A stretch of DNA of 64,000 bases from Catellatospora sp. TT07R-123 (GTDB lineage: Bacteria > Actinomycetota > Actinomycetes > Mycobacteriales > Micromonosporaceae): positions 4,340,001 through 4,404,000 of the forward strand of contig NZ_BNEM01000001.1 in NCBI RefSeq assembly GCF_018327705.1, given 5' to 3'. Below the pieces are notes generated by a model. The model was not told the DNA's origin. It made no database searches and saw nothing but the letters and a program-made list of their open reading frames with translations. Position 1 is the first letter of the stretch. The number at the start of each line of letters is the position of its first letter. Shown one piece after another: positions 1 through 64,000 of the stretch. The position numbers and the translations under genes are program-made.

Positions 1-405
1 CCGGCCCACAATGGCGTCGACCTTGGTGCCGCCCGCCACACCCCCATTCGAGCCGCCGCAGCCGGCGTGGTGATCATAAGCAAGTGCGACCTCGGGAATT
101 GCGACCGAGACGGCAACCTCAACACCCCAGGATGCGGCTGGTACGTAGACATCCTTCATGCCGACCAGGTCATAACCAGGTACTGCCATATGCAAAGCCG
201 CCCCCTTGTACGTGTCGGCGATCGAATCTCGCCCGGGCAGGTGATCGGGTACGTCGGCAACAGTGGCCATTCCACCGGACCGCACCTTCACTTCGAAGTC
301 CATCTCGATGGTGACCGCTCGCATGGCGGCGCCGTGGATCCGATTCCCTTCATGGCAGGAAAGGGCGCCGCTCTCGGCAACGGCGATGGGGGGAAGGACG
401 CATGA
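1..405 (+). CDS. M23-family metallopeptidase, C-terminal part (gene starts upstream of the window)
   Basis: The reading frame is open from base 1, so the gene is cut by the window edge. The visible 134 residues hold the LytM/M23 zinc-peptidase core: HNGVDLGA near residue 4 (HxGxD zinc-binding motif), then the catalytic HLHFEV-type motif seen as TGPHLHFEVH near residue 95. M23 enzymes are usually secreted or surface endopeptidases that cut peptidoglycan cross-links. The region between the motifs (VRVGDRISPGQVIGYVGNSG) is typical of the fold. The part that would show a signal peptide or substrate-binding domain is outside the window. Its stop codon overlaps the next start (ATGA), so the two genes are probably co-translated. 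Family assignment is firm; substrate and location are inferred. Confidence 0.9.
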   Translation, partial: PAHNGVDLGAARHTPIRAAAAGVVIISKCDLGNCDRDGNLNTPGCGWYVDILHADQVITRYCHMQSRPLVRVGDRISPGQVIGYVGNSGHSTGPHLHFEVHLDGDRSHGGAVDPIPFMAGKGAALGNGDGGKDA

Positions 406-1019
406 CTGAAGCGGACTTTGCGGCCTGGGCCGCCGAATGGCGTACTCCGCCTGCCCCGGTAGTTCCTGTTCCTGCCATGACACTTGTCGGCAGTGGCGGA
501 TCGCTTCGTGGAGCCCGCGTGATGATCGGGTTGCCGGGGCACGGATGGCGTACCGAGCTGCGTGGTGATGCGATCATCCGGCAGGGCGCGCGAAGTCTGG
601 TCCCAGTTCTGGCGGAGGCAGAGTGGTACCGCGCTGAGAGGGAACGCGTCGAGGTCTTCGCGGCGCTGGTACCAGTCGAGCGAGTCTGGGTCGAGACCAT
701 CAGTACTGCCGCCGAAAGAGCCGCCGGACCTGTGGACAGTCTCGTGCTGGTATCGCTGGACGCCCCGCCGACTCGGGGGGCCCTGCCAGCCGAGATCCTG
801 GCGTCACAGGCCACTGGACAGCTGACGGGCCGCCGGCTCGTCCAGACTGGCAACGACGGTGAGCAGCGCGGTCTACGGGCCGTCACGGAGGCGCACCTGG
901 GAACGGCTGGTTCGCCGCAGGTCAGGGTCGCCCAGGAAAGTGAGTGGTATCGCTGGGCTGCTACCGGTCAGGCACCAGCCACTCGCGCCGTCCCGCTAGC
1001 AGAACTCTGGCTTGAGTAG
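402..1019 (+). CDS. Unrecognised 205-aa protein with two similar halves, coupled to an M23 peptidase
   Basis: Not recognised. The start overlaps the stop of the M23 peptidase gene (ATGA), so the protein is likely made with it. No signal peptide or membrane segment is visible. The protein seems to contain an internal duplication: residues around 68-96 (AEAEWYRAE then PVERVWVE) resemble residues around 175-205 (AQESEWYRWA then PLAELWLE), each preceded by an LRG/LRA segment. This suggests two small alpha/beta repeats, but no known domain can be named. Being cytosolic while its partner is probably exported, it could be an immunity-like or chaperone-like protein; that is only a guess. Confidence 0.75.
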   Translation: MTEADFAAWAAEWRTPPAPVVPVPAMTLVGSGGSLRGARVMIGLPGHGWRTELRGDAIIRQGARSLVPVLAEAEWYRAERERVEVFAALVPVERVWVETISTAAERAAGPVDSLVLVSLDAPPTRGALPAEILASQATGQLTGRRLVQTGNDGEQRGLRAVTEAHLGTAGSPQVRVAQESEWYRWAATGQAPATRAVPLAELWLE

Positions 1020-1029
1020 TCGTGGCCGA

Positions 1030-1539
1030 TCACGCTGCGATGCTTGGCGAAGGCGTCGGTGAGGCACTTGGCATCGGGCCTTGCTCCGCAGCACAGACAC
1101 GCCAACCGTCCTCCTCTACCAGACCGAATTGCCAGCGCTGCTGACTACTGCTCTCCTCGGCGCCGTCCTTGATCGCGGTGACGGTCAGATCGGTCTGAAT
1201 CCGCACCTGGCCGCTTTGGTCAGCACGGTTGAGAGCACCCCAGCTGATGATGACCTGAACGCCGAAGTCGTGTTCCCGTTTCGCCAGCTCATCGATAAGA
1301 GCTGACATCGGTGCCAGCGCGCTCGGATCCTGGCAGGTGTAGAGATCAACACCGACTTCATCCTTGTTCTGGAGCGCTGCCCGCAGATACTCGGCGACGA
1401 CCACCTCCGGAACGGATCGGTCGATCTTGGTTGCCTCGTGGTATGCCGTCAACGTGGCGACGGCGGCGCCGATGCCCCCCACCGCCAACACGATCACCAG
1501 TCCCAGCAGGACCTTGCGCCAAACCGACCGCCGCTCCAT
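1030..1539 (-). CDS. Membrane-anchored protein with small extracytoplasmic Cys-pair domain
   Basis: Predicted 169 aa. The ATG at 1539 (MERRSVWRK) was chosen because it puts a short basic N-terminus directly before one transmembrane helix (about residues 9-30); longer upstream starts add only a poorly conserved-looking tail. The outer domain carries two cysteines in the contexts LYTC and GWRVC, and the C-terminus is Pro/Ser-rich. The spacing of a helical first part, a TC, beta-rich middle and a final GWxVC matches the C-terminal domain of the Pro-rich protein at 43817-44875, suggesting one fold (an NTF2-like or DUF4878-like lipoprotein/sensor domain) with a possible disulfide. Function unknown. 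Convergent with the preceding gene, 10 bp apart. Confidence 0.75.
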   Translation of the reverse strand: MERRSVWRKVLLGLVIVLAVGGIGAAVATLTAYHEATKIDRSVPEVVVAEYLRAALQNKDEVGVDLYTCQDPSALAPMSALIDELAKREHDFGVQVIISWGALNRADQSGQVRIQTDLTVTAIKDGAEESSSQQRWQFGLVEEDGWRVCAAEQGPMPSASPTPSPSIAA

Positions 1540-1662
1540 CGCACCATTCTCGCTCAGACATCCGCTCATGTGAGTGCATGCCAGCGTGGCACACCGCCGC
1601 ACCCGCCCGCCATCACTTCACCGACAGGCGGCGCCCCCGGCCCGAAGGCCCCCCGCAGCAGC

Positions 1663-1821
1663 TCAGACAGACCCGCGGTTCAGCGTTCCGGCAGCCCACA
1701 GCCCGCAGCAACACATGATCACCAGGATCAGCGCGATCGCGACCGCCGCGAGCACGAGCCCGACCGGCTTCTTCAGATACCCCAGCAGTCGCGACGGCGG
1801 CTTGGGCGGCTCAGGCTGCAT
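1663..1821 (-). CDS. 52-aa single-pass membrane miniprotein
   Basis: A short ORF of 52 codons. It starts MQPEPPKPPSR, then a basic LKKP turn, then a single hydrophobic helix of about 20 residues that ends in three consecutive cysteines (ICCCG-like, sequence VIMCCCGLW), then a short tail. No Shine-Dalgarno sequence precedes it, but TAGGGT (1828-1833 on the minus strand) lies exactly 6 nt before the ATG, the leaderless-start pattern seen at many other genes here, which supports it being expressed. The proline-rich N-terminus before a membrane helix is common in actinobacterial small membrane proteins. The CCC cluster could bind metal or be lipid-modified; function unknown. Confidence 0.6.
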   Translation of the reverse strand: MQPEPPKPPSRLLGYLKKPVGLVLAAVAIALILVIMCCCGLWAAGTLNRGSV

Positions 1822-1908
1822 GCCGACACCCTATGGCCTGGACGCCCCGGCGCCTAGTGATCTCCCACCGTGCCGGGCCCGATCCAGGCCCCCCGGTACG
1901 CTGGCCAG

Positions 1909-2184
1909 GTGACCGATTTCGCCGAACTGGACGCCATGTCGACCGAGCAGCTGCGCGAGCGCGCGTTCGCGAAGGCGCGCGACGAGCGCGACCTGGGCTT
2001 CTTCTGGGACCTGTTCCGTCACCTGCCCACCGCGCCGGAGACGGAGGAGCGGGAGCTTGCCGACATCGGCGCCGCGGTCGACGACGCGGTGTCGCTGTGG
2101 CGCGAGTTCACCGGCCACCACTACGGCAGCAGCGAGCCCCTGATCCGCGCCCGGTTCATCGACTACCTGTCGAAGGCCCAGTAG
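1909..2184 (+). CDS. Hypothetical 91-aa helical protein
   Basis: Not recognised. The GTG at 1909 was preferred over an upstream in-frame GTG at 1870 because TACGCT (1897-1902) sits 6 nt before it, giving a leaderless start, and because the protein then begins with the acidic segment VTDFAELDAM. The product is mostly helical and acidic, with no signal peptide or membrane segment; DLGFFWDLFRHLP and SLWREFTGHHYG are the most distinctive stretches. Its proximity to the FtsK-like gene downstream (same strand, about 180 bp with its own promoter) does not prove a link. Confidence 0.65.
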   Translation: MTDFAELDAMSTEQLRERAFAKARDERDLGFFWDLFRHLPTAPETEERELADIGAAVDDAVSLWREFTGHHYGSSEPLIRARFIDYLSKAQ

Positions 2185-2367
2185 CAGGGCGGCAGCCGGT
2201 CTGCGGACGACGCGGCGCGGCGCGTACCCGATGGGGGCGTGCCGCGCAGCCGATTCCGGATGTCGATCTGTCGCAAGTATGTGAAACCCTCCCGCGCGTT
2301 TGTGCGCGAGGTGTAGAGGGCCCTGCGCTAACCTCCCCCGGGGGAGGACGCAGCGGAGGGCTCAGCG
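2185..2367 (+). promoter_or_regulatory. Promoter region of the FtsK-like gene, with a 16-bp palindrome
   Basis: This gap carries a likely -10 hexamer TAACCT at 2329-2334. A perfect 16-bp palindrome (CCTCCCCC/GGGGGAGG, 2332-2347) overlaps it, and GGAGGG (2355-2360) lies 7 nt before a TTG start at 2368. The palindrome sits at the expected transcription start and could be a repressor site. Its right half also looks like a Shine-Dalgarno sequence, so it could hide the ribosome-binding site in the mRNA. No coding sequence is visible here. Confidence 0.4.
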
Positions 2368-4296
2368 TTGGCAGGATGGAACGCGCGCATTGACCAGGCC
2401 GCTGGTCTGCACCGGCATGCGGCGGCTGTGGTGCAGGCGGCGATGTCGGCTTTGGATAGTTATCTGCCGCCGCCGCGAACGGATCTGGCCGAGCAGCACG
2501 ATCTCGCGGAGCGGCTGCGGGCCGCGGCCGCGAAGCTGGCGCCGGGTTGGCTGGGCGCACGGTTGGACGGGATCTCTTCGGGTACGCCGCTGGGCGATCA
2601 GCGCCGCCCGGAGTTCGTCCGGGTCGGCACGGCCCGGCCGCTCGACGACGACCAGTTTCCGCTGGTGGTGCCGCTGCTGGGCACGGGCCATCTGACGTTC
2701 GGGGCTGATTCGCGTGATCCGCGGGTGGCCGGTGCGCTGCGGTCGCTGCTGCTGCGGCTGCTGGCGACGGCGCCGTCGGGCACGCTGGTGGTGCGGGCGG
2801 TGGACGCGGTCGGCGGAGCGCTGTTCGCCCCGTTCGGGGCGCTGGCCGACGCGGGGCTGATGCCTCCGCCGGTGCACGATCTGGCGGGGTTGCAGGCGGT
2901 GCTGGCCGAGGCGGAGCACTGGGTGCGGCCGACCCGCCCGGTCGCGCAGCGGCGCCCGGCGGCACGGCCGCGGCGGCGGGACTGCACGATGCTGCTGCTG
3001 ATCGCGGCTCTGCCGTCGAATGTCGAAGGTGCCGAGCTGTCGCGGATCACGGCGCTGGCCCAGGCGGGTCCGGCGGCGGGGCTGCATCTGATCGTGGCGG
3101 GCTGGCCGCCGCCGCCCCTGTCCCCGCACACCTCGCAGCCGTCGGCGCAGGCGCCGCTGCCGATGAGCACGCAGCTCGCGCTGCGCAACCCGTACGCCCT
3201 GGTGGGTGGTGGTCCGTTCGCGACACAGCCGGCCGGTGGGCCGCCGAGCCCGACCACGACGTGGTCCGGTCTGTCGGTGCCGGTGGAGCTGGACCCGGAT
3301 CCGCCCGCGGACCTGGTGCAGCGGGTGTGCCGGGAGCTCGCGGCCCGCTATGCCGCCTCGGGCCAGGTGCATCTGATGGACCTGCTGCCGGACCCGGACC
3401 AGTGGTGGGCCGAGTCGTCGGCGGCGGGGCTGTCGACGGTGGTGGGCCTGGCCGGGGAGGCGCCGATCCCGCTGAGCTTCACCGAGCTGACGCCGCACTG
3501 GCTGGTCGCGGGTCGGGCGAGCGCGGGCAAGACCGCGTTCCTGACCAATGTCCTGTACGGCCTGTGCACCCGCTACGACCCCGACGAGCTGGCCCTGTAC
3601 CTGCTGGACTTCGCGCGGGACGGGGCGTACGCGGAGTTCGCGCCGAGTGTGGCCGATCCGGCGTGGCTGCCGCACGCTCGCGTCATCGGGGGGCGCTGCA
3701 CCCGCGAGGCGGGGCTGGCCGTGCTGCGCGATCTGGCGGCGGAGCTGGACGCCCGGGTGCAGCGGTGCGCGGAGGCCGGGGTGGCGCGGTTCGGCGAGCT
3801 GCGGGAGTCGGCGCAGCTGCCGCGGGTGGTGTGCGTGCTGGAGGAGTTCCCGGTGCTGCTGGCCGGGGACGATCCGGTGGCACAGGAGGCGGTGGGGCTG
3901 CTGGAGTCGATCGCGCGCCGCGCGCGGGCGTACGGGATGCACCTGATCCTCAGCTCGCGGTCGGTGCACGCGGTCGAGCAGCTGCACGCCCGGCGTGATT
4001 CGGTGTTCGGGCAGTTCCCGGTGCGGGTGGCGCTGCCGGGCGGCGCCGACGTGCTCCAGGCGTCCAACGACGCGGCGGCGTCGCTGCCGGTGGGCTGCGC
4101 GGTGGTGAACACGGCGGGCGGCCTGGGCGGCCCGCGCAACGCCACGCGCGGCCACGAGAAGACGGTGCGCTTCCCCGATCCGCACACCGATCTGCAGGTG
4201 CTCACGGCCCTGCGGCAGCGGCTGTGGCAGGCGCGTGACCTGGACTCGGACCCGCCGGTGGTGCTGATCGGCGCGAGCAGCGAGGAGATGGCGTGA
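2368..4296 (+). CDS. FtsK/SpoIIIE-family P-loop ATPase (T7SS/translocase-like)
   Basis: 642 aa. A TTG start is used, supported by GGAGGG 7 nt upstream. The C-terminal half is an FtsK/SpoIIIE ATPase: Walker A GRASAGKT at residues 382-389, a hydrophobic strand ending YLLDFARDG (the FtsK LVDFK region), and Walker B VVCVLEEF at 487-494, where Glu replaces the usual Asp. The sensor-like ILSSRSV follows. The N-terminal half (about 85-250) looks like a second, degenerate RecA fold with no P-loop (GTGHLTFGADSRDP). No transmembrane helix is present, unlike FtsK or EccC, so it may be recruited by the membrane protein encoded 34 bp downstream. Such two-gene modules suggest protein or DNA translocation; the substrate is unknown. 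Confidence 0.85.
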   Translation: MAGWNARIDQAAGLHRHAAAVVQAAMSALDSYLPPPRTDLAEQHDLAERLRAAAAKLAPGWLGARLDGISSGTPLGDQRRPEFVRVGTARPLDDDQFPLVVPLLGTGHLTFGADSRDPRVAGALRSLLLRLLATAPSGTLVVRAVDAVGGALFAPFGALADAGLMPPPVHDLAGLQAVLAEAEHWVRPTRPVAQRRPAARPRRRDCTMLLLIAALPSNVEGAELSRITALAQAGPAAGLHLIVAGWPPPPLSPHTSQPSAQAPLPMSTQLALRNPYALVGGGPFATQPAGGPPSPTTTWSGLSVPVELDPDPPADLVQRVCRELAARYAASGQVHLMDLLPDPDQWWAESSAAGLSTVVGLAGEAPIPLSFTELTPHWLVAGRASAGKTAFLTNVLYGLCTRYDPDELALYLLDFARDGAYAEFAPSVADPAWLPHARVIGGRCTREAGLAVLRDLAAELDARVQRCAEAGVARFGELRESAQLPRVVCVLEEFPVLLAGDDPVAQEAVGLLESIARRARAYGMHLILSSRSVHAVEQLHARRDSVFGQFPVRVALPGGADVLQASNDAAASLPVGCAVVNTAGGLGGPRNATRGHEKTVRFPDPHTDLQVLTALRQRLWQARDLDSDPPVVLIGASSEEMA

Positions 4297-4330
4297 GCGT
4301 GTTGGTCGGACCGGCTCCAGGGCGGGATGC

Positions 4331-4951
4331 ATGAGCGAGCGCAGTGCTGCCTGGACGGATTATCTGGCCGCGGCGCAGCGGTTGGACACGGTGCGCCGGG
4401 AGGCCGCCGACGTCGCGTCGGCGGAGGCGGTGGCGCTGGCCGCGGCCCGCGACGAGCTGCCGACGGTGCAGGCTCAGCTGAGCTTGCAGGCGACCAGGCT
4501 GGTGGCCGGCGCGGGCCGGGTGGGCGCGCCGCCGCCGGTGCTGCTGCCGGGCCCGTCGGAGCAGCATCTGGCGGCGCAGGCGGTGGCGGGCGGTCCGGCG
4601 GTGGCGCTGGCGGCGCTGCGGCAGGCGCAGGCGACGATCGAGGTCACGGACGGATCGCTGGCGCGATTCGGGGGTACGGCGGCGCGCGGGCTGCCCCGCA
4701 ACCTACTCATCTACGCCCCGCTCAGCCTGACCGTGCTGGTCGTGCAGATGGCCCTGGCGGGCCTGGCCGACCCGGGCGCGCGGCTGTTCTACCTGCTGGT
4801 GGGCGGCCTGTCGCTGGCGCTGCTGGGGTTCGCGACGGGCTGGCTGCTGGTCGGGCTGGTCTTCCCGAAGGGGTCGCGCACGGTGCCGCTGGGCGCGGTG
4901 ACGTGCTTCGCCCCGGTGCTGCTGGCGGCGCTGCTGTACGCGCTGCGGTAA
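4331..4951 (+). CDS. Membrane protein with N-terminal coiled-coil segment, partner of the FtsK-like ATPase
   Basis: 206 aa, not recognised by family. Residues 1-110 are Ala/Glu/Gln-rich and helical, probably a coiled coil facing the cytoplasm. Three hydrophobic helices follow at about 124-145, 150-180 and 187-205. The ATG at 4331 lies 34 bp after the FtsK-like stop codon, so the two genes probably form one transcript. Plausible role: membrane anchor or channel component for the soluble ATPase. It ends 4 bp from the convergent folE stop. Pairing is inferred only from spacing and orientation. Confidence 0.75.
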   Translation: MSERSAAWTDYLAAAQRLDTVRREAADVASAEAVALAAARDELPTVQAQLSLQATRLVAGAGRVGAPPPVLLPGPSEQHLAAQAVAGGPAVALAALRQAQATIEVTDGSLARFGGTAARGLPRNLLIYAPLSLTVLVVQMALAGLADPGARLFYLLVGGLSLALLGFATGWLLVGLVFPKGSRTVPLGAVTCFAPVLLAALLYALR

Positions 4952-4955
4952 GCCG

Positions 4956-5531
4956 TCAGCGGGCGTTGATGAGGGCCAGCGCCTCGGCGCGGGTCTTCGG
5001 GTCGGTCTTGCACAGGCCGCGCAGCGCACTGGTGACGGTGCGGGCACCGGCCTTGCGGATGCCGCGCATCTCCATGCACATGTGCTCGCACTCCAGCACC
5101 ACGATCACGCCGCGGGCGGCCAGCTGCTTCTGAAGCAGGTCGGCGATCTGCGAGGTGAGACGTTCCTGGACCTGCGGGCGGCGCGCGTACACCTCGACGA
5201 GGCGGGCGAGCTTGGACAGGCCGGTGATGCGCCCGTCGGTGCCGGGCAGGTAGCCGACGTGGGCGACGCCCTTGAACGGCAGCAGGTGGTGCTCGCAGAG
5301 GCTGAACACCTGGATGTCGCGGACCAGCACGAACTCGTCGTGGTCGGCCTCGAACGTGGTGGTGAGCACCTGCGACGGGTCGACCCGCAGGCCGGCGAAC
5401 AGCTCGGCGTACGCGCGGGCGACGCGGGCGGGGGTGCGCTGGAGGCCGTCGCGTTCGGGGTCCTCGCCGAGGGCGATGAGCATCTCCCGAACAGCCTTCT
5501 CGATCCGCCCGAGGTCGACGGCCTCCTCCAC
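4956..5531 (-). CDS. folE: GTP cyclohydrolase I (FolE)
   Basis: Converts GTP to 7,8-dihydroneopterin triphosphate, the first step of folate synthesis. The 191 residues cover the whole catalytic core: [10 protein letters not shown], zinc ligands Cys79 and His82 in [37 protein letters not shown], and third zinc ligand Cys152 in [11 protein letters not shown]. It follows ftsH on the same strand by 65 bp, the usual actinobacterial ftsH-folE order. The only in-frame start is GTG at 5531, with no clear ribosome-binding site. The frame stays open upstream to a stop at 5634-5636 and encodes plausible-looking residues ([12 protein letters not shown]), so the real N-terminus may be longer and use an unusual start. 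Confidence 0.95.
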
Positions 5532-5596
5532 CGGAACACCGGTGAGGGAGCCGTCGACCAGTCGGGCGGCGAGGTGGTCTAGTTCCTGCTCGCCGT

Positions 5597-7615
<2,019 letters not shown>

Positions 7616-7911
7616 GCTGTTACCGGACGCTAGATCGCGCCCGTGTCCTCCTGATCGATAGAGGCGGTCAGCTCACCGGGCGCGGCCCGGTCACTCGACG
7701 GTACACCGTAGAAACCATCGGTTGAGTGATGCGTGGTGCCGATCGCACAACGTTCAGCGTTTTCTCAGTTCCGCTGCCCACTATTACGGACAAATCGCAC
7801 CCCCGTTCGCTCAGGGCGAACTCGGGCACCTTGCATGATCGCCGCTCCCGGTCGGAACCCGCGCGCACAGCGCGGGAATCGGCCCGAAACGGCGATCAAC
7901 CCCCACACCGC
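7616..7911. promoter_or_regulatory. Noncoding gap between hpt and ftsH: ftsH promoter region
   Basis: 296 bp without a convincing gene. On the minus strand a likely -10 TAGCGT for ftsH lies 11 nt before its ATG, so the 5' leader would be only a few nucleotides. No riboswitch was recognised. The left part next to hpt contains the inverted repeat listed separately at 7836-7898. Confidence 0.4.
7836..7898. repeat. Long inverted repeat (GATCGCCG type) behind hpt
   Basis: TGATCGCCG at 7836-7844 pairs with CGGCGATCA at 7890-7898. Inside it CCCGCGC (7858-7864) pairs with GCGCGGG (7870-7876), giving a long hairpin just past the hpt stop. The same ends and a GCGCGGG core recur in the element at 42908-42977. 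It probably terminates hpt transcription before ftsH, but the resemblance between the two copies suggests a dispersed repeat. Confidence 0.55.
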
Positions 7912-8475
7912 TCAGCGCTGGTACACGTCCGGCTTGAGGATGCCGACGTAGGGGACCTCGCGGTAGCGCTCCGCGTAGTCGAGGCCGTAGCCGACCACGA
8001 ACTCGGTCGGGATGTCGAAGCCGACGTACTTGACCGGCACCGGCACCTTGATCGCCTCGGGCTTGCGGAACAGGGCCACCACGTCGACGGTCTTGGCCGA
8101 GCGGGACTCCAGGTACTTCAGCAGCCAGCTCAGCGTGAGGCCGGAGTCGACGATGTCCTCCACGACGATCACGTGCCGCCCGGCGATGTCGCGGTCGAGG
8201 TCCTTGAGGATGCGCACGACGCCGGAGGACGTGGTCCCCTGGCCGTACGACGAGACCGCCATGAACTCCAGCTCGGCCGGCGGACCGCCGATGCGGCCCA
8301 GCTCGCGGGAGAAGTCCGCCATGAACATGACCGCGCCCTTGAGGACGCAGACGAGCAGCAGGGCGTCGACCGACGCGTAGTCGGCCGCGACCTGCTTGGC
8401 GAGCTCCGCGGTCTTAGCGCGGAGCTCCTCTTCAGTGATGATCACACGGTCGATGTCCGCGTCGTACCAGCCCAT
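7912..8475 (-). CDS. hpt: Hypoxanthine phosphoribosyltransferase (Hpt)
   Basis: 187 aa, full length for the family. Salvages hypoxanthine and guanine to IMP and GMP using PRPP. Visible landmarks: LLVCVLKGAVMFMADF (flexible-loop approach), SSYGQGTTSSG, and the PRPP-binding loop VIVVEDIVDSGLT at 102-114. The ending KPDVYQ is usual for bacterial Hpt. In most actinobacteria hpt directly follows tilS; here tilS is more than 7 kb away and points the other way. A 40-aa membrane ORF ends 4 bp before its ATG and may be cotranslated. Confidence 0.96.
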   Translation of the reverse strand: MGWYDADIDRVIITEEELRAKTAELAKQVAADYASVDALLLVCVLKGAVMFMADFSRELGRIGGPPAELEFMAVSSYGQGTTSSGVVRILKDLDRDIAGRHVIVVEDIVDSGLTLSWLLKYLESRSAKTVDVVALFRKPEAIKVPVPVKYVGFDIPTEFVVGYGLDYAERYREVPYVGILKPDVYQR

Positions 8476-8479
8476 GTGC

Positions 8480-8602
8480 TTAAGCGTGCCCGATGAAGGA
8501 CCTCTTCGGCACGTCGGGGTCGGAATTGGCGACGATCATCCCGAGCTGGCCCGCAACCCCGAGGACCAGCGAGAACACCACGAAGAACACGAACAGCTCC
8601 AT
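8480..8602 (-). CDS. 40-aa single-pass membrane miniprotein upstream of hpt
   Basis: Short ORF of 40 codons, starting MELFVFFVVFSLVLG and continuing as one hydrophobic helix of about 25 residues, followed by a polar tail ending SFIGHA. The ATG at 8602 has a good ribosome-binding site (GGTGAGG, about 6 nt away). Its stop lies 4 bp from the hpt start, so the two are probably on one mRNA, with hpt possibly translated by coupling. No family recognised. The size and topology suit a membrane regulator peptide or an anchor subunit. Confidence 0.6.
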   Translation of the reverse strand: MELFVFFVVFSLVLGVAGQLGMIVANSDPDVPKRSFIGHA

Positions 8603-8681
8603 GACGGCCTCACCGTTTAGAGAAATTTGTTGGAGATCAGCACCGGTGTCGGTATCCAGTCTCCGCCGCAGGCTGCGGGCC

Positions 8682-8707
8682 GGACAGTGGCAGAGATGCC
8701 ACTGTCC
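8682..8707. promoter_or_regulatory. Perfect 11-bp inverted repeat, candidate operator
   Basis: GGACAGTGGCA (8682-8692) and TGCCACTGTCC (8697-8707) form a perfect inverted repeat with a 4-bp spacer in the divergent gap between the hpt unit and the AraC-family gene. If the AraC-type gene starts leaderless at 8744, the repeat covers about -62 to -37, next to the -35 region, which suits a repressor or activator site acting on one or both genes. It could instead be an RNA hairpin, but no T-run follows. Confidence 0.5.
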
Positions 8708-8743
8708 GTCGATTTCCTGCCAATCACGGGCTAGCGTGGAGGG

Positions 8744-9694
8744 ATGCTGACGCGCGTCGCCGTACTGGCGCTGGAGGAGATCGCGCCGTTCGAGCTCGGG
8801 GTGCTGTGCGAGGTGTTCGGCACCGACCGCACCGCCGACGGCTTCCCCGGGTACGACTTCGCGGTGTGCACCGTCGACGGCGGCCCGGTCCGTACCCGGT
8901 CGGGTTTCCTGATCGAGCCGCACGCGGACCTCGCGCCGCTGGCCGACGCCGACCTGGTCGCTGTGCCCGCGCACCCGCTGGCCTGCGACGCGCCACCCGC
9001 CGCCGTGGCGGCGCTGCGGGCGGCCGCCGAGCGCGGGGCCTGGGTGCTGGCGGTGTGCTCGGGCGCGTTCCTGCTCGGGCAGGCCGGGCTGCTCGACGGG
9101 CGCCGCTGCACCACCCACTGGAACCACGCCGCCCTGCTGCGCGAGCGCTACCCGACCGCGCAGGTGGCGCCGGACGAGCTGTACGTGCAGGACGGCCGGG
9201 TGATCACCAGTGCGGGCACCGCCGCCGGGATCGACGCCTGCCTGCACCTGGTCCGGCAGGCGCACGGCGCGTCCGTGGCGACGAAGCTGGCCCGGCGGAT
9301 GGTGGTGCCGCCGCACCGCGCGGGCGGGCAGTCGCAGTTCATCGAGGCACCGATCCCCGAGGCGGTCGACTGCCAGACGCTGCAACCGCTGCTGGAGTGG
9401 CTGCTGCGGCACCTGGACCAGCCGCTGACCGTGGACGACCTGGCCGGGCGGACGCACATGGCGCCGCGCACGTTCGCACGCCGGTTCCGGGCCGAGACCG
9501 GGGCGACACCGCACGACTGGATCACCCATCAGCGGGTGCTGCTGGCCCGGCGGCTGCTGGAGGAGACCGAACTGTCCGTGGAGTCGGTCGCGACCCGCGC
9601 CGGTTTCGGCGACTCGGCCACCCTGCGCCACCACTTCGCCCGCCGCCTCGGCACCACCCCGCTGGGCTACCGCCAGACCTTCCGGCTGAGATGA
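8744..9694 (+). CDS. GlxA-type transcriptional regulator (DJ-1/PfpI domain + AraC DNA-binding domain)
   Basis: 316 aa. The N-terminal half is a DJ-1/PfpI (class I glutamine amidotransferase-like) domain that probably binds a small metabolite: RVAVLALEEIAPFELGVLCE, then the nucleophile-elbow segment VCSGAFLLGQAGLLDG with its Cys, then TTHWNH. The C-terminal half is an AraC pair of helix-turn-helix motifs (LTVDDLAGRTHMAPRTFARR; VATRAGFGDSATLRHHFARR). The ATG at 8744 has TAGCGT 6 nt upstream, so it is probably translated from a leaderless mRNA. A perfect inverted repeat sits just before the promoter and may be its own operator. The effector and targets are unknown. Confidence 0.9.
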   Translation: MLTRVAVLALEEIAPFELGVLCEVFGTDRTADGFPGYDFAVCTVDGGPVRTRSGFLIEPHADLAPLADADLVAVPAHPLACDAPPAAVAALRAAAERGAWVLAVCSGAFLLGQAGLLDGRRCTTHWNHAALLRERYPTAQVAPDELYVQDGRVITSAGTAAGIDACLHLVRQAHGASVATKLARRMVVPPHRAGGQSQFIEAPIPEAVDCQTLQPLLEWLLRHLDQPLTVDDLAGRTHMAPRTFARRFRAETGATPHDWITHQRVLLARRLLEETELSVESVATRAGFGDSATLRHHFARRLGTTPLGYRQTFRLR

Positions 9695-9695
9695 G

Positions 9696-9742
9696 AAAGG
9701 GCACCTTCCCCCTCGCGAAGCGAGCCGAAGAAGGTGCCCTTT
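9696..9742. terminator. Bidirectional hairpin terminator, AAGGGCACCTTC family
   Basis: AAAGGGCACCTTC (9696-9708) pairs with GAAGGTGCCCTTT (9730-9742). A nested stem CTCGC-GAA-GCGAG lies at 9712-9724. It begins one base after the AraC-type stop codon and separates that gene from the convergent subtilase gene. Closely related hairpins lie at 34050-34099 and 58531-58580. Confidence 0.75.
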
Positions 9743-9780
9743 GCCTACTGCGACTTACTGGGACGCTGAACGCGGAGCGC

Positions 9781-12700
9781 TCAGTGGAGCACCACCGGGA
9801 GGTGGTTGCGGACCACGGTGGTGCCCGGCACGTCCGGGCTGGTCATCGTCGTGACGAGGGTGCCGTCGGCGGGCGTGACCCCGCGCAGCGTCACCGTGTA
9901 CGACGCCACCCCGCCCGGGTGCCCGCCGGTGGACACGACCGCCCGGTCCGCCTTCGGGGCGTCGGTGGACAGCACGCCCTTGCCGAGCGCGTTCTCGGCG
10001 CCGACCGCGAACACGGCCGCGCCGCCGGGCAGCTCCTTCGCGTCGTACGCGAACCGGACGTCCTCCTGGTCGCCCTCGGCCAACCAGGCCTGGAAGCGCT
10101 GGCCGTCCTCGGTGCCGAAGCGGTTGACCCGCCACTCGACCACGATCCACTTCCGGCCGTCGCGGTCCACCTCGGCCACGCGCACGCCCTCGGCCGCCGA
10201 CCCGTCCAGGTCCGCCCAGTACGGCGCGAGCACGTTGTTCGGGCGGGCCGCCTCGGCCGACTTCGGCGGTTCGAAGCGCACGTCCTGGCCGGTGCCGCCG
10301 CCGACGACGAGGTAGCCGTTGGAGACCACGCCGATGCCGGTGTAGGTCTGCCCGGCGTACCGGAACTCCGGCACCTCGTAGTTGATCATTTCCTCGTCAC
10401 CGATCGGGTCCGGCGTGACGTCCACCGGCTGCCAGGCCCGGTCGGCCAGGTCGGACAGCGCGGGCGTGCCCGGCTCGACGCCGCGCAGGACGGAGCTGTG
10501 CCGCACCTGGCCGTCGCGGTCTAGCTTCACCTTGCCGTCCACGTCGGCCAGGGTCAGGCCCGTGTCGAGCCGGGTCGACAGGTTCACCGGCGCCTGGTCG
10601 TAGCCGGTGTTGCGGGCGGTGACGGTGCAGTCGACGGTGCGGGCCAGCGTCACCTTCTTCGCCGTACAGGCGCTGGCCAGGGTGACCTGGCCCTGGGTCG
10701 GCTTGAACGCGACCGGCAGGTGCAGGTCCTGCCCGCCGCCGACCGGCACCAGCCGGATCTCGCCGAACAGGAAGTCGGACGCGACCGCGCGGGAGTAGAT
10801 CGTCACCGGCAGGGCGGCGGTGCCGCGCGCCGGGACGGTGACCGTGTCCGGGACGCTGATCGCGCTGTCGTCCGGCTCGATGGTGGCCAGCTGGTAGGTC
10901 AGCGGCCGGTCGGTCATGTTGCGCAGCGTCCGCACGGTCGACAGGCGGCCGGGCATGATCGGCGCGTTGATCGACGGCAGGTTGAGCTGCACCGCGCGGA
11001 CCTCGTCGTCGGCCATGGCGTACATGCGGTCGGCGGTGTCGGCGATGGTCACCCCGGCCGCGTCGGCGCGGTCCACCGCGATCCGGCCAGCGCCCCGGTC
11101 CAGCGGACCGGCCGGGTCGGTGCCGTTCTCCTCGGTCACCTCGGTGACGGCGGTGGTCATCAGGGCCGACTTGAGCTCGCCCGGACTCCAGTCCGGGTGG
11201 CGGGCGGCCAGCACCGCCGCCGCGCCGGCCACGTGCGGCGACGACATCGACGTGCCCGCGATGGCCTGGAAGTACTGCCCGGACGGGCCGCCGGTGGTGT
11301 CGTCGGGCGTGGGTGTGTTCCCGGCCAGGATCTGCACGCCGGGAGCGGTGACGTCCGGCTTGAGCATCAGGCCGCCGGGGCCGCGGGAGGAGAACGCGGC
11401 CATCACGTCGCCGGTGCCCTGGACCGCGGCGCCCGCGCTGATCGTCGCGGTGACGTCGCGGTGGTCGTCCAGGAACTCCAGCAGCGTCGCGTCGGGCAGG
11501 TGCACCGTCGGCAGCCAGTGGTTGTCGGTCTCGGTGTCCTGCAGGGTCGGGTTGTAGAGCACCATGCCGACCGCGCCGCCGGCCTTGACGTTCCAGCCCT
11601 TCTCGACGCGGGCGTTGCCGCCGCGCTCGCAGACCACGATCTTGCCGGTGAACGTCTTCGGCTTGGCCGCCTTCGCGCAGGTCTTGCCGCCGCCGTAGCC
11701 GGGGGTGTCGGCCGCCCGGACCAGCGGCGCGGGTCCGGCCGCGCCCATCAGCGAGGCGCCGCGCAGCGTCTGCACCGCGTCGCCGGAGCGCAGGGTGAGG
11801 TCGGCGGCGAACTCGCGGCGCTGGGTCGAGGCCGCGACCGTGGTCACCCACGGGGACAGGTGGTTGACCGTGCCCGCGGTCGGGCCGGAGTTGCCCGCCG
11901 ACGCGGCCACGAACACGCCCGCGGCGTACGCGTCGAGGAAGGCCATCTCGACCGGGTCGGTGAACGGGTCGGTGCCGCCGGAGACGGAGAAGTTGATGAC
12001 GTCGACGCCGTCGCGGACCGCCTGGGCGACGGCCGCGGCCGAGTCCGACGACATGCAGCCCTGCGCGCCGCACACCTTGTACACGCTGACCCAGGCGCCC
12101 GGGGCGATGCCGTGGATCGGGCCGCGCTCCACCCCGAAGATCTTCGCCGAGGCCAGCAGGTCGCCCGCCGCCGTCGAGGCGGTATGGGTGCCGTGCCCGT
12201 CGGAGTCGCGGGCCGTCTTGTACGTCTCCTTCGGGAACGCCTCCAGGTATCCGTCCAGGAACGGGGCGCCGCCGATCAGCTTGCGGTTGCAGCGGAACAC
12301 GTCCCGGCCCGGGGTCAGCGGGTTGTCGCCGAAGTCGCAGGTCCGCTTCGTGCCGTCGGCCTTGGCCGGGGGCGCGGCCAGCACGCCCTGGTCGGCGAAG
12401 GACGGGTGCTCGGGCCAGGCGCCGGTGTCCAGCACGCCCACGATGACGCCCTGCCCGGCCCGGGACACGTCGGCCGTCCCGGTCGGCCCGGTCGGGGCGA
12501 GCGCGTCGGCGCCGATGAACGAGCCGGACGAGTCGGTCAGCGGGTCGCGCAGCTCGTCGCGCTGCACCGCCACCACGTCCGGCAGCGCGGCGAGCTTGCG
12601 CACCTGGTCGGCGGGGACGGTGAGGGACAGGCCGCCGTACACGGTGCGCAGCGGGCGGCCGACCTGCGCCGACGGCAGCTTGGCCGCCAGCGTCGCGGCG

Positions 12701-13065
12701 AAGGTGCGCTCCCGCTTGATCAGGTAGTCCTCGTAGTCGCGCTCGGCCCGGCCCGCCCGCAGGCGCTTGCCGGTGACCGCCGGGCTGGTCGCGGCGAGGC
12801 CCGGCAGGCCGCCCGCGTAGCTGGCCACGGCGTCGTAGTCGAGCTTGACCAGGACCGGGATGCGCTCGTGGTCGGTGCGACCGAGCAGGCTGCGGTCGGT
12901 TCGGGCCAGGCGGCTGGACGGCGCTCGGCCGACCAGGGCCCGGGACTGGGGTTGCAGCTTGTGCGCGCCGGACGGCGCCGCCACGCTCGCACCCGCCGGA
13001 ACGGCCACCGAGCCCGCGACCAGCGCGACCCCGCAGGCGATCCGGACAATCGTCGCTATTCTCAC
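9781..13065 (-). CDS. Secreted S8 subtilisin-like serine protease with PA domain
   Basis: 1094 aa. A signal peptide is clear (MRIATIVRIACGVALVAGSV, cleavage near AAPSG). An inhibitor-I9-type propeptide spans roughly 65-175. The S8 catalytic domain has Asp213 (VGVLDTGAWPEH), His291 (DSDGHGTHTAS), oxyanion Asn392 (ASAGNSGP) and Ser606 (AGTSMSSPHVAG). A protease-associated (PA) domain is inserted between His and Ser (about 430-550, KIVVCERGGNARVEKG). Beyond 660 come beta-sandwich (Fn3-like) domains that probably help folding or bind substrate. The start is GTG at 13065. Likely an extracellular degradative protease. It is an insertion relative to the usual tilS-hpt neighbourhood. Confidence 0.93.
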   Translation of the reverse strand: MRIATIVRIACGVALVAGSVAVPAGASVAAPSGAHKLQPQSRALVGRAPSSRLARTDRSLLGRTDHERIPVLVKLDYDAVASYAGGLPGLAATSPAVTGKRLRAGRAERDYEDYLIKRERTFAATLAAKLPSAQVGRPLRTVYGGLSLTVPADQVRKLAALPDVVAVQRDELRDPLTDSSGSFIGADALAPTGPTGTADVSRAGQGVIVGVLDTGAWPEHPSFADQGVLAAPPAKADGTKRTCDFGDNPLTPGRDVFRCNRKLIGGAPFLDGYLEAFPKETYKTARDSDGHGTHTASTAAGDLLASAKIFGVERGPIHGIAPGAWVSVYKVCGAQGCMSSDSAAAVAQAVRDGVDVINFSVSGGTDPFTDPVEMAFLDAYAAGVFVAASAGNSGPTAGTVNHLSPWVTTVAASTQRREFAADLTLRSGDAVQTLRGASLMGAAGPAPLVRAADTPGYGGGKTCAKAAKPKTFTGKIVVCERGGNARVEKGWNVKAGGAVGMVLYNPTLQDTETDNHWLPTVHLPDATLLEFLDDHRDVTATISAGAAVQGTGDVMAAFSSRGPGGLMLKPDVTAPGVQILAGNTPTPDDTTGGPSGQYFQAIAGTSMSSPHVAGAAAVLAARHPDWSPGELKSALMTTAVTEVTEENGTDPAGPLDRGAGRIAVDRADAAGVTIADTADRMYAMADDEVRAVQLNLPSINAPIMPGRLSTVRTLRNMTDRPLTYQLATIEPDDSAISVPDTVTVPARGTAALPVTIYSRAVASDFLFGEIRLVPVGGGQDLHLPVAFKPTQGQVTLASACTAKKVTLARTVDCTVTARNTGYDQAPVNLSTRLDTGLTLADVDGKVKLDRDGQVRHSSVLRGVEPGTPALSDLADRAWQPVDVTPDPIGDEEMINYEVPEFRYAGQTYTGIGVVSNGYLVVGGGTGQDVRFEPPKSAEAARPNNVLAPYWADLDGSAAEGVRVAEVDRDGRKWIVVEWRVNRFGTEDGQRFQAWLAEGDQEDVRFAYDAKELPGGAAVFAVGAENALGKGVLSTDAPKADRAVVSTGGHPGGVASYTVTLRGVTPADGTLVTTMTSPDVPGTTVVRNHLPVVLH

Positions 13066-13114
13066 ACCGCGTCAACGACCCCGTGACCGGCGGGGACTTG
13101 GCTGCGGCGGCGTC

Positions 13115-14707
13115 TCAGTACGCGGCGGCCTGCCCGTCGCCGCGCGGTTCGGAGCCCGCGACGTAACCCGCCCCGTCCGGCAGGCGCCAGATCGCCTGTC
13201 CCATGCCGAACGTCGACCGGTCGGCCGAGACGGTCACCTCGTGGCCGCGTTCGCGCAGGTCACGGACCAGATCCGGATCGAACTCGGGTTCCACCTCGAC
13301 CTGGCGGGCGGTGTGCCAGTACCAGCGGGGGCGGGTCAGCGCGGCCTGCGGGTCCAGGCCGTCGTCCACGGTGGACAGCACGAGCTGGAGGTGCCCCTGC
13401 GGCTGCATGTGCCCGCCCATCACCCCGAACGGCCCGACCGGGGCCCCGTCGCGGCACAGGAACCCGGGGATGATGGTGTGGAACGGGCGCTTGCCCGGCG
13501 CGGCGACGTTCGGGTGCGCGGGGTCGAGACTGAACCCGGCGCCCCGGTTCTGCAGCCCGAAGCCGTACTCCGGCAGCACCGTGAACGAGCCGAAGCCCAG
13601 GTACGTCGACTGGATCAGGCTCACCATCATCCCGTCGGCATCGGCCGCGGCCAGGTACACCGTGCCGCCGCGCATCGGGTCGCCGGGCGGCGGATCCCCG
13701 GCCCGGGGCCCGATCAGCGCCCGCCGCGCCGCGATGTAGCCCGGCTCCAGCAGGTCGGGCACCGGCCCCGCGTCGGGATCGGCGACGTACGCGTGGGCGT
13801 CGGCGAAGCCGAGCTTCATCGCCTCGATCTGCTCGTGCAGCCCGTGCCCGGCCAGCCCGTCCAGCAGCGCGAACGCCTGGAGGGCGGCCACGCCCTGGCC
13901 GTTGGGCGGCAGCTCGTACACGCTGAAGCCCTTATAGTCGGCGCGCATCGGCTCGACCCAGGTGCTCTCGTGCCGGGCCAGGTCGTCGGCGGTGAGCAGC
14001 CCGCCCGTGGCGGCGGCGTGCGCGGCCAGCGCCCGCGCGATCTCGCCGTGGTAGAACGCGTCGGCGTGGCTGCCGCCGATCAGCCGCAGCGCCTGCGCCG
14101 CCCCCGGATTGCGGAACCGCTCCCCCGGCCGCGGTGCCCGGCCGCCGGGGGCGAAGACGTCCGCCCAGGCCCGGCACTCCGGCAGGGTCAGGGCCGCGTG
14201 CGTACGCACCGCCCGCTCCCAGCCCGCCGCGACCGTCGGCGACACCGTCCAGCCGTGGTCGGCATAGGAGACCGCGTCGGCGAACAGCCGCTCGAACGGC
14301 ACCCGGCCGAACCGGTCGTGCAGGTCGCGCCAGCCCGCCGGGGCGCCGGGCACGGTCACCGGCAGCCAGCCGCGCGACGGCGGTGCCAGCGCGGCCCGTG
14401 CCTGCGCCGCGCCCAGCGCGCCGGTCGGCGCCTCACCGTGCTCCGCCATGAGCTCGCGGGTCAGCGCGGCCGGGGCGCGGCCGGAGGCGTTCAGCCCGTG
14501 CAGCCGCTGCCCGTCCCAGACCAGCGCGAACAGGTCCGAGCCGATGTCGTTGGAGCCCGGCTGCACCACGGTCAGGGTCACCGCGGCCGCCACCGCCGCG
14601 TCGACGGCCGAACCGCCCTCCCGCAGGATCGCCAGCCCCGCCTGCGCGGCCAGCGGCTGGCTGGTGGCGACCACCCCGTTCGGCGCGTACACCGGCTGAC
14701 GTCGCAT
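13115..14707 (-). CDS. Gamma-glutamyltransferase-family (Ntn) hydrolase
   Basis: 530 aa from the ATG at 14707 (MRRQPVYAPNGVVATSQPLA). Longer starts were rejected because they would overlap the divergent gene starting at 14776. Typical GGT parts: QPLAAQAGLAILREGGSAVDAA near the N-terminus, then the autocleavage site with candidate nucleophile Thr349 (RGGTVYLAAADADG), then NKRP-like GKRPFHTIIPGF, GGHMQPQGHLQ and the C-terminal SEPRGDGQAAAY. These enzymes cleave or transfer gamma-glutamyl groups, for example from glutathione, or act as acylases. No signal peptide is visible, so it may be cytosolic, unlike the classical exported enzyme. The exact substrate is unknown. Confidence 0.9.
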   Translation of the reverse strand: MRRQPVYAPNGVVATSQPLAAQAGLAILREGGSAVDAAVAAAVTLTVVQPGSNDIGSDLFALVWDGQRLHGLNASGRAPAALTRELMAEHGEAPTGALGAAQARAALAPPSRGWLPVTVPGAPAGWRDLHDRFGRVPFERLFADAVSYADHGWTVSPTVAAGWERAVRTHAALTLPECRAWADVFAPGGRAPRPGERFRNPGAAQALRLIGGSHADAFYHGEIARALAAHAAATGGLLTADDLARHESTWVEPMRADYKGFSVYELPPNGQGVAALQAFALLDGLAGHGLHEQIEAMKLGFADAHAYVADPDAGPVPDLLEPGYIAARRALIGPRAGDPPPGDPMRGGTVYLAAADADGMMVSLIQSTYLGFGSFTVLPEYGFGLQNRGAGFSLDPAHPNVAAPGKRPFHTIIPGFLCRDGAPVGPFGVMGGHMQPQGHLQLVLSTVDDGLDPQAALTRPRWYWHTARQVEVEPEFDPDLVRDLRERGHEVTVSADRSTFGMGQAIWRLPDGAGYVAGSEPRGDGQAAAY

Positions 14708-14775
14708 GAGGTCGATCAAACCACGTAACGGCGCGACACGGGCATCAGGTGGAGCCGCGCGGGTAGGTTCTAGGC

Positions 14776-15831
14776 ATGGCACTCGTGGACTGGGACCTGG
14801 CCACCGCCGCCGCGGCCCGATTCGGGCCGACCGGACCGTCGGTCACCTACGCACAGGCCGACGCGGCAGTACGCGAGCTGCGCCTGCTCGCCGACGAAGC
14901 CGTCGCGCACGTCGCGGAGTACACCGGGCTCACCGCGCGGATCGACGACGCCCCGGTGCGGGTGGTCGACCGGCGCACCTGGGCCGAGGTCAACATCCAC
15001 GGCCTGCGCCAGGTCATCCACCCGCTGACCGACCGGCTGGAGGCGAAGGTCGGCGTCGTCGGCAGCCTGGTCGGCGCGAAGGTCACCGCGGTGGAGGCCG
15101 GTGCGGTGCTGGGCTACCTGTCGGGCAAGGTGCTCGGCCAGTACGAGGTGTTCGCGACCGATCCGGGCCAGCTGCTGCTGGTCGCCCCGAACATCGTCGG
15201 CATGGAGCGCCGGATCAAGGCGGACCCGCGCGACTTCCGGCTGTGGGTGTGCCTGCACGAGGTCACCCACCGCACCCAGTTCACGGCCGTGCCGTGGCTG
15301 CGCGAGCACTTCCTCGGCGAGGTGCGCCGCTTCGTCGAGGCCTCCGAGCCGCCGACCGCCAACCTGCTCAGCCAGACGTTCCGGCAGGTCGAGGCCGCGA
15401 TGAAGGCGGCCCGCTCGGCCACCGGCGACGAGCGCGGCACGACCCTGATCGAGGCGATGCAGACACCGCAGCAGCGGGCCGTGCTGGACCGGCTGACCGC
15501 CATCCTCACGCTGCTGGAAGGGCACGCCGAGGTGGTCATGGACGGCGTCGGGCCGCGCGTCATCCCGAGCGTGGCCCAGATCCGGGCCGCGTTCGACCGG
15601 CGGCGGCACCCGGGCAACCCGGTCGAGCAGTACCTGCGGCGGATGCTGGGCATCGACATCAAGATGCGCCAGTACGCCGAGGGCCGCGCCTTCGTGCAGG
15701 GGGTGCTCGACCGCGTCGGCATGGACGGCCTCAACAAGGTCTGGACCTCGCCGCAGACCCTGCCGAAGCCGGCCGAGCTCACCGACCCGGCCGCCTGGAT
15801 CGCCCGCGTGGTCCCGCCCGCGACCCCGTGA
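14776..15831 (+). CDS. Zincin-like metallopeptidase of the DUF2342 / F420-associated family (Rv3626c type)
   Basis: 351 aa. The zinc-binding HEVTH motif (161-165) is within LWVCLHEVTHRTQF, with a Glu-containing LLEGHAEVVMDGVG segment about 90 residues later that fits the family's third ligand region. The protein is otherwise helical, with no signal peptide. The family is encoded next to tilS and dacB in many actinobacteria (Rv3626c in M. tuberculosis), and its function is unproven. The ATG has TAGGTT 6 nt upstream (14764-14769), indicating a leaderless start. It is 10 bp ahead of tilS on the same strand. Relative to dacB and hpt this gene pair points the opposite way from the usual order. Confidence 0.92.
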   Translation: MALVDWDLATAAAARFGPTGPSVTYAQADAAVRELRLLADEAVAHVAEYTGLTARIDDAPVRVVDRRTWAEVNIHGLRQVIHPLTDRLEAKVGVVGSLVGAKVTAVEAGAVLGYLSGKVLGQYEVFATDPGQLLLVAPNIVGMERRIKADPRDFRLWVCLHEVTHRTQFTAVPWLREHFLGEVRRFVEASEPPTANLLSQTFRQVEAAMKAARSATGDERGTTLIEAMQTPQQRAVLDRLTAILTLLEGHAEVVMDGVGPRVIPSVAQIRAAFDRRRHPGNPVEQYLRRMLGIDIKMRQYAEGRAFVQGVLDRVGMDGLNKVWTSPQTLPKPAELTDPAAWIARVVPPATP

Positions 15832-15841
15832 CCGGGCGTCC

Positions 15842-16825
15842 GTGAGCGCGCTCCCCCCGGCTGTCGCCCGCACCCGTACCGCCGTCACCGCGCTGCTGCG
15901 CACGCTGCCCCCGGGCCCGGTCCTGGTCGCCTGCTCCGGCGGCGCCGACTCGCTCGCCCTGGCCGCCGCGGCCGCGTTCGCCGGGCCCCGCGCGGGACGC
16001 CGGGTCGGGCTGGTCACCGTGGACCACGGCCTCCAGGACGGGTCGGCGCGGCAGGCCGAGCAGGTGGCGGCGTGGGCGCGTACCCGTGACTTCGACCCGG
16101 TCGAGATCGCGGCGGTCGACGTCGGCACCGACGGCGGCCCGGAGGCGGCGGCGCGGACCGCCCGCTACGCCGCGCTGTCGGAGGCGGCCCGACGCCATGC
16201 AGCCGCGGCCGTGCTGCTCGGGCACACCCGCGACGACCAGGCCGAGACGGTGCTGCTCGCGCTGGCGCGCGGGTCCGGGCCGCGGGGCCTGTCCGGCATG
16301 CCGGTCCACCGGGACCAGGCGGGGGTACGGTTCAGCCGCCCGTTCCTCGACCTGCCCCGCGCCGACTGCCGCGCCGCCTGCGCCGCCCAGGGCCTGCGCC
16401 CGTGGGACGACCCGCACAACACCGACCCCGCGTACGCCCGCTCCCGGGTGCGCGCCGAGGCCCTGCCCGCGCTGGTCGCCACGCTCGGCGAGGGCGTGGT
16501 GGCCAACCTGGCCCGCACGGCGGCACAGCTCGCGCAGGACAGCGCCTACCTCGACGAGCTGGCCGCCGACGCGCTGGCCGCCTGCCGCGTGACCGGCGGC
16601 CTGTCGGTGCCCGCGCTGCGGGACCTGCCCGCCGCGCTGCGGACCCGGGTGCTGCACGAGTGGGCCGCCGAGCTGGGCGCGCCGCGCACGGCCCTGTCCC
16701 ACCGCCACGTCGAAGCCCTGGACGCCCTGGTCACCAGGTGGCACGGCCAGGGTCCGACCCACCTGCCCGGCGCCATCACCGTCACCCGCGCCGCCGACAC
16801 TCTCACCCCGTCCCGCCCCGCTTGA
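15842..16825 (+). CDS. tilS: tRNA(Ile)-lysidine synthetase TilS
   Basis: 327 aa, typical of the shorter actinobacterial TilS. Modifies C34 of tRNA-Ile(CAU) to lysidine using lysine and ATP, so that the tRNA reads AUA. The N-type ATP pyrophosphatase P-loop is SGGADS (32-37); TVDHGLQDGS and LGHTRDDQAETVLLALARG are further conserved signatures, and HNTDPAYARSRVR marks the substrate region. The GTG at 15842 follows the zincin gene by 10 bp, so they form one operon. Normally tilS directly precedes hpt; here it is separated and inverted. Confidence 0.95.
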   Translation: MSALPPAVARTRTAVTALLRTLPPGPVLVACSGGADSLALAAAAAFAGPRAGRRVGLVTVDHGLQDGSARQAEQVAAWARTRDFDPVEIAAVDVGTDGGPEAAARTARYAALSEAARRHAAAAVLLGHTRDDQAETVLLALARGSGPRGLSGMPVHRDQAGVRFSRPFLDLPRADCRAACAAQGLRPWDDPHNTDPAYARSRVRAEALPALVATLGEGVVANLARTAAQLAQDSAYLDELAADALAACRVTGGLSVPALRDLPAALRTRVLHEWAAELGAPRTALSHRHVEALDALVTRWHGQGPTHLPGAITVTRAADTLTPSRPA

Positions 16826-16842
16826 GGCGAGCTCGGATTCCC

Positions 16843-16902
16843 GCAGTTTCGGGGAAAGTGCTGGATTCGTCACCGGATTTCGAGCACTTTCCCCGAAACT
16901 GC
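16843..16902. repeat. GCAGTTTC palindromic repeat, copy A
   Basis: Arms GCAGTTTCGGGGAAAGTGCT (16843-16862) and AGCACTTTCCCCGAAACTGC (16883-16902) are a perfect 20-bp inverted repeat with a 20-nt loop. Each arm is itself close to a small hairpin (GCAGTTTC-GGG-GAAAGTGC). It lies at the convergent tilS/dacB junction. Related copies are at 26686-26757, 33944-34001, 37496-37569 and 58405-58494. Confidence 0.8.
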
Positions 16903-16973
16903 ACCCACCCAGCGCCACTCGGCACCCACCCTCGGGGGTACGCGGTGACCGACGCGCCGCCGGGCGCGCCCTT

Positions 16974-17048
16974 GATCAGCCGAGTTGCCGGGCAGTCGGG
17001 CGTATCTTGGGCCTTCTTTCGCCCGATTGCCCGGCAACTCGGCTGATC
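16974..17048. repeat. 29-bp inverted repeat at the tilS/dacB junction
   Basis: The arms 16974-17002 and 17020-17048 are complementary over 29 bp with a single G:T mismatch, and enclose a 17-nt loop with a T-run on the plus strand (CTTCTTT). The outer ends are GATCAGCCGAG and CTCGGCTGATC. It is long enough to form a cruciform and should terminate transcription in both directions. No second copy was seen in this window. Confidence 0.75.
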
Positions 17049-17084
17049 TTGAGTCGTCCCGGCCGTCTCGGCCCCGCCCGGCGG

Positions 17085-17107
17085 GACGGGGCGGGGCGGG
17101 GCGGGTG
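17085..17107 (+). other. G-tract cluster, potential G-quadruplex
   Basis: Several runs of three or four G separated by single C or AC fall in a GGGGC tandem array just past the dacB stop (which is on the other strand). The plus strand could fold as a G-quadruplex; in the dacB mRNA this would be a C-rich 3' end. Function unknown; it may be just GC-rich slippage. Confidence 0.35.
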
Positions 17108-17109
17108 GG

Positions 17110-19035
17110 TCAGCGGCAGCCGCAGGAGGCGATGGCGGCGACGATCTTGTCGAGGGCGTCCTGGGCGGGATAGCGGCCCGCGGTGACGCCGTCGGCGAGC
17201 ACCGCGAAGGCGAGCATCCGGCCGTCGGCGGTCTGGAGCACGCCGGACAGCGAGTTCACCCCGTCGAGGGTGCCGCTCTTGGCGCGGACCAGGCCGTACG
17301 CGTTCTTGACCTTGCCGAACCGGGGCAGCATGGTGCCGGACCAGCCCGCCACGGGCAGGCCGTTGAAGAAGTCGGCGAGCTGCGGGTGGTCCCCGCCGGC
17401 CGCCTTCACCAGCAGCGCCGTCAGCAGCTTCGGCGAGATCTTGTTGCGGCTGGACATGCCGGAGCCGTCGGACAGGTTGCTCTGCGCCGGGTCGAGGCCG
17501 AGTTCGGTCACGACCTCCTCGATCGCCGCCGACGCCCCCTCGAACGAGGCAGGCTTGCCCCGGGCCAGCGCCACCTGGTGGGCCAGCATCTCGGCCAGGG
17601 TGTTGTCGCTCTCGGTGAGCATCTGCTCGATCTGGCGCAGCAGCGGAGCGGACTGGACGGCGCCGAGTTCGAGGCCGGGCACGATCGCGACCGGGGCCGC
17701 CGAGGCGCCCGCGCTGGGCTGCGCGGCCGGGTCGGTGGCGGGCGCGGCGGGCGCGACGCCCTTGACCACGGCACTGGCGGGCAGGCCGAGCAGCTTGGCG
17801 AACGCCTCGCCGGCGGCCTTCTCCGGGTTGCTGTACCGGTTGAACGGCATCTCCCGGTCCTTGATGTCGGTGCGCGCCCCGTTGATCATCAGTGCGGTGA
17901 TCCGGGAGACGTTGCCCTCCTGCGGGGCGTCCGACGACCAGCCGGGGCCGGTGTTGGAGCCCGCGAACAGCGACCCGTCCGTGATCACCTTGGTGATCGG
18001 GGTGGCCCCCATCGCCTTCTTGACCTGGGCGGCGAGGGTGTCGAGCTGCGGCGCGCCCTCGTAGAACTTCTTGCTGTTCACGCCGAGGGTGGCGTCGCCC
18101 GCGCCGATCAGCACGACCTCGCCGGGGTTGGGCCCGGCCACCACGCGCGTGGTGATCCGGTAGGTCGGGCCCCGGGTGGCCAGGACCGCCGCCGCCGTCA
18201 CCAGCTTGGTGTTGGACGCCGGAGTGATCATCTCGGTCGGGTCCAGTTCGAACAGGACCTCGCCGGTGTGCAGGTCGACCACCGAGGCGCTCACGTGGCT
18301 GCCGAGCGCGGTGCCGGTCATCAGCGGGCCGAGCACGGCGCTCAGCCCGGCCGTGGTGGGCATCGGCGCGTCGGCTGCCGCCGCGGCGAGCACCGCCGCC
18401 GGGGGCGGCTCGGCGGGCGCGGTCGGCGCCGGGGACTGCCGATCGGGGGTGGAGAACAGGTCGGTGACCAGGTGCGGCTTGGCCACGCCGACGCCGACCA
18501 GGCCGAGGCCGAGCGCCGACACCAGCACCAGCGACGTGGTGATCAGACCGCGGCGCCCCTTGCCCTTCTTCTTTTTCTTCTTCAGGCGGCGGCTGTGCGG
18601 GGCGGTGGGCGCAGCAGACCGATCGGCGGGAGCGGGGGCACCGCTCTGACCGCCCTGGCTCCCCTGGGCGCCGTGGAGCCGCTGGGTGTCCTGGGCCGGG
18701 CCGTAGCCGCTCTGGCCGTAGCCGTCCTGGGGCGGCTGGGCGTAGCCGTACTGTCCGCGCTGGTCGTGGGCCTGTGGATAGGGGTTGGGCGGTGGGTTAC
18801 CCGGCCGCGCATTGTGCACATCCTGTGGATAACCGCCCGGCTGGGGGCCCGCCGCCTGTGGATAAGACGGTGGATAGCCGTGCATCCCCTGGTCCTGGGG
18901 TTGTGGATAACCTGGGGACGCCAGCCAGACGTACTCCCGGCCGTTCCACACCCACTCGCCGGGCACGCCCGGACCGCCCGGCGATCCGGCGCCACCCGCA
19001 GGGTCGGCACCGTAATGTGAACCTTGCCTCCCCAA
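17110..19035 (-). CDS. dacB: D-alanyl-D-alanine carboxypeptidase/endopeptidase, PBP4 (S13) family
   Basis: 641 aa. Trims or cleaves peptidoglycan peptides outside the membrane. Residues 1-150 form a long Pro/Gly/Gln-rich cytoplasmic tail, then a run of lysines (LKKKKKKGKGRRG) and one TM helix (about 164-186). The S13 domain has the SxxK nucleophile Ser274-Lys277 (PASNTKLVT), the SxN motif in SGMSSRNK, and the KTG-like KSG in RAKSGTLDG. The TTG start has AAGGAGG 6-7 nt upstream. The Pro-rich cytoplasmic tail is much longer than in E. coli DacB and may bind partners. Divergent from ppa, as in M. tuberculosis (Rv3627c/Rv3628). Confidence 0.94.
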   Translation of the reverse strand: MGRQGSHYGADPAGGAGSPGGPGVPGEWVWNGREYVWLASPGYPQPQDQGMHGYPPSYPQAAGPQPGGYPQDVHNARPGNPPPNPYPQAHDQRGQYGYAQPPQDGYGQSGYGPAQDTQRLHGAQGSQGGQSGAPAPADRSAAPTAPHSRRLKKKKKKGKGRRGLITTSLVLVSALGLGLVGVGVAKPHLVTDLFSTPDRQSPAPTAPAEPPPAAVLAAAAADAPMPTTAGLSAVLGPLMTGTALGSHVSASVVDLHTGEVLFELDPTEMITPASNTKLVTAAAVLATRGPTYRITTRVVAGPNPGEVVLIGAGDATLGVNSKKFYEGAPQLDTLAAQVKKAMGATPITKVITDGSLFAGSNTGPGWSSDAPQEGNVSRITALMINGARTDIKDREMPFNRYSNPEKAAGEAFAKLLGLPASAVVKGVAPAAPATDPAAQPSAGASAAPVAIVPGLELGAVQSAPLLRQIEQMLTESDNTLAEMLAHQVALARGKPASFEGASAAIEEVVTELGLDPAQSNLSDGSGMSSRNKISPKLLTALLVKAAGGDHPQLADFFNGLPVAGWSGTMLPRFGKVKNAYGLVRAKSGTLDGVNSLSGVLQTADGRMLAFAVLADGVTAGRYPAQDALDKIVAAIASCGCR

Positions 19036-19126
19036 CGGTGCCCTCCTTGGATGGCCGTACTCAGTCAGGCGAGACTAACTAAAAGTCGCCAACGTCGGCG
19101 AACTAACAGGCCATTGGGAGTGTGAA

Positions 19127-19630
19127 ATGGATTTCGACGTCACGGTTGAGATCCCTAAGGGGCAGCGCAACAAGTACGAGGTGGACCACGCGACCGGACG
19201 GATCCGGCTCGACCGCACCCTCTTCACCTCCACCCAGTACCCCGCTGACTACGGGTTCATCGAGAACACGCTGGGCGAGGACGGCGACCCGCTGGACGCA
19301 CTCGTGCTGGTCCAGGAGCCGACGTTCCCCGGCTGCCTGATCCGGTGCCGCGCGATCGGCATGTTCCGGATGCGGGACGAGAAGGGCGGCGACGACAAGG
19401 TGCTGTGCGTGCCGGCCGACGACCCGCGGCTGGAGCACCTGCGTGACATCCACCACGTCGCCGAGTTCGACCGGCTGGAGATCCAGCACTTCTTCGAGGT
19501 GTACAAGGACCTGGAGCCCGGCAAGAGCGTCGAGGGGGCGACCTGGGTCGGCCGCGCCGACGCCGAGGCCGAGATCAAGCGCTCGTTCCAGCGCGAGGTC
19601 GACCGCCTGGAGAGCGGCGCCGGTCACTGA
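19127..19630 (+). CDS. ppa: Inorganic pyrophosphatase (family I)
   Basis: 167 aa, complete. Hydrolyses pyrophosphate to phosphate in the cytosol, pulling biosynthetic reactions forward. Signatures: [24 protein letters not shown], the metal-binding [10 protein letters not shown] and [11 protein letters not shown]. The ATG has GGGAG about 8 nt upstream. Divergent from dacB; the gap contains AT-rich TAACTAAAAG and GAACTAACAG segments that may be promoter elements for either gene. Confidence 0.97.
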
Positions 19631-19660
19631 CCTGCGGTTCTTTTCGCCGACTGACGTGAT

Positions 19661-19692
19661 GATCGGCCGCCCGGGACACCGGGCGGCCGATC
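19661..19692. terminator. Hairpin terminator between ppa and eccC
   Basis: GATCGGCCGCCC (19661-19672) pairs perfectly with GGGCGGCCGATC (19681-19692), with an 8-nt loop. It lies at the convergent junction of ppa and eccC and should stop transcription from both sides. Confidence 0.75.
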
Positions 19693-19704
19693 GTCGTATA
19701 TGCG

Positions 19705-22700
19705 TCAGTACGCCGGCAGGTCCGCCAGCTGCACCAGCCGCGCCCCGCGCCGGGTGATCAGGCGGCCGCGGCCGGCCGTCATCCGCTCGTTGCGGAACGG
19801 GCTGCCGAACGGGGCCGTCACGTTCCGGTCGGCCGACATCTGGAGGTACGGCGCGTTCGTGGCGAGCACCCGCGACAGCGCCGCGTCGTACGCGGCGCGG
19901 CTCCAGTTCACGTTCGACGCGGTGATCAGGTGCAGGCCGACGTCGCGGGCCTCGAACAGGAACGGCTCCAGGTTGCGCAGCGGGTGCACGCCCGACGAGA
20001 CCACGATGTCGTAGTCGTCGATGATCAGGAAGAACTCGCCCCGGCCCGCCAGCCACGGGCGGCGCGGGATGTCCTGCGGGGTGACGTCGGCGGGCGGGCG
20101 CCGCTCGGCCATCTTCGCCGCGATCGCGTCCATGTAGTCGGGCACCTGGTCCAGGCTGGTGATGTAGGCCAGCTGGTGCGGCGTGGTCACCGCCCCGAGC
20201 AGGCTGCGGCGCGGGTCGACGATGAGCAGCTTCGCCTCGTCCGGGCTGTACCGGCGGGTGATCGTGGTGGCGAGCTGCCGCAGCAGCGTCGACTTGCCGC
20301 ACTCGCTCTCGCCGAACGCCGACAGGTGCACGTCGGCGAAGAAGTCGACCACGGCCGGGGTGAGGTCGTCGGCGATGCCGATCGGCATGGCCCAGGGGTC
20401 GCCGCCCTCGACCGGCATCCGGTCGTACGCGTAGACGTTGGGCAGGACGCGGACACGGGGTGCGGGGGCGCCGCTCCAGTGCTTGGCGATCTGCCGGACC
20501 AGTTCCTCCCGGTCGCCGACCTGGTCCACGTCCGGGCGCAGGGCCAGCGAGAACAGGCCGTCCGGGGTGCAGCCGAAGCCGGCGCGCTGCGGCACCTGCG
20601 GCGCCACCCGGCGGACCCGGCAGATGGTGTCGCTGGGGTCGCCCAGGCGCAGCTCCAGCTTGGTGCCGAACTGGTCGGCGATGGCCGGGCGGAAGTCGCG
20701 CCAGCGCAGCGTCGCCGCGACCACGTGCACGCCGTACGCCAGACCCCGGGTGGTGATGTCGGTGATCACCGGCTCCAGGTCGTCGTAGCTCTCCTTCAGC
20801 GTGGCCCAGCCGTCCACGACCAGGAACACGTCGCCGTACGGATCGTCGGGGAACCGGCCGGCCGCCCGCAGCCGCCGGTACGACGCCATCGAGTCGATGC
20901 CGTGCTCCAGGAACCGGGCCTCGCGGTTGTTCAGCAGCTCGGCGACCTCGCCGACGGTCCGGCGGACCAGCATCGCCTCCTGGCGGCCCGCGACGCCGCC
21001 GACGTGCGGCAGCTCGCGCAGGCCGGCCAGGGTGCCGCCGCCGAAGTCGAGGCAGTAGAACTGCACCTCCTGCGGGGTGTGGGTCAGCGCCAGGCCGGTG
21101 ACCAGGGTGCGCAGCAGGGTGGACTTGCCGCTCTGGTTGCCGCCCGCGACCGCCACGTGCCCGGCGGCGCCGTCGGCCAGCCGTACCCATTGCAGGTCGC
21201 GCAGCTGCTGGGCGGGCTTGTCCACGACCGCGAGCGGGACCCGCAGCGCGCCGCGCAGCTCCGGGTTGGCCACCGTCAGGCCGCGCCCCTCGACGAGGCC
21301 GACCTGCCCGAACGCGAGGTCGAGCGGGTCGGACAGGTCCAGCGGCGGCAGCCACACCTGGTGCGCGGGCGGGCCCTGGCCCACCATCCGCTCGATCATG
21401 ACGTCCATCAGGCTCTCGCCCGGCTTGACGTCCCACTTCACTTCCAGCTCGGTGCTCTTCGGGGTCTTCGGCACCGGCAGGTAGTGGTTGCTGAAGTCGT
21501 AGACGAACTGCTCGCCGTCGACCCGGCGGCGGGCCACGGCCTCGCCCGCCCGCTTGAACGAGCCCGAGACGTACGCCCCCTTGAACCGCTGCAACGGCTC
21601 CGAGCCGAACTTGAGGTAGCCGTGGCCGGGCGCCTTGGGCAGGTCGAACGCGTCGCCGACGCCGAGCACCGCGCGCGACTCCATCGCCGAGAAGGTCCGC
21701 AGACCGATCCGGTACGACAGGTGCGTGTCCAGGCCGCGCAGGCGGCCCTCCTCCAGGCGCTGGCTGGCCAGCAGCAGGTGCATGCCGATGGACCGGCCGA
21801 CCCGGCCGATCTGCACGAAGATCTCGATGAAGTCCGGGTTGGCGGTCAGCAGCTCGGAGAACTCGTCGCAGACGATGAACAGCGACGCCAGCGGCGCCAG
21901 TGCCGCCCCGCCGGTGCGGGCCTTCTCGTAGTCCTTCAGGTTGGCGAAGTTGCCCGCCGCCCGCAGCAGCTCCTGGCGGCGCAGCACCTCGCCGGTGATG
22001 GCGTCGCCCATGCGGTTGACCAGGTGGCTCTCGCCCTCCAGGTTCGTGATGACCGCGGAGGTGTGCGGCAGCCGGTCCAGCGACGCGAACGTGGCGCCGC
22101 CCTTGAAGTCGACCAGCACGAAGTTGAGCTGCTCCGAGGAGTGCGTGGCGGCCAGGCCCAGCACCAGGGTGCGCAGCAGCTCCGACTTGCCGGAGCCGGT
22201 GGCGCCGACGAGCAGGCCGTGCGGGCCCATGCCGTCCTGCGCCGACTCCTTGATGTCGAGTTCGATCGCCGAGCCGTCCGGGCCGACGCCGATCGGCACC
22301 CGCAGCTTGTTGCGGTCGGCCCGCGGCGACCAGCCGTACGCGGTCTCGAAGCGATCCGGGTCGGGGATGCCCAGCAGGTCGGCCAGGCCACGCTCGCCGG
22401 TCATCGCGGTGTTGGAGGCGACCGCGACCGCCGACAGGCGCAGCGGCGCCAGCCGCCGCGCGATCGCCTCCGCCTCGGCGACCCCGATCCGGTCGGCGAT
22501 GCCGACCTCCGCGACCGAGCTGGCGGTGGTGGTGTGCAGGCCGCGCTCGCGCCCGCGCGTCTCCAGCACCAGCATGCTGCGGTCGAGCAGGCGCGGCGGC
22601 TCGGTGTCCAGGTCGAAGACGGTCACCCCGGCCAGGCCCTCGGGCAGCACGAGCTGGTGGGAGTCGGCCAGATCGCCGCCGTCGAAGACCACCACCACGT

Positions 22701-23730
22701 GCGGCGCGGCGTCGGCCACGCCGAAGCGGGCCCGCCCGGCCAGCACGCCGGACAGCATCTCCTCCAGCTGGCCCGCGGAGGTGGCGAACAACCGCACCGG
22801 GCCGAGCGCGTCGCTCTCGGTGGGGTGCTGGTGGTGCGGCAGCCACTTGGCCCAGTCCCAGCTGTCGCGCCGGTGCGGCGAGGCGCAGACCGCGATGATC
22901 AGGTCGTCGGGGGCGTGGAACACGGCCAGCTGCGCCAGCATCGCGCGGGCCAGGCCGTGCGCGTCGGTGCCGTCGCGGTGGTCGGTCTGGGTCAACCCGG
23001 CCGCGCCGCCGAAGACCCCGCCCTGGTACGTGCCGTCGGCGCGCTGGTTGTCGGCCCGGGTGCCGCCCTCGCTGCGCAGGTACACCCGGCCGAAGCCGCG
23101 GATCGACAGCGCCACCGGCAGGTCCGGCACCACCGAGTACGCGTCCAGGAAGCGCCGCAGCGCCCCGGCCGTCATCGGCTCCAGTTCCTCCAGCGGCCGG
23201 GTCTCCGGCGGGATCAGCGGGGTGGCCAGCGACTGCGGGCCGACGCCCACGCGCACGATGCCGAAGTCGGGGTCGCTGCCGCGCCGCTCCCACAGCCGGT
23301 GGCTGTCCACGGTGGACCACAGCCGCTGCGGGTCGGGGTGGCGGTAGAACAGGCCGACGCGCTGCTGCTGCACCGCGTGCCGGGCCCGGCGGCGCAGCGC
23401 GGCGAGGTGGCGCAGGTATTCGCGGCGGGCCGACATCATCTCGGCCTTCTTCGGCTGGCCCGCGCCGCTCATCAGGCTCGCGGCGATCATGCCGAGGCTG
23501 GAGACGCCCATCATGCCGCCAGCCAGATAGGACATCTTGTTGCCCTGGCCGTTGCCGACCATCATCGCCATGCCCAGACCGCTGCCGAGCATCGGCAGGA
23601 TCATCATGGCCTGCTGCAGGCGACCGCCCGCCGCCTGCGGGATCTCCGGCGGTGCGTCGATGACCAGCTCTCCGGCGGGGATCTCGGGTGCGGGGCGGCG
23701 GGGCGCCCGCTTCACGATCACCGAACCCAT
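19705..23730 (-). CDS. eccC: Type VII secretion ATPase EccC (fused three-ATPase form)
   Basis: 1341 aa from the ATG at 23730, which has GGGGGAGGAG about 6 nt upstream. The motor of ESX secretion, anchored in the membrane. Two hydrophobic helices (about 40-60 and 68-88) are followed by three FtsK/SpoIIIE domains. D1 has Walker A GATGSGKS (509-516) and Walker B LFIVCDEF (617-624) with the catalytic Glu. D2 has GGNQSGKS (863-870) and FLVVDGW, lacking that Glu. D3 has GESECGKS (1140-1147) and FLIIDDYD. Degeneration of D2 and D3 is usual for EccC, where they act mainly in substrate binding. It is a single chain (not split EccCa/EccCb) and divergent from eccD. Confidence 0.95.
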   Translation of the reverse strand: MGSVIVKRAPRRPAPEIPAGELVIDAPPEIPQAAGGRLQQAMMILPMLGSGLGMAMMVGNGQGNKMSYLAGGMMGVSSLGMIAASLMSGAGQPKKAEMMSARREYLRHLAALRRRARHAVQQQRVGLFYRHPDPQRLWSTVDSHRLWERRGSDPDFGIVRVGVGPQSLATPLIPPETRPLEELEPMTAGALRRFLDAYSVVPDLPVALSIRGFGRVYLRSEGGTRADNQRADGTYQGGVFGGAAGLTQTDHRDGTDAHGLARAMLAQLAVFHAPDDLIIAVCASPHRRDSWDWAKWLPHHQHPTESDALGPVRLFATSAGQLEEMLSGVLAGRARFGVADAAPHVVVVFDGGDLADSHQLVLPEGLAGVTVFDLDTEPPRLLDRSMLVLETRGRERGLHTTTASSVAEVGIADRIGVAEAEAIARRLAPLRLSAVAVASNTAMTGERGLADLLGIPDPDRFETAYGWSPRADRNKLRVPIGVGPDGSAIELDIKESAQDGMGPHGLLVGATGSGKSELLRTLVLGLAATHSSEQLNFVLVDFKGGATFASLDRLPHTSAVITNLEGESHLVNRMGDAITGEVLRRQELLRAAGNFANLKDYEKARTGGAALAPLASLFIVCDEFSELLTANPDFIEIFVQIGRVGRSIGMHLLLASQRLEEGRLRGLDTHLSYRIGLRTFSAMESRAVLGVGDAFDLPKAPGHGYLKFGSEPLQRFKGAYVSGSFKRAGEAVARRRVDGEQFVYDFSNHYLPVPKTPKSTELEVKWDVKPGESLMDVMIERMVGQGPPAHQVWLPPLDLSDPLDLAFGQVGLVEGRGLTVANPELRGALRVPLAVVDKPAQQLRDLQWVRLADGAAGHVAVAGGNQSGKSTLLRTLVTGLALTHTPQEVQFYCLDFGGGTLAGLRELPHVGGVAGRQEAMLVRRTVGEVAELLNNREARFLEHGIDSMASYRRLRAAGRFPDDPYGDVFLVVDGWATLKESYDDLEPVITDITTRGLAYGVHVVAATLRWRDFRPAIADQFGTKLELRLGDPSDTICRVRRVAPQVPQRAGFGCTPDGLFSLALRPDVDQVGDREELVRQIAKHWSGAPAPRVRVLPNVYAYDRMPVEGGDPWAMPIGIADDLTPAVVDFFADVHLSAFGESECGKSTLLRQLATTITRRYSPDEAKLLIVDPRRSLLGAVTTPHQLAYITSLDQVPDYMDAIAAKMAERRPPADVTPQDIPRRPWLAGRGEFFLIIDDYDIVVSSGVHPLRNLEPFLFEARDVGLHLITASNVNWSRAAYDAALSRVLATNAPYLQMSADRNVTAPFGSPFRNERMTAGRGRLITRRGARLVQLADLPAY

Positions 23731-23877
23731 GGCGACTCCTCCCCCAGGCGCTGACGCACCACAGGTTAATCGCTGCCGCTCACTTCCGCTGCGCCGGTGT
23801 GGACAGCGACCGGCGGCGGTGTGGACAGCGACCGGTACGGGGTGACGCGTTGCGGCACAACGTGGTAGACGTACCGG
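23731..23877. promoter_or_regulatory. eccC/eccD divergent promoter region with a 19-bp direct repeat
   Basis: A perfect 19-bp direct repeat CGGTGTGGACAGCGACCGG occurs at 23795-23813 and 23817-23835. The period is 22 bp (about two helical turns), as expected for a regulator binding on one DNA face. A -10-like TAACCT for eccC (minus strand, 23763-23768) lies on one side, and TAGACG (23866-23871), 6 nt before the eccD GTG, on the other. The repeat lies between the two promoters and could control both. Confidence 0.5.
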
Positions 23878-25326
23878 GTGAGCTACCCCTCGACCGCCGC
23901 CACGACGCCCTCGGCCGCCGGGCTCGCCCGGGTCACCGTGCACACGCCGCACCGCCGCGTCGACGTCGCGCTGCCGGAGCAGGTGCCACTGGCCGAACTC
24001 CTGCCCGACCTGCTGCGCCACGCCGGGATGGGCCTGGCCGACGACGGCGAGCAGCACGGCGGCTGGCTGCTGCGCCGCGGCGACGGCGCCGCCCTGGACG
24101 AGGGCAAGTCCCTGCACCAGCAGGCGGTGCGCGACGGGGAGCTGCTGCACCTCGTGCCCGCGCAGGCCGAATGGCCCGAGCTGGAGTACGACGACGTCGT
24201 CGAGGCGATCGCCGAGGGCGCCCGCCGCCGCGGCGCCGCCTGGACCCCGGCCGCCACCCGCACCGCCACCCTGGCCGGGGCGGGCGTGCTGCTGGTCGCG
24301 GGCGTGCTGGCGCTGCTGCGCGGCGGTCCGCTCTGGGCGCCCGGCGGCTACCTCGGCCTGACCGTGGCGGCGCTGCTGCTGGTCGGCGGCGTGCTGGCCT
24401 CCCGGGCGTACGGCGACGGCGTCGCGGGCAGCGCCCTGGCCGGGTTCGCCCTGCCGTACGCGTTCGCGGGCGGTGCGCTGGTGCTCGGCGGCGAGGGCCC
24501 CGGCGGCTTCTTCGGCGCGGGCGGCTGGCTCGGCGCCGGGCAGCTGCTGGTCGGCTGCGTGGCGGTGCTGCTGTTCGCGGTGCTGGGCGCCGCGGGTGTC
24601 GGGCACGGGCTGCGCGTGTTCACCGCGGGCGGCACCGCGGGCCTGCTCGGGGCGCTGGCCGCGCTGCTGGGCTCGCTCGGGCCGGGCGGCTCGGCGGCGG
24701 TGCTGGTCAGCGCGCTGGTCTGCGGCATCGGCCTGGTGCCGGTGCTCGCGATCCGGTTCGGCAAGGTGCCGGTGCCGTCGGTGACGCAACTGCGGGCGCC
24801 CGGCGAGGCGGAGAGCCCGTACCAGCGGCGCGGCGGCAGCAACGGGCTGCCCGACCGCAGCCGCGTCTTCGCGGCGGTGGCGCGCTCGGAGGAGCTGCTC
24901 ACCGGCATGCTGATGGGATACACGGTGCTCATGGCCGGGGCCAGCCTGGTGCTGGTGACCGCAGGCGGGCTGGCCGGGCGGGTGCTCGTCGCGGTCGCCG
25001 CGACCGCGCTGCTGCTGCGCTCGCGGCTGTTCGTGACGGTGCGCCAGCGCACCCCGCTGATCGCGGCGGGCCTGATCGGGCACGTGCTGCTGCTCGGCGC
25101 GGCGGTGTGGCAGGCAGACGGCGGGCCGCGGGCCTTCTTCGCCGTCGGCGCGGTGCTGCTGGCGCTGGTGGTGGTGCTGGCCGGGCAGACCTGGTCGCGC
25201 CGCTCGCCCTCGCCGTACGTCGGCCGCGCCGCGGATCTGTTCGACCTGCTCGTGGTGATCTCGGTGGTGCCGGTGGCCGCCTGGGTGCTCGGTCTCTACG
25301 GGTTGATTCAGAGCTGGGCCGCCTGA
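23878..25326 (+). CDS. eccD: Type VII secretion integral membrane protein EccD
   Basis: 482 aa. The N-terminal ~100 residues form the ubiquitin-like (YukD-type) cytoplasmic domain (RVTVHTPHRRVDVALPEQVP ... LLPDLLRHAGM). From about residue 133 there are around eleven hydrophobic helices, which build the ESX channel rim. The GTG start has no Shine-Dalgarno sequence; TAGACG is 6 nt upstream (a near match to the leaderless pattern). The linker VPSVTQLRAPGEAESPYQRR between the two membrane halves is typical of the family. Followed 45 bp later by mycP. Confidence 0.92.
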   Translation: MSYPSTAATTPSAAGLARVTVHTPHRRVDVALPEQVPLAELLPDLLRHAGMGLADDGEQHGGWLLRRGDGAALDEGKSLHQQAVRDGELLHLVPAQAEWPELEYDDVVEAIAEGARRRGAAWTPAATRTATLAGAGVLLVAGVLALLRGGPLWAPGGYLGLTVAALLLVGGVLASRAYGDGVAGSALAGFALPYAFAGGALVLGGEGPGGFFGAGGWLGAGQLLVGCVAVLLFAVLGAAGVGHGLRVFTAGGTAGLLGALAALLGSLGPGGSAAVLVSALVCGIGLVPVLAIRFGKVPVPSVTQLRAPGEAESPYQRRGGSNGLPDRSRVFAAVARSEELLTGMLMGYTVLMAGASLVLVTAGGLAGRVLVAVAATALLLRSRLFVTVRQRTPLIAAGLIGHVLLLGAAVWQADGGPRAFFAVGAVLLALVVVLAGQTWSRRSPSPYVGRAADLFDLLVVISVVPVAAWVLGLYGLIQSWAA

Positions 25327-25371
25327 CGATTCTTCCGGCTGCGCCGGATCGCGTGTGAGAATGGCCGCACT

Positions 25372-26643
25372 GTGCCCAGACGAGCCACGCCCAGCCGCAG
25401 CGCCGTGCCGCGTAATCCAGCGACGGCGCTGTTCCGTGTGTCCGGGGTGTTCACCCTGGTGGTGGCGGGTCTGGCACTGACCGCGGCGGGGCCGGCCGCG
25501 CCGGCGGAGCTCACGATCGACCGCAGCGCGGCCCTGCGCGCCTCGCGCGACTCGGTCCGCGACGACCAGTGGCAGCTGCGGGCACTCGACGCCGCCGACG
25601 CCTGGAAGCTGTCGCGCGGCGCCGGGGTCACCGTCGCGGTGATCGACTCCGGGGTGTCCGCGCACCACTCGGATCTGGACGGCCAGGTGCTGCCCGGGAT
25701 CGACCTGGTGACCAAGCACGGCGACGGCAGCGACGACAAGGTCGGGCACGGCACCACCGTGGCCGGGCTGATCGCCGGGCGCGACGACGACGACCGCGGC
25801 GTGATCGGCCTCGCCCCCGCAGCCAAGATCCTTCCGGTACGGGTCCTCGACGCGAAGAACCGCTACGACGACGCGCGGGTGGTCGCCGAGGGCGTGCGCT
25901 GGGCCGTCGACCACGGTGCCCGCGTGATCAACATGTCGCTGGGCGGCGGCGTCGCCAGCGACGCGCTGGCCGAGGCGATCGACTACGCGTTCGCCCGGGA
26001 CGTGGTCGTGGTCGCCTGCGTCGGCAACGTCAGCCCGGACGGGCCCTCCGACATCTGGTACCCGGCCCGCGAACCCGGCGTGCTGGCCGTCACCGCCGTC
26101 TCCCCGGGCGTGCAGCACAGCCTGTGGCAGGGCTCGCTCACCGGCGAGCAGGCGGTCCTGGCCGCGCCCGGCACCGACCTGGTCGGCGCCCGCCCCGGCG
26201 GCTACTGGCGGGTCCAGGGCACCAGCTTCGCCGCCCCGCTGGTGTCGGCGACAGCCGCGCTGGTGCGCTCCCGCTGGCCCCGGATGTCCGCTGCCGACGT
26301 GGTCGAGCGCCTAACCGCCACCGCGCAGGACCTCGGCCCGCCGGGCCGCGACGATCAGTACGGCTTCGGCCTGGTCGACCCGGTCGCCGCGCTGACCAGG
26401 CAGGTCGACCCGGTCGAGAGCAACCAGCTGGACTCGGTGCCCCCGCCCGGCCACGCCGGGTTCGGCGCTGCCCCCGGCACCAGCCTCGAACCCTCCCCGG
26501 AACCCGAACCGGGCCCACCGGCTCCCGGCCGACCCGTGCCCGCCCCCGGCCGCCGCGACCTCACCGTCGCCCTGGCCGGCGTCGCCGTCCTCGTCGGCGG
26601 CGCCCTCACCCTCCTACGCCGCCTCAGCTCCCACCGCGACTGA
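25372..26643 (+). CDS. mycP: Mycosin-like S8 serine protease of type VII secretion
   Basis: 423 aa. A signal peptide or N-terminal helix (about 20-40) is followed by the N-terminal extension wrapping the catalytic domain. Catalytic triad: Asp92 (VAVIDSGVSAHH), His126 (VGHGTTVAG) and Ser285 (VQGTSFAAPLVSA). A Pro-rich linker and a C-terminal TM helix (about 397-413) ending LLRRLSSHRD anchor it outside the membrane. Mycosins stabilise the ESX channel and process substrates. Adjacent to eccD, which supports MycP over a generic subtilase. GTG start. Confidence 0.93.
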   Translation: MPRRATPSRSAVPRNPATALFRVSGVFTLVVAGLALTAAGPAAPAELTIDRSAALRASRDSVRDDQWQLRALDAADAWKLSRGAGVTVAVIDSGVSAHHSDLDGQVLPGIDLVTKHGDGSDDKVGHGTTVAGLIAGRDDDDRGVIGLAPAAKILPVRVLDAKNRYDDARVVAEGVRWAVDHGARVINMSLGGGVASDALAEAIDYAFARDVVVVACVGNVSPDGPSDIWYPAREPGVLAVTAVSPGVQHSLWQGSLTGEQAVLAAPGTDLVGARPGGYWRVQGTSFAAPLVSATAALVRSRWPRMSAADVVERLTATAQDLGPPGRDDQYGFGLVDPVAALTRQVDPVESNQLDSVPPPGHAGFGAAPGTSLEPSPEPEPGPPAPGRPVPAPGRRDLTVALAGVAVLVGGALTLLRRLSSHRD

Positions 26644-26663
26644 CGCCCCCCACCGCACCACCA

Positions 26664-26681
26664 CCCCGCCTTCGGGCGGGG
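26664..26681 (+). terminator. UUCG-loop terminator after mycP
   Basis: CCCCGCC (26664-26670), a TTCG loop, then GGCGGGG (26675-26681). A very stable short hairpin 20 bp after the mycP stop. Confidence 0.7.
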
Positions 26682-26685
26682 AGGT

Positions 26686-26757
26686 GATCATGCAGTTTCG
26701 GGGAAACTGCCGCAAAGGCGGGCGTTATTCGTGCACTTTCCCCGAAACTGCATGATC
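26686..26757. repeat. GCAGTTTC palindromic repeat, copy B
   Basis: A perfect 21-bp inverted repeat: arm 26686-26706 (GATCATGCAGTTTCGGGGAA plus A) and arm 26737-26757. The left arm contains the complete 19-nt hairpin unit GCAGTTTC-GGG-GAAACTGC (26692-26710). It sits at the convergent mycP/marP junction. The rest of the gap to marP (about 90 bp) is G-rich with no other feature. Confidence 0.8.
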
Positions 26758-26848
26758 GACAGCGGATGCGCGCGGCACGGAGGCGCGGCCGGCGGGGCTA
26801 GCGCGTGGCGGGGTTAGCGCGCGGCAGGCGGTCGGCGAGGGGTGGGGG

Positions 26849-28027
26849 TCAGGCGCACTTGCCGGTGCCGACGGCGGTGGTGCGGGTGCGGCCCATCAGG
26901 GCGACCGTGGCCGCCTCGTCGGCGGTGACCGCGTAGCCGACGTTCGGGTCGTCCGCGGCCGCGGCGAAGATCACGCCGAGCACCTGGCCGTCGGCCGAGA
27001 CCAGCGGGCCGCCGGAGTTGCCGCTGCGCACCAGGCCCCGGATGGTGTAGACCTCGCGGGTCACCGTGCCGTCCTCGTAGATGTCGGGGCCGGTGATGTC
27101 GCCGACGTCGCGCACGCGCGCCGACTGCGCGTTGTACGGCCCGTCCAGCGGGTAGCCGAGCACGATCGCGTCGGAGCCGGTGCGGGCGGGCGAGTTGGCG
27201 AACCGCATCACCGGCGCGGACAGGTCCGGCACGTGGATGACGGCGAGGTCGCGCTCAGGGTCGTACACGACGACCCTGCCGTTCAGGCGCGTGCCGTTGA
27301 CCTCGACCCGGATGGTCTTGGTGCCCGCGACCACGTGCGCGTTGGTCATCACGTGCTCGTTGGCGAACACGAACCCGGAGCCCTCGATGCGGCGGCTGCA
27401 ACTCGGGGCGCTGCCCAGCACCTTGACCACGGACTTCTTGGCGTTGAGCACGATCTGCGAGCCGGCCAGCTTCGGGTCGGGGGCGGGCACCTCCTTGACC
27501 CGGGTGGGCACCAGGTCGCCGAAGACCTCGGGGAAGCCGTTGGTGTCGACGGTCTCGCGCAGCGCCTCGGTCAGGTTCTTGGCCTCGCCGGGCATGACCT
27601 TGTCGATCACGCCGAGCACCAGGCTGTTGCGGACCGCCTTGGCCAGCCACGGCTGGCCCGCGTCGCTCAGCGGCACCGCGACCAGCCAGGCCACCATGGC
27701 CACGGCCAGCACCGAGACCACGGCGCCGCCGAGGTCGTCGACGTGCTGCCCGGCCGGGTTGGTGATCGCGCGGCGGACCTTGCCGCCCCACCAGCCGGCC
27801 AGCGACTGGCCGAGCACGGCCAGGCCGAACACGGCGATCAGGGAGACGATCAGCTTCAGCGCGCCGTCGGAGACCAGGCCGGCGACCAGCGGGCCGAGTT
27901 GCAGGCCGAGCAGGGCGCCGCCGAAGAAGCCGGCGAAGGAGAGCACGCCCACGACGAAGCCCTGCCGGTAGCCGCTCATACCGAAGAGCAGCAGCAGGGC
28001 TAGCAGGACCACGTCGACGACCGACAT
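26849..28027 (-). CDS. marP: MarP-like membrane serine protease (CvpA-type membrane domain + S1C protease)
   Basis: 392 aa, the length and plan of M. tuberculosis Rv3671c. Four hydrophobic helices of a CvpA/colicin-V-like domain fill residues 1-125. A periplasmic trypsin-like protease follows with His231 (VMTNAHVVAG), Asp260 (DPERDLAVIHV) and Ser338 (RSGNSGGPLV). Cys210 (APSCSRR) and the penultimate Cys391 match the positions of the disulfide that activates mycobacterial MarP. It protects cells from acid and oxidative stress by processing cell-wall enzymes such as RipA (known for mycobacteria). Last gene of the nth-tlpA-nudix-marP operon, 4 bp after the Nudix gene. Confidence 0.93.
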   Translation of the reverse strand: MSVVDVVLLALLLLFGMSGYRQGFVVGVLSFAGFFGGALLGLQLGPLVAGLVSDGALKLIVSLIAVFGLAVLGQSLAGWWGGKVRRAITNPAGQHVDDLGGAVVSVLAVAMVAWLVAVPLSDAGQPWLAKAVRNSLVLGVIDKVMPGEAKNLTEALRETVDTNGFPEVFGDLVPTRVKEVPAPDPKLAGSQIVLNAKKSVVKVLGSAPSCSRRIEGSGFVFANEHVMTNAHVVAGTKTIRVEVNGTRLNGRVVVYDPERDLAVIHVPDLSAPVMRFANSPARTGSDAIVLGYPLDGPYNAQSARVRDVGDITGPDIYEDGTVTREVYTIRGLVRSGNSGGPLVSADGQVLGVIFAAAADDPNVGYAVTADEAATVALMGRTRTTAVGTGKCA

Positions 28028-28031
28028 CGGT

Positions 28032-28748
28032 TCAGCCTACGGAAGGGGAATCGGGGTTGCCACTAACCGGCGTGACGTGTGGCGGCGCCACCACCTCGGG
28101 CAGGCTCTCCACGCGGCTGGTGTCCCACGGACGGGACCAGCCGCCGAGGTCGAGCAGCGTCGACAGCACCCCGGCGGTGAAGCCCCAGACCAGCATGCCC
28201 CGGGCGTGGAAGGCCGGGCCGATCCAGCCGCTGCGGTGCCGCACCCGGACGCGGTGCTGCGGGTCGGCGAGCTCGGCCAGCGGCAGCCGGGCGACGTGGG
28301 CGACCTCCTCCGGCTGGTGCGCCCCGACCGGGTGCGGTGCGTGCCACCAGGCCAGCACCGGCGTGACCAGGAAGTCGGTCACCGGGATCCACAGGGTCGG
28401 CAGCTCGGCCAGGACGGTGACGCTGGCCGGGTCGAGGCCGACCTCCTCCTGCGCCTCGCGCAGCGCGGTGGCGGACGCGCCGGTGTCCTGCGGCTCGACC
28501 GCGCCGCCGGGGAAGGCGGGCTGGCCCGCGTGGGTACGCAGGGTCGCGGCGCGCTGCATGATCAGCACGTCGGGTCCGGCGCCGGGCTCGTGCTCGTCGG
28601 CGAGCAGGATCAGCACCGCGGCCGGGCGGCCGCCGTCCTCGGGGGTCGGGATGCGGGTGAAGTCGACGGCCTCGACCGTACGCAGGTTGGTGAGCAGCGG
28701 CTCCAGCCACTGCGGTGGAGTCGGGCTCACGCCGCCGCGGGCGCTCAT
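28032..28748 (-). CDS. Nudix hydrolase, CoA pyrophosphatase type (Rv3672c family)
   Basis: 238 aa. The Nudix box runs from GGAVEPQDTGASATALREAQEEVG (about residues 96-119), with the metal-binding REAQEEVG part intact. The preceding LRTHAGQPAFPGG is the UPF0035/CoA-diphosphatase signature. Such enzymes hydrolyse CoA or related dinucleotides to phosphopantetheine and ADP. The ATG at 28748 overlaps the tlpA stop (ATGA), and the gene ends 4 bp before marP. A longer upstream frame exists but would run through tlpA and was rejected. Confidence 0.9.
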   Translation of the reverse strand: MSARGGVSPTPPQWLEPLLTNLRTVEAVDFTRIPTPEDGGRPAAVLILLADEHEPGAGPDVLIMQRAATLRTHAGQPAFPGGAVEPQDTGASATALREAQEEVGLDPASVTVLAELPTLWIPVTDFLVTPVLAWWHAPHPVGAHQPEEVAHVARLPLAELADPQHRVRVRHRSGWIGPAFHARGMLVWGFTAGVLSTLLDLGGWSRPWDTSRVESLPEVVAPPHVTPVSGNPDSPSVG

Positions 28749-29323
28749 GCGGCGGCGCCGAAGTGCTGCTCGACCAGGCTGTCGAGGGTCTCGCCGGTCA
28801 GCGCCGTCCCGTGGTAGACGCTGGCGCGGCCGTCGGCGCCGACGAACAGCGTCAGCGGCATGCCGTTCAGGCCGAGTCCGGCCAGCAGGCGGCCGTCCTT
28901 GTCGTACAGGGTGCGCATGCTGACCTTGAGTTCGTCGGCCAGCCAGGAGGCGCTGTCGCGGGTGTCGCGGCCGATGACGCCCAGCACCGGCACCCGGCCG
29001 GAGTCGGCCAGCCGCTGGAGTGCGGGCAGCTCGGTGCGGCACGGGAGGCAATATGAGGCCCACACGTTGATCACCAGTGGGCCGCGCAGCGCGGCGAGGT
29101 TGACCTGCTGCCCGCCGGCCATGCAGTCGAGGTCGAGGTCGGGCAGCGCGACGGTCTTCGGCCGGGGCTGCCCGGTGGCGGGCGGGGACGGGCGGGACGG
29201 GTCGGCCGGGCCGTACGGCGCGCAGGCGGCGAACGGCTGCGGCACCGGCTCTTCCGACGGCGGGGACCCGGTGCACCCGGCCAGCAGCGACAGCAGCGCC
29301 AGCGCCGGGAGCACGCGCCTCAC
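28745..29323 (-). CDS. TlpA/ResA-like thioredoxin-fold lipoprotein (Rv3673c family)
   Basis: 192 aa from a GTG that overlaps the nth stop (GTGA). The N-terminus [16 protein letters not shown] has a lipobox with Cys about residue 17, so it is likely a lipid-anchored extracytoplasmic protein. The thioredoxin fold carries the active site CLPC within [12 protein letters not shown], followed by [11 protein letters not shown] and the cis-Pro segment GMPLTLFVG. It probably reduces or exchanges disulfides outside the membrane; MarP, encoded in the same operon, depends on a disulfide and is a conceivable client (inference). Confidence 0.9.
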
Positions 29324-30066
29324 GCGGCGACCTCGATCCCGGCCAGCGCGGCGATCTCCGCCGTGCGCGGGCCCTTGAGCAGCTTGACCGCCTCCAGCGG
29401 CGAGGTGGGGCCGGTGCCGTACGACGGGCACATCGGCGCGAGCGGGCAGGCGCCGCAGGCGGGCTTGCGGGCGTGGCACACCCGCCGCCCGTGGAAGATC
29501 ACCTGGTGCGACAGCATCGTCCAGTCGCGCTTCTCGACCAGCGCCCCGACCGCGTGCTCGATCTTGACGGGGTCGCTCTCCTCGGTCCAGGCCCACCGGT
29601 TGACCAGCCGCTGGAAGTGGGTGTCCACGGTGATCCCGGGCTTGCCGAAGGCGTTGCCGAGCACGACGTTCGCCGTCTTGCGGCCGATGCCGGGCAGCGT
29701 GACCAGCTGTTCGAGCGTCTTCGGCACCTCGCCGTCGAAGCGTTCGACCAGGTTGCGCCCCAGCCCCATGAGGGACTCGGTCTTGTTCCGGAAGAAACCG
29801 GTCGGCCGGATCATCTCCTCCAGCTCGACCCGGTCGGCCCCGGCGTAGTCGGCCGCGGTGCGGTACTTGGCGAACAGGGCCGGGGTGGTCATGTTCACCC
29901 GCACGTCCGTGCACTGGGCGGACAGGATCGTCGCCACGGCCAGCTCCAGCGGCGTGGTGAAGTCCAGTTCGCAGTGCGCGTCGGGGTGGATCACGGCCAG
30001 CTCGCGCGCCATCCTGCGCACGCGCCGCTTGCGCCCGAGCTCGGTCTCCGGTTTCACCGCTGCCAC
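29320..30066 (-). CDS. nth: Endonuclease III (Nth), DNA glycosylase/AP lyase
   Basis: 248 aa. Removes oxidised pyrimidines and cleaves the abasic site. The helix-hairpin-helix [17 protein letters not shown] holds the catalytic Lys, [11 protein letters not shown] the catalytic Asp, and the C-terminal [4Fe-4S] cluster ligands are spaced C-X6-C-X2-C-X5-C ([17 protein letters not shown]). The start is GTG at 30066; TAGGCT lies 7 nt upstream and its TAG is also the stop codon of capA. First gene of the operon with tlpA, nudix and marP, matching Rv3674c-Rv3671c. Confidence 0.95.
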
Positions 30067-30076
30067 GGCAGAGAGC

Positions 30077-31387
30077 CTACGTCGCGGGTGCCGCGATCGA
30101 CCCGTCGGCGGAGACGCGCGCCCCGTTCGCGCCGAAATCCTGCTCGGTCATCTGCTTCATCAGCTTCAGCGCGCGCTCGTCCTTGTCGGGCTGCGGGATG
30201 CCGTACGACCCGGAGAAGTAGGTCGAGCGGAACCGCCCCGAGGCGAAGCTGCCGTCCGGCTTGAGCGAGACGGTGAGCACGCCGCCCCAGCCGACCCGGT
30301 CGCCGCTGCTCAGCGCGCCGCCTCCGGCGAAGTTGCCCAGGCTGTACGCGATCAGGCGCCCCTTGTAGAACTCCAGGCCGCGCACCACGTGCGGCCCGTG
30401 CCCGATGATCAGGTCGGCGCCGGCGTCGATCACCGCGCGGGCGAACTTCATCGGGTCGCCCCGGTTCTCCCCCAGGAAGAACTCGGTGCCCGGCCGGACG
30501 TGGCTCTTGTCGCCGCCCTCGGCGCCCATGTGCACCTGCACCACCACGATGTCGGCCTGCGCCGCCGCCTGCGAAACGACCTTCTTGGCCGAGGTGAGGT
30601 TCAGCAGGCTGTTGTTCCCCGAGTACGACGAGAAGCCCAGCACCGCGATCTTCACCCCGTCGACCTGCACGATGGTGATCTCATTGGTCTCGCCGGTGTG
30701 CTTGAGGCCGAACTTCTCCAGCGACTGCTGGGTGTTGGCGTAACCCGCGTTGCCGTAGTCCTTGCCGTGGTTGTTGGCCATGTTGAGCAGGCTGAACCCG
30801 GCGTCCTTGAGGTGCCCCGCGTACGACGGGGGCACCCGGAACTGGTGGCAGTTGTTCTTCGGGCTGGGGCTCGCGCCCGGCGCCGGGCTGGCGGGGCTCG
30901 GGTTGGCCGCCGGCTTCGGGCACTTGCCGGTGCCGGTCTCGTCGGTGATCGGCTGTTCGAGGTTGCCCATCACCACGTCGGCGGGCAGCAGCGACTTGAC
31001 CTTGTCGAAGTAGCCCCGGCCGTCGTTGGGCGGCAGCTTGCCGGGCGCGTCGCCCATCACGATGTCGCCGGTGGCGGACAGGCTGATGGTCTTGCCCCCG
31101 GTCGGCGCGGCGGCGGACGCGCTGGCGGCGGCGGACGGGCCGGCCGCGACCGGGTCGTGCCACTGGCCCACCCCGGCCGAGGACGTGGTGGCGGTCACCA
31201 CGAGCGCGACCACTGTGACAAGAAGCACGACACCGCCCGCCGCGGACGCACCGGGGCGGGCGCGCAGCACGCTGCGCAGCCGCGCCACGACCGACGGTCG
31301 AGCATCCATGCCCGTCGCAGCGATCGAGGTGGCCGGTCGGGGGTGGGGGGTGGGCTGGTCAGCAGGGGTGAGGGGCTCTGTCGACAT
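30077..31387 (-). CDS. CapA-family (PGA_cap) metallophosphatase-fold protein, membrane anchored
   Basis: 436 aa from the ATG at 31387; longer starts run through the crp promoter and were rejected. A cytoplasmic Pro-rich N-terminus and one TM helix (about 47-66) are followed by a Ser/Ala-rich linker and the PGA_cap domain: [57 protein letters not shown] and LIAYSLGNF. Members are implicated in poly-gamma-glutamate or capsule handling, but many have unknown substrates. TAGAGT lies 8 nt before the ATG. It lies between nth and crp, where mycobacteria have no such gene. Confidence 0.88.
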
Positions 31388-31480
31388 CGCCGCGGACTCT
31401 ACCCGCGGCGCGCCACCTGCGACATCGGTCGACCGCCGCGGATTCTGGGGGTTGGCGTCCGGTTGGGGACCGGTTGCGCC

Positions 31481-31486
31481 TAGACT
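31481..31486 (+). promoter_or_regulatory. Likely crp -10 element
   Basis: TAGACT at 31481-31486 fits the actinobacterial -10 and would give a 5' leader of about 50 nt carrying GGAGG 7 nt before the crp ATG. No convincing -35 at standard spacing and no clear Crp-type TGTGA-N6-TCACA site was found by eye. Confidence 0.4.
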
Positions 31487-31541
31487 GACCTCGCGCGGCG
31501 TATGGCGGTCCCACGCACCCCGCGCCGATGGAGGTATGGCG

Positions 31542-32219
31542 ATGGACGAGGTGCTGGCTCGCAGCGGAATCTTCCAGGGTGTCGACCCGGAGGCTGCGGA
31601 GGCGCTTGCCCGTGAGATGGAGACGATCGAGATCCGCAAGGGCGAGATCGTGTTCAACGAGGGCGAGCCTGGCGACAGTCTCTACATCGTACTCTCCGGC
31701 AAGATCAAGCTGGGTCGCCGCGCCGCCGACGGCCGGCAGAACCTGGTCTCCGTGATGGGCCCGTCGGACATGCTCGGCGAGCTGTCGCTGTTCGACCCCG
31801 GCCCGCGCACCGCGACCGCCACCGCCGTCACCGACGTCCGGCTGGCCCGGCTGCGCAAGCAGGCCCTGCGCCCGTGGCTGAACAACCGCCCGGAGATCGC
31901 CGAGCAGCTGCTGCGGGTGCTCGCCCGCCGCCTGCGGCGGACCAACGACGCGCTGGCCGACCTCATCTTCACCGACGTGCCCGGCCGCGTGGCCAAGAAC
32001 CTGCTCCAGATGGCGGGCCGCTTCGGCACCCGCGACGGCGGCGTGCTGCGGGTCACCCACGACCTCACCCAGGAGGAGCTGGCGCAGCTCGTCGGCGCCT
32101 CCCGGGAGACCGTCAACAAGGCGCTGGCCGACTTCGCCTCGCGCGGCTGGCTGCGGCTGGACGGCAAGAGCGTCATCATCCTGGACCCGGAGCGGCTGGC
32201 CCGGCGCGCCCGCGTCTGA
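31542..32219 (+). CDS. crp: Crp/Fnr-family cAMP-responsive regulator (Rv3676 orthologue)
   Basis: 225 aa, almost colinear with M. tuberculosis Crp. The N-terminal cyclic-nucleotide domain has [21 protein letters not shown] and the phosphate-binding cassette [15 protein letters not shown]. The dimer helix [18 protein letters not shown] leads to the winged helix-turn-helix [20 protein letters not shown]. Binds cAMP and controls stress and central-metabolism genes. The ATG at 31542 has GGAGG 7 nt upstream. A class III cyclase lies 6 kb away (38501-42145), which could feed the same signal. Confidence 0.95.
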
Positions 32220-32476
32220 GCCATGCCAAATAGGGTAAAATCGGGCATATAGTATCGCTGAAGTGTCGGGAACCTGTCCCTGACACGTCAGCCCCTGGGC
32301 GGACCTCGTTGGTCACTGTGGTCGCGAACCTCGCACCTTGGCGAGCGGCTAGACGTGTCCACAGTGACCGATCGTGCGGTGACCCAGCTCCCCTGCCCGG
32401 GTGACGGGACCACCTCTCACGCCGCCTCGATCGGTCGGTCGGATGTCTCCGACGATCGAAAGAGGTCCTCACCACT
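32220..32476 (+). promoter_or_regulatory. Structured 5' region upstream of the chaplin-like gene
   Basis: 257 bp without a gene, starting with an unusually AT-rich stretch. TAGTAT (32250-32255) is a good -10, identical to that of the tRNA gene at 51954. Just after it GTGTCGGG (32263-32270) pairs with CCCTGACAC (32278-32286). A second, larger structure follows: GGTCACTGTGG (32311-32321) pairs perfectly with CCACAGTGACC (32359-32369) and encloses CTCGC/GCGAG (32330-32334/32341-32345). The first hairpin may terminate crp; the second would lie in a leader of about 215 nt. No known riboswitch was recognised. Confidence 0.45.
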
Positions 32477-33667
32477 ATGAACACGTGGGTTCGACGTTCC
32501 CTGAAGGCCGGTGCGCTCACCGCCGGCGCGGTCATGGCCACGGGCACCGCGGCGTACGCGGAAGCCAGTGTCATCAGTGCCGGCAACACCGGCGTGCTGA
32601 ACGGCACCCAGGTCTTCGCCCCGATCCAGGCCCCGATCAACCTGTGCGGCGTGGCCGTCGGCGTCGCCGGTGACGCGCTCGCCGGCTGCGAGGGCGGCAG
32701 CGCCGCCGAGCTGGACGGCGTCTACGACGCGCACCTGATCAGCACCGGCAACCACGGCATCCTCAACGGCACCCAGGTCTTCGCGCCGATCCAGGCCCCG
32801 ATCAACGTCTGCGGCGTGGCCGCGGGCGTGCTCGGCACGGCGGCCGCGTTCTGCGACGGCGGCGCCTCCGCCGAGCAGCCCGGCCACCACAACCCGACGC
32901 CGGGGCACTACCCGACGCCGCGGCCGCGCCCCCGGCCCGACCAGGGCCACGGCCACAACTGCGGGTGCGGCCACCACGACCACGACGGGTACGGCAGCCG
33001 CGAGTCCGCGCCCACCGAGGGCCTGCCGCTGGTCGGCAGCCTGCCCCTGGTCGGCGGCCTCGCCGGCGGCCTGCCCCTGGTGGGCGGCCTGACCGGCGGC
33101 GGCCTGACCGGCGGCGGCCTGACCGGCGGCGGCCTGCCGCTGGTGGGCGGCCTGGGCGGCCTGCCCGTGGTCGGCGGCCTGGCCGGCGGCGGTCTCGGCA
33201 GCGGCCTGCCGCTCGTCGGCCCGCTCCTGGGCGGCCTGTCCGGCGGCCAGAGCGCCGCCCGGGGCACCGACAGCATCGACCTCGGCGCCCTGGACGCGGT
33301 CGGCACGGTCGACCGCTTCGACACCGAGAGCGACGACATCGACCACAGCAGCGGCGGCACCGGCGGCGGCACGGGTCACAACGGCAACAACGGCGGCGGC
33401 AGCGGTGGCGGCAACGGCCACCACCCGGACCCGCGCCCGCGCCCGCGGCCCCAGCCCTGCACCGACCACAACCACCAGGGCGACCACGGCCGCCACGCCC
33501 GGCACGACCACGACGTGAACCTGGTCAGCACGGGCAACCACGGGATCCTCAACGGCACCCAGGTGTACGCGCCGATCCAGCTGCCGGTCAACGTCAGCAG
33601 CGTGGCCGTCGGCGCCCTCGGCGACGCGGCCGCCTGGAGTGTCGGCGGCGCCTCGGCGCGGCAGTAG
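32477..33667 (+). CDS. Chaplin-like secreted protein with three repeats and a Gly/Leu/Pro-rich middle
   Basis: 396 aa. The signal peptide ends near AAYA (about 28). Three chaplin-like repeats: residues 32-76, 88-132 and 349-394, each GNxGxLNGTQVxAPIQxPxNVC-like. Repeats 1 and 2 have the two chaplin cysteines (57/71 and 112/126); repeat 3 has Ser at both positions (374, 388). Between repeats 2 and 3 lie a His/Pro/Arg-rich stretch with CGC, an elastin-like region of LPLVGGL and LTGGG units (183-254), an acidic segment, then a second Gly/Asn and His-rich part. There is no sorting signal or TM anchor. Chaplins coat aerial hyphae and spores as amyloid, water-repellent films; a surface-film role here is inferred. 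Confidence 0.8.
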   Translation: MNTWVRRSLKAGALTAGAVMATGTAAYAEASVISAGNTGVLNGTQVFAPIQAPINLCGVAVGVAGDALAGCEGGSAAELDGVYDAHLISTGNHGILNGTQVFAPIQAPINVCGVAAGVLGTAAAFCDGGASAEQPGHHNPTPGHYPTPRPRPRPDQGHGHNCGCGHHDHDGYGSRESAPTEGLPLVGSLPLVGGLAGGLPLVGGLTGGGLTGGGLTGGGLPLVGGLGGLPVVGGLAGGGLGSGLPLVGPLLGGLSGGQSAARGTDSIDLGALDAVGTVDRFDTESDDIDHSSGGTGGGTGHNGNNGGGSGGGNGHHPDPRPRPRPQPCTDHNHQGDHGRHARHDHDVNLVSTGNHGILNGTQVYAPIQLPVNVSSVAVGALGDAAAWSVGGASARQ

Positions 33668-33841
33668 ACCCCGGCCCTGCCCGCCGGGCCGGCCCGAGGA
33701 CACTCTCCCGTCACTCCGGACCGACCAGGCAAAACACTGCACCGCCTGACCCGGCGGGCAGGCCGGACAACGAACACGGCGCTCCGCCACGTTCCATACG
33801 TACGGACCCCTTTCGCTGAGTAGTCCGCACGAGCACCACCC

Positions 33842-33892
33842 GACGTCCCCCGGGGACGGGCTACCCATCCGGCCCGCTCCCCGGGGGACGTC
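33842..33892. terminator. 15-bp perfect hairpin terminator after the chaplin-like gene
   Basis: GACGTCCCCCGGGGA (33842-33856) pairs perfectly with TCCCCGGGGGACGTC (33878-33892); a short T-run (CCCGTTTCC) follows. It is about 175 bp beyond the chaplin-like stop; the intervening sequence shows no gene. Confidence 0.65.
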
Positions 33893-33904
33893 CCGTTTCC
33901 GGGC

Positions 33905-33936
33905 TCACCGGGTCGGTGGGTCACCGGGTCGGTGGG
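33905..33936 (+). repeat. 16-bp perfect tandem duplication
   Basis: TCACCGGGTCGGTGGG occurs twice in direct succession (33905-33920 and 33921-33936), between the terminator and palindrome copy C. Probably a local slippage duplication. Confidence 0.7.
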
Positions 33937-33943
33937 GTTCGTG

Positions 33944-34001
33944 CAGTTTCGGGGAAAGTGCAGGAATGCCGCCCATGATTCGCGCAGTTTCCCCGAAACT
34001 G
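33944..34001. repeat. GCAGTTTC palindromic repeat, copy C
   Basis: CAGTTTCGGGGAAA (33944-33957) pairs with TTTCCCCGAAACTG (33988-34001), 14 bp perfect, with partial pairing continuing inward. Located at the convergent junction between the chaplin-like gene and the carboxylase operon, next to terminator 34050-34099. Confidence 0.8.
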
Positions 34002-34049
34002 TCGCCTCACCTCCGCCCGTCGGGCGGCGGGGGCGGAGTGGGGGCGCGT

Positions 34050-34099
34050 AAGGAAGGGCACCTTCTACCTCGCATTGCGAGAAGGAGGTGCCCTTCCTT
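34050..34099. terminator. Bidirectional hairpin terminator, AAGGGCACCTTC family
   Basis: AAGGAAGGGCACCT (34050-34063) pairs perfectly with AGGTGCCCTTCCTT (34086-34099); a nested stem CTCGC-ATT-GCGAG is at 34069-34081, the same inner stem as in 9696-9742. It abuts the carboxylase stop codon. Confidence 0.75.
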
Positions 34100-34106
34100 T
34101 TGCGTG

Positions 34107-36134
34107 CTAGGCGGGGGCGGGGGCGAGCACGGCCAGGAGCGCGCCGGTCGCGACCAGCGCTCCGGGCCGCACCGTCACCTGCGACACGATCCCGTCGGCG
34201 GGCGCGTGCACCGGGTGCTCCAGCTTCATCGCCTCCAGCGTGAGCAGCAGGTCTCCGGCGCCGACGCGCTGTCCGGGCGCGACCAGCACCCGCCCGACCG
34301 CGCCGGGCAGCGGCGCGGTCAGCGCGCCCTCCTCCAGCTCCTGGACGGGCAGCGGGAACCGGGGCAGCCGCCGCAGCGCGAGCGAGCCCTCGGCGCTGTC
34401 GACGTACGACATGTCGCCGGCGCGGTGCACCTGCAACGCCAGCCGGATGCCGGCCACGTCGAGCACGACCTCGGTGCCGGTGGCCGAGACCACCGCGACG
34501 GGCGGGTGGTCGTCGAGCACGCCGACCTGCCCGAGCCCGGCGAGGTCGAGCTCCTCCGGGTCGACCGCGCGCACCCACCACTGGGCCAGCGCGCCGGTGC
34601 CGTCGAGGCGGTAGCCGACCTCGACCGGGCCGGCGGGGCCGTCGTACACGACGGTCTGGGCGACGGAGGGGACGTTGCGCCAGCCGGACGGGATGCCGCG
34701 CTGGAGGCAGGCCCCGGCGCGGCGGTCGGCGGCGGCGGCCAGGGCCGCGGCCAGGCAGCTGAGGCGTACGGCCTCGACCGACGACAGCAGCGGGGCGAAC
34801 ACCTCGGGCTGGCGGTCGAGCAGGCCGGTGTCGATCTGGCCGGTGAGGAACGCGGGGTGGCGCAGCACGCGTACCAGCAGGTCCCGGTTGGTGACCAGGC
34901 CATGGATCCGGGTACGGGCCAGCGCCCCGGCGAGCATCCGCGCCGCCTCGTACCGGGTGGGCGCCCAAGCGATGATCTTGGCGAGCATCGAGTCGTAGTG
35001 GACGCCGACCACCGACCCGGCCTCGATGCCGGAGTCGACCCGGATGCCGGGCTGGAGCATCGGCCGGAACCGGCCCGACACCTCGGGCACCTCGAACAGG
35101 TGCACCTGGCCGGTGGCGGGCAGCCAGTTGCTGGCCGGGTCCTCGGCGCACAGCCGCACCTCGATGGCGTGCCCGCGCATCGGCGGCGCGCTCGGGAACG
35201 GCAGCTGCCCGCCCTCGGCGAGGAACAGCTGGAGGCGCACCAGATCCAGGCCGGTGACCAGCTCGGTGACCGGGTGCTCGACCTGGAGCCGGGTGTTCAT
35301 CTCCAGGAAGTAGAACTCGCCGTCGGGGCTGAGCAGGAACTCGACCGTGCCGATGCCGACGTACCCGATGGCCTCGGCGACCGCGACGGCGGCCGCGCAC
35401 AGGTTCTCGCGCAGTTCGGGCGAGACGGCCGGGGACGGCGCCTCCTCCAGGATCTTCTGGTGCCGCCGCTGGATCGAGCACTCGCGCTCGCCCAGGGTGA
35501 TGGTGTTGCCGTGCTCGTCGGCGGCGATCTGCACCTCGATGTGCCGGGCCTGCTCGACGTAGCGCTCGCAGAAGACGGTCGAGTCGCCGAACGCGCCGAA
35601 CGCCTCCCGGCGGGCCGAGGAGACCGCCTCGCCGAGCGAGTCGGCGTCGCGCACGATGCGCATGCCCCGCCCGCCGCCGCCGATGGCGGCCTTGACCAGC
35701 ACCGGGAACTCGTCGACCGTGAGCGGGTCGGTCCAGCTCGGCAGCACCGGCACCTCGGCCTCGGCCAGCAGCAGCTTGGCGTCGATCTTCGACGCCATCA
35801 CCGAGATGATCTTTGAGGACGGTCCGACCCAGGTCAGCCCCGCCTCGGTGACCATCGCGGCGAAATCGGCGTTCTCGGCGAGGAAGCCGTAGCCGGGGTG
35901 CACCGCGTCGGCGCCGGTCTTGCGGGCCGCCGCGAGCAGCAGGTCGCCCCGCAGGTACGTCGCGCTCGGCGCCGACCCCGGCAGCTGCACCGCGTAGTCG
36001 GCCTCGGCCACGTACGGCGCGTCGGCGTCGGCCGACGAGTAGACCGCCACCGTCTCGACGCCGACGGCGCGGCAGGTCGCGAAGATGCGCCGGGCCACCT
36101 CGCCCCGGTTGGCCACCAGCAGTCGGCGGATCAT
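34107..36134 (-). CDS. Acyl-CoA carboxylase alpha subunit (biotin carboxylase + biotin carrier)
   Basis: 675 aa from the ATG at 36134. Biotin carboxylase motifs are intact: MIRRLLVANRGEVARRI, HPGYGFLAEN, ATP-grasp AAIGGGGRGMRIV, QRRHQKILEEAPSP and EMNTRLQVEHPVTE. A spacer with a beta-rich domain leads to the C-terminal biotinyl domain, with the biotin lysine at Lys637 in EAMKLEH, 38 residues from the end. Carboxylates biotin with bicarbonate and ATP for acetyl/propionyl/other acyl-CoA carboxylation. Its start overlaps the stop of the following carboxyltransferase-like gene (ATGA), normally a sign of subunits of one complex, but that partner is degenerate. Confidence 0.95.
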   Translation of the reverse strand: MIRRLLVANRGEVARRIFATCRAVGVETVAVYSSADADAPYVAEADYAVQLPGSAPSATYLRGDLLLAAARKTGADAVHPGYGFLAENADFAAMVTEAGLTWVGPSSKIISVMASKIDAKLLLAEAEVPVLPSWTDPLTVDEFPVLVKAAIGGGGRGMRIVRDADSLGEAVSSARREAFGAFGDSTVFCERYVEQARHIEVQIAADEHGNTITLGERECSIQRRHQKILEEAPSPAVSPELRENLCAAAVAVAEAIGYVGIGTVEFLLSPDGEFYFLEMNTRLQVEHPVTELVTGLDLVRLQLFLAEGGQLPFPSAPPMRGHAIEVRLCAEDPASNWLPATGQVHLFEVPEVSGRFRPMLQPGIRVDSGIEAGSVVGVHYDSMLAKIIAWAPTRYEAARMLAGALARTRIHGLVTNRDLLVRVLRHPAFLTGQIDTGLLDRQPEVFAPLLSSVEAVRLSCLAAALAAAADRRAGACLQRGIPSGWRNVPSVAQTVVYDGPAGPVEVGYRLDGTGALAQWWVRAVDPEELDLAGLGQVGVLDDHPPVAVVSATGTEVVLDVAGIRLALQVHRAGDMSYVDSAEGSLALRRLPRFPLPVQELEEGALTAPLPGAVGRVLVAPGQRVGAGDLLLTLEAMKLEHPVHAPADGIVSQVTVRPGALVATGALLAVLAPAPA

Positions 36135-37387
36135 GGCCTCACCTCTCGGTCTGCGGAAGCGGACCGGGCGACCACCGACAGGCAGATGCCGAGCACGGTC
36201 CGGGTGTCCCGGGGATCGATCACTCCGTCGTACGGGTCGGACGACAGGTCGCCCACGGGCCAGGTGAACCGGAACCCCGGCCCGGCCACCGCCCAGGCAC
36301 CGGGCTCCCGCCCGAGCACCACGGTGATCCGGTCGGCCCGGCCCAGCTCGCGCAGCAGCAGCGCCGCATGGTCGCCCGGCCCGGCCACCGGCGGGTTGGC
36401 CAGCACCAGCACCGGCATCCGGGCCGCCACGGCGAGCCGCACCAGCTCCGTGCCCTTGGCGGCCGACTCGGCGTCGACCACGGCGTCCGTCCCGGCCAGC
36501 AGCGCGACGCGGTGCCCGTGCACGGCGCCGAACCCGGCCAGCAGCCCCGGTCCCTGCTGCGGGCGGAACTCGTCGAAGTCGGACCCGTCCAGCACCCGGG
36601 CCAGCACCTCGCGCGCGTCGGCCGGCCGGTCCGGATCGGCGCTGGCCACGGCGAGCAGATCCTCTGCCTCGTACCGGGGTGGCACGCCCTCGACCGCGGG
36701 CGTCGGCGGGCGGAAGGTCACCAGCCGCCGTACGCTCTGCCGCAGCAGCCGCAGCGCGTCGCGGTCGTCCTCGGCGACCAGGTCGACCCGCACCGCCTCG
36801 GCCCGGCCGCGCACCACGATCGCGTGGTCGCACAGGTCCGGCAGCGGTGCCAGCCAGGCGTCGAGCGGGCCGAACACCCCGCACAGCACCGGCGTGGCCA
36901 GCCGGCTCAGCTCGGCGAGCGCCGGATCGGGCGCGGCGGGGCGGCCCGCGTCGGGCGTCGCCTCCAGCAGCAGCACCAGCGGCAGCAGCTGCCGCCCGGC
37001 CAGCTCGACGGCGCGGGCCAGCTTGCGCCGCCCGGCCAGTGCCGGGTCGCCGTCGCGCACCGTCGGGTCGCTGGCCACCAGCATGCACTCGACCCCGTCG
37101 ATGATGCCCACGGCCGTGACCAGGCCCGCGCCCGCGGGCTCGCCGCCCGCCCGGCCCGCCGTGGCGGCCAGTTCCAGCAGTGCGGAGTCGCTGTCGACGA
37201 GCAGTTCGATCCGCTCGCGCGGCAGCAGCTTGCCGCGCGCGTGGTGGCGGGTGACCTCCTTCTCGCCACCGCCGTCGCGGGCCTGCCCGTGCGCCTGCTC
37301 CAGCAGCCGCAGCGCGGCCTGGGCGGTGCTCCGGTTGTCGAGGAAGGAGGGCGCGCGGGGGTCCAGCGCGGTGTCGAGCGTCGCCAT
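36131..37387 (-). CDS. Degenerate acyl-CoA carboxyltransferase beta-subunit-like protein
   Basis: 418 aa against about 510-540 in active family members. The start (RHHARGKLLPRERIELLVDS), GIIDGVECMLVASDPTVRDG, and the end VIDPRDTRTVLGICLS are clearly AccD/MCC-beta. The first oxyanion-hole region, normally a Gly-Gly-Ala-Tyr type motif, reads CGVFGPLDAWLAPLPD. The second, normally GASYGAGHYGM, is reduced to GREPGAWAVAGPG, and about 60 residues after it are missing. The protein is probably catalytically dead or altered. It could be a scaffold or regulator of the intact alpha subunit, or use another acceptor. First gene of the pair; no frameshift is visible, so it is not an ordinary pseudogene. 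Confidence 0.85.
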   Translation of the reverse strand: MATLDTALDPRAPSFLDNRSTAQAALRLLEQAHGQARDGGGEKEVTRHHARGKLLPRERIELLVDSDSALLELAATAGRAGGEPAGAGLVTAVGIIDGVECMLVASDPTVRDGDPALAGRRKLARAVELAGRQLLPLVLLLEATPDAGRPAAPDPALAELSRLATPVLCGVFGPLDAWLAPLPDLCDHAIVVRGRAEAVRVDLVAEDDRDALRLLRQSVRRLVTFRPPTPAVEGVPPRYEAEDLLAVASADPDRPADAREVLARVLDGSDFDEFRPQQGPGLLAGFGAVHGHRVALLAGTDAVVDAESAAKGTELVRLAVAARMPVLVLANPPVAGPGDHAALLLRELGRADRITVVLGREPGAWAVAGPGFRFTWPVGDLSSDPYDGVIDPRDTRTVLGICLSVVARSASADREVRP

Positions 37388-37495
37388 GGTGAACCTGCTC
37401 TCCGGCTTGGTGACACCAGAGCAACGAGCGGTTCAACGCTGCCGACACGCACCCGGCGGCGAGTCACCCTCCGACACGACCCCCACCAGCAACGA

Positions 37496-37564
37496 TGCTG
37501 CAGCTTCCCCGAAACTGCAGCAATCGGGACGGTGATACCCGCAGTTTCCCCGAAACTGCGGGTA

Positions 37565-37569
<5 letters not shown>
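37496..37569. repeat. GCAGTTTC hairpin repeat, copy D (two tandem units)
   Basis: Unit 1 at 37496-37522: TGCTGCAG-C-TTC / GAA-A-CTGCAGCA, with loop CCC. Unit 2 at 37531-37569: GGTGATACCCGCAGTTTC pairs perfectly with GAAACTGCGGGTATCACC around a CCC loop, an 18-bp stem that overlaps the stop codon of the downstream-strand kinase gene. Both share the TTTC-CCC-GAAA core of the other copies, but here the units are in the same orientation, and each has its own extended flanking stem. Confidence 0.8.
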
Positions 37570-38497
<928 letters not shown>

Positions 38498-38500
38498 GCG

Positions 38501-41500
38501 CTAGACGGTAGCGCTTCGCCCTTCGCTAACGGCACCCCATGTCGCCAACGCAACGCCGCGTTCGCTCGCCTGCTGCGTCTCCTCTGCCATCGCACGCGCC
38601 TGGGCAGCGGCTTCGACCGCCTCGGCGTCGCGGCCCGCCGCGGACAGCACTTTCGCGTACGTCACCGCGGACCGCACCCGGCTGCGCACATCGACGGCCG
38701 GCAGCGTCTGGGCCAGCTCCGCCGCGGCCAGCGCGGCCGCGATCTGCCCGTCGGCCAGCAGCGCCTCGCTGTACAGGGCCACGCCCTGGCGGCGGGAGTA
38801 GAGCATCGACGGTCCGTGCGGCGCGGCCGCGATCGGGGCGAGCAGCCGCAGCGCCATCGGCGCGTCCCCGGCCGCCAGCCGCGCGGCGGCCAGCAGCGCG
38901 CGCGGGCCGACCCGGGCCGGATCGAGCACGCCGTACGGCGAGACCATGGTCAGCACCGAGCGGGCGTCGGACTCGGCGGCCTCGAAGTCGCCCCGGTCCA
39001 GCGCCACGAAGCCGCGCACCGTCCCGGCCATGCCGACCAGCAGCGGGTGCCCGACCTTCTCGCCCTCCTCCAGGGCTTCGGCGAGCAGGTCCTCGGCGTG
39101 GCCGTACTCGCCCAGCCCGCGGGCGACGACCCCGCGCGCGACCAGCGCGAACCCGCGCCCCCACACGTCCTTGGCGGCGGCGAAGTCGCGGTAGGCGCGC
39201 CGCGCCTCCCGGTCGGCCTCGCCGAGGTCGCCCAGCTCGGCGGCGGCGAACGCGGCCACGGCGCGCAGCGTGCCGACCGCCCACGCCTCGCCGACCCGCT
39301 CACCGAACGGCAGGAACACGTGCGCGAGCCGCTGCGCCTCGGTCAGCCGCCCCGCGAGCAGCCGCGCGAACGCGGTGGTGCCGCGCAGCCAGGCCCGGCC
39401 CACCGGGTCGCGGGTCTCGGCGAACAGCCGCGCCGCGCGGGCCAGGGCCGCGTCGGCCCCGGCGAAGTCGCCCCGGGTGGTGGTCACCCAGGCCAGGTTC
39501 TGCAGCGACCAGGCCTGCGACTTGCGGTCGCCCGCGCTCACCGCGATCTGGTACGCCCCGGCGAACCGGCTGGACGCGTCGCCCAGCCGCCCGCTGAGGA
39601 AGTCGGCCATGCCCAGCCGCCGCATCGCCTCGGCCCGTTCCCCGGGCAGGTCGGCGTCGGTGGCCGCCTTCAGCGCCTCCGACCACAGCCGGTACGCGTG
39701 GTCCGGGTCGCCCTGCGCGACCTGCCCGCGCCCGCCCAGCAGCAGCGCCCCGGCACGCACGCGCGGGTCGTCGGCGGCGTCGGCGATCAGCTTCTCGGCG
39801 TCGTGCAGCGCCTCGGCGATGCGGCCGTACTGGAGCAGCGAGCGGGCGTGCACGAGGCGGTCGGGCAGCGGCAGGGCGCCGGGGGCCAGGCGCGCGGCGC
39901 GCGTGCCGTACGCCACCGCCTCGGCGGGTTCGCCCGCCTGCCCGGCCCGGCGCGCGGCCCGGCCCAGTGCCGCCACACCCAGCGGGGCGACCTGCCGGGC
40001 GGGCACGTCGGGACGCAGCCGCACGGCGTCGGCCAGCCGGGTGGCCCGCTCGGCGTGCTCGGCCACGAACGAGTCGCGCACGTCGTCGGCGACCCCGGCC
40101 AGGCCGGGCACGGTCCGTCCGGACGAGACCGTCACCTGCGTCTGGCCCGGCGCGGCCCAGCGGGCCAGGAACGCGTGCCGGTCGGCCAGGTCGGCCTTGC
40201 CGACGCCCGCGTACGCGGCCTCGCGCAGCAGCGGGGTGGCGAAGGCGAACCCGCCCCGGACCCGGCGCAGCATGCGGCGTTGCAGCAGCTCGTCGACGGC
40301 GCGTTCCAGCTCGACGGCGACCACGGCGGCCGGGCGGCCGTCGCGGCTGGACCGGCGCTCGCGCAGCGCCTCCAGCGCCCCGGCGGGCACCGCGTCGCCG
40401 ACGACGGCGGCGTCGCGCAGCACCGCGCGCGCCTCGGTGGGCAGCGCGTCGATGCGCGCGGCCAGCACCGCGGCCAGGTCGCGGGAGAGCAGCGTCGCGT
40501 CGAGCGAGCCGGGGGTGAGCCGCCAGCCGGCCGTGTTCGGGGCGGCGGGCAGGCCGCGCTGCGCCCCGGCCTTGGTCAGCGCCCCGCGCTCCATCAGCAG
40601 CGTGACGAGCTCGGCCAGGTAGAACGGGTTGCCCTGCGCGGTTGTGAGCAGCCGGTCCTCGTCGGCCTGCGGCAGCCGCCCGCCCTTGAGGTACGCCGTG
40701 AGCAGCCGGGCCGCGTCCGCGCCGCGCAGCGGCGGCAGCGCCGTCGCCTCGGCGTCGGCGACCCGGGTGAGCTGCCCGGCCCGGCGCACCAGCTCCGGGC
40801 GGCCCAGCAGGATCACCAGCGCCGGGCCGGTGAGCTCCTCCAGCGCGAAGCCGAGCGCGTCCAGCGTCTCCGGGGTGCCGTCGTGCAGGTCGTCCACGAT
40901 CACGACGAGCGGGGACTCGGTGGACAGCGCGTCGAGCAGCCGGGCCACGGCGACGGCGAGCACGGCCGTCTCCCGGCCGGGCTGCTCCGGGTCGTCGCCC
41001 GAGACGCCGTGCCACTGGGCCAGCTCGTTCGGGTCGGCGTAGCCGAGCAGCGCCAGCAGCGCCTCGACGTCGACGTTGACCGGGCGGCCGGGCTCGCTGC
41101 GCTGGGTGAGCCGCGCGGCCAGGCGGCGCAGCCGCTCCTCGGCGACCGGCCGGGTGACGGCGGTGTTCGGGTCGGCGGGCAGGCCGACGGCCAGGCGCAC
41201 CAGGTCGGCCAGCGGCGCCAGGCGGCGGCGCTCGCCGTACGCGGCGCAGCGGACCGACAGCACCCGCGCCTGGGTGCGGCTGGCGAAGCGGCCCGCGCTC
41301 ACCTCGTACCCGTTGGCGAAGCGCTCGACCTCGCTGGCGAACCGGGACTTGCCGATGCCCGCCTCGGCGGTGAAGACCAGCACCCGCGGCTCGTCGCGAT
41401 CGACGACCTCGGCCAGGCGGCCGGCGACCCGGCCCAGCTCGGCCTCGCGGCCGACGAACGGCCCCTCCTCGCCCAGCCCGGCCCGGCTGCCCCGGGCGTC

Positions 41501-42145
41501 GTGCAGCCCCAGCAACTCGTACGTCTCGACCGGCTCGCGCTTGCCCTTCAGCCGCAGCGGCCGCAGGGTGCGCCAGCCCGCGACGGACTGGGTCGCCGCG
41601 ACAGTCCGCGCCCCCGCGTAGACGGCGCCGACGGCAGCCGCGTCGGCCAGCCGCGCGGCGGTGTTCACGGTGTCGCCCATGACCGTGTACTCCAGCCCGG
41701 CCTGCACGCCGGCGACCACCGGCCCGGTGTTGATCCCGAGCCGGAGCCCGGTCGGGGCGCTGCCGCCACGCTCGTCGTCGAGCACCCGGCGCACCGCGCG
41801 ATGCATCGACAGCGCGGCCCGCACCGCCCGCTCGGCGTCGTCCTCGTGCGCCACCGGCGCGCCGAAGACGGCCATGATGCCGTCGCCGGTCAGCTTGTCC
41901 ACGTGCCCGCCGAACGTCTTGACCGCCCCGGCCAGCGCGGACAGCACCCGGTCGACGACCGCGCCGACCCGCTCCGGGTCCAGCCCCTCCGACCAGGAGG
42001 TGAAGTCGGAGAGGTCGCCGAAGAGCACGGTGACGACGCGCCGCTCGGTGGCGGGCAGGGTCGCCGCCGCGGGCAGGGCCGCGCCGCAGTGGTGGCAGAA
42101 GCGGGCGGCCGGCACCGGCACGGTCCCGCAGACAGGGCAGGTCAT
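38501..42145 (-). CDS. Class III adenylate/guanylate cyclase fused to a STAND-type ATPase and helical repeats
   Basis: 1214 aa. Order: zinc ribbon (Cys3, Cys6, Cys17, Cys20), class III cyclase domain (about 35-210) with metal-binding Asp44 (LFGDLSDF) and Asp88 (LTGDGIMAVFG), Lys84, and MGDTVNTAARL with Asn161 and Arg165, so all catalytic residues seem present. An AAA/STAND ATPase follows with Walker A AEAGIGKS (259-266) and a Walker-B-like LVVIVDDLHDG. The rest is Ala-rich TPR-like helical repeats. Likely makes cAMP or cGMP under control of the ATPase/TPR part, which senses a ligand or protein. Its ATG lies 7 bp after the MBL stop. The cyclic nucleotide might act on Crp. Confidence 0.92.
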   Translation of the reverse strand: MTCPVCGTVPVPAARFCHHCGAALPAAATLPATERRVVTVLFGDLSDFTSWSEGLDPERVGAVVDRVLSALAGAVKTFGGHVDKLTGDGIMAVFGAPVAHEDDAERAVRAALSMHRAVRRVLDDERGGSAPTGLRLGINTGPVVAGVQAGLEYTVMGDTVNTAARLADAAAVGAVYAGARTVAATQSVAGWRTLRPLRLKGKREPVETYELLGLHDARGSRAGLGEEGPFVGREAELGRVAGRLAEVVDRDEPRVLVFTAEAGIGKSRFASEVERFANGYEVSAGRFASRTQARVLSVRCAAYGERRRLAPLADLVRLAVGLPADPNTAVTRPVAEERLRRLAARLTQRSEPGRPVNVDVEALLALLGYADPNELAQWHGVSGDDPEQPGRETAVLAVAVARLLDALSTESPLVVIVDDLHDGTPETLDALGFALEELTGPALVILLGRPELVRRAGQLTRVADAEATALPPLRGADAARLLTAYLKGGRLPQADEDRLLTTAQGNPFYLAELVTLLMERGALTKAGAQRGLPAAPNTAGWRLTPGSLDATLLSRDLAAVLAARIDALPTEARAVLRDAAVVGDAVPAGALEALRERRSSRDGRPAAVVAVELERAVDELLQRRMLRRVRGGFAFATPLLREAAYAGVGKADLADRHAFLARWAAPGQTQVTVSSGRTVPGLAGVADDVRDSFVAEHAERATRLADAVRLRPDVPARQVAPLGVAALGRAARRAGQAGEPAEAVAYGTRAARLAPGALPLPDRLVHARSLLQYGRIAEALHDAEKLIADAADDPRVRAGALLLGGRGQVAQGDPDHAYRLWSEALKAATDADLPGERAEAMRRLGMADFLSGRLGDASSRFAGAYQIAVSAGDRKSQAWSLQNLAWVTTTRGDFAGADAALARAARLFAETRDPVGRAWLRGTTAFARLLAGRLTEAQRLAHVFLPFGERVGEAWAVGTLRAVAAFAAAELGDLGEADREARRAYRDFAAAKDVWGRGFALVARGVVARGLGEYGHAEDLLAEALEEGEKVGHPLLVGMAGTVRGFVALDRGDFEAAESDARSVLTMVSPYGVLDPARVGPRALLAAARLAAGDAPMALRLLAPIAAAPHGPSMLYSRRQGVALYSEALLADGQIAAALAAAELAQTLPAVDVRSRVRSAVTYAKVLSAAGRDAEAVEAAAQARAMAEETQQASERGVALATWGAVSEGRSATV

Positions 42146-42152
42146 GGCGTCT

Positions 42153-42854
42153 TCACAGCTCGCTCAACGTTTCGAGGTAGGCAAGTTGTGCCCGCACGGT
42201 CCACTCGGCGGCGAAGCGCAGCGCCGGGTCGACGTCGGCGTAGACGACCTCGCAGACCTCGGTGGGGGTGCGCGCTCCCTGGACGATCGCGGCGCGCACC
42301 TGGTCCAGCCGCTCCAGGCGGTGGCTGCGCAGCCAGGCCGCGGCGGCGGCGCAGTCGGGCAGCACCGGGCCGTGGCCCGGCAGGCCCGGCACCGGGTACG
42401 CGCTGAGCTGGTCCAGGCTGGCCAGGTATGCCCCGACGTCGCCGTCGGGCCAGGCCACCACGCTGCTGCCGCGGCCGAGGATGGTGTCGCCGGTGAACAC
42501 GACCCGCTCCGCACCGCGCTCGGCGACGAAGCAGACGGAGTCGGCGGTGTGGCCGGGGGTCTTGAGCTCCCGGACCCAGCCGGGCGCCTCGCCGACGGTC
42601 GCGCCGGTCAGCGCCGCCAGCGGGGCGACGCCGTCGAGGTGGTCGGGGTGGCCGTGGGTGACCAGGATCCGGCGGACCGGGCCGGCGTCCATGATCGCTT
42701 TGAGGTGGGCCGCGTCGTCCGGGCCGGGATCGATGACCGTCCCGTCGTCGAGCAGCCACGTGTTGGTGCCGTCAAGGGTCATCGGCCCAGGGTTGGGCGC
42801 CTTGACCAGGGTCACCCACCCCGGCAGCGCCACCGGGCCCACCTGCTGCGTCAT
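42153..42854 (-). CDS. Metallo-beta-lactamase-fold hydrolase (Rv3677c family)
   Basis: 233 aa from the ATG at 42854, chosen because TAGCAT lies 7 nt upstream (leaderless pattern) and a longer frame begins with implausible sequence. The di-zinc motif THGHPDHLDG is at 66-75; TPGHTADS and FTGDTILGRGSS carry further ligands. The C-terminal helical part (LPGHGPVLPD ...) resembles LACTB2-like hydrolases, some of which are RNases or thioesterases; substrate unknown. In mycobacteria this gene lies beside crp; here 10 kb is inserted between them. Confidence 0.9.
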   Translation of the reverse strand: MTQQVGPVALPGWVTLVKAPNPGPMTLDGTNTWLLDDGTVIDPGPDDAAHLKAIMDAGPVRRILVTHGHPDHLDGVAPLAALTGATVGEAPGWVRELKTPGHTADSVCFVAERGAERVVFTGDTILGRGSSVVAWPDGDVGAYLASLDQLSAYPVPGLPGHGPVLPDCAAAAAWLRSHRLERLDQVRAAIVQGARTPTEVCEVVYADVDPALRFAAEWTVRAQLAYLETLSEL

Positions 42855-42907
42855 GCCAGCGATGCTACTGAGCTTTCCGCGAACGCCCACCCCTCGGCGT
42901 TGTAGCC

Positions 42908-42977
42908 GACACAAGATCGCCGTTCGGATGCCAACTCCGGCCCACCGGCGCGGGATTCCATCCGAACGGCGATCTAG
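42908..42977. repeat. Long inverted repeat (GATCGCCG type) between ridA and the MBL gene
   Basis: AGATCGCCGTTCGGATG near 42911-42927 pairs with CATCCGAACGGCGATCT ending near 42975, a 17-bp perfect stem with a GC-rich loop containing GGCGCGGGA. The ends and the GCGCGGG core resemble the element at 7836-7898. It probably terminates the ridA transcript. Confidence 0.7.
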
Positions 42978-42981
42978 TTGA

Positions 42982-43443
42982 TCAGTCGGCTATCTCGGCG
43001 ATCAGCTCGACCTCGACCGGCGCGTTGAGCGGCAGCTCACCGACGCCGACCGCCGAGCGGGCGTGCCGCCCGGCCTCGCCGAACACCTCGCCGAACACCT
43101 CGGACGCGCCGTTGATGACGCCCGGCTGCCCGGAGAACCCGGGCGCCGACGCCACGAACCCGGTCACCTTGACGATCTTCACGACCTTGTCCAGGCCGAC
43201 CAGCCACTCCAGCGCGGCCAGGCCGTTCAGGGCGCAGCGGGCCGCCAGCTCCTTGGCGTGCTCGGGCGTGATCTCCGCGCCGACCTTGCCGGTGGCCAGC
43301 AGCTTGCCCTCGGCCATGGGGAGCTGGCCGGAGACGTACACGTGGTTGCCGGTGCGCACGGCGGGCACGTAGGCCGCCACCGGGGGCACCACCTCGGGGA
43401 CCTTCAGGCCCAGCTCGGCGAGCTTCGCGTACGGGTCAGACAT
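42982..43443 (-). CDS. RidA/YjgF-family protein (Rv3678c type)
   Basis: 153 aa. RidA proteins form trimers and hydrolyse reactive enamine/imine intermediates such as 2-aminoacrylate. Conserved parts: TGNHVYVSGQLPM, LAARCALNGLAALEWL, VVKIVKVTGFVASAPGF and the C-terminal PVEVELIAEIAD. This is the longer actinobacterial subfamily, in which the catalytic Arg of archetypal RidA is not certain; the activity is therefore inferred. A strong AAGGAGAG Shine-Dalgarno precedes the ATG. It follows the DUF4177 gene by 46 bp. Confidence 0.92.
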   Translation of the reverse strand: MSDPYAKLAELGLKVPEVVPPVAAYVPAVRTGNHVYVSGQLPMAEGKLLATGKVGAEITPEHAKELAARCALNGLAALEWLVGLDKVVKIVKVTGFVASAPGFSGQPGVINGASEVFGEVFGEAGRHARSAVGVGELPLNAPVEVELIAEIAD

Positions 43444-43489
43444 CTTTGTCTCTCCTTGTGTCGCCGCGGCCCCCGGCCGCGGATCTCGC

Positions 43490-43648
43490 TCAGTCGGCCT
43501 TGGGCCGCTTCAGGTAGGCGACGAGCTGCTCCGGGTTGGGGCCGGGCACGACCTGCACCAGCTCCCAGCCGTCGGCACCCCAGTTGTCCAGGATCTGCTT
43601 GGTCGCGTGGACCAGCAGCGGCACGGTGACGTACTCCCACTTCGTCAT
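43490..43648 (-). CDS. 52-aa DUF4177 protein (Rv3678A-like)
   Basis: A 52-codon ORF starting MTKWEYVTVPLLVHATKQ, with NWGADGWELVQVVPGP and ending AYLKRPKAD. This closely matches the small DUF4177 protein found between ridA and the paired ATPases in mycobacteria. No Shine-Dalgarno; TAGGTT lies 6 nt before the ATG (43655-43660), the leaderless signature. Forms a transcript with ridA. Function unknown. Confidence 0.88.
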   Translation of the reverse strand: MTKWEYVTVPLLVHATKQILDNWGADGWELVQVVPGPNPEQLVAYLKRPKAD

Positions 43649-43816
43649 GGCCACAACCTAACCCGCACCACCCCGCCGACCGCCGCCGACCGCGCCGCCG
43701 GCGTCCGGCCGCCGCCACAGGGGCCCTGCGGAAATGTGCAGTGTGCCGCTAAGCTGAGCCGCTGCGGGGCCGGACGTGCCACCACCGCAGAGTGACGACC
43801 CAGGGGGAGAGCGCGC

Positions 43817-44875
43817 ATGACGCAGCCGAACGACCAGCAGCCGTCTGCCGAGCCGGGCAGCTCGTACCCGCCGGCGGTCGACCCGTACGCGGCTGGCCCG
43901 ATCGACTACCCCACCGCTACTCAGCCCGCGGTGCCGCTGCCCCCGGCCGCCGCGCCGGTCGAGCCGACCGCCACGCTGCCGGTCGAGCCGCAGCCGACGT
44001 ACCCGGCCGCGCCCGCCCCGGTGCCGCCCGCGGCTCCGGCCGTGCCGGTGCCGCCCGCGGTCACGCCGCAGCCCACGTACACCCAGCCGACGTACACCCA
44101 GCCGACCTACGCCGCCCCGGCCGCGCCGCAGCCGGGCTACAGCGCCCCGACCGCGCCGCAGCCCGCGTTCACGACCCCGACCGCGGCGTACCCGGCCCCG
44201 GGCGAGCCCGCGCCGCAGCCCGTGACGGGCCAGCCCGGCTACACCGCCCCCGGCTACACCGCTCCCGGCCAGCCGACCTACCCGACCGCGGCGTACCCGA
44301 CCGCTGACCAGCCCGTGTCGGCCCAGCCCGGCTACCCGGTCTCCGGCCAGCCCGCCTACCCCGGCCAGCCGGGTTACCCGGCCCCCGGCCAGCCCGGCTA
44401 CGCGCCGTTCCCCGGCGCTCCGGTGCCGCCGGCGAAGAAGGGCCGCCTGGGCATGATCCTGGGCATCATCGCCGGTGTCCTGGTGCTGCTCTGCGGCGCC
44501 GGCGGCATCACGGCGTACTTCGTGCTGCGCAACACCGAGGGCATCGGCGCGCCGACGGCCAAGGAGGCGACGCAGAGCTTCCTCACCGCGGTGTACAAGA
44601 ACAACGACGCGACCGCGGCCGAGAAGCTGACCTGCGAGGGCGCCCGCGACACCGACAAGATCGCCGCGAAGATCGACCAGATCAAGGCCGACAAGGCGAA
44701 GCTGAAGAGCCCGTCGTTCACCTGGGAGACCCCGAAGATCTCCGGGGAGACCACGACCGAGGCGACCGCCGCGGTGACCATCAAGCTGGTCACCAGCGAC
44801 GAGAAGATGTCCGAGCAGGACCTGACATTGACCCTCGTCAAGCACGAGGGATGGTTCGTCTGCGAGGTCAAGTAG
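43817..44875 (+). CDS. Pro-rich membrane protein with outer Cys-pair domain
   Basis: 352 aa. Residues 1-205 are a disordered Pro/Ala/Gln/Tyr-rich cytoplasmic tail with repeats such as QPTYT (three in a row) and QPGY. One TM helix at about 211-237, then an outer domain of about 110 residues with Cys273 (KLTCEGA) and Cys349 (GWFVCEVK), resembling the DUF4878/NTF2-like group and the protein at 1030-1539. GGGGGAG lies 7 nt before the ATG and TAAGCT (43750-43755) is a likely -10. Function unknown; such proteins often sit near cell-wall genes. It is an addition to the conserved mycobacterial gene order here. Confidence 0.85.
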   Translation: MTQPNDQQPSAEPGSSYPPAVDPYAAGPIDYPTATQPAVPLPPAAAPVEPTATLPVEPQPTYPAAPAPVPPAAPAVPVPPAVTPQPTYTQPTYTQPTYAAPAAPQPGYSAPTAPQPAFTTPTAAYPAPGEPAPQPVTGQPGYTAPGYTAPGQPTYPTAAYPTADQPVSAQPGYPVSGQPAYPGQPGYPAPGQPGYAPFPGAPVPPAKKGRLGMILGIIAGVLVLLCGAGGITAYFVLRNTEGIGAPTAKEATQSFLTAVYKNNDATAAEKLTCEGARDTDKIAAKIDQIKADKAKLKSPSFTWETPKISGETTTEATAAVTIKLVTSDEKMSEQDLTLTLVKHEGWFVCEVK

Positions 44876-44894
44876 CACCTGGCACCATCAACAT

Positions 44895-45884
44895 GTGGTG
44901 CTGAACGACTCGAACGCCGGGCCGGCCACGCGCAGCGCACACGACGCTGCGTGGCCGGCCCGTCTGCATGTGGTCACGGGCAAGGGCGGCACGGGTAAGA
45001 CGACCGTGGCCGCCGCGCTGGCGTTCGCGCTGGCCGCGGGCGGACACCGCACGCTGCTGGTCGAGGTCGAGGGGCGGCAGGGCCTGGCCCAGCTGTTCGA
45101 ACTGGAACCGCTGCCGTACGCCGAACGCCGGCTGCCCGACGCCGGGGCCGACGTGCGCCTGCTCGCCGTCGACGCGGAAGAGGCGCTGCTGGAGTATCTC
45201 GAAATGTTCTACCGGATGGGCCGGGCCGGCCGGGCCCTGCGCAAGCTCGGCGCGATCGACTTCGCCACGACCATCGCCCCGGGCCTGCGCGACGTGCTGC
45301 TGACCGGCAAGGTCAAGGAGGCGACGACCCGCGCCGACGACGCCGGGCGCCGGACCTACCGCGCGGTCGTGCTGGACGCCCCGCCCACCGGCCGCATCGG
45401 CCGCTTCCTCAACGTCACCGCCGAGGCGGCGCGCCTGGCCAAGCTGGGCCCGATCAAGACGCAGAGCGAGAGCGTGGCCGCGCTGCTGCGCTCCCCCATG
45501 ACCTCGGTGCACCTGGTGACCCTGCTGGAGGAGATGCCGGTGCAGGAGACCACCGACGCGATCGCCGAGCTGTCGGCGCTGAACATCCCGATCGGCCGGA
45601 TCATCGTGAACTGCGCCCACCCGCCGCTGCTCGCCGACGCCAAGGTCACCCAGGCCGAGCTCAAGCGCGGGCTCGCCGCCGCGGGCCTGCCCGGCGACCG
45701 GCGTACGGTGACGACGCTGCTCGCCGAGGCGCGCGACCACCAGGCCCGCCACGCCCTGGAGCAGCAGCTGCGTACGGAACTGGAGGCGCTGCACCGACCG
45801 ATGGTGGAGCTGCCGCTGCTGCCCGACGGCATCGACCTGGCCGGTGTGCGGCACCTCGCCGGGCTGCTGCGCGCCGCGGCTTAG
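44895..45884 (+). CDS. Get3/ArsA-like anion-transporting ATPase A (Rv3679 family)
   Basis: 329 aa. A deviant Walker A GKGGTGKTT (29-37) with the signature Lys, typical of the SIMIBI ATPases ArsA and Get3; VVLDAPPTGRIGRFL is the switch II/A-loop region, and IVNCAHPPLL an ArsA-type motif. In mycobacteria the paralogous pair Rv3679-Rv3680 forms a complex related to Get3, linked to membrane-protein or envelope homeostasis. GTG start (44895 or the adjacent 44898), 19 bp after the preceding gene. Its stop codon TAG is part of the -10 of the next gene. Confidence 0.9.
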   Translation: MVLNDSNAGPATRSAHDAAWPARLHVVTGKGGTGKTTVAAALAFALAAGGHRTLLVEVEGRQGLAQLFELEPLPYAERRLPDAGADVRLLAVDAEEALLEYLEMFYRMGRAGRALRKLGAIDFATTIAPGLRDVLLTGKVKEATTRADDAGRRTYRAVVLDAPPTGRIGRFLNVTAEAARLAKLGPIKTQSESVAALLRSPMTSVHLVTLLEEMPVQETTDAIAELSALNIPIGRIIVNCAHPPLLADAKVTQAELKRGLAAAGLPGDRRTVTTLLAEARDHQARHALEQQLRTELEALHRPMVELPLLPDGIDLAGVRHLAGLLRAAA

Positions 45885-45893
45885 GCTGAGCAC

Positions 45894-47000
45894 ATGCTCG
45901 ACGTGGACGCCGTGCTGGGTGACCCCAGAGTGCGCATCGTGGTGTGCTGCGGATCGGGCGGGGTCGGCAAGACCACGACGGCCGCGGCGCTGGCGCTGCG
46001 CGCAGCCGAGAAGCACGGACGCCGTACGGTCGTGCTCACCATCGACCCCGCCCGGCGCCTGGCCCAGTCACTGGGCCTGACCGAGCTGGACAACACCCCG
46101 CGCGCCGTCGCGGACGTCGACGGGCCGGGCGAGCTGCACGCCATGATGCTCGACATGAAGCGCACCTTCGACGAGGTGGTGCTGACGCACACCGCGCCGG
46201 AGCGGGCCCGCGAGATCTTCGCCAACCCCTTCTACCAGGCGATGAGCTCGACGTTCTCCGGGACGCAGGAGTACATGGCGATGGAGAAGCTGGGGCAGCT
46301 GCGGGCCGGGGACCGCTGGGACCTGATCGTGGTCGACACCCCGCCGTCGCGCTCGGCGCTGGACTTCCTCGACGCCCCGGCCCGGCTGAGCCGGTTCCTC
46401 GACGGCAAGATGCTGCGGCTGCTGATGGTGCCCGCGCGGGCGGGCGGCAAGAGCATGTTCAACCTGGTCACCGCGTCGTTCGGGGTGTTCTCGAAGGCGG
46501 TCCAGAAGATCCTCGGCGCGCAGCTGCTGACTGACCTGTCCGGGTTCGTGTCGGCGCTCGACTCGACCTTCGGCGGTTTCCGCGAGCGCGCCGAGCAGAC
46601 GTACCGGGTGCTCCAGGACCCGCAGACGGCGTTCCTGGTGGTGGCCGCGCCCGAGCCCGACGCGGTCCGGGAGGCGAGCTACTTCGCCCGGCGCCTGGGT
46701 GACGAGCGGATGCCGCTGGTCGGCCTGGTCCTGAACCGGGTGCACCGCTCGGACCTGCCGGAGCTGTCCGCCGCGCAGAGCGCGCAGGCGGCCGCCGAAC
46801 TGTCCGCGGAACACGCGGTGACCGCGCAGGCGCTGGAGGTGCACGCGCTGCTGATGCGGCAGGTGGTGCGGGAGAGCGTGGTGTCCACCGATTTCACCGA
46901 CGAGTTCCCGAACGTCCCCGTCGCGTACGTGCCCGCTCAGCCGACGGACGTGCACGACCTCGCCGGGCTGCGCACCGTCGGCGACGCCCTCGCGAGCTGA
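45894..47000 (+). CDS. Get3/ArsA-like anion-transporting ATPase B (Rv3680 family)
   Basis: 368 aa. Walker A GSGGVGKTT (20-28), TIDPARRLAQSLGL (switch I), IVVDTPPSRSALDFLDAP (switch II) and a C-terminal helical region as in ArsA. Partner of the preceding ATPase. The ATG has TAGGCT 6 nt upstream (45882-45887), of which TAG is the stop of the preceding gene, so a leaderless transcript could start exactly here in addition to readthrough. A 26-bp tandem duplication covers its stop codon. Confidence 0.92.
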   Translation: MLDVDAVLGDPRVRIVVCCGSGGVGKTTTAAALALRAAEKHGRRTVVLTIDPARRLAQSLGLTELDNTPRAVADVDGPGELHAMMLDMKRTFDEVVLTHTAPERAREIFANPFYQAMSSTFSGTQEYMAMEKLGQLRAGDRWDLIVVDTPPSRSALDFLDAPARLSRFLDGKMLRLLMVPARAGGKSMFNLVTASFGVFSKAVQKILGAQLLTDLSGFVSALDSTFGGFRERAEQTYRVLQDPQTAFLVVAAPEPDAVREASYFARRLGDERMPLVGLVLNRVHRSDLPELSAAQSAQAAAELSAEHAVTAQALEVHALLMRQVVRESVVSTDFTDEFPNVPVAYVPAQPTDVHDLAGLRTVGDALAS

Positions 47001-47029
47001 CAGTCCGCGACGCCCTCGCGAGCTGACAG
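46978..47029 (+). repeat. 26-bp tandem duplication across the stop codon of the second ATPase gene
   Basis: 46978-47003 and 47004-47029 are identical except for one base (third position, G/C). The unit includes the last codons and TGA stop, so a spare copy of the gene end lies downstream. Likely a recent slippage or unequal-exchange event. Confidence 0.8.
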
Positions 47030-47110
47030 GAAGCGCACGGGGGAGCCGCCGGGACCGGGTGTCCGGTTCGCCGACGGCTCCCATACGTGGTGACGTTGGT
47101 GATTCCGGTC

Positions 47111-47407
47111 TCAGGCGCGGACCAGCTCGCGGCGGTCCTGCTCCTGCATGGCGACCTCGAAGGCGCGTTTCCAGCTGGCCACGTGCGGGTGGCGGCGCAG
47201 CAGCGCGCGGCGCTCCCGCTCGGTCATGCCACCCCAGACCCCGAACTCGATGCGGTTGTCGAGTGCGTCCGCCAGGCACTCGTACCGCACCGGGCAGCCT
47301 CGGCAGACCCGTTTGGCGACGTTCTGCTCGGCTCCCTGTACGAACAGCGCGTCCGGATCTCCGTTCCGGCACGCCGCGAGACTGGGCCAATCGTTGACCA
47401 TGCCCAT
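47111..47407 (-). CDS. WhiB-family iron-sulfur regulator (WhiB4-like)
   Basis: 98 aa from the ATG at 47407 (MGMVNDWPSL); a GGGGGG tract lies about 11 nt upstream. The four cluster cysteines are Cys13, Cys35, Cys38 and Cys44 (CRGCPVRYEC), followed by the GVWGG turn (54-58) and the basic C-terminus ERERRALLRRHP. WhiB proteins bind a [4Fe-4S] cluster and sense redox or NO while working with the housekeeping sigma factor. The position next to the Rv3679/3680-like pair and ponA2 matches whiB4. A longer ORF upstream was judged noncoding. Confidence 0.92.
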   Translation of the reverse strand: MGMVNDWPSLAACRNGDPDALFVQGAEQNVAKRVCRGCPVRYECLADALDNRIEFGVWGGMTERERRALLRRHPHVASWKRAFEVAMQEQDRRELVRA

Positions 47408-47888
47408 GTGTCCACGTCCCCCCTGACGTTCCCTACCGCTCGCGACCTGCCTTTTTCCGCGGGACAGACTGCTCCTGCGGAAGCGGGCACATCCCCCCGA
47501 TGGTTCCCCCGAACCGACGCGAACGGCGTGCGTTACTCGCCCGCCCATCATGCTCCGTAGTCGGACGATTACGCAACGTTGTCAGCCAAAATGCCTGAAA
47601 AAGGTCTTAAACGGCGCATCTCAGTACGTGACCTGGGGTTGTGCGCGCCAAGGCGCGACGCTCCGGGTACCGGTGGGCGGGGGCCCGCCCGGACACGGAG
47701 CGTCGCATCGCGAGTAACACATGAGCAGTCGGCGACATCTGGGGAGACATCACACTGCCGGCAACGCAACCACACGCCAGGGGTCGTGCGTCTTGGACAA
47801 CGACGCATTCCGGCTCCGGTTGCGGCCCCGAGGGCGGCCGCCTCGACGCGGTATGCGAGAACGAAAGCAGCTCACGTAACCTGAGGCG
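47408..47888. promoter_or_regulatory. Large divergent regulatory gap between whiB and ponA, with a long hairpin
   Basis: 481 bp without a convincing gene. GCGACGCTCCG (47655-47665) pairs perfectly with CGGAGCGTCGC (47696-47706), enclosing further pairing of GGGCGG and CCGCCC tracts, a hairpin of about 52 nt in the middle of the gap. TAACCT (47877-47882) lies 6 nt before the ponA GTG. Upstream of whiB a CTGACA element could be a -35 (minus strand, around 47583), with a weak -10 17 nt on. The hairpin could belong to a small RNA or be a protein-binding site. Confidence 0.4.
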
Positions 47889-50402
47889 GTGACCCCCATG
47901 CGTAAGCGCGACCACAACCTGCTGGTGAATGCCGCGTCCTTACTGATTTGCGGCCTCCTTGCCGGAGTGGTGGTCGCCGCGGCGGCCTTCCCGGCGGTGG
48001 CACTGTCCGGTCTGGCCACGAAGGCCGGCAGCGAGGCGTTCGGCCAGCTGCCGGACGAGCTGACCGTGAAGACCTCGCCGCAGATCAGCTACCTCTACGC
48101 GTCCGACAACAAGACGCTGATCGCGACGATGTATGACGAGAACCGGCGCGACCTCGCGCTCGCCGAGATCCCCCAGGTCATGCAGAAGGCGATCATCGCG
48201 GCCGAGGACCAGAAGTTCTACGAGCACAACGGCGTCGACGTCATGGGCATCGCGCGTGCCTTCATCAACAACAAGGCCGCCGGCGAGGTCCAGCAGGGCG
48301 CCTCGACGCTGACGATGCAGTTCGTCCGCCTCTCGATCTCGTACTCGGCGAACACGGCCCAGGAGGTCGTGGACGCCACCGAGGACACCACCAAGCGCAA
48401 GGTGCGCGAGATGCGCTACGCGCTGGCCATCGAGCAGAAGATGGGCAAAGACAAGATCCTCGAGGGGTATCTGAACACCGCCTACTTCGGCAACCGCGCC
48501 TACGGCGTCTACGCCGCCGCCTCGGTGTACTTCGGCAAGGAGCCTAAGGACCTGACCGCCTCCGAGGCCGCCTTCCTGGCCGCGCTGGTGAAGTTCCCCG
48601 GTGACTTCAACGTCGAGACCGGCGTGGGCAAGCAGGAGGCCATGGGCCGCCGCGACTACGTGCTCGACGAGATGGTGCAGACCGGCGCCCTGACGGCCGA
48701 GGAGGCCGCGAAGGGCAAGGCCGAGGAGCTGAAGATCGTCGGCAAGATCACCCCGAACGGCTGCGTGCAGGCGACCAGCAACGCGGGCTTCTTCTGCGAC
48801 TTCTTCCAGCGCTGGTGGAACGAGCAGGAGCAGTTCGGCGCCACCACGTACGACCGCGAGCGGGCGCTGAAGTCCGGCGGGTTCCGCATCCAGACCTCCT
48901 TCGACCTCCAGACCCAGAACGCGATGCGCACCAGCATCAACAACGCGCTCAAGGGCTGGAAGTGGAAGTCCGACGCGCTGATGCAGGCGGCGATCGAGCC
49001 GGGCACCGGGCGGGTCCGCGGCCTGGCCACCAACCGCAACTTCAAGATCGACAGCAAGACCAAGCCGCAGAACGGCCTCGCCTCGAACCCGGCGCTGGCC
49101 AGCAAGGGCATCCGCGGGTCGTACCCGAACACGACCAACCCGCTGATGACCGGCGGCCCGGACATCGCCGGCTACCAGGCGGGCTCGGTCATGAAGCTCT
49201 TCACGATGGTGGCGGCCATCGAGAAGGGCTACCCGCTCGCCACCACCATCAACACCACCGCGCCGTACGTCTCGCACATGCGCATCGACGGCGACCCGAA
49301 CTGCGGCGGCTTCTGGTGCCCGAACAACTCGGGCAACAAGAACTGGGGCCCGCAGAACATGTGGACCGGCTTCGGCAACTCGGTCAACACGTTCTTCGTG
49401 CCGCTGTTCGAGATGGTGGGCGGCGCCAAGGTCATCGACGTGGCCAAGCGGCTGGGCCTGACCTTCTACGACAACCCGAACCAGAAGATCGACGACTTCT
49501 ACCACTCGCAGCACCCGGACGACTGGGGCCCGTTCACCCTTGGCGCCTCGGACCAGACCCCGCTGCAGATCGCGAACGCCTTCGCGACGCTGGCCGCGGA
49601 CGGCAAGTACTGCAAGCCGATCCCGGTCGAGTCGATCACCAACAGCAAGGGCGAGAAGCTGGAGATCGGTTCGCAGACCGAGTGCACCCAGAACATCGCG
49701 GTCGACGTGGCCCGCGCCGCGATCGACGCGGCCCGCTGCCCGGTCGGCGACCAGTCGCTGTACGGCCGCTGCAACGGCACCACCGCCCGCGCCTCCAGGG
49801 ACATCATCGGCAAGCCGATCGCGGGCAAGACCGGCACCACCGACAACTCCAAGTCGGTGACGCTGACCATCACGACCAAGCAGCTGGCCATCTCGGGCTT
49901 CTTCACCGACCCGGACTGGGCGCAGGTCAGCACGCACAAGATGTCGCACGACGTGGTCAACCCATCGGTGCAGAACGCCATGAAGGGTGCCATGAAGGGC
50001 AAGGCCGGCATCCAGTTCAGCAAGCCCGGCAGCAACAAGCTGGTCACCGGCAACCAGGTCAGCATCCCGGTCGTGACCTGCAAGCCGATCCCCGAGGCCA
50101 AGTCCATCCTGAGCAGGGCCGGCTTCGACGTCGACACCGCCAAGCAGGAGGTCGACTCCCCCTGCCCGAAGGGCACCGCCGCGGGCACCAACCCGACCGG
50201 TAAGACGATCAAGAACGGCGTCGTCGTGATCGAGATCAGCAACGGCAAGGGCGCCACCCCGCCGCCCGGCGGGGGCCCTGGCGGTGGCGGCCCCGGTGGC
50301 GGCGGTCCGGGCGGGGGCGGTGGTGGTGGCAACGGCAACCACAACGGCCCGATCATCCCGCCGCCGGCCAACCTGGCCGCGCAGCTACGCAAGCAGGAGT
50401 AA
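47889..50402 (+). CDS. Bifunctional class A penicillin-binding protein (PonA2-like) with PASTA domain
   Basis: 837 aa. TM helix about 18-38. GT51 glycosyltransferase with catalytic Glu106 (AAEDQKFYEHNGVD) and GASTLTMQFVR. Transpeptidase: Ser433-xx-Lys436 (AGSVMKLFT), Ser498-x-Asn500 (GNSVNTF) and KTG 647-649 (IAGKTGTTDN). One PASTA domain at about 718-778, then a Gly/Pro-rich tail. Polymerises and cross-links peptidoglycan outside the membrane. GTG start; TAACCT is 6 nt upstream (leaderless), with ATG in frame 9 nt later. Position beside whiB4 and a metallophosphoesterase matches M. tuberculosis ponA2 (Rv3682). An 18-bp tandem duplication covers the stop codon. Confidence 0.95.
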   Translation: MTPMRKRDHNLLVNAASLLICGLLAGVVVAAAAFPAVALSGLATKAGSEAFGQLPDELTVKTSPQISYLYASDNKTLIATMYDENRRDLALAEIPQVMQKAIIAAEDQKFYEHNGVDVMGIARAFINNKAAGEVQQGASTLTMQFVRLSISYSANTAQEVVDATEDTTKRKVREMRYALAIEQKMGKDKILEGYLNTAYFGNRAYGVYAAASVYFGKEPKDLTASEAAFLAALVKFPGDFNVETGVGKQEAMGRRDYVLDEMVQTGALTAEEAAKGKAEELKIVGKITPNGCVQATSNAGFFCDFFQRWWNEQEQFGATTYDRERALKSGGFRIQTSFDLQTQNAMRTSINNALKGWKWKSDALMQAAIEPGTGRVRGLATNRNFKIDSKTKPQNGLASNPALASKGIRGSYPNTTNPLMTGGPDIAGYQAGSVMKLFTMVAAIEKGYPLATTINTTAPYVSHMRIDGDPNCGGFWCPNNSGNKNWGPQNMWTGFGNSVNTFFVPLFEMVGGAKVIDVAKRLGLTFYDNPNQKIDDFYHSQHPDDWGPFTLGASDQTPLQIANAFATLAADGKYCKPIPVESITNSKGEKLEIGSQTECTQNIAVDVARAAIDAARCPVGDQSLYGRCNGTTARASRDIIGKPIAGKTGTTDNSKSVTLTITTKQLAISGFFTDPDWAQVSTHKMSHDVVNPSVQNAMKGAMKGKAGIQFSKPGSNKLVTGNQVSIPVVTCKPIPEAKSILSRAGFDVDTAKQEVDSPCPKGTAAGTNPTGKTIKNGVVVIEISNGKGATPPPGGGPGGGGPGGGGPGGGGGGGNGNHNGPIIPPPANLAAQLRKQE

Positions 50403-50424
50403 GTGAGCAAGCAGGAGTAAGTGA
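50389..50424 (+). repeat. 18-bp tandem duplication across the ponA stop codon
   Basis: The unit GCAAGCAGGAGTAAGTGA occurs twice in direct succession (50389-50406, 50407-50424), perfect. It contains the last residues (KQE) and TAA stop. It parallels the 26-bp duplication at the end of the ATPase gene 3.4 kb upstream. Confidence 0.85.
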
Positions 50425-50425
50425 G

Positions 50426-50465
50426 AAGGCCCCGGGCCACCGCAGCAGCGGCGACCCGGGGCCTT
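50426..50465. terminator. Bidirectional terminator between ponA and the YqeY gene
   Basis: AAGGCCCCGGG (50426-50436) pairs perfectly with CCCGGGGCCTT (50455-50465) at a convergent junction; both strands end in short A/T tracts. Confidence 0.8.
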
Positions 50466-50479
50466 CCTCATGTATGCGC

Positions 50480-50932
50480 TCAGGCGGCGAGCTGACGCCG
50501 TACCTCCGCCGAGACCTTGCCGCCCTCGGCCCGGCCCGCCACCGCGGCCTGGACCGCCTTCATCGCCGGGCCCATCACGCCCATGCCGCTGAAGCCGCCG
50601 GCAGCCAGCGTCTGCGTGACCAGCTCCACCAGCTCCGTGTCGGAGAGCTGCTTGGGCAGGTAGCGCGCCAGCACCTCCTCCTCGGCCCGCTCCTTGGCGG
50701 CCTGCTCGGCCCGGCCCGCGTCGGCGAACGCCACCTCGGCCTCGCGCCGCTTCTTCGCCTCCTTGGCCAGCACGGCGAGCACCTCGTCGTCACTCAGCTC
50801 CCGCTTGGCCTTGCCCGCCACCTCGGCCACGCCGACGGCGGCCAGCGCCATCCGCAGCGTGCCGGTCACCACCTCGTCACGGGCCTTCATCGCGGCCCGC
50901 ATGTCCTCGGTCAGCTGCTCCTTCAGGCCCAT
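50480..50932 (-). CDS. GatB/YqeY-domain protein
   Basis: 150 aa from the ATG at 50932 with AGGGAG about 6 nt upstream. Typical YqeY: MGLKEQLTEDMRAAMKARD, LAKEAKKRREAEVAF, YLPKQLSDTELVELV and GMGVMGPAMKAV. The domain resembles the tRNA-binding tail of the GatB amidotransferase subunit and may bind tRNA; its role is not established. Convergent with ponA and divergent from the phosphoesterase gene, with 87 bp between the starts. Confidence 0.92.
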   Translation of the reverse strand: MGLKEQLTEDMRAAMKARDEVVTGTLRMALAAVGVAEVAGKAKRELSDDEVLAVLAKEAKKRREAEVAFADAGRAEQAAKERAEEEVLARYLPKQLSDTELVELVTQTLAAGGFSGMGVMGPAMKAVQAAVAGRAEGGKVSAEVRRQLAA

Positions 50933-51019
50933 GACGACTCCCTGCCCCGCTCGCCGCCGCCGCCGGATGCGCGACAGGCAATGTGCTTCCTCATGGGCGA
51001 TGAAACTACCCTTAGGAGC

Positions 51020-51895
51020 ATGGGTCCGCTCGGGAAAATCGCCGTCGGCGCGGTCGTGGTGGGCGCGGGCGCGCTCGCGTACGGCACGCTGATCGAACGC
51101 AACATGTTCACCCTCCGCCGGTACGACGTGCCGCTGCTGGCCCCCGAGGCCGAGCCGCTGCGCGTGCTGCACCTGTCGGACCTGCACCTGACCCCCGGCC
51201 AGAAGCGCAAGCAGCGCTGGGTCAGCGAGCTGGCCGGCCTCGACCCGGACCTGGTCGTCGTCACCGGCGACAACATGGCCCACCCGGACGCCGTCCCCGG
51301 CGTGCTCGCCGCGTACGAGCCGCTGCTGGCGCTGCCCGGCGCGTTCGTCTTCGGGTCGAACGACTACACCGGCCCGGTCTGGAAGAGCCCCTTCAGCTAC
51401 TTCCGGGAGGACCGCGAATACCAGCACGGCGTCGAGCTGCCCACCGAGGAGCTGCGCGCCGCCTTCCTGGCCGCGGGCTGGACCGACCTCGACAACGCCC
51501 GCGCCACGATCAAGGCGGGTGGGCGCGTGGTCGACCTCGCGGGCGTGGACGACCCCCACATCGGCCTCGACGCGTACCCGGCCGGGCCCGCCGACCCGGC
51601 CGCAGCGGTGCGGATCGCGCTCAGCCACGCCCCGGAGCCCCGGGTGCTGGACGCGTTCGCCGCCGACGGGTTCGACCTGCTGCTGTCCGGGCACACCCAC
51701 GGCGGGCAGGTGCGCGTGCCCGGGTTCGGGGCGCTGGTCACCAACTGCGGGCTGGAGCGCAAGCTCGCCCGGGGACTGCACCGCTGGGACGGGGCCTGGC
51801 TGCACGTGTCGGCCGGGCTGGGCACGCATCCGACCGCGCCGGTGCGCTTCGCCTGCCGCCCGGAGGCGACGCTGCTGACGCTCATCCCGCGCTGA
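51020..51895 (+). CDS. Calcineurin-like metallophosphoesterase (Rv3683 family)
   Basis: 291 aa. One N-terminal hydrophobic helix (about 5-24) then the phosphoesterase core: LHLSDLHLTPGQ, VVVTGDNMAHPDAV, FGSNDYTGP (the GNHD motif as GSND), ALSHAPEP and SGHTHGGQVRVP. Such proteins hydrolyse phosphodiesters or phospho-lipid/nucleotide substrates; YaeI-like members act on UDP-linked lipids. The ATG at 51020 has TACCCT 7 nt upstream (leaderless). Adjacent to ponA2 as in mycobacteria, with yqeY interposed. Confidence 0.9.
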   Translation: MGPLGKIAVGAVVVGAGALAYGTLIERNMFTLRRYDVPLLAPEAEPLRVLHLSDLHLTPGQKRKQRWVSELAGLDPDLVVVTGDNMAHPDAVPGVLAAYEPLLALPGAFVFGSNDYTGPVWKSPFSYFREDREYQHGVELPTEELRAAFLAAGWTDLDNARATIKAGGRVVDLAGVDDPHIGLDAYPAGPADPAAAVRIALSHAPEPRVLDAFAADGFDLLLSGHTHGGQVRVPGFGALVTNCGLERKLARGLHRWDGAWLHVSAGLGTHPTAPVRFACRPEATLLTLIPR

Positions 51896-51909
51896 GGGGG
51901 ATACCGGTT

Positions 51910-51938
51910 TTGGCGGAGCCGGGGCGGTGGGCTAGTAT
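51910..51938 (+). promoter_or_regulatory. Housekeeping promoter of tRNA-Pro
   Basis: TTGGCG at 51910-51915 and TAGTAT at 51933-51938 with a 17-bp spacer; the tRNA begins 16 nt after the -10. This is the best sigma-A-type promoter in the window. Confidence 0.75.
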
Positions 51939-51953
51939 TTCGGAGCACCGCTT

Positions 51954-52027
<74 letters not shown>

Positions 52028-52101
52028 CAGAAGAAGTGCCAGTAGGGCCGGTCCTCCCTCACGGGAGACCGGCCCTACTGCTTTACCTGGGCTTTCGTGT
52101 G

Positions 52102-52905
52102 TCACAAGCCGATGGCTGCGGCTGCGAGCCCGTACCGCCGGGCTTCGTCCCGCAGGTCGACCCCATCGGCTCCGGCAGCGACCCGCTCGTTCGTCGTGGC
52201 CATCCGAAACAGCAGCGCGCGAGCGACCGCCGCCACCGGTACATCCACGGTCTTCCACAGCGTCGCCGGAGCACCGTGCCAGCAGAGCGCGTCGGCCACC
52301 ACGACACCCTCGGCGTACTGGGGCGGCCGCCAGTAGGGCGAGATGTCGATGACCGCCGGAGCGAGCCCGGGAGCGAACAAGACGTTCTTCGTCAGGTCCC
52401 CGTGCACGAGCTGAGGACGCCCCAGCGGCTCCAGTGCGCCCCGCAGCCGTCGCGCCACGGCGGCGAACTCCGGGCGGAACTGGATCTCCTGCTCACCCCA
52501 CACCGCCCTGTCCGCCCGCGCCCACCAGTCCTGCCGCGCTTCCAGGAAGTCCGGGCGGCCGAGATGAGCTACCGCCCGGTGGAATGCGCGGCCGGCGGCA
52601 AGGATGTCCCGCCACGTCGAGACCGCGGAGTAGTCCGGTTCGCTGCCCTCGACCCACCGGGTGGCCGACCACCCGTGGGAGACCCAGGCACCGTCACGCG
52701 TACAGACCGGCTCGGCGATACGGAAGCCGTCAGGCGTCACCTCCGCGAGCGCACCGGCCAGCCATTCCTGCAGCGGACCGCCGTCCGGCTTGAATACCAG
52801 GTCGTCTGCCGCCCACGAGTCGCCTTGCCCACCGTCCAGTCGTCGGGCCGGCCCTTCGACGCCGAACGCGTGCAGGACGGTCGAGGGGAGCTGATCGCGA
52901 GACAC
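52102..52905 (-). CDS. Aminoglycoside-phosphotransferase-like kinase
   Basis: 267 aa. The APH/choline-kinase fold shows the catalytic loop HGDLTKNV (168-175; Asp170) and a metal-binding VIDISPYWRPP replacing the usual IDWE/DFD. There is GGQGDSWAADDLVFKPDG near the N-terminus (nucleotide-binding loop and Lys). GTG start with TATCGT 6 nt upstream (leaderless). Could phosphorylate an antibiotic or a housekeeping metabolite; no specificity can be read. Located just past tRNA-Pro. Confidence 0.85.
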   Translation of the reverse strand: MSRDQLPSTVLHAFGVEGPARRLDGGQGDSWAADDLVFKPDGGPLQEWLAGALAEVTPDGFRIAEPVCTRDGAWVSHGWSATRWVEGSEPDYSAVSTWRDILAAGRAFHRAVAHLGRPDFLEARQDWWARADRAVWGEQEIQFRPEFAAVARRLRGALEPLGRPQLVHGDLTKNVLFAPGLAPAVIDISPYWRPPQYAEGVVVADALCWHGAPATLWKTVDVPVAAVARALLFRMATTNERVAAGADGVDLRDEARRYGLAAAAIGL

Positions 52906-53094
52906 CGGTGCACGATAGTCCAGCAGAGAACCGGCGCTGAGGCATTTTCCGCATGTACGGGGAAAGCCTCCGGCTGTGGTTTGTCCCTTGGCGCCGGAGT
53001 CGGCACCAGAATGCCAGCGTTCGGGACAGACGCCGAGGTCACAGGCCCCCTACATTCGGCAGGCTCTGTGCCCCCCGCATTTTCGGAGACCTCT

Positions 53095-53460
53095 GTGAAC
53101 ATCGATTTCTCCCTCGAACCATTGTTCTCGACGTACGTCGTGCTGCTACTGCTCAGTGGGGTGATCCTGCTGGCGCTGACCGCGCCGGAGTCGTCCAAGG
53201 GCGCTCGGATCGCCAACCTGCTGTTCGGCATCGGCTTCCTCGCCTACGGCCTGTACCTCGCCTTCGTCTTCGACGGCGGGTCGTACCTCATCCTGTTCAA
53301 GGCCTTCATCGTGCCGGTGGCGCTGATCTTCCACACCGTCAAGACGATCATCGCCAAGCGCAACGAGAAGGCGGCCGCGGCCGCTGCGGTCGCGTACAAC
53401 CCGGTAGTTCCGGCGGCTCCGGCTCCGTTGGTGAACCCGGCCATGGAAGAAAGCCGCTGA
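53095..53460 (+). CDS. Small multi-pass membrane protein, unknown function
   Basis: 121 aa from the GTG at 53095, which has GGAG 7 nt upstream (an in-frame GTG at 53068 is less likely). Three hydrophobic helices (about 10-30, 42-58, 64-83) followed by a short Ala/Pro-rich cytoplasmic tail. No family recognised. Confidence 0.75.
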   Translation: MNIDFSLEPLFSTYVVLLLLSGVILLALTAPESSKGARIANLLFGIGFLAYGLYLAFVFDGGSYLILFKAFIVPVALIFHTVKTIIAKRNEKAAAAAAVAYNPVVPAAPAPLVNPAMEESR

Positions 53461-53819
53461 ACGGCGGAAGCATGCCTCGGGGCCACCCTGCCGGGTGGCC
53501 CCGCCTCATTTCTGCCAACATGGCGCAACGCGACCCGGCTCAGGCTCGCCATCCGACGCCTGTGACCGGGGTCACCAATTTCGCCGCAACCTGATGCGTC
53601 CCCCGACGTGTAGAGGGCGACAGCGGCAGGGACGGCTGGTCTGGCCTGACATCCGCCCGCGCTTTGCAAGGACGGCCTGCCACGGCCGTCGGGTTGACCG
53701 GCGACGGGAACTCCGACTGCGGTGGCGAGCCGGATCTGGCGTAACGGGGGGGCGCGGGGACGAGAGTCTCCGCGCCTGCCGTAGCGCCATACTCGACCAC
53801 CTTCGTCCCGGGAGATCAG
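53461..53819 (+). promoter_or_regulatory. Noncoding gap with terminator and sigma-factor promoter region
   Basis: 359 bp. GGGGCCACCC (53479-53488) pairs perfectly with GGGTGGCCCC (53493-53502) around a TGCC loop: terminator of the small membrane gene. Farther on, GGGAAC at 53706-53711 resembles the -35 of ECF-dependent promoters and could be an autoregulatory site, but no matching -10 was clear. GGGAG lies 5 nt before the GTG of the sigma gene. No other gene is evident. Confidence 0.45.
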
Positions 53820-54980
53820 GTGCAGGGCCAGCGTGACTTCGCCGAGTTCTACTCCGCGGCGTTCGGCCCGCTGACATCCCAATTGCACGCCTTCGTCGGC
53901 AGCCACGCCGAGGCACAGGACCTCGTGCAGGAGGCGTTCTGCCGAGCGTTCGGCAAGTGGTCGACAGTCTCCCGCTACGAGGACCCCCATTCCTGGGTAC
54001 GGCGGGTCGCCTGGAACCTCGCGGTCAGCCGCTGGCGGCGTACCCGCCTGGTCCGGCTGTGGCAGCGCGACCTGGCACCGGCGGACGTGCCCGAACCCAC
54101 CGGCAGCGACATCGACCTGGCCCGCGCCCTGGCGGAGCTGCCGCAGGACCAGCGCCAGGCGATCGTGCTGCACTACTTCGCGGACATGGCCGTCGCGGAC
54201 GTCGCCGCCTTCATGGAGGCACCGGAGGGCACGGTGAAGGCCTGGCTCCACCGAGGCCGCAGCACGCTCGCCGCCGCCCTCGGCGCAGACGGCGCGGACG
54301 CACGCGCCGCCTCGCAGGCGCGGACCCGGCCACCGGGAGTCGCCGCGGTCCGTACCACCGTCACCCGGCGCTACGCCACGCGCGCGGCGGCCCTGCTGCT
54401 GGGCGCCCTGGCGCTGGCCCTGGGCGCGCTCGTCCCGGTCAGCACGGGGTCGGCACCCACCAATCCCTCGCCCAGCCCGCACCCGTCACCGTCAGCCTCC
54501 GCCAGCGCCGAGCCGAGCACTGCGCCGCCTGCGACCTCGCCGAGCCCTACCCCCCGGCCCAGCACCCCGGTCTGCCCTTACGACGCGAAGGCGGCGCTGC
54601 TGCTGCTGGTAAGCCCGGCTTCGGACACCTTCGCGAAGTCGTCCCAGCTCCAGAAAGCCTGCCCGGCGATGAAGATCAAAATCACCCGGGCCGTGTATGT
54701 CGGCGCCAACGCGACCGTGGCCAAACTCACCCGCCACGCCACCGTGTCAGCGACGGTGACCTCCACCTCGGGCGTCCACGTGGGCGCGCCCGGCCGTCCC
54801 GCAGGTGACTGCTACGCCCGCTTGGAGGTGACTGTCGCCGGGTCGGGTTCGCTGCCGTCGTCCATGCCCAACCCGATCCCTGAGCTCGTGAGCTCCGGCA
54901 GCCAGTTCAGGTTCGAGGAATACCTGGCAGCACGAGGGCTGCGCCCGCTGGAAACGTCCTGGGTAGACCCAGTGTGCTAG
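53820..54980 (+). CDS. ECF sigma factor fused to a membrane helix and a Cys-rich outer domain
   Basis: 386 aa. Sigma region 2 (DFAEFYSAAFGPLTSQLHAF ... AQDLVQEAFCRAFGKW ... WVRRVAWNLAVSRWRR) and region 4 (LPQDQRQAIVLHYFADMAV ... EGTVKAWLHRGRSTLAA) fill residues 1-152. After a basic linker comes one TM helix (about 188-206), a 40-residue Ser/Pro-rich spacer, and an outer domain of about 135 residues with Cys252, Cys281, Cys331 and Cys386. The protein thus carries sensor, anchor and sigma factor in one chain, without a separate anti-sigma gene beside it. Release would probably need proteolysis. GTG start. Convergent with the next gene, 4 bp apart. Confidence 0.88.
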   Translation: MQGQRDFAEFYSAAFGPLTSQLHAFVGSHAEAQDLVQEAFCRAFGKWSTVSRYEDPHSWVRRVAWNLAVSRWRRTRLVRLWQRDLAPADVPEPTGSDIDLARALAELPQDQRQAIVLHYFADMAVADVAAFMEAPEGTVKAWLHRGRSTLAAALGADGADARAASQARTRPPGVAAVRTTVTRRYATRAAALLLGALALALGALVPVSTGSAPTNPSPSPHPSPSASASAEPSTAPPATSPSPTPRPSTPVCPYDAKAALLLLVSPASDTFAKSSQLQKACPAMKIKITRAVYVGANATVAKLTRHATVSATVTSTSGVHVGAPGRPAGDCYARLEVTVAGSGSLPSSMPNPIPELVSSGSQFRFEEYLAARGLRPLETSWVDPVC

Positions 54981-54984
54981 CCGG

Positions 54985-55875
54985 TCACGAAAGCAGCCGC
55001 CTGGTTCGTGCCGCCTTCACGGCGACGAATCCGGCGAGAAGGGTCATGACGGCGGCCCCTCCGGCCAGCCACGGACCGCCAGGCTGCCCCTTCGACGCGT
55101 CCGCAGCGGCCGGACTGGGATCGGGCATGCGGGTCGGGGAGGCGCCGGTCGACGCCTGCGCTGCCGACGGCGAAGCGGAGGGCCCGCCGACGGGCGAGGC
55201 GGATGTCTGGGTGCTCATCGTGTTCTGCTGCTGAGACGAGTCGTAGTGGTATCTCTGGTGACCGCTCACGAACGGGGTGCAGCTCGCACCGAATTCGGGG
55301 GTCATGGTGTAGGAACCAACCGGAGATCCCCGGTGAAACGTCATCCGGAAACGAAATGAGTGGCGGACGTGCGGCGCCAGCACCATGTGCAGCGGCATCT
55401 CGTCGGTGGTCCAAAACGACAGCCCCTGGCTCGGCTCAACGTAGAACCACCTCAGCGGGACCGCATGCCATGCTCCTCCGTCAACGCTCCAGGACACGCT
55501 CGGCTTGACCGGCGACGTGGGGCCCAGAGTCGGGGGATAGACGTCAGTCGACGGCGTCACCTGGAAGAAGATCCAGCCATCGGTCAAGATGGCACCACTG
55601 TCGTTGGTCAGCGCGGCGACTTCGACGATCGGCTGCTCGGGAAGTTTGGCAGTCGGGACCGCGCCGCCGCCCCCGAACTGGGTCAGCGTCAGGTTCCCAG
55701 GGCACTGTGCCGGGGTGGGCGACGCCGACGGAGTCGGCTTCGTGGCATCGCTGCTCGGCGAGGTTGACGGTGAGGGCTCGGTCGCCAGCGCGGGGGTCGC
55801 GCCGAGGGCGGCCCAGGCCGCGAAAGCTGCGGTCGCGACACCGAGGTACGTGGATCTCCGGGCGGCGCGGGGCAC
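54985..55875 (-). CDS. Secreted, C-terminally anchored Ser/Thr/Pro-rich protein
   Basis: 296 aa from a GTG at 55875, chosen because GGAGG is 5 nt upstream; the longer frame has an implausible N-terminus. Signal peptide to about 33 (ALATEPS). A Ser/Pro linker leads to a beta-rich domain (LTLTQFGGGGAVPTAKLPEQ ... EFGASCTPF) with two Cys. A second Ser/Ala/Thr-rich linker and a C-terminal TM helix with a basic end (ARTRRLLS) anchor it. The folded part resembles immunoglobulin-like surface domains, but no family can be named. It faces the sigma-sensor gene tail-to-tail and could be its ligand or regulon member (inference). Confidence 0.8.
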   Translation of the reverse strand: MPRAARRSTYLGVATAAFAAWAALGATPALATEPSPSTSPSSDATKPTPSASPTPAQCPGNLTLTQFGGGGAVPTAKLPEQPIVEVAALTNDSGAILTDGWIFFQVTPSTDVYPPTLGPTSPVKPSVSWSVDGGAWHAVPLRWFYVEPSQGLSFWTTDEMPLHMVLAPHVRHSFRFRMTFHRGSPVGSYTMTPEFGASCTPFVSGHQRYHYDSSQQQNTMSTQTSASPVGGPSASPSAAQASTGASPTRMPDPSPAAADASKGQPGGPWLAGGAAVMTLLAGFVAVKAARTRRLLS

Positions 55876-56010
55876 TGTTACCTCCGGAACGTCAGGTTGC
55901 GGGCAGGCAGAGGTTAACCATGGCTGCCAACAGATACCGACCCGGTGGCCGCCGCGGAACGTCGTCGCTTCTCGACACAGCCGGCAGAGCACCGGCTTCC
56001 GCGCCTGCCG

Positions 56011-56598
56011 TCAGCTGGGGTCGGCCCACAGATAGCGCCCGACCTGCGCCGGTCGGCGGTAGTACATCCGCAGCCGCTCCGACAGCAGCAGGTGCCGCCC
56101 GTCCCCACCCTGCTGGTGCGCGCCCGCGAGGACCGCGTCCGCCAGCGCGTCCAGCTGCTGCGGGGTCAGGTCGACGCGGCCGCCGGTGCCCATGCGGAGC
56201 TCCACCGTCCGGCCCGTCGCGACGTCCCGCGCGACGAGATAGATGGACGGCCCACCCCTGGTGTCGTGGACCTGGCCCTGGACAGTCGAGGCAGCCAGGT
56301 CCACCGTGCGCGTGCTGAACGCGCCGCGCACGGTCAGGGCCGAGCCCGCCAGCCAGGCCGCATCGCGCAACGTCGAGAGCAGGCCGCACCAGGCGAAGAA
56401 GTTCATCGCCAGCACGAGCGCGACCACGCAGGCCGTCCCCGCCACGCTGATCTGCGGCGAGGTGGCGATATCGTGCGCCACCTCCCAGAGGACCCTCACG
56501 GCGACCGCCGCCATGAACAGCCAGAAGGTCGAGAAGGCCAGGCGCTGCTTCCACGTCGAGTCGCGAAGGACCACTCGCGGGGAACCGGGGGGTGTCAC
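56011..56598 (-). CDS. Two-helix membrane protein, PH-like or similar cytoplasmic domain
   Basis: 195 aa from a GTG at 56598, chosen because TACATT lies 6 nt upstream (leaderless). Two hydrophobic helices (about 17-40 and 52-75) precede a beta-rich C-terminal domain (GSALTVRGAFSTRTVDL ... VARDVATGRTVELRM ... LTPQQLDALADAVL), which resembles membrane-associated PH-like domains of actinobacteria. Not confidently assigned. Function unknown. Confidence 0.75.
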   Translation of the reverse strand: MTPPGSPRVVLRDSTWKQRLAFSTFWLFMAAVAVRVLWEVAHDIATSPQISVAGTACVVALVLAMNFFAWCGLLSTLRDAAWLAGSALTVRGAFSTRTVDLAASTVQGQVHDTRGGPSIYLVARDVATGRTVELRMGTGGRVDLTPQQLDALADAVLAGAHQQGGDGRHLLLSERLRMYYRRPAQVGRYLWADPS

Positions 56599-56858
56599 GG
56601 CGCCAATGTAAGCATCGGTGCCAAGCCGGCCTGCCACCGAGCATGCGGGGAGGTCAGCGCGGAGTGCCGAAGCTCACCTTCCCAATATCCGGGAGATGGG
56701 CAGCGGTTCCACCCCTACCGGCCTGATCTGCTGGTCCCTTGGCTGACAACGGGATCACCGTTCGGCGCCGGAAGCCGTCTACGAGGCGTTCTCAGAAACC
56801 CCGATTTCTCGCGCACGGTGAGTAAGCTTGGCGGCCGTAAGCCCCTTACCCCGGAATA
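56599..56858. promoter_or_regulatory. Divergent promoter gap before the GGDEF gene
   Basis: 260 bp. TAAGCT at 56823-56828 is a possible -10 for the diguanylate cyclase gene. Nothing else was recognised. Confidence 0.3.
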
Positions 56859-58367
56859 GTGGATCAAGCGGAACCCCACCTCGTGCCCCTTAACCGCATC
56901 ATCGACGATGTCGCCGCGGCATTGCGTGCCTCACGCAGTGCGGTCGACGCGTGCGGTGCCACCGTGACGGTCCTCAGCCGCCACACCCCGGCACTGATCG
57001 AGGCGCTGCTGCACGTCAAGGACCAGCTCCGCTGCGTCTCCGCCAGCGGCGCCTGGCAGGTGTTCTCGGCGGTGCCCCTGGGCCGGGGCGTGGTCGGCCG
57101 GGTGTACGCCAGCGGCCAGGCCGTCACCATCCTCGACGTCGCCAACGATCCCGACTACATCCGGCTCGGGCCCCCCATCACCGCCGAGATCTGCGCCCCC
57201 ATCATCGACCGCACCGGCCACCCCGTCGGCGTCCTCAACGCCGAGTGGGCCGAGGGCCAGGCGCTGGACGGCTGGGAAGAGATCATCGTGCAGGCCGGAC
57301 GCCTGCTCGGCGCCCGGCTCAGCGAGCTCGGCGGCCCGCCGCCGGAGACCCGCAGCGAGCAGCTGCTGCGGCACTCGCTGGCCCTGACCAGCGCCGAGAC
57401 CGACGCCGAGGTGCTGATGCGGGCCTGCCGCGCGGCGCGCGAGGTCACCGGGCTGGCCGCGGCCGTGCTGCTGCGGCCCGCTCCCGACCTGCTGCCCGAG
57501 CTGGGCCTGCCGGTTCCCGAGCCGGGCGAGCCCGAGCAGCCGGGCAACGTCGTGATCGCGGCCAGCTCTCCCGAGCCCCGGGACCGGCCGCTGGTGGCCC
57601 GGCTGGCGCAGATCGACCCGGAGCGGCTGTCCGCACTGCTGGACGAGGCCTGCCGGTACGGGGCGTCGTACACGCTCGGCGATCCGGCGGTGCTGGACGC
57701 GCGCGGGTTCGAGGCGCTGACCGGGGCGGGGGTCCGCACGATGATCGCCGTGCCGCTGGGGACGAACACTCCGTCGGTGACCTCGTCGACCGGCGCGCTG
57801 GTGGTGCTGGACGAGACCGCGATCATGCCCGACAGCGCCATGGTGAACCTGCTGGAACTGCTGGCGGCGCAGGCCACGAGCTGCCTGGAGAAGCTGAGCA
57901 CGCTGCGGCGGCTGCACCACCAGGCCAACTCCGACCCGCTGACCGGGCTGCGGCACGGCGGCCCGTTCGGGGCTCGGCTGGCCACGGCGACACCGGGGCA
58001 GACGGCGCTGCTCGCGATCGACATCGACGAGTTCAAGACGGTCAACGACACGCTCGGCCACGCCGCGGGAGACCGGGTGCTGGTGCAGATGGCGACGGCG
58101 CTGCAACAGGCGCTGCGGCTCGGCGACGAGCTGTTCCGGGTCGGCGGCGACGAGTTCGTCGCGGTCATCGACGTGCCCAGCGCCGCCGAGGCGATGCGGA
58201 TCTCCGAGCGGCTGCTCTCGGCGGCGCGGGCGACCGGCCGCACCATCAGCGTCGGCGTGGCGGTCCAGCGCGAGCAGGAGAGCCCCGAAGCGGCCCTGTA
58301 TCGCGCGGACCAGGCCCTCTACAAGGTCAAACGAGCCGGCCGCAACAACGCCCTCCTCGCCGACTGA
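56859..58367 (+). CDS. GAF-GGDEF diguanylate cyclase
   Basis: 502 aa. Two GAF-like sensor domains (about 15-160 and 175-330; the first contains GVVGRVYASGQAVTILDVAN) and a C-terminal GGDEF domain with an intact GGDEF motif at 429-433. An RxxD inhibitory site (RLGD, 420-423) lies five residues before it, so product inhibition by c-di-GMP is likely. Makes c-di-GMP, which in actinomycetes controls development through BldD-type regulators. No TM helix: a cytosolic sensor. No EAL domain is present. The GTG start has no clear ribosome-binding site. Confidence 0.93.
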   Translation: MDQAEPHLVPLNRIIDDVAAALRASRSAVDACGATVTVLSRHTPALIEALLHVKDQLRCVSASGAWQVFSAVPLGRGVVGRVYASGQAVTILDVANDPDYIRLGPPITAEICAPIIDRTGHPVGVLNAEWAEGQALDGWEEIIVQAGRLLGARLSELGGPPPETRSEQLLRHSLALTSAETDAEVLMRACRAAREVTGLAAAVLLRPAPDLLPELGLPVPEPGEPEQPGNVVIAASSPEPRDRPLVARLAQIDPERLSALLDEACRYGASYTLGDPAVLDARGFEALTGAGVRTMIAVPLGTNTPSVTSSTGALVVLDETAIMPDSAMVNLLELLAAQATSCLEKLSTLRRLHHQANSDPLTGLRHGGPFGARLATATPGQTALLAIDIDEFKTVNDTLGHAAGDRVLVQMATALQQALRLGDELFRVGGDEFVAVIDVPSAAEAMRISERLLSAARATGRTISVGVAVQREQESPEAALYRADQALYKVKRAGRNNALLAD

Positions 58368-58404
58368 CCGCACTCCCGACTGCGTTCCAGCGCCACAGCG
58401 TTCC

Positions 58405-58494
58405 AGCAGTTTCGGGGAAAGTGCTGGAATCTCGGGCCCCATTCCGGCAGTTTCCCCGAAACTGCACGCATCCCTTCCCCGAAACTGCACGCAT
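58405..58494. repeat. GCAGTTTC hairpin repeat, copy E (three units)
   Basis: Unit 1, ending about 58429: TTCCAGCA-G-TTTC / GAAA-G-TGCTGGAA. Unit 2: GCAGTTTC-CCC-GAAACTGC, 58447-58465. Unit 3 is a partial copy (58475-58494) made by a 23-bp tandem duplication of the right part of unit 2 (TTCCCCGAAACTGCACGCAT). Located at the convergent junction of the GGDEF gene and asd. Confidence 0.8.
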
Positions 58495-58530
58495 CACGCC
58501 CACCCCGGCCAGGCGGGGAGGGACGGGCGT

Positions 58531-58580
58531 CAAGAAGGGCACCCTCTACCGCGCGATGCGATGAGAAGGTGCCCTTCTTG
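58531..58580. terminator. Bidirectional hairpin terminator, AAGGGCACCTTC family
   Basis: CAAGAAGGGCACC (58531-58543) pairs perfectly with GGTGCCCTTCTTG (58568-58580). It stands between repeat copy E and the asd stop, the same side-by-side arrangement as copy C and terminator 34050-34099. Confidence 0.75.
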
Positions 58581-58586
58581 CCTCAG

Positions 58587-59669
58587 TCAGCGGGAGAGTT
58601 CCGTGGCGAGGAGTTCGGCGATCTGGGCGGTGTTCAGGGCGGCACCCTTGCGCAGGTTGTCGCCCGTCACGAAGAAGTCCAGCGCGCGCGGGTCGTCGAC
58701 GGCCCGGCGGATGCGGCCGACCCAGGACGGGTCGGTGCCGACGGCGTCGATGGGCATCGGGAACTCCCCGGCGCCGGGGTCGTCCACGACGATGACGCCG
58801 GGGGCGCTGTCCAGCACCGCGCGGGCGTCGCCCGCGTCGACCTCGGACCCGAACACCGCGTGCACGGCGACCGAGTGGCCGGTGACCACGGGGACGCGTA
58901 CGCAGGTCGCGCTGACCTTCAGGCCGGGCAGCCCGAGGATCTTCCGGGACTCGTTGCGCATCTTCAGCTCTTCGCTGGACCAGCCGCCGTCCTTGAGCGA
59001 GCCCGCGAACGGCACCACGTTGAGCGCGACCGGCGCCGCGAACGGGCCGAGGTCGTCGCCGACGGCGTGGCGGACGTTGCCGGGCCGCGAGCCCAGCAGC
59101 CGGTCCCCGGCCACCTTGGTGAGCTGGTCGTGCAGGGCGTCGACGCCGGACTGGCCGGCCCCGGAGACCGCCTGGTACGACGCGAGCACCAGTTCCTTGA
59201 GGCCGTACGCGTTGTGCAGGGGCGCGATGGCCACGATCATCGCCAGGGTCGTGCAGTTGGCGTTGGCGATGATGCCCTTGGGCCGGTTGCGCGTCTGCTC
59301 CGGGTTGATCTCGGGCACGACCAGCGGCACGTCCGGGTCCATCCGGAACGCGCCGGAGTTGTCGACCGCGACCGCGCCGCGCGCGACGGCGATCGGGGCC
59401 CAGATCGCGGAGACCTCGTCGGGCACGTCGAACATCGCCACGTCGACGCCGTCGAAGGCCTCCTCGCTGAGCGCGACGACCTCGACCTCCTCGCCGCGGA
59501 CCGTCAGCCGGCGCCCGGCGGAGCGGGCCGAGGCGATGAGGCGGATCTCGCCCCACACGTTGCGGCGGTGGCTGAGGATGTCGAGCATCACCGTGCCGAC
59601 GGCGCCGGTGGCGCCGACGACGGCGAGGGTGGGGAGCCTGCCGGGGGTGGGCATGGGCACGGCCGTCAC
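58587..59669 (-). CDS. asd: Aspartate-semialdehyde dehydrogenase
   Basis: 360 aa. Reduces aspartyl phosphate to the semialdehyde, feeding lysine/diaminopimelate, threonine, methionine and isoleucine. NADP-binding GATGAVG (19-25), catalytic Cys139 ([10 protein letters not shown]), [12 protein letters not shown] and [14 protein letters not shown]. The GTG at 59669 overlaps the lysC stop (GTGA), giving tight coupling. Slightly longer N-terminus than the norm; ATG at residue 6 is an alternative. Confidence 0.96.
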
Positions 59670-60199
59670 CTGCCGGTACCGGCGTAGACCACGGCCTCCT
59701 CGGACCCGCCGAGCTCGAACGCGTCGTGGACGGCGCGGACGGCCTCGTCGAGGTCGGTGTCGCGGCAGACCACGGAGATGCGGATCTCGGAGGTGGAGAT
59801 GATCTCGATGTTGACGCCCGCGCGGGCCAGCGCCTCGCAGAAGGTCGCGGTCACGCCCGGGTTGGAGCGCATGCCCGCGCCGACCAGCGAGATCTTGCCG
59901 ATGTGGTCGTCGTAGAGCAGGCCCTTGAAGCCGACGCGCTCCTGGACCTTCTGGAGCGCGGCCATGGCGGTCGGCCCGTCGACCTTGGGCAGGGTGAACG
60001 AGATGTCGGTGCGGCCGGAGGCCTCGGTGGAGACGTTCTGCACGATCATGTCGATGTTGATCTCGGCATCGGCCAGCGCGCGGAAGATGTTGGCCGCCTC
60101 GCCCGGCTCGTCCGGCACGGAGACGATCGTGATCTTGGCTTCACTGCGGTCGTGCGCCACGCCGGTGATGAGTGCTTGCTCCACGGAAAGGTCCTCCAT
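59666..60199 (-). other. Possible internally started beta subunit of aspartate kinase
   Basis: The in-frame ATG at 60199 begins [18 protein letters not shown], the position where the separately translated regulatory (beta) chain starts in Corynebacterium and mycobacteria; product about 177 aa with both ACT domains. GGATC lies just upstream, a weak ribosome site. Inference by homology, not proven from sequence. Confidence 0.45.
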
Positions 60200-60931
60200 T
60201 GATCCGGTGACGAGGGTTCCGGTCTTGGTCGAGTACGAAGAGCGGACGTGGATGGCCAGCCCGAACCGGCGCGCGTACTCCACGCTGCGCAGGTGCAGGA
60301 TCTTGGCACCGCTGGCCGCCAGTTCGAGCATCTCCTCGTACGTGATCTGCTCGACCTTCTTGGCGTTGGGCACGATCCGGGGGTCGGCGCTGTAGACGCC
60401 GTCCACGTCGGTGTAGATCTCGCACACGTCGGCCTTGAGCGCGGACGCCAGGGCCACCGCGGTGGTGTCCGAGCCGCCCCGGCCGAGGGTGGTGATGTCC
60501 TTGGTGTCCTGGGAGACGCCCTGGAAGCCCGCCACGATCACGATCGCGCCCTCGTCGAGCGCGCCGCGCAGCCGGCCCGGCGTCACGTCGATGATGCGCG
60601 CCCTGCCGTGCGTCGACGTGGTGATCACGCCCGCCTGCGATCCGGTGTACGACCGGGCCTCGTAGCCCAGGTTGTGGATCGCCATCGCCACCAGCGCCAT
60701 CGAGATGCGCTCACCGGCGGTCAGCAGCATGTCGAACTCGCGACCGGGCGGCAGCGGGCTCACCTGGTGAGCCAGGTCGATCAGCTCGTCCGTCGTGTCG
60801 CCCATCGCCGACACCACCACGACCACGTCGTTGCCGGCCTTGCGCGTCGCCACGATCCGCTCGGCTACCCGCTTGATCCGCTCGGCGTTGGCGACCGATG
60901 AACCGCCGTACTTCTGCACCACGAGGGCCAC
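59666..60931 (-). CDS. lysC: Aspartate kinase (alpha-beta type)
   Basis: 421 aa. Phosphorylates aspartate at the start of the pathway. KYGGSS (7-12) and [13 protein letters not shown] belong to the kinase domain; two C-terminal ACT domains ([19 protein letters not shown]) bind lysine/threonine for feedback control. GTG start with GGAGAGGAG upstream. An in-frame ATG (60199) inside the gene fits the beta-subunit start known in corynebacteria. lysC-asd order as usual for actinobacteria. Confidence 0.96.
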
Positions 60932-61184
60932 GGTGCCGGGCTCCTCTCCACGTCAGGGCTTAGGGACGTCTCAGCTTAACTGCGCCCTCCGCGAGCACCT
61001 GCGGCTCGATCCCAGCAGTCGGGCGGCGGTGCTGGTGGCGTACGAGATCCTCTGCCGCACCGGCTCGCCCACCCTCCGGTCGTCCGCCGGGTCCGGGCTC
61101 CCGCCGGAAGAAATCTGTACTGTGACACCCGCCACACCGAGTGCGGTGCGCCGGGGAGTGGAACCGGGCGGCGACAATGGGCCC
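60932..61184. promoter_or_regulatory. Divergent gap between lysC and the lipoprotein gene
   Basis: 253 bp without a clear gene. It holds the lysC ribosome-binding site on the minus strand and GACAAT (61173-61178), 6 nt before the lipoprotein GTG on the plus strand. Confidence 0.4.
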
Positions 61185-61970
61185 GTGCGTCGGGCTGCCC
61201 TCACCCCCCTTGCCTTGATCGTCGCGACTGTCGCCCTGTCGGGCTGCGGGGACACCGTCCCCCAGGCCACGCCGAGCGCCAGCGCGACGGCCGCCGCCGG
61301 TCCGGTCGAGCCGACCGAGCCGCGCGCCCAGCTCGCCGGGCGGGCCGCGGCAGCCAAGGACCTCAAGCAGGTCGCCACGTACACCTTCACCTCGCCGAAA
61401 CGGCCGGTGCGCCGGGTGACCATCACCCGGGCGATCGACCGCACCTGGCGCATCGACCTGCCCGGCGGCGCGCAGAGCGGCCAGGTCGACATCGCGCTGG
61501 TCTGGACCGCCGGGGCGCTGCACCAGTGCGCCCTGCCCGCGGGCAACCACCCCTACGCCGGCTGCGTGCGGCTGCCCGGGGCGCTGCCCGCCAAGGCCGA
61601 CGTGAAGCTGGAACACCTGGTCACCGACTGGCTGACCGTGCTCACCGACCGCCGCGCGGCACTGGCCGTGGCCGAGGTCGACGCGCTGCCGGGCGCCATC
61701 GGCCGCTGCTACTCGGTGGAGTCGTCGGCGGCCAGCCTCAAGCTGCCGATGGACCCGGGCATCTACTGCTTCGAGAGCGACGGCACGCTGACCGCGGCCC
61801 GGGTCGGCTTCGGCACGCTGATGCTGGTCGGGGCGCCCGCGCCGGGCCCGCAGACCGTGCAGCTGCCCGGCCCGATCGTGCCCGGCCAGCCGCTGCCGAT
61901 CAACGCCCCGCCCTCCCCCAGCCCGTCCGTCTCGGCCTCCGGCACCCCGAGCCCATCCCCGAAGGCGTGA
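61185..61970 (+). CDS. Putative lipoprotein, unknown function
   Basis: 261 aa from a GTG at 61185; GACAAT lies 6 nt upstream (leaderless type). RRAALTPLALIVATVALSGC is a signal peptide with lipobox Cys21. The mature protein has a beta-rich region (TYTFTSPKRPVRRVTITRAI) and two further Cys-containing loops (HQCALPAGNHPYAGC; GRCYSV; IYCFESDG), then a Pro/Ser-rich tail. Similar lipoproteins of unknown role are common in actinomycetes. No partner is evident. Confidence 0.82.
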   Translation: MRRAALTPLALIVATVALSGCGDTVPQATPSASATAAAGPVEPTEPRAQLAGRAAAAKDLKQVATYTFTSPKRPVRRVTITRAIDRTWRIDLPGGAQSGQVDIALVWTAGALHQCALPAGNHPYAGCVRLPGALPAKADVKLEHLVTDWLTVLTDRRAALAVAEVDALPGAIGRCYSVESSAASLKLPMDPGIYCFESDGTLTAARVGFGTLMLVGAPAPGPQTVQLPGPIVPGQPLPINAPPSPSPSVSASGTPSPSPKA

Positions 61971-62064
61971 CAGCAGACGCTGTCCACAGCCGAGAATCGG
62001 CGGTATCTCTGGATCTGCCCGTGCCGGTACGCTGAAACTCCTTACGCGTCGAGCAGGGAGGGTG

Positions 62065-62625
62065 ATGATCGTGACTGTGACCATCGATCTGCCCAGCGAT
62101 GGCGTGATCACGCGCGCGACGTTCGAGAACCTGCCCACGCCCAACCGGGGCTGGGCATGGGAGTTGCACGACGGAAGGCTGGAGCTCGTCCACATGCCGG
62201 TCACCATCTGGCACTGGCAGATCATCCTGATGATCCTGGAGCACTGGCGCCGCCACGGGCACGAGGTCGCCGGGGAGCAGTACGTCGCGGACAGCGGTTT
62301 CGTCCGCGGCGGCAGCGGCCGCAACAACTTCGTCGCCGACGGCGTCGTCTTCGTCGCCGGGCACCGGCCCCGACCTCGCGATACGACCCACGACGCGGGA
62401 GTCATCCACGTCGTAGTCGAGGCCGTCTCGGACCGCAGCGAGGAGAACGACGCCGTGAACAAGTTCGGTGTCTACGCGGCTCTCGGCGTCGAGCACTACT
62501 GGATCGTGCGCGGGGACGCGGACGCAGACCAGGTCGACGGCATGATCACCATGCACGTCCTGCGCGACGGGGCATACGAGGTAGCCGGACACCGCATGGT
62601 CTCCCGTCTTGGCGAAGGATCCTGA
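62065..62625 (+). CDS. Uma2/DUF820-family putative restriction-endonuclease-fold protein
   Basis: 186 aa. GGGAGG lies 4 nt before the ATG at 62065 (the adjacent GTG at 62062 is too close). PD-(D/E)XK-type residues fall in order: FVADGVVFVAG (Asp), VVVEAVS (Glu) and VNKFGVYAALGVEHYWIV (Lys), as in Uma2 proteins, which are abundant in actinobacteria and cyanobacteria and mostly uncharacterised. Function unknown; a nuclease activity is inferred from the fold. Confidence 0.85.
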   Translation: MIVTVTIDLPSDGVITRATFENLPTPNRGWAWELHDGRLELVHMPVTIWHWQIILMILEHWRRHGHEVAGEQYVADSGFVRGGSGRNNFVADGVVFVAGHRPRPRDTTHDAGVIHVVVEAVSDRSEENDAVNKFGVYAALGVEHYWIVRGDADADQVDGMITMHVLRDGAYEVAGHRMVSRLGEGS

Positions 62626-62676
62626 AACCGCAGGTCGGCGAGCACGGGGCAGCAGGATGAGCACCCGTCCGGTGGG

Positions 62677-63936
62677 ATGTCCGGCATGGGGGTACGCGAG
62701 AACCTGGTCCCGCCCGCCGGTGTCGCCCGGCAGCTGGCCGTCCAGAGTCTGCTGTTCGGGGTCGGGCAGGGCACCTTCCTCACCGGCAGCGCCGTCTTCT
62801 TCACCCGCGTCGTCGGCCTGCGCCCGCACGAGATCGGCCTCGGACTGTCCGCCGCCGCGGCGACGGCGCTGCTGCTCTCCGTACCGCTGAGCTCGCTCGC
62901 CGACCGGCTCGGCCCGCTGATGCTCTGGAGCCGGGGCGTCGCGCTGCAGGGGCTGCTGTTCGCGGTGTGGCCGCTCGTGCGCGGGTTCGCCACGTTCCTC
63001 GTGGTGATCGTGGCCGTGGAGCTGCTCGGCACCGTGGCACAGGCCGGGCGCAGCGTGTATCTGATCGAGGCCCTCGACCCGAAGGAACGCGTGCGGACGC
63101 TCGCCTTCTCCCGCTCCTGGCTCAACGTCGGCTGGTCACTGGGTGCCGGGCTCGCCGCCCTGGCGCTGGCGATCGACGCCCGGCCCGCGTACTACGCGAT
63201 GGTGCTGGTCAACAGTGTTCTGCTGCTCGGCAACGCCGTCTTCATCGCCAGGCTGCCCGGGGCCGGGCAGCGCCGCGAGGCCCGGGCCGAGCGCCCGCGC
63301 GTGCTGGAGGTGTTCCGCGACCGGCCCTACCTGGCGGTCACCGCCGTCTGCGCGGTGATGGGCTGCTTCGTCACGGTGGAGCTGGAGGTGGCTCCGCTCT
63401 GGCTGCTGCACGACACCGACGCGCCGCGCTGGTGGCTGGGCGTGCTCACCCTGATCAACACATTGATGGCCACGACGTTGCAGGTGGCGCTGACCAGCGG
63501 GACGCACACCCTGCCCGGGGCCGTGCGCGCGCTGCGGCTGGGCGGCGTCGCCGCGGCGGTGGGCTGCCCGGTCTACCTGCTCGCGGGCGGCACCAGCGGC
63601 TGGCTGACGATGGCGCTGCTGGCGGTGGCCACGGTGCTGCTGACCCTGTGCGAGCTGCTTCAGTCGGCGGGCGCGTGGACCCTGATGGCCGAGCTGCCGC
63701 CGGCGGAGCGGCGGGGCGCGTACCTCGGGGCGTACCGGATGGGCACGTCGGCGCAGATGATGATCGGGCCGGCGGCGCTGATCGCGCTGGCGGTCAGCAC
63801 GGGCGGGTGGGGCTGGCTGGTGATCGCCGGGCTGTTCGCGGTCGGGGCGCTGATCATCGGGCCGGTGGTGGGACGTGCGGCGGACTCGCGTCCCAGTCTT
63901 CGGGCAACTGCTCCCGCAACGGCCACAGCGGCGTAA
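62677..63936 (+). CDS. MFS transporter
   Basis: 419 aa with about twelve hydrophobic helices; LSSLADRLGPLMLWSRG is the loop 2-3 MFS signature region. Probably an efflux or uptake pump; the substrate cannot be read. The ATG at 62677 has a weak GGTGGG upstream; ATG 62686 is an alternative start. It lies 51 bp past the Uma2 gene and may be transcribed with it. Confidence 0.88.
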   Translation: MSGMGVRENLVPPAGVARQLAVQSLLFGVGQGTFLTGSAVFFTRVVGLRPHEIGLGLSAAAATALLLSVPLSSLADRLGPLMLWSRGVALQGLLFAVWPLVRGFATFLVVIVAVELLGTVAQAGRSVYLIEALDPKERVRTLAFSRSWLNVGWSLGAGLAALALAIDARPAYYAMVLVNSVLLLGNAVFIARLPGAGQRREARAERPRVLEVFRDRPYLAVTAVCAVMGCFVTVELEVAPLWLLHDTDAPRWWLGVLTLINTLMATTLQVALTSGTHTLPGAVRALRLGGVAAAVGCPVYLLAGGTSGWLTMALLAVATVLLTLCELLQSAGAWTLMAELPPAERRGAYLGAYRMGTSAQMMIGPAALIALAVSTGGWGWLVIAGLFAVGALIIGPVVGRAADSRPSLRATAPATATAA

Positions 63937-63950
63937 AGTCGACCACTGTC

Positions 63951-63995
63951 ATGCGGTACGTGAGCCTCCTGCTTCGCTGCCGCGACGAGGCCTAG
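63951..63995 (+). CDS. 14-aa Leu-rich leader peptide, putative attenuator at the window edge
   Basis: ATG-to-TAG ORF encoding MRYVSLLLRCRDEA. Three consecutive Leu codons (CTC, CTG, CTT) include the rare CTT. TAAAGT at 63934-63939 is a possible -10. In actinobacteria leuA often lies near lysC-asd and its leader peptides are Leu-rich, so this may be the leuA leader; the structural gene would be outside the window. Very short, so tentative. Confidence 0.4.
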   Translation: MRYVSLLLRCRDEA

Positions 63996-64000
63996 CCGCT

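What the first reader, a model, noticed from the sequence alone, without database searches (positions are those of the whole stretch)
16843..58494. Dispersed GCAGTTTC hairpin element at five gene 3' ends
A 19-nt self-complementary unit, GCAGTTTC-SSS-GAAACTGC, occurs in five gaps: 16843-16902, 26686-26757, 33944-34001, 37496-37569 and 58405-58494. Copies A-C are paired as inverted arms of 14-21 bp; D and E carry two or three units, each with its own extended compensatory stem. Four copies lie at convergent junctions; D overlaps a kinase stop codon. The loop is GGG or CCC depending on orientation. Different flanks but a conserved core with compensatory stems argue for a functional or mobile palindromic element (REP/BIME-like) rather than chance. 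I know of no name for it.
Basis: seen in the sequence. Interest (0 to 1): 0.7.

Follow-up and report, generated by a model that had tools for sequence, protein, structure and literature searches.

The report
Palindromes with their own nuclease genes
The five hairpins are copies of a 60-base palindrome scattered behind genes in Catellatospora soil bacteria, and it and several sister palindromes flank genes for related, predicted DNA-cutting proteins, which suggests an undescribed kind of small selfish DNA system.

Summary
All five copies are one 60-bp element (T1): two 13-bp palindromes, usually inverted, spaced 41 bp, with conserved outer arms and a variable middle of fixed length. The window's genome (genus Catellatospora) has 138 copies with exact arms. 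None of 41 mapped copies lies in a called gene; they sit behind genes and are rare in divergent gaps. T1 occurs in all 11 genus genomes held and in 0 of 50 other genomes checked.

The suspected RAYT transposase is absent from the three richest genomes. Instead, a single-copy gene for an AbiEi-like plus DUF559/VSR-like nuclease (cI) has T1 on both sides in 8 of 8 genomes that carry it; the 3 genomes without it have no T1 at that site. Sister lineages have other palindromes. Overall 32 of 72 homologs have matching palindromes on both sides, against 1 of 697 control genes (13 of 698 by raw score). Six flank-predicted families were also found dispersed. At one locus nuclease type and palindromes differ together between species.

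Best reading: a REPIN/RAYT-like system built on an unrelated enzyme. The association is shown; binding and mobilisation are inferred.

The parts
16843..16902 (.). T1 element A (60 bp), convergent junction between tilS (+, ends 16825) and a peptidase S13 gene (-, ends 17110)
   Evidence: folds as one hairpin with a 20-bp outer stem, z -9.2
16974..17048 (.).
   Evidence: folds z -10.5
26686..26757 (.). T1 element B with outer stem extended to GATCATGCA/TGCATGATC, convergent junction between a subtilase gene (+) and a gene with trypsin-like and colicin V production domains (-)
33943..34002 (.). T1 element C, convergent junction between a chaplin-domain gene (+) and a biotin carboxylase gene (-)
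37496..37569 (.). T1 element D, variant: both units in CCC orientation, each with its own stem; tandem junction; right stem overlaps the stop codon of a Ser/Thr kinase gene on the minus strand
   Evidence: standard-layout T1 elements at the same junction in G005 and G009
58406..58465 (.). T1 element E, convergent junction between a GGDEF gene (+) and a semialdehyde dehydrogenase gene (-)
58475..58495 (.). extra 21-nt copy of the right arm of E (copy of 58452-58472, shifted by 23)

Best explanation
T1 is a small non-autonomous repeat that works like a REPIN. It is a 60-bp pair of inverted 13-bp palindromes that lives in gaps behind genes, where insertion is tolerated, and persists by vertical descent plus occasional new insertion. 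Its partner is a single-copy gene elsewhere in the genome for a protein with an AbiEi-like DNA-binding part and a DUF559/VSR-like PD-(D/E)XK nuclease part. The protein recognises its own palindrome (inferred: one monomer on each of the two ~23-bp inverted halves, as AbiEi does) and cuts at or near it; repair or strand transfer copies the element to new sites (inferred). Many nuclease lineages carry their own palindrome on both sides, and the same palindromes are dispersed as genome-wide families. Shown: anatomy, location, turnover, retention with conserved arms, lineage-specific pairing of nuclease and palindrome, dispersal. Inferred: binding, cutting, mobilisation.
For: (1) Cognate flanking: T1 on both sides of cI in 8 of 8 genomes with that gene; no T1 at that site in the 3 of 3 genomes without it. 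Matching palindromes on both sides: cI 8 of 8, cII 8 of 9, cV 2 of 2, 8 of 20 further homologs of the genus, 6 of 22 in other genera. Control: 13 of 698 own genes passed the score; on reading 11 are coding similarity, and of the 2 real ones one is the cII nuclease itself, leaving 1 of 697. (2) Specificity: T1, T2, T4 and T5 labels fall on the protein tree with 3 changes, the least possible, for 22 labelled rows of 30. At the cII locus, T4-type nuclease with T4 flanks (2 genomes) and T2-type with T2 flanks (7 genomes, one under the score) share the same outer genes. (3) Dispersal: T1 6-155 copies, T2 14-145, T4 up to 110 hits; T5, T6, T7 in the own sample, reversed controls 0. A palindrome known only as the flank of a nuclease in another genus had hits in 2 of 121 genomes, both of that genus. 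(4) Copy number is higher where the cognate nuclease is intact (T1 p=0.026, T2 p=0.026, T4 p=0.018). (5) AbiEi profiles match at E 4e-9, 3e-11 and 7e-11, and AbiEi proteins bind paired 23-bp inverted repeats 3 or 13 bp apart (PMC7319586 passages), about the size of a T1.
Against: No biochemical evidence of binding or cutting. No clean empty site with a target duplication was found; near flanks look unalignable by eye even at about 88% identity. G007 has 41 exact T1 copies without a cI gene, G003 has 48 T4 hits without a T4-type nuclease found, and T5 is dispersed in the own genome although none of its five homologs was seen with T5 flanks. The decay test after nuclease loss was inconclusive. 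40 of 72 homologs lack matching palindromes on both sides; cIII (0 of 3) and cIV (0 of 8) have lost the nuclease motif. For nuclease loci I took the better of two gene boundaries, for controls one; with one boundary the score is reached in 15 of 30 and 4 of 22. The intact/not-intact classes were set after seeing the counts, and the genomes are related, so the p-values overstate. T3, another large family here, has no partner found.
Confidence: 0.62

Rival explanations
1. The elements are bidirectional transcription terminators or mRNA 3'-end hairpins, kept for that function; the nuclease genes merely use them.
For: Location behind genes: in stretches not chosen for elements, without the window, 6 of 20 placed copies are convergent, 12 tandem, 2 divergent, against 64, 244 and 126 gaps of 60 bp or more; very stable RNA hairpins; T1 and T2 stand in for each other at two junctions.
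Against: Arm positions are conserved in sequence, not just in pairing, and inner mirror positions do not covary, unlike a terminator stem. No T run by eye. Some junctions carry a canonical terminator-like hairpin as well. It does not explain private palindromes on both sides of one gene family.
Confidence: 0.15
2. Binding sites of the AbiEi-like protein for regulation or defence: the protein autoregulates at its upstream copy and uses the dispersed copies as decoys, landmarks or self-marks, without mobilising them.
For: Fits the AbiEi operator layout; AbiEi profile hits; lineages cIII and cIV keep the binding part but have lost the nuclease motif, and T1 lies upstream of cIII in 3 of 3.
Against: Copies occur downstream of the nuclease genes as well as upstream; dispersed copies are rare in divergent promoter gaps; copy numbers vary about 25-fold between species.
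Confidence: 0.15
3. Classical REP/BIME elements moved by a RAYT (Y1 HUH transposase).
For: Anatomy of a REPIN: inverted pair, conserved ends, fixed-length spacer (PMC3116915 passages).
Against: Y1_Tnp (PF01797) found in 6 of 11 genus genomes but in none of the three richest in T1; the T1 consensus lacks a GTAG or CGTC tag (tags from the title of PMC3733652).
Confidence: 0.03
4. MITE left by an insertion sequence.
For: 60-bp inverted-repeat element with turnover between species.
Against: The one transposase seen between T1 halves is an insertion into the middle of a T1; no transposase with T1 ends was met in the stretches read. Middles differ between nearly all copies.
Confidence: 0.04

Closest known systems
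REPIN/RAYT systems (PMC3116915, PMC2817692; passages only)
   Same: Inverted pair of short palindromes with conserved ends and a less conserved spacer of fixed length; extragenic; many copies per genome; a single-copy enzyme gene flanked on both sides by its own palindromes; enzyme lineages with their own palindromes.
   Different: The enzyme is an AbiEi plus PD-(D/E)XK (DUF559/VSR-like) protein, not a Y1 HUH transposase; no GTAG/CGTC tag; the variable inner stem positions tested do not covary; found in Actinobacteria.
AbiEi-type antitoxins and their operators (PMC7319586; passages only)
   Same: N-terminal part matches AbiEi profiles; known operators are pairs of 23-bp inverted repeats 3 or 13 bp apart, about the size of T1.
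   Different: Fused to a nuclease part; sites are dispersed behind genes rather than limited to its own promoter; neighbours of cI do not read like an AbiEii toxin (by eye, no family search).
VSR-like homing endonuclease (PDB 3r3p, named mobile intron protein; its identity as a VSR-like homing endonuclease is recalled)
   Same: Only solved structure listed for the nuclease profile, over the catalytic core.
   Different: E-value 0.71, so a lead only; no intron here, and the dispersed unit is a 60-bp palindrome.

Membership tests
REP/BIME/REPIN | short palindromes, extragenic, high copy | tested here: met
REP/BIME/REPIN | inverted doublet with conserved ends and spacer of fixed length | tested here: met
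REP/BIME/REPIN | association with a Y1 tyrosine transposase (RAYT) flanked by the elements | tested here: not met
   PF01797 absent in G000, G005, G009; the flanked gene is a different enzyme. The 9 Y1 hits in 6 other genomes were not checked for T1 flanks
REP/BIME/REPIN | GTAG or CGTC tag at one end | tested here: not met
   T1 consensus shows TGCA at both outer ends
REPIN | compensatory changes in the spacer stem | tested here: inconclusive
   outer positions 0/55 and outward runs covary; 13/42 and 18/37 do not; 19-21/34-36 pair about 10 points above expectation
AbiEi proteins | AbiEi domain | tested here: met
   PADLOC AbiEi models E 4e-9, 3e-11, 7e-11 in 3 of 3 proteins; Pfam AbiEi_1 under its cut-off in the 2 of 3 proteins where it was listed
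AbiEi proteins | binds paired inverted repeats | not testable with these tools
   needs EMSA or ChIP
PD-(D/E)XK, DUF559/VSR-like nucleases | catalytic motif region (E-x-D-G .. H .. D-x-x-R) | tested here: met
   present in the cI, cII and T4-type proteins read, lost in cIII/cIV; DUF559 E 2e-4 to 4e-3, over the Pfam cut-off in 1 of 3
Intrinsic terminator | stem followed by a T run | tested here: not met
   no T run seen by eye in the copies printed
MITE | target-site duplication and an autonomous parent | tested here: inconclusive
   flanks too diverged for empty sites; no parent met

The most novel reading that the evidence does not exclude
A second, independently evolved REPIN-like world: in Micromonosporaceae, AbiEi/PD-(D/E)XK nucleases each maintain and spread a private family of paired palindromes, so that enzyme and palindrome are inherited, exchanged and lost together, and a restriction-like nuclease drives DNA mobility without any transposase.
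Probability: 0.55. Interest if true: 0.92.

Novelty: new variant of a known kind. Interest (0 to 1): 0.82.

Why it matters
REPINs with RAYTs are the well-described case (as far as I know the only one) of palindromic repeats maintained by a dedicated single-copy enzyme. A parallel system with an unrelated nuclease would show that this way of life evolved more than once, would suggest a role for a group of DUF559/AbiEi-type proteins found in 103 of 121 Micromonosporaceae genomes, and supplies matched nuclease-palindrome pairs in which recognition rules can be tested directly.

Tried and rejected
RAYT/Y1 transposase: searched with PF01797, absent where T1 is richest. Parent transposon: the one pair of half-elements 1.2 kb apart that I followed is an integrase-core (rve) transposase gene in the middle of a T1, not a parent. 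RNA hairpin with compensatory stem: mirror columns 13/42 paired 56% against 50% expected and 18/37 34% against 50%, so rejected as the sole constraint. Recent copying inferred from near-identical middles: an excess exists (9 pairs at 3 differences against 0.8 in shuffles), but the best pair lies in two near-identical regions read as rRNA operon ends, and orientation asymmetry was not modelled. Decay of arms after nuclease loss: G006 2.0 mismatches against own 0.96 (p=0.002), but G007, also without cI, shows 0.33 (places taken from the best BLAST hits) and G005, with cI, 2.75; inconclusive. Structure prediction from two sequences gave pLDDT 38.6, so no fold search was made. Rfam: one tRNA in the window and nothing else. 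Viral contigs: 0 matches. NCBIfam gave no useful name.

Literature: ten searches of the open PMC library listed no paper whose title or shown abstract joins DUF559/AbiEi nucleases to dispersed palindromes; two listings were capped (15 of 26, 15 of 34), and subscription journals and preprints are not held. Of four papers I saw passages (PMC3733652, PMC3116915, PMC2817692, PMC7319586); the others only in listings.
Full report
What is in the window. The pattern GTTTCSSSGAAAC (one mismatch allowed) occurs 10 times against 0.03 expected. The hits are five pairs, each exactly 41 bp apart, so the repeating unit is a 60-bp element, here called T1: GCAGTTTCGGGGAAAsTGC, 22 variable bases, GCAsTTTCCCCGAAACTGC. 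In 1.264 Mb of the own genome (window plus 60 stretches; 12 stretches were chosen because they hold elements) there are 23 exact units against a mean of 0.1 for 19 permuted palindromes, and 50 against 2.9 at one mismatch; at two mismatches there is no excess (54 against 61). Of 45 unit pairs within 300 bp, 39 are spaced 41. A relaxed scan finds 41 elements (27 with all 24 arm positions exact), 39 with a 54-bp core, against 0 for the reversed pattern.

Where it sits. 0 of 41 elements lie inside called genes: 14 convergent, 24 tandem, 2 divergent, 1 at a stretch end. Without the window and the chosen stretches, 6 of 20 placed copies are convergent, 12 tandem and 2 divergent, against 64, 244 and 126 gaps of 60 bp or more. 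In tandem gaps, over all stretches, 17 of 24 are nearer the stop than the next start; of looser half-unit hits, 9 of 103 fall in called genes. Gene calls are my own codon-usage calls; the ten genes flanking A-E all have Pfam matches.

Who has it. The own genome is 9.17 Mb in two contigs. The full element with exact arms occurs 138 times there and 6 to 155 times in each of the 10 other genomes of the genus, and in 0 of 50 genomes of other genera.

Constraint and turnover. In 188 elements, gathered by exact or nearly exact arms (so arm invariance is partly by selection), positions 13 and 18 are C or G and the middle is free. Mirror columns 13/42 and 18/37 do not covary; 0/55 does, and stems extend outward more than shuffled flanks allow (12 with runs of 5 or more against 2.8). 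At locus A, 8 of 10 other species have no T1, G009 has T1, and G005 has only a different palindrome, T2; the own genome has both. In a syntenic region (about 88.5% identity) 12 own T1 copies fall at mapped junctions. A recognisable T1 lies at the same junction in 6 of 10 that could be mapped to G005 (a seventh looks decayed) and in 4 of 4 in G009, while the DNA next to the element looks unalignable by eye; two junctions have T1 only in G005 or only in G009. Of 33 G002 elements compared with 48 in G008 (97-98% identical at two genes), 19 have a partner with 0-6 differences, one of them sharing its partner with another; flanks were not checked. So T1 is both long-kept and gained or lost.

Sister families. 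Intergenic k-mers reveal T2 (TTGCCsGGCAA units) and T3 (ATAGACGTTGGCCTAT), both also palindromes. T2 has 14-145 copies in 11 of 11 genus genomes.

The partner gene. Of 8 T1 pairs under 3 kb apart in the loci held, 3, from different loci, enclose a gene of one family: about 300 aa, AbiEi-like N-terminal part and DUF559/MTES_1575/VSR-like nuclease part. Homologs occur in 11 of 11 genus genomes and 103 of 121 family genomes. Clade cI has T1 on both sides in 8 of 8 genomes that carry it, two of them with incomplete genes, always between the same neighbouring genes. In the three genomes without cI (G001, G006, G007) the same neighbours are found and no T1 between them; G007 has another gene there.

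Generality. A both-side similarity test (score 24 or more) gave cI 8 of 8, cII 8 of 9, cV 2 of 2, cIII 0 of 3, cIV 0 of 8 (18 of 30). Twenty further paralogs gave 8 of 20, with lineage-specific sequences (two of the eight placed by reading). Other genera gave 6 of 22, two with too little flank to pass, after I discarded one coding artefact. In total 32 of 72, against 13 of 698 control genes by score, of which by reading 2 are real palindromes, one of them the cII nuclease. Nuclease loci got the better of two gene boundaries, controls one; with one boundary the figures are 15 of 30 and 4 of 22. Labels T1, T2, T4 and T5 fit the protein tree with the minimum of 3 changes (cIII counted as T1 for its upstream copy). 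T4-type and T2-type cII nucleases occupy the same locus, with matching flanks.

Dispersal of flank-predicted palindromes. T4, forward hits: G001 110, G007 68, G003 48, G006 19, G010 8, G004 6, none in 5 genomes. The palindrome flanking a nuclease in another genus: 17 and 39 strand hits in 2 of 121 genomes, both of that genus; 4 of the 17 are the flanks themselves. T5, T6 and T7, seen beside nuclease homologs of the genus (T7 upstream only), have 10, 5 and 3 half-unit hits in the own sample, reversed controls 0; 3 of the T5 hits fall in called genes. The palindromes of the other lineages were not searched for.

Mechanism. Shown: architecture, location, pairing with a nuclease lineage, dispersal. 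Inferred: the AbiEi part binds the two halves, as AbiEi proteins bind paired 23-bp inverted repeats 3 or 13 bp apart (passages of PMC7319586), and the nuclease part starts copying. The known analogue is REPIN/RAYT, where enzyme genes are always flanked by two inverted REPs (passages of PMC2817692) and doublets have conserved ends with a spacer (passages of PMC3116915). RAYT membership was tested and not met.

Weak points. No biochemistry; no clean empty sites; G007 keeps exact T1 copies without cI; copy-number correlations (p 0.026, 0.026, 0.018) use related genomes and classes set after the fact; T3 has no partner. More than half of the homologs lack matching palindromes on both sides.

Noticed in passing
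L172:7545-8785 (own C1 about 2362545-2363785): A transposase gene with an integrase core (rve; IS30-like by recall) sits in the middle of a T1 element, splitting it into its two halves.
   Followed up: partly
L169:900-2100: An ORF (938-1996, minus) that reads like the same kind of transposase sits between the two halves of a T3 palindrome, so such insertions may target palindrome centres.
   Followed up: partly
L164, L172, L174, L191, L200, L207 and others: T3, another dispersed palindrome family (ATAGACGTTGGCCTAT..ATAGGCCAACGTCTAT), 36 half-unit hits at up to 28 places in 1.264 Mb; by eye it has compensatory inner stems and outer A/T runs like a two-way terminator; no partner gene found.
   Followed up: partly
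L007:1497-2400 and L175:10499-11400: Two regions of the own genome, read (by recall) as the 5S ends of two rRNA operons, are near-identical up to the outer border of a T1 element and unrelated beyond it.
   Followed up: no
L320-L322, L324, L325, L328-L330 (cIV) and L323, L326, L327 (cIII): The cIII/cIV lineage of the nuclease family has lost the catalytic motif but is present in all 11 genus genomes, perhaps as a binding-only regulator.
   Followed up: partly
window 34050-34099 and 58530-58579: Repeated terminator-like hairpins (AAGGGCACC.. / ..GGTGCCCTT) lie beside T1 elements C and E.
   Followed up: no
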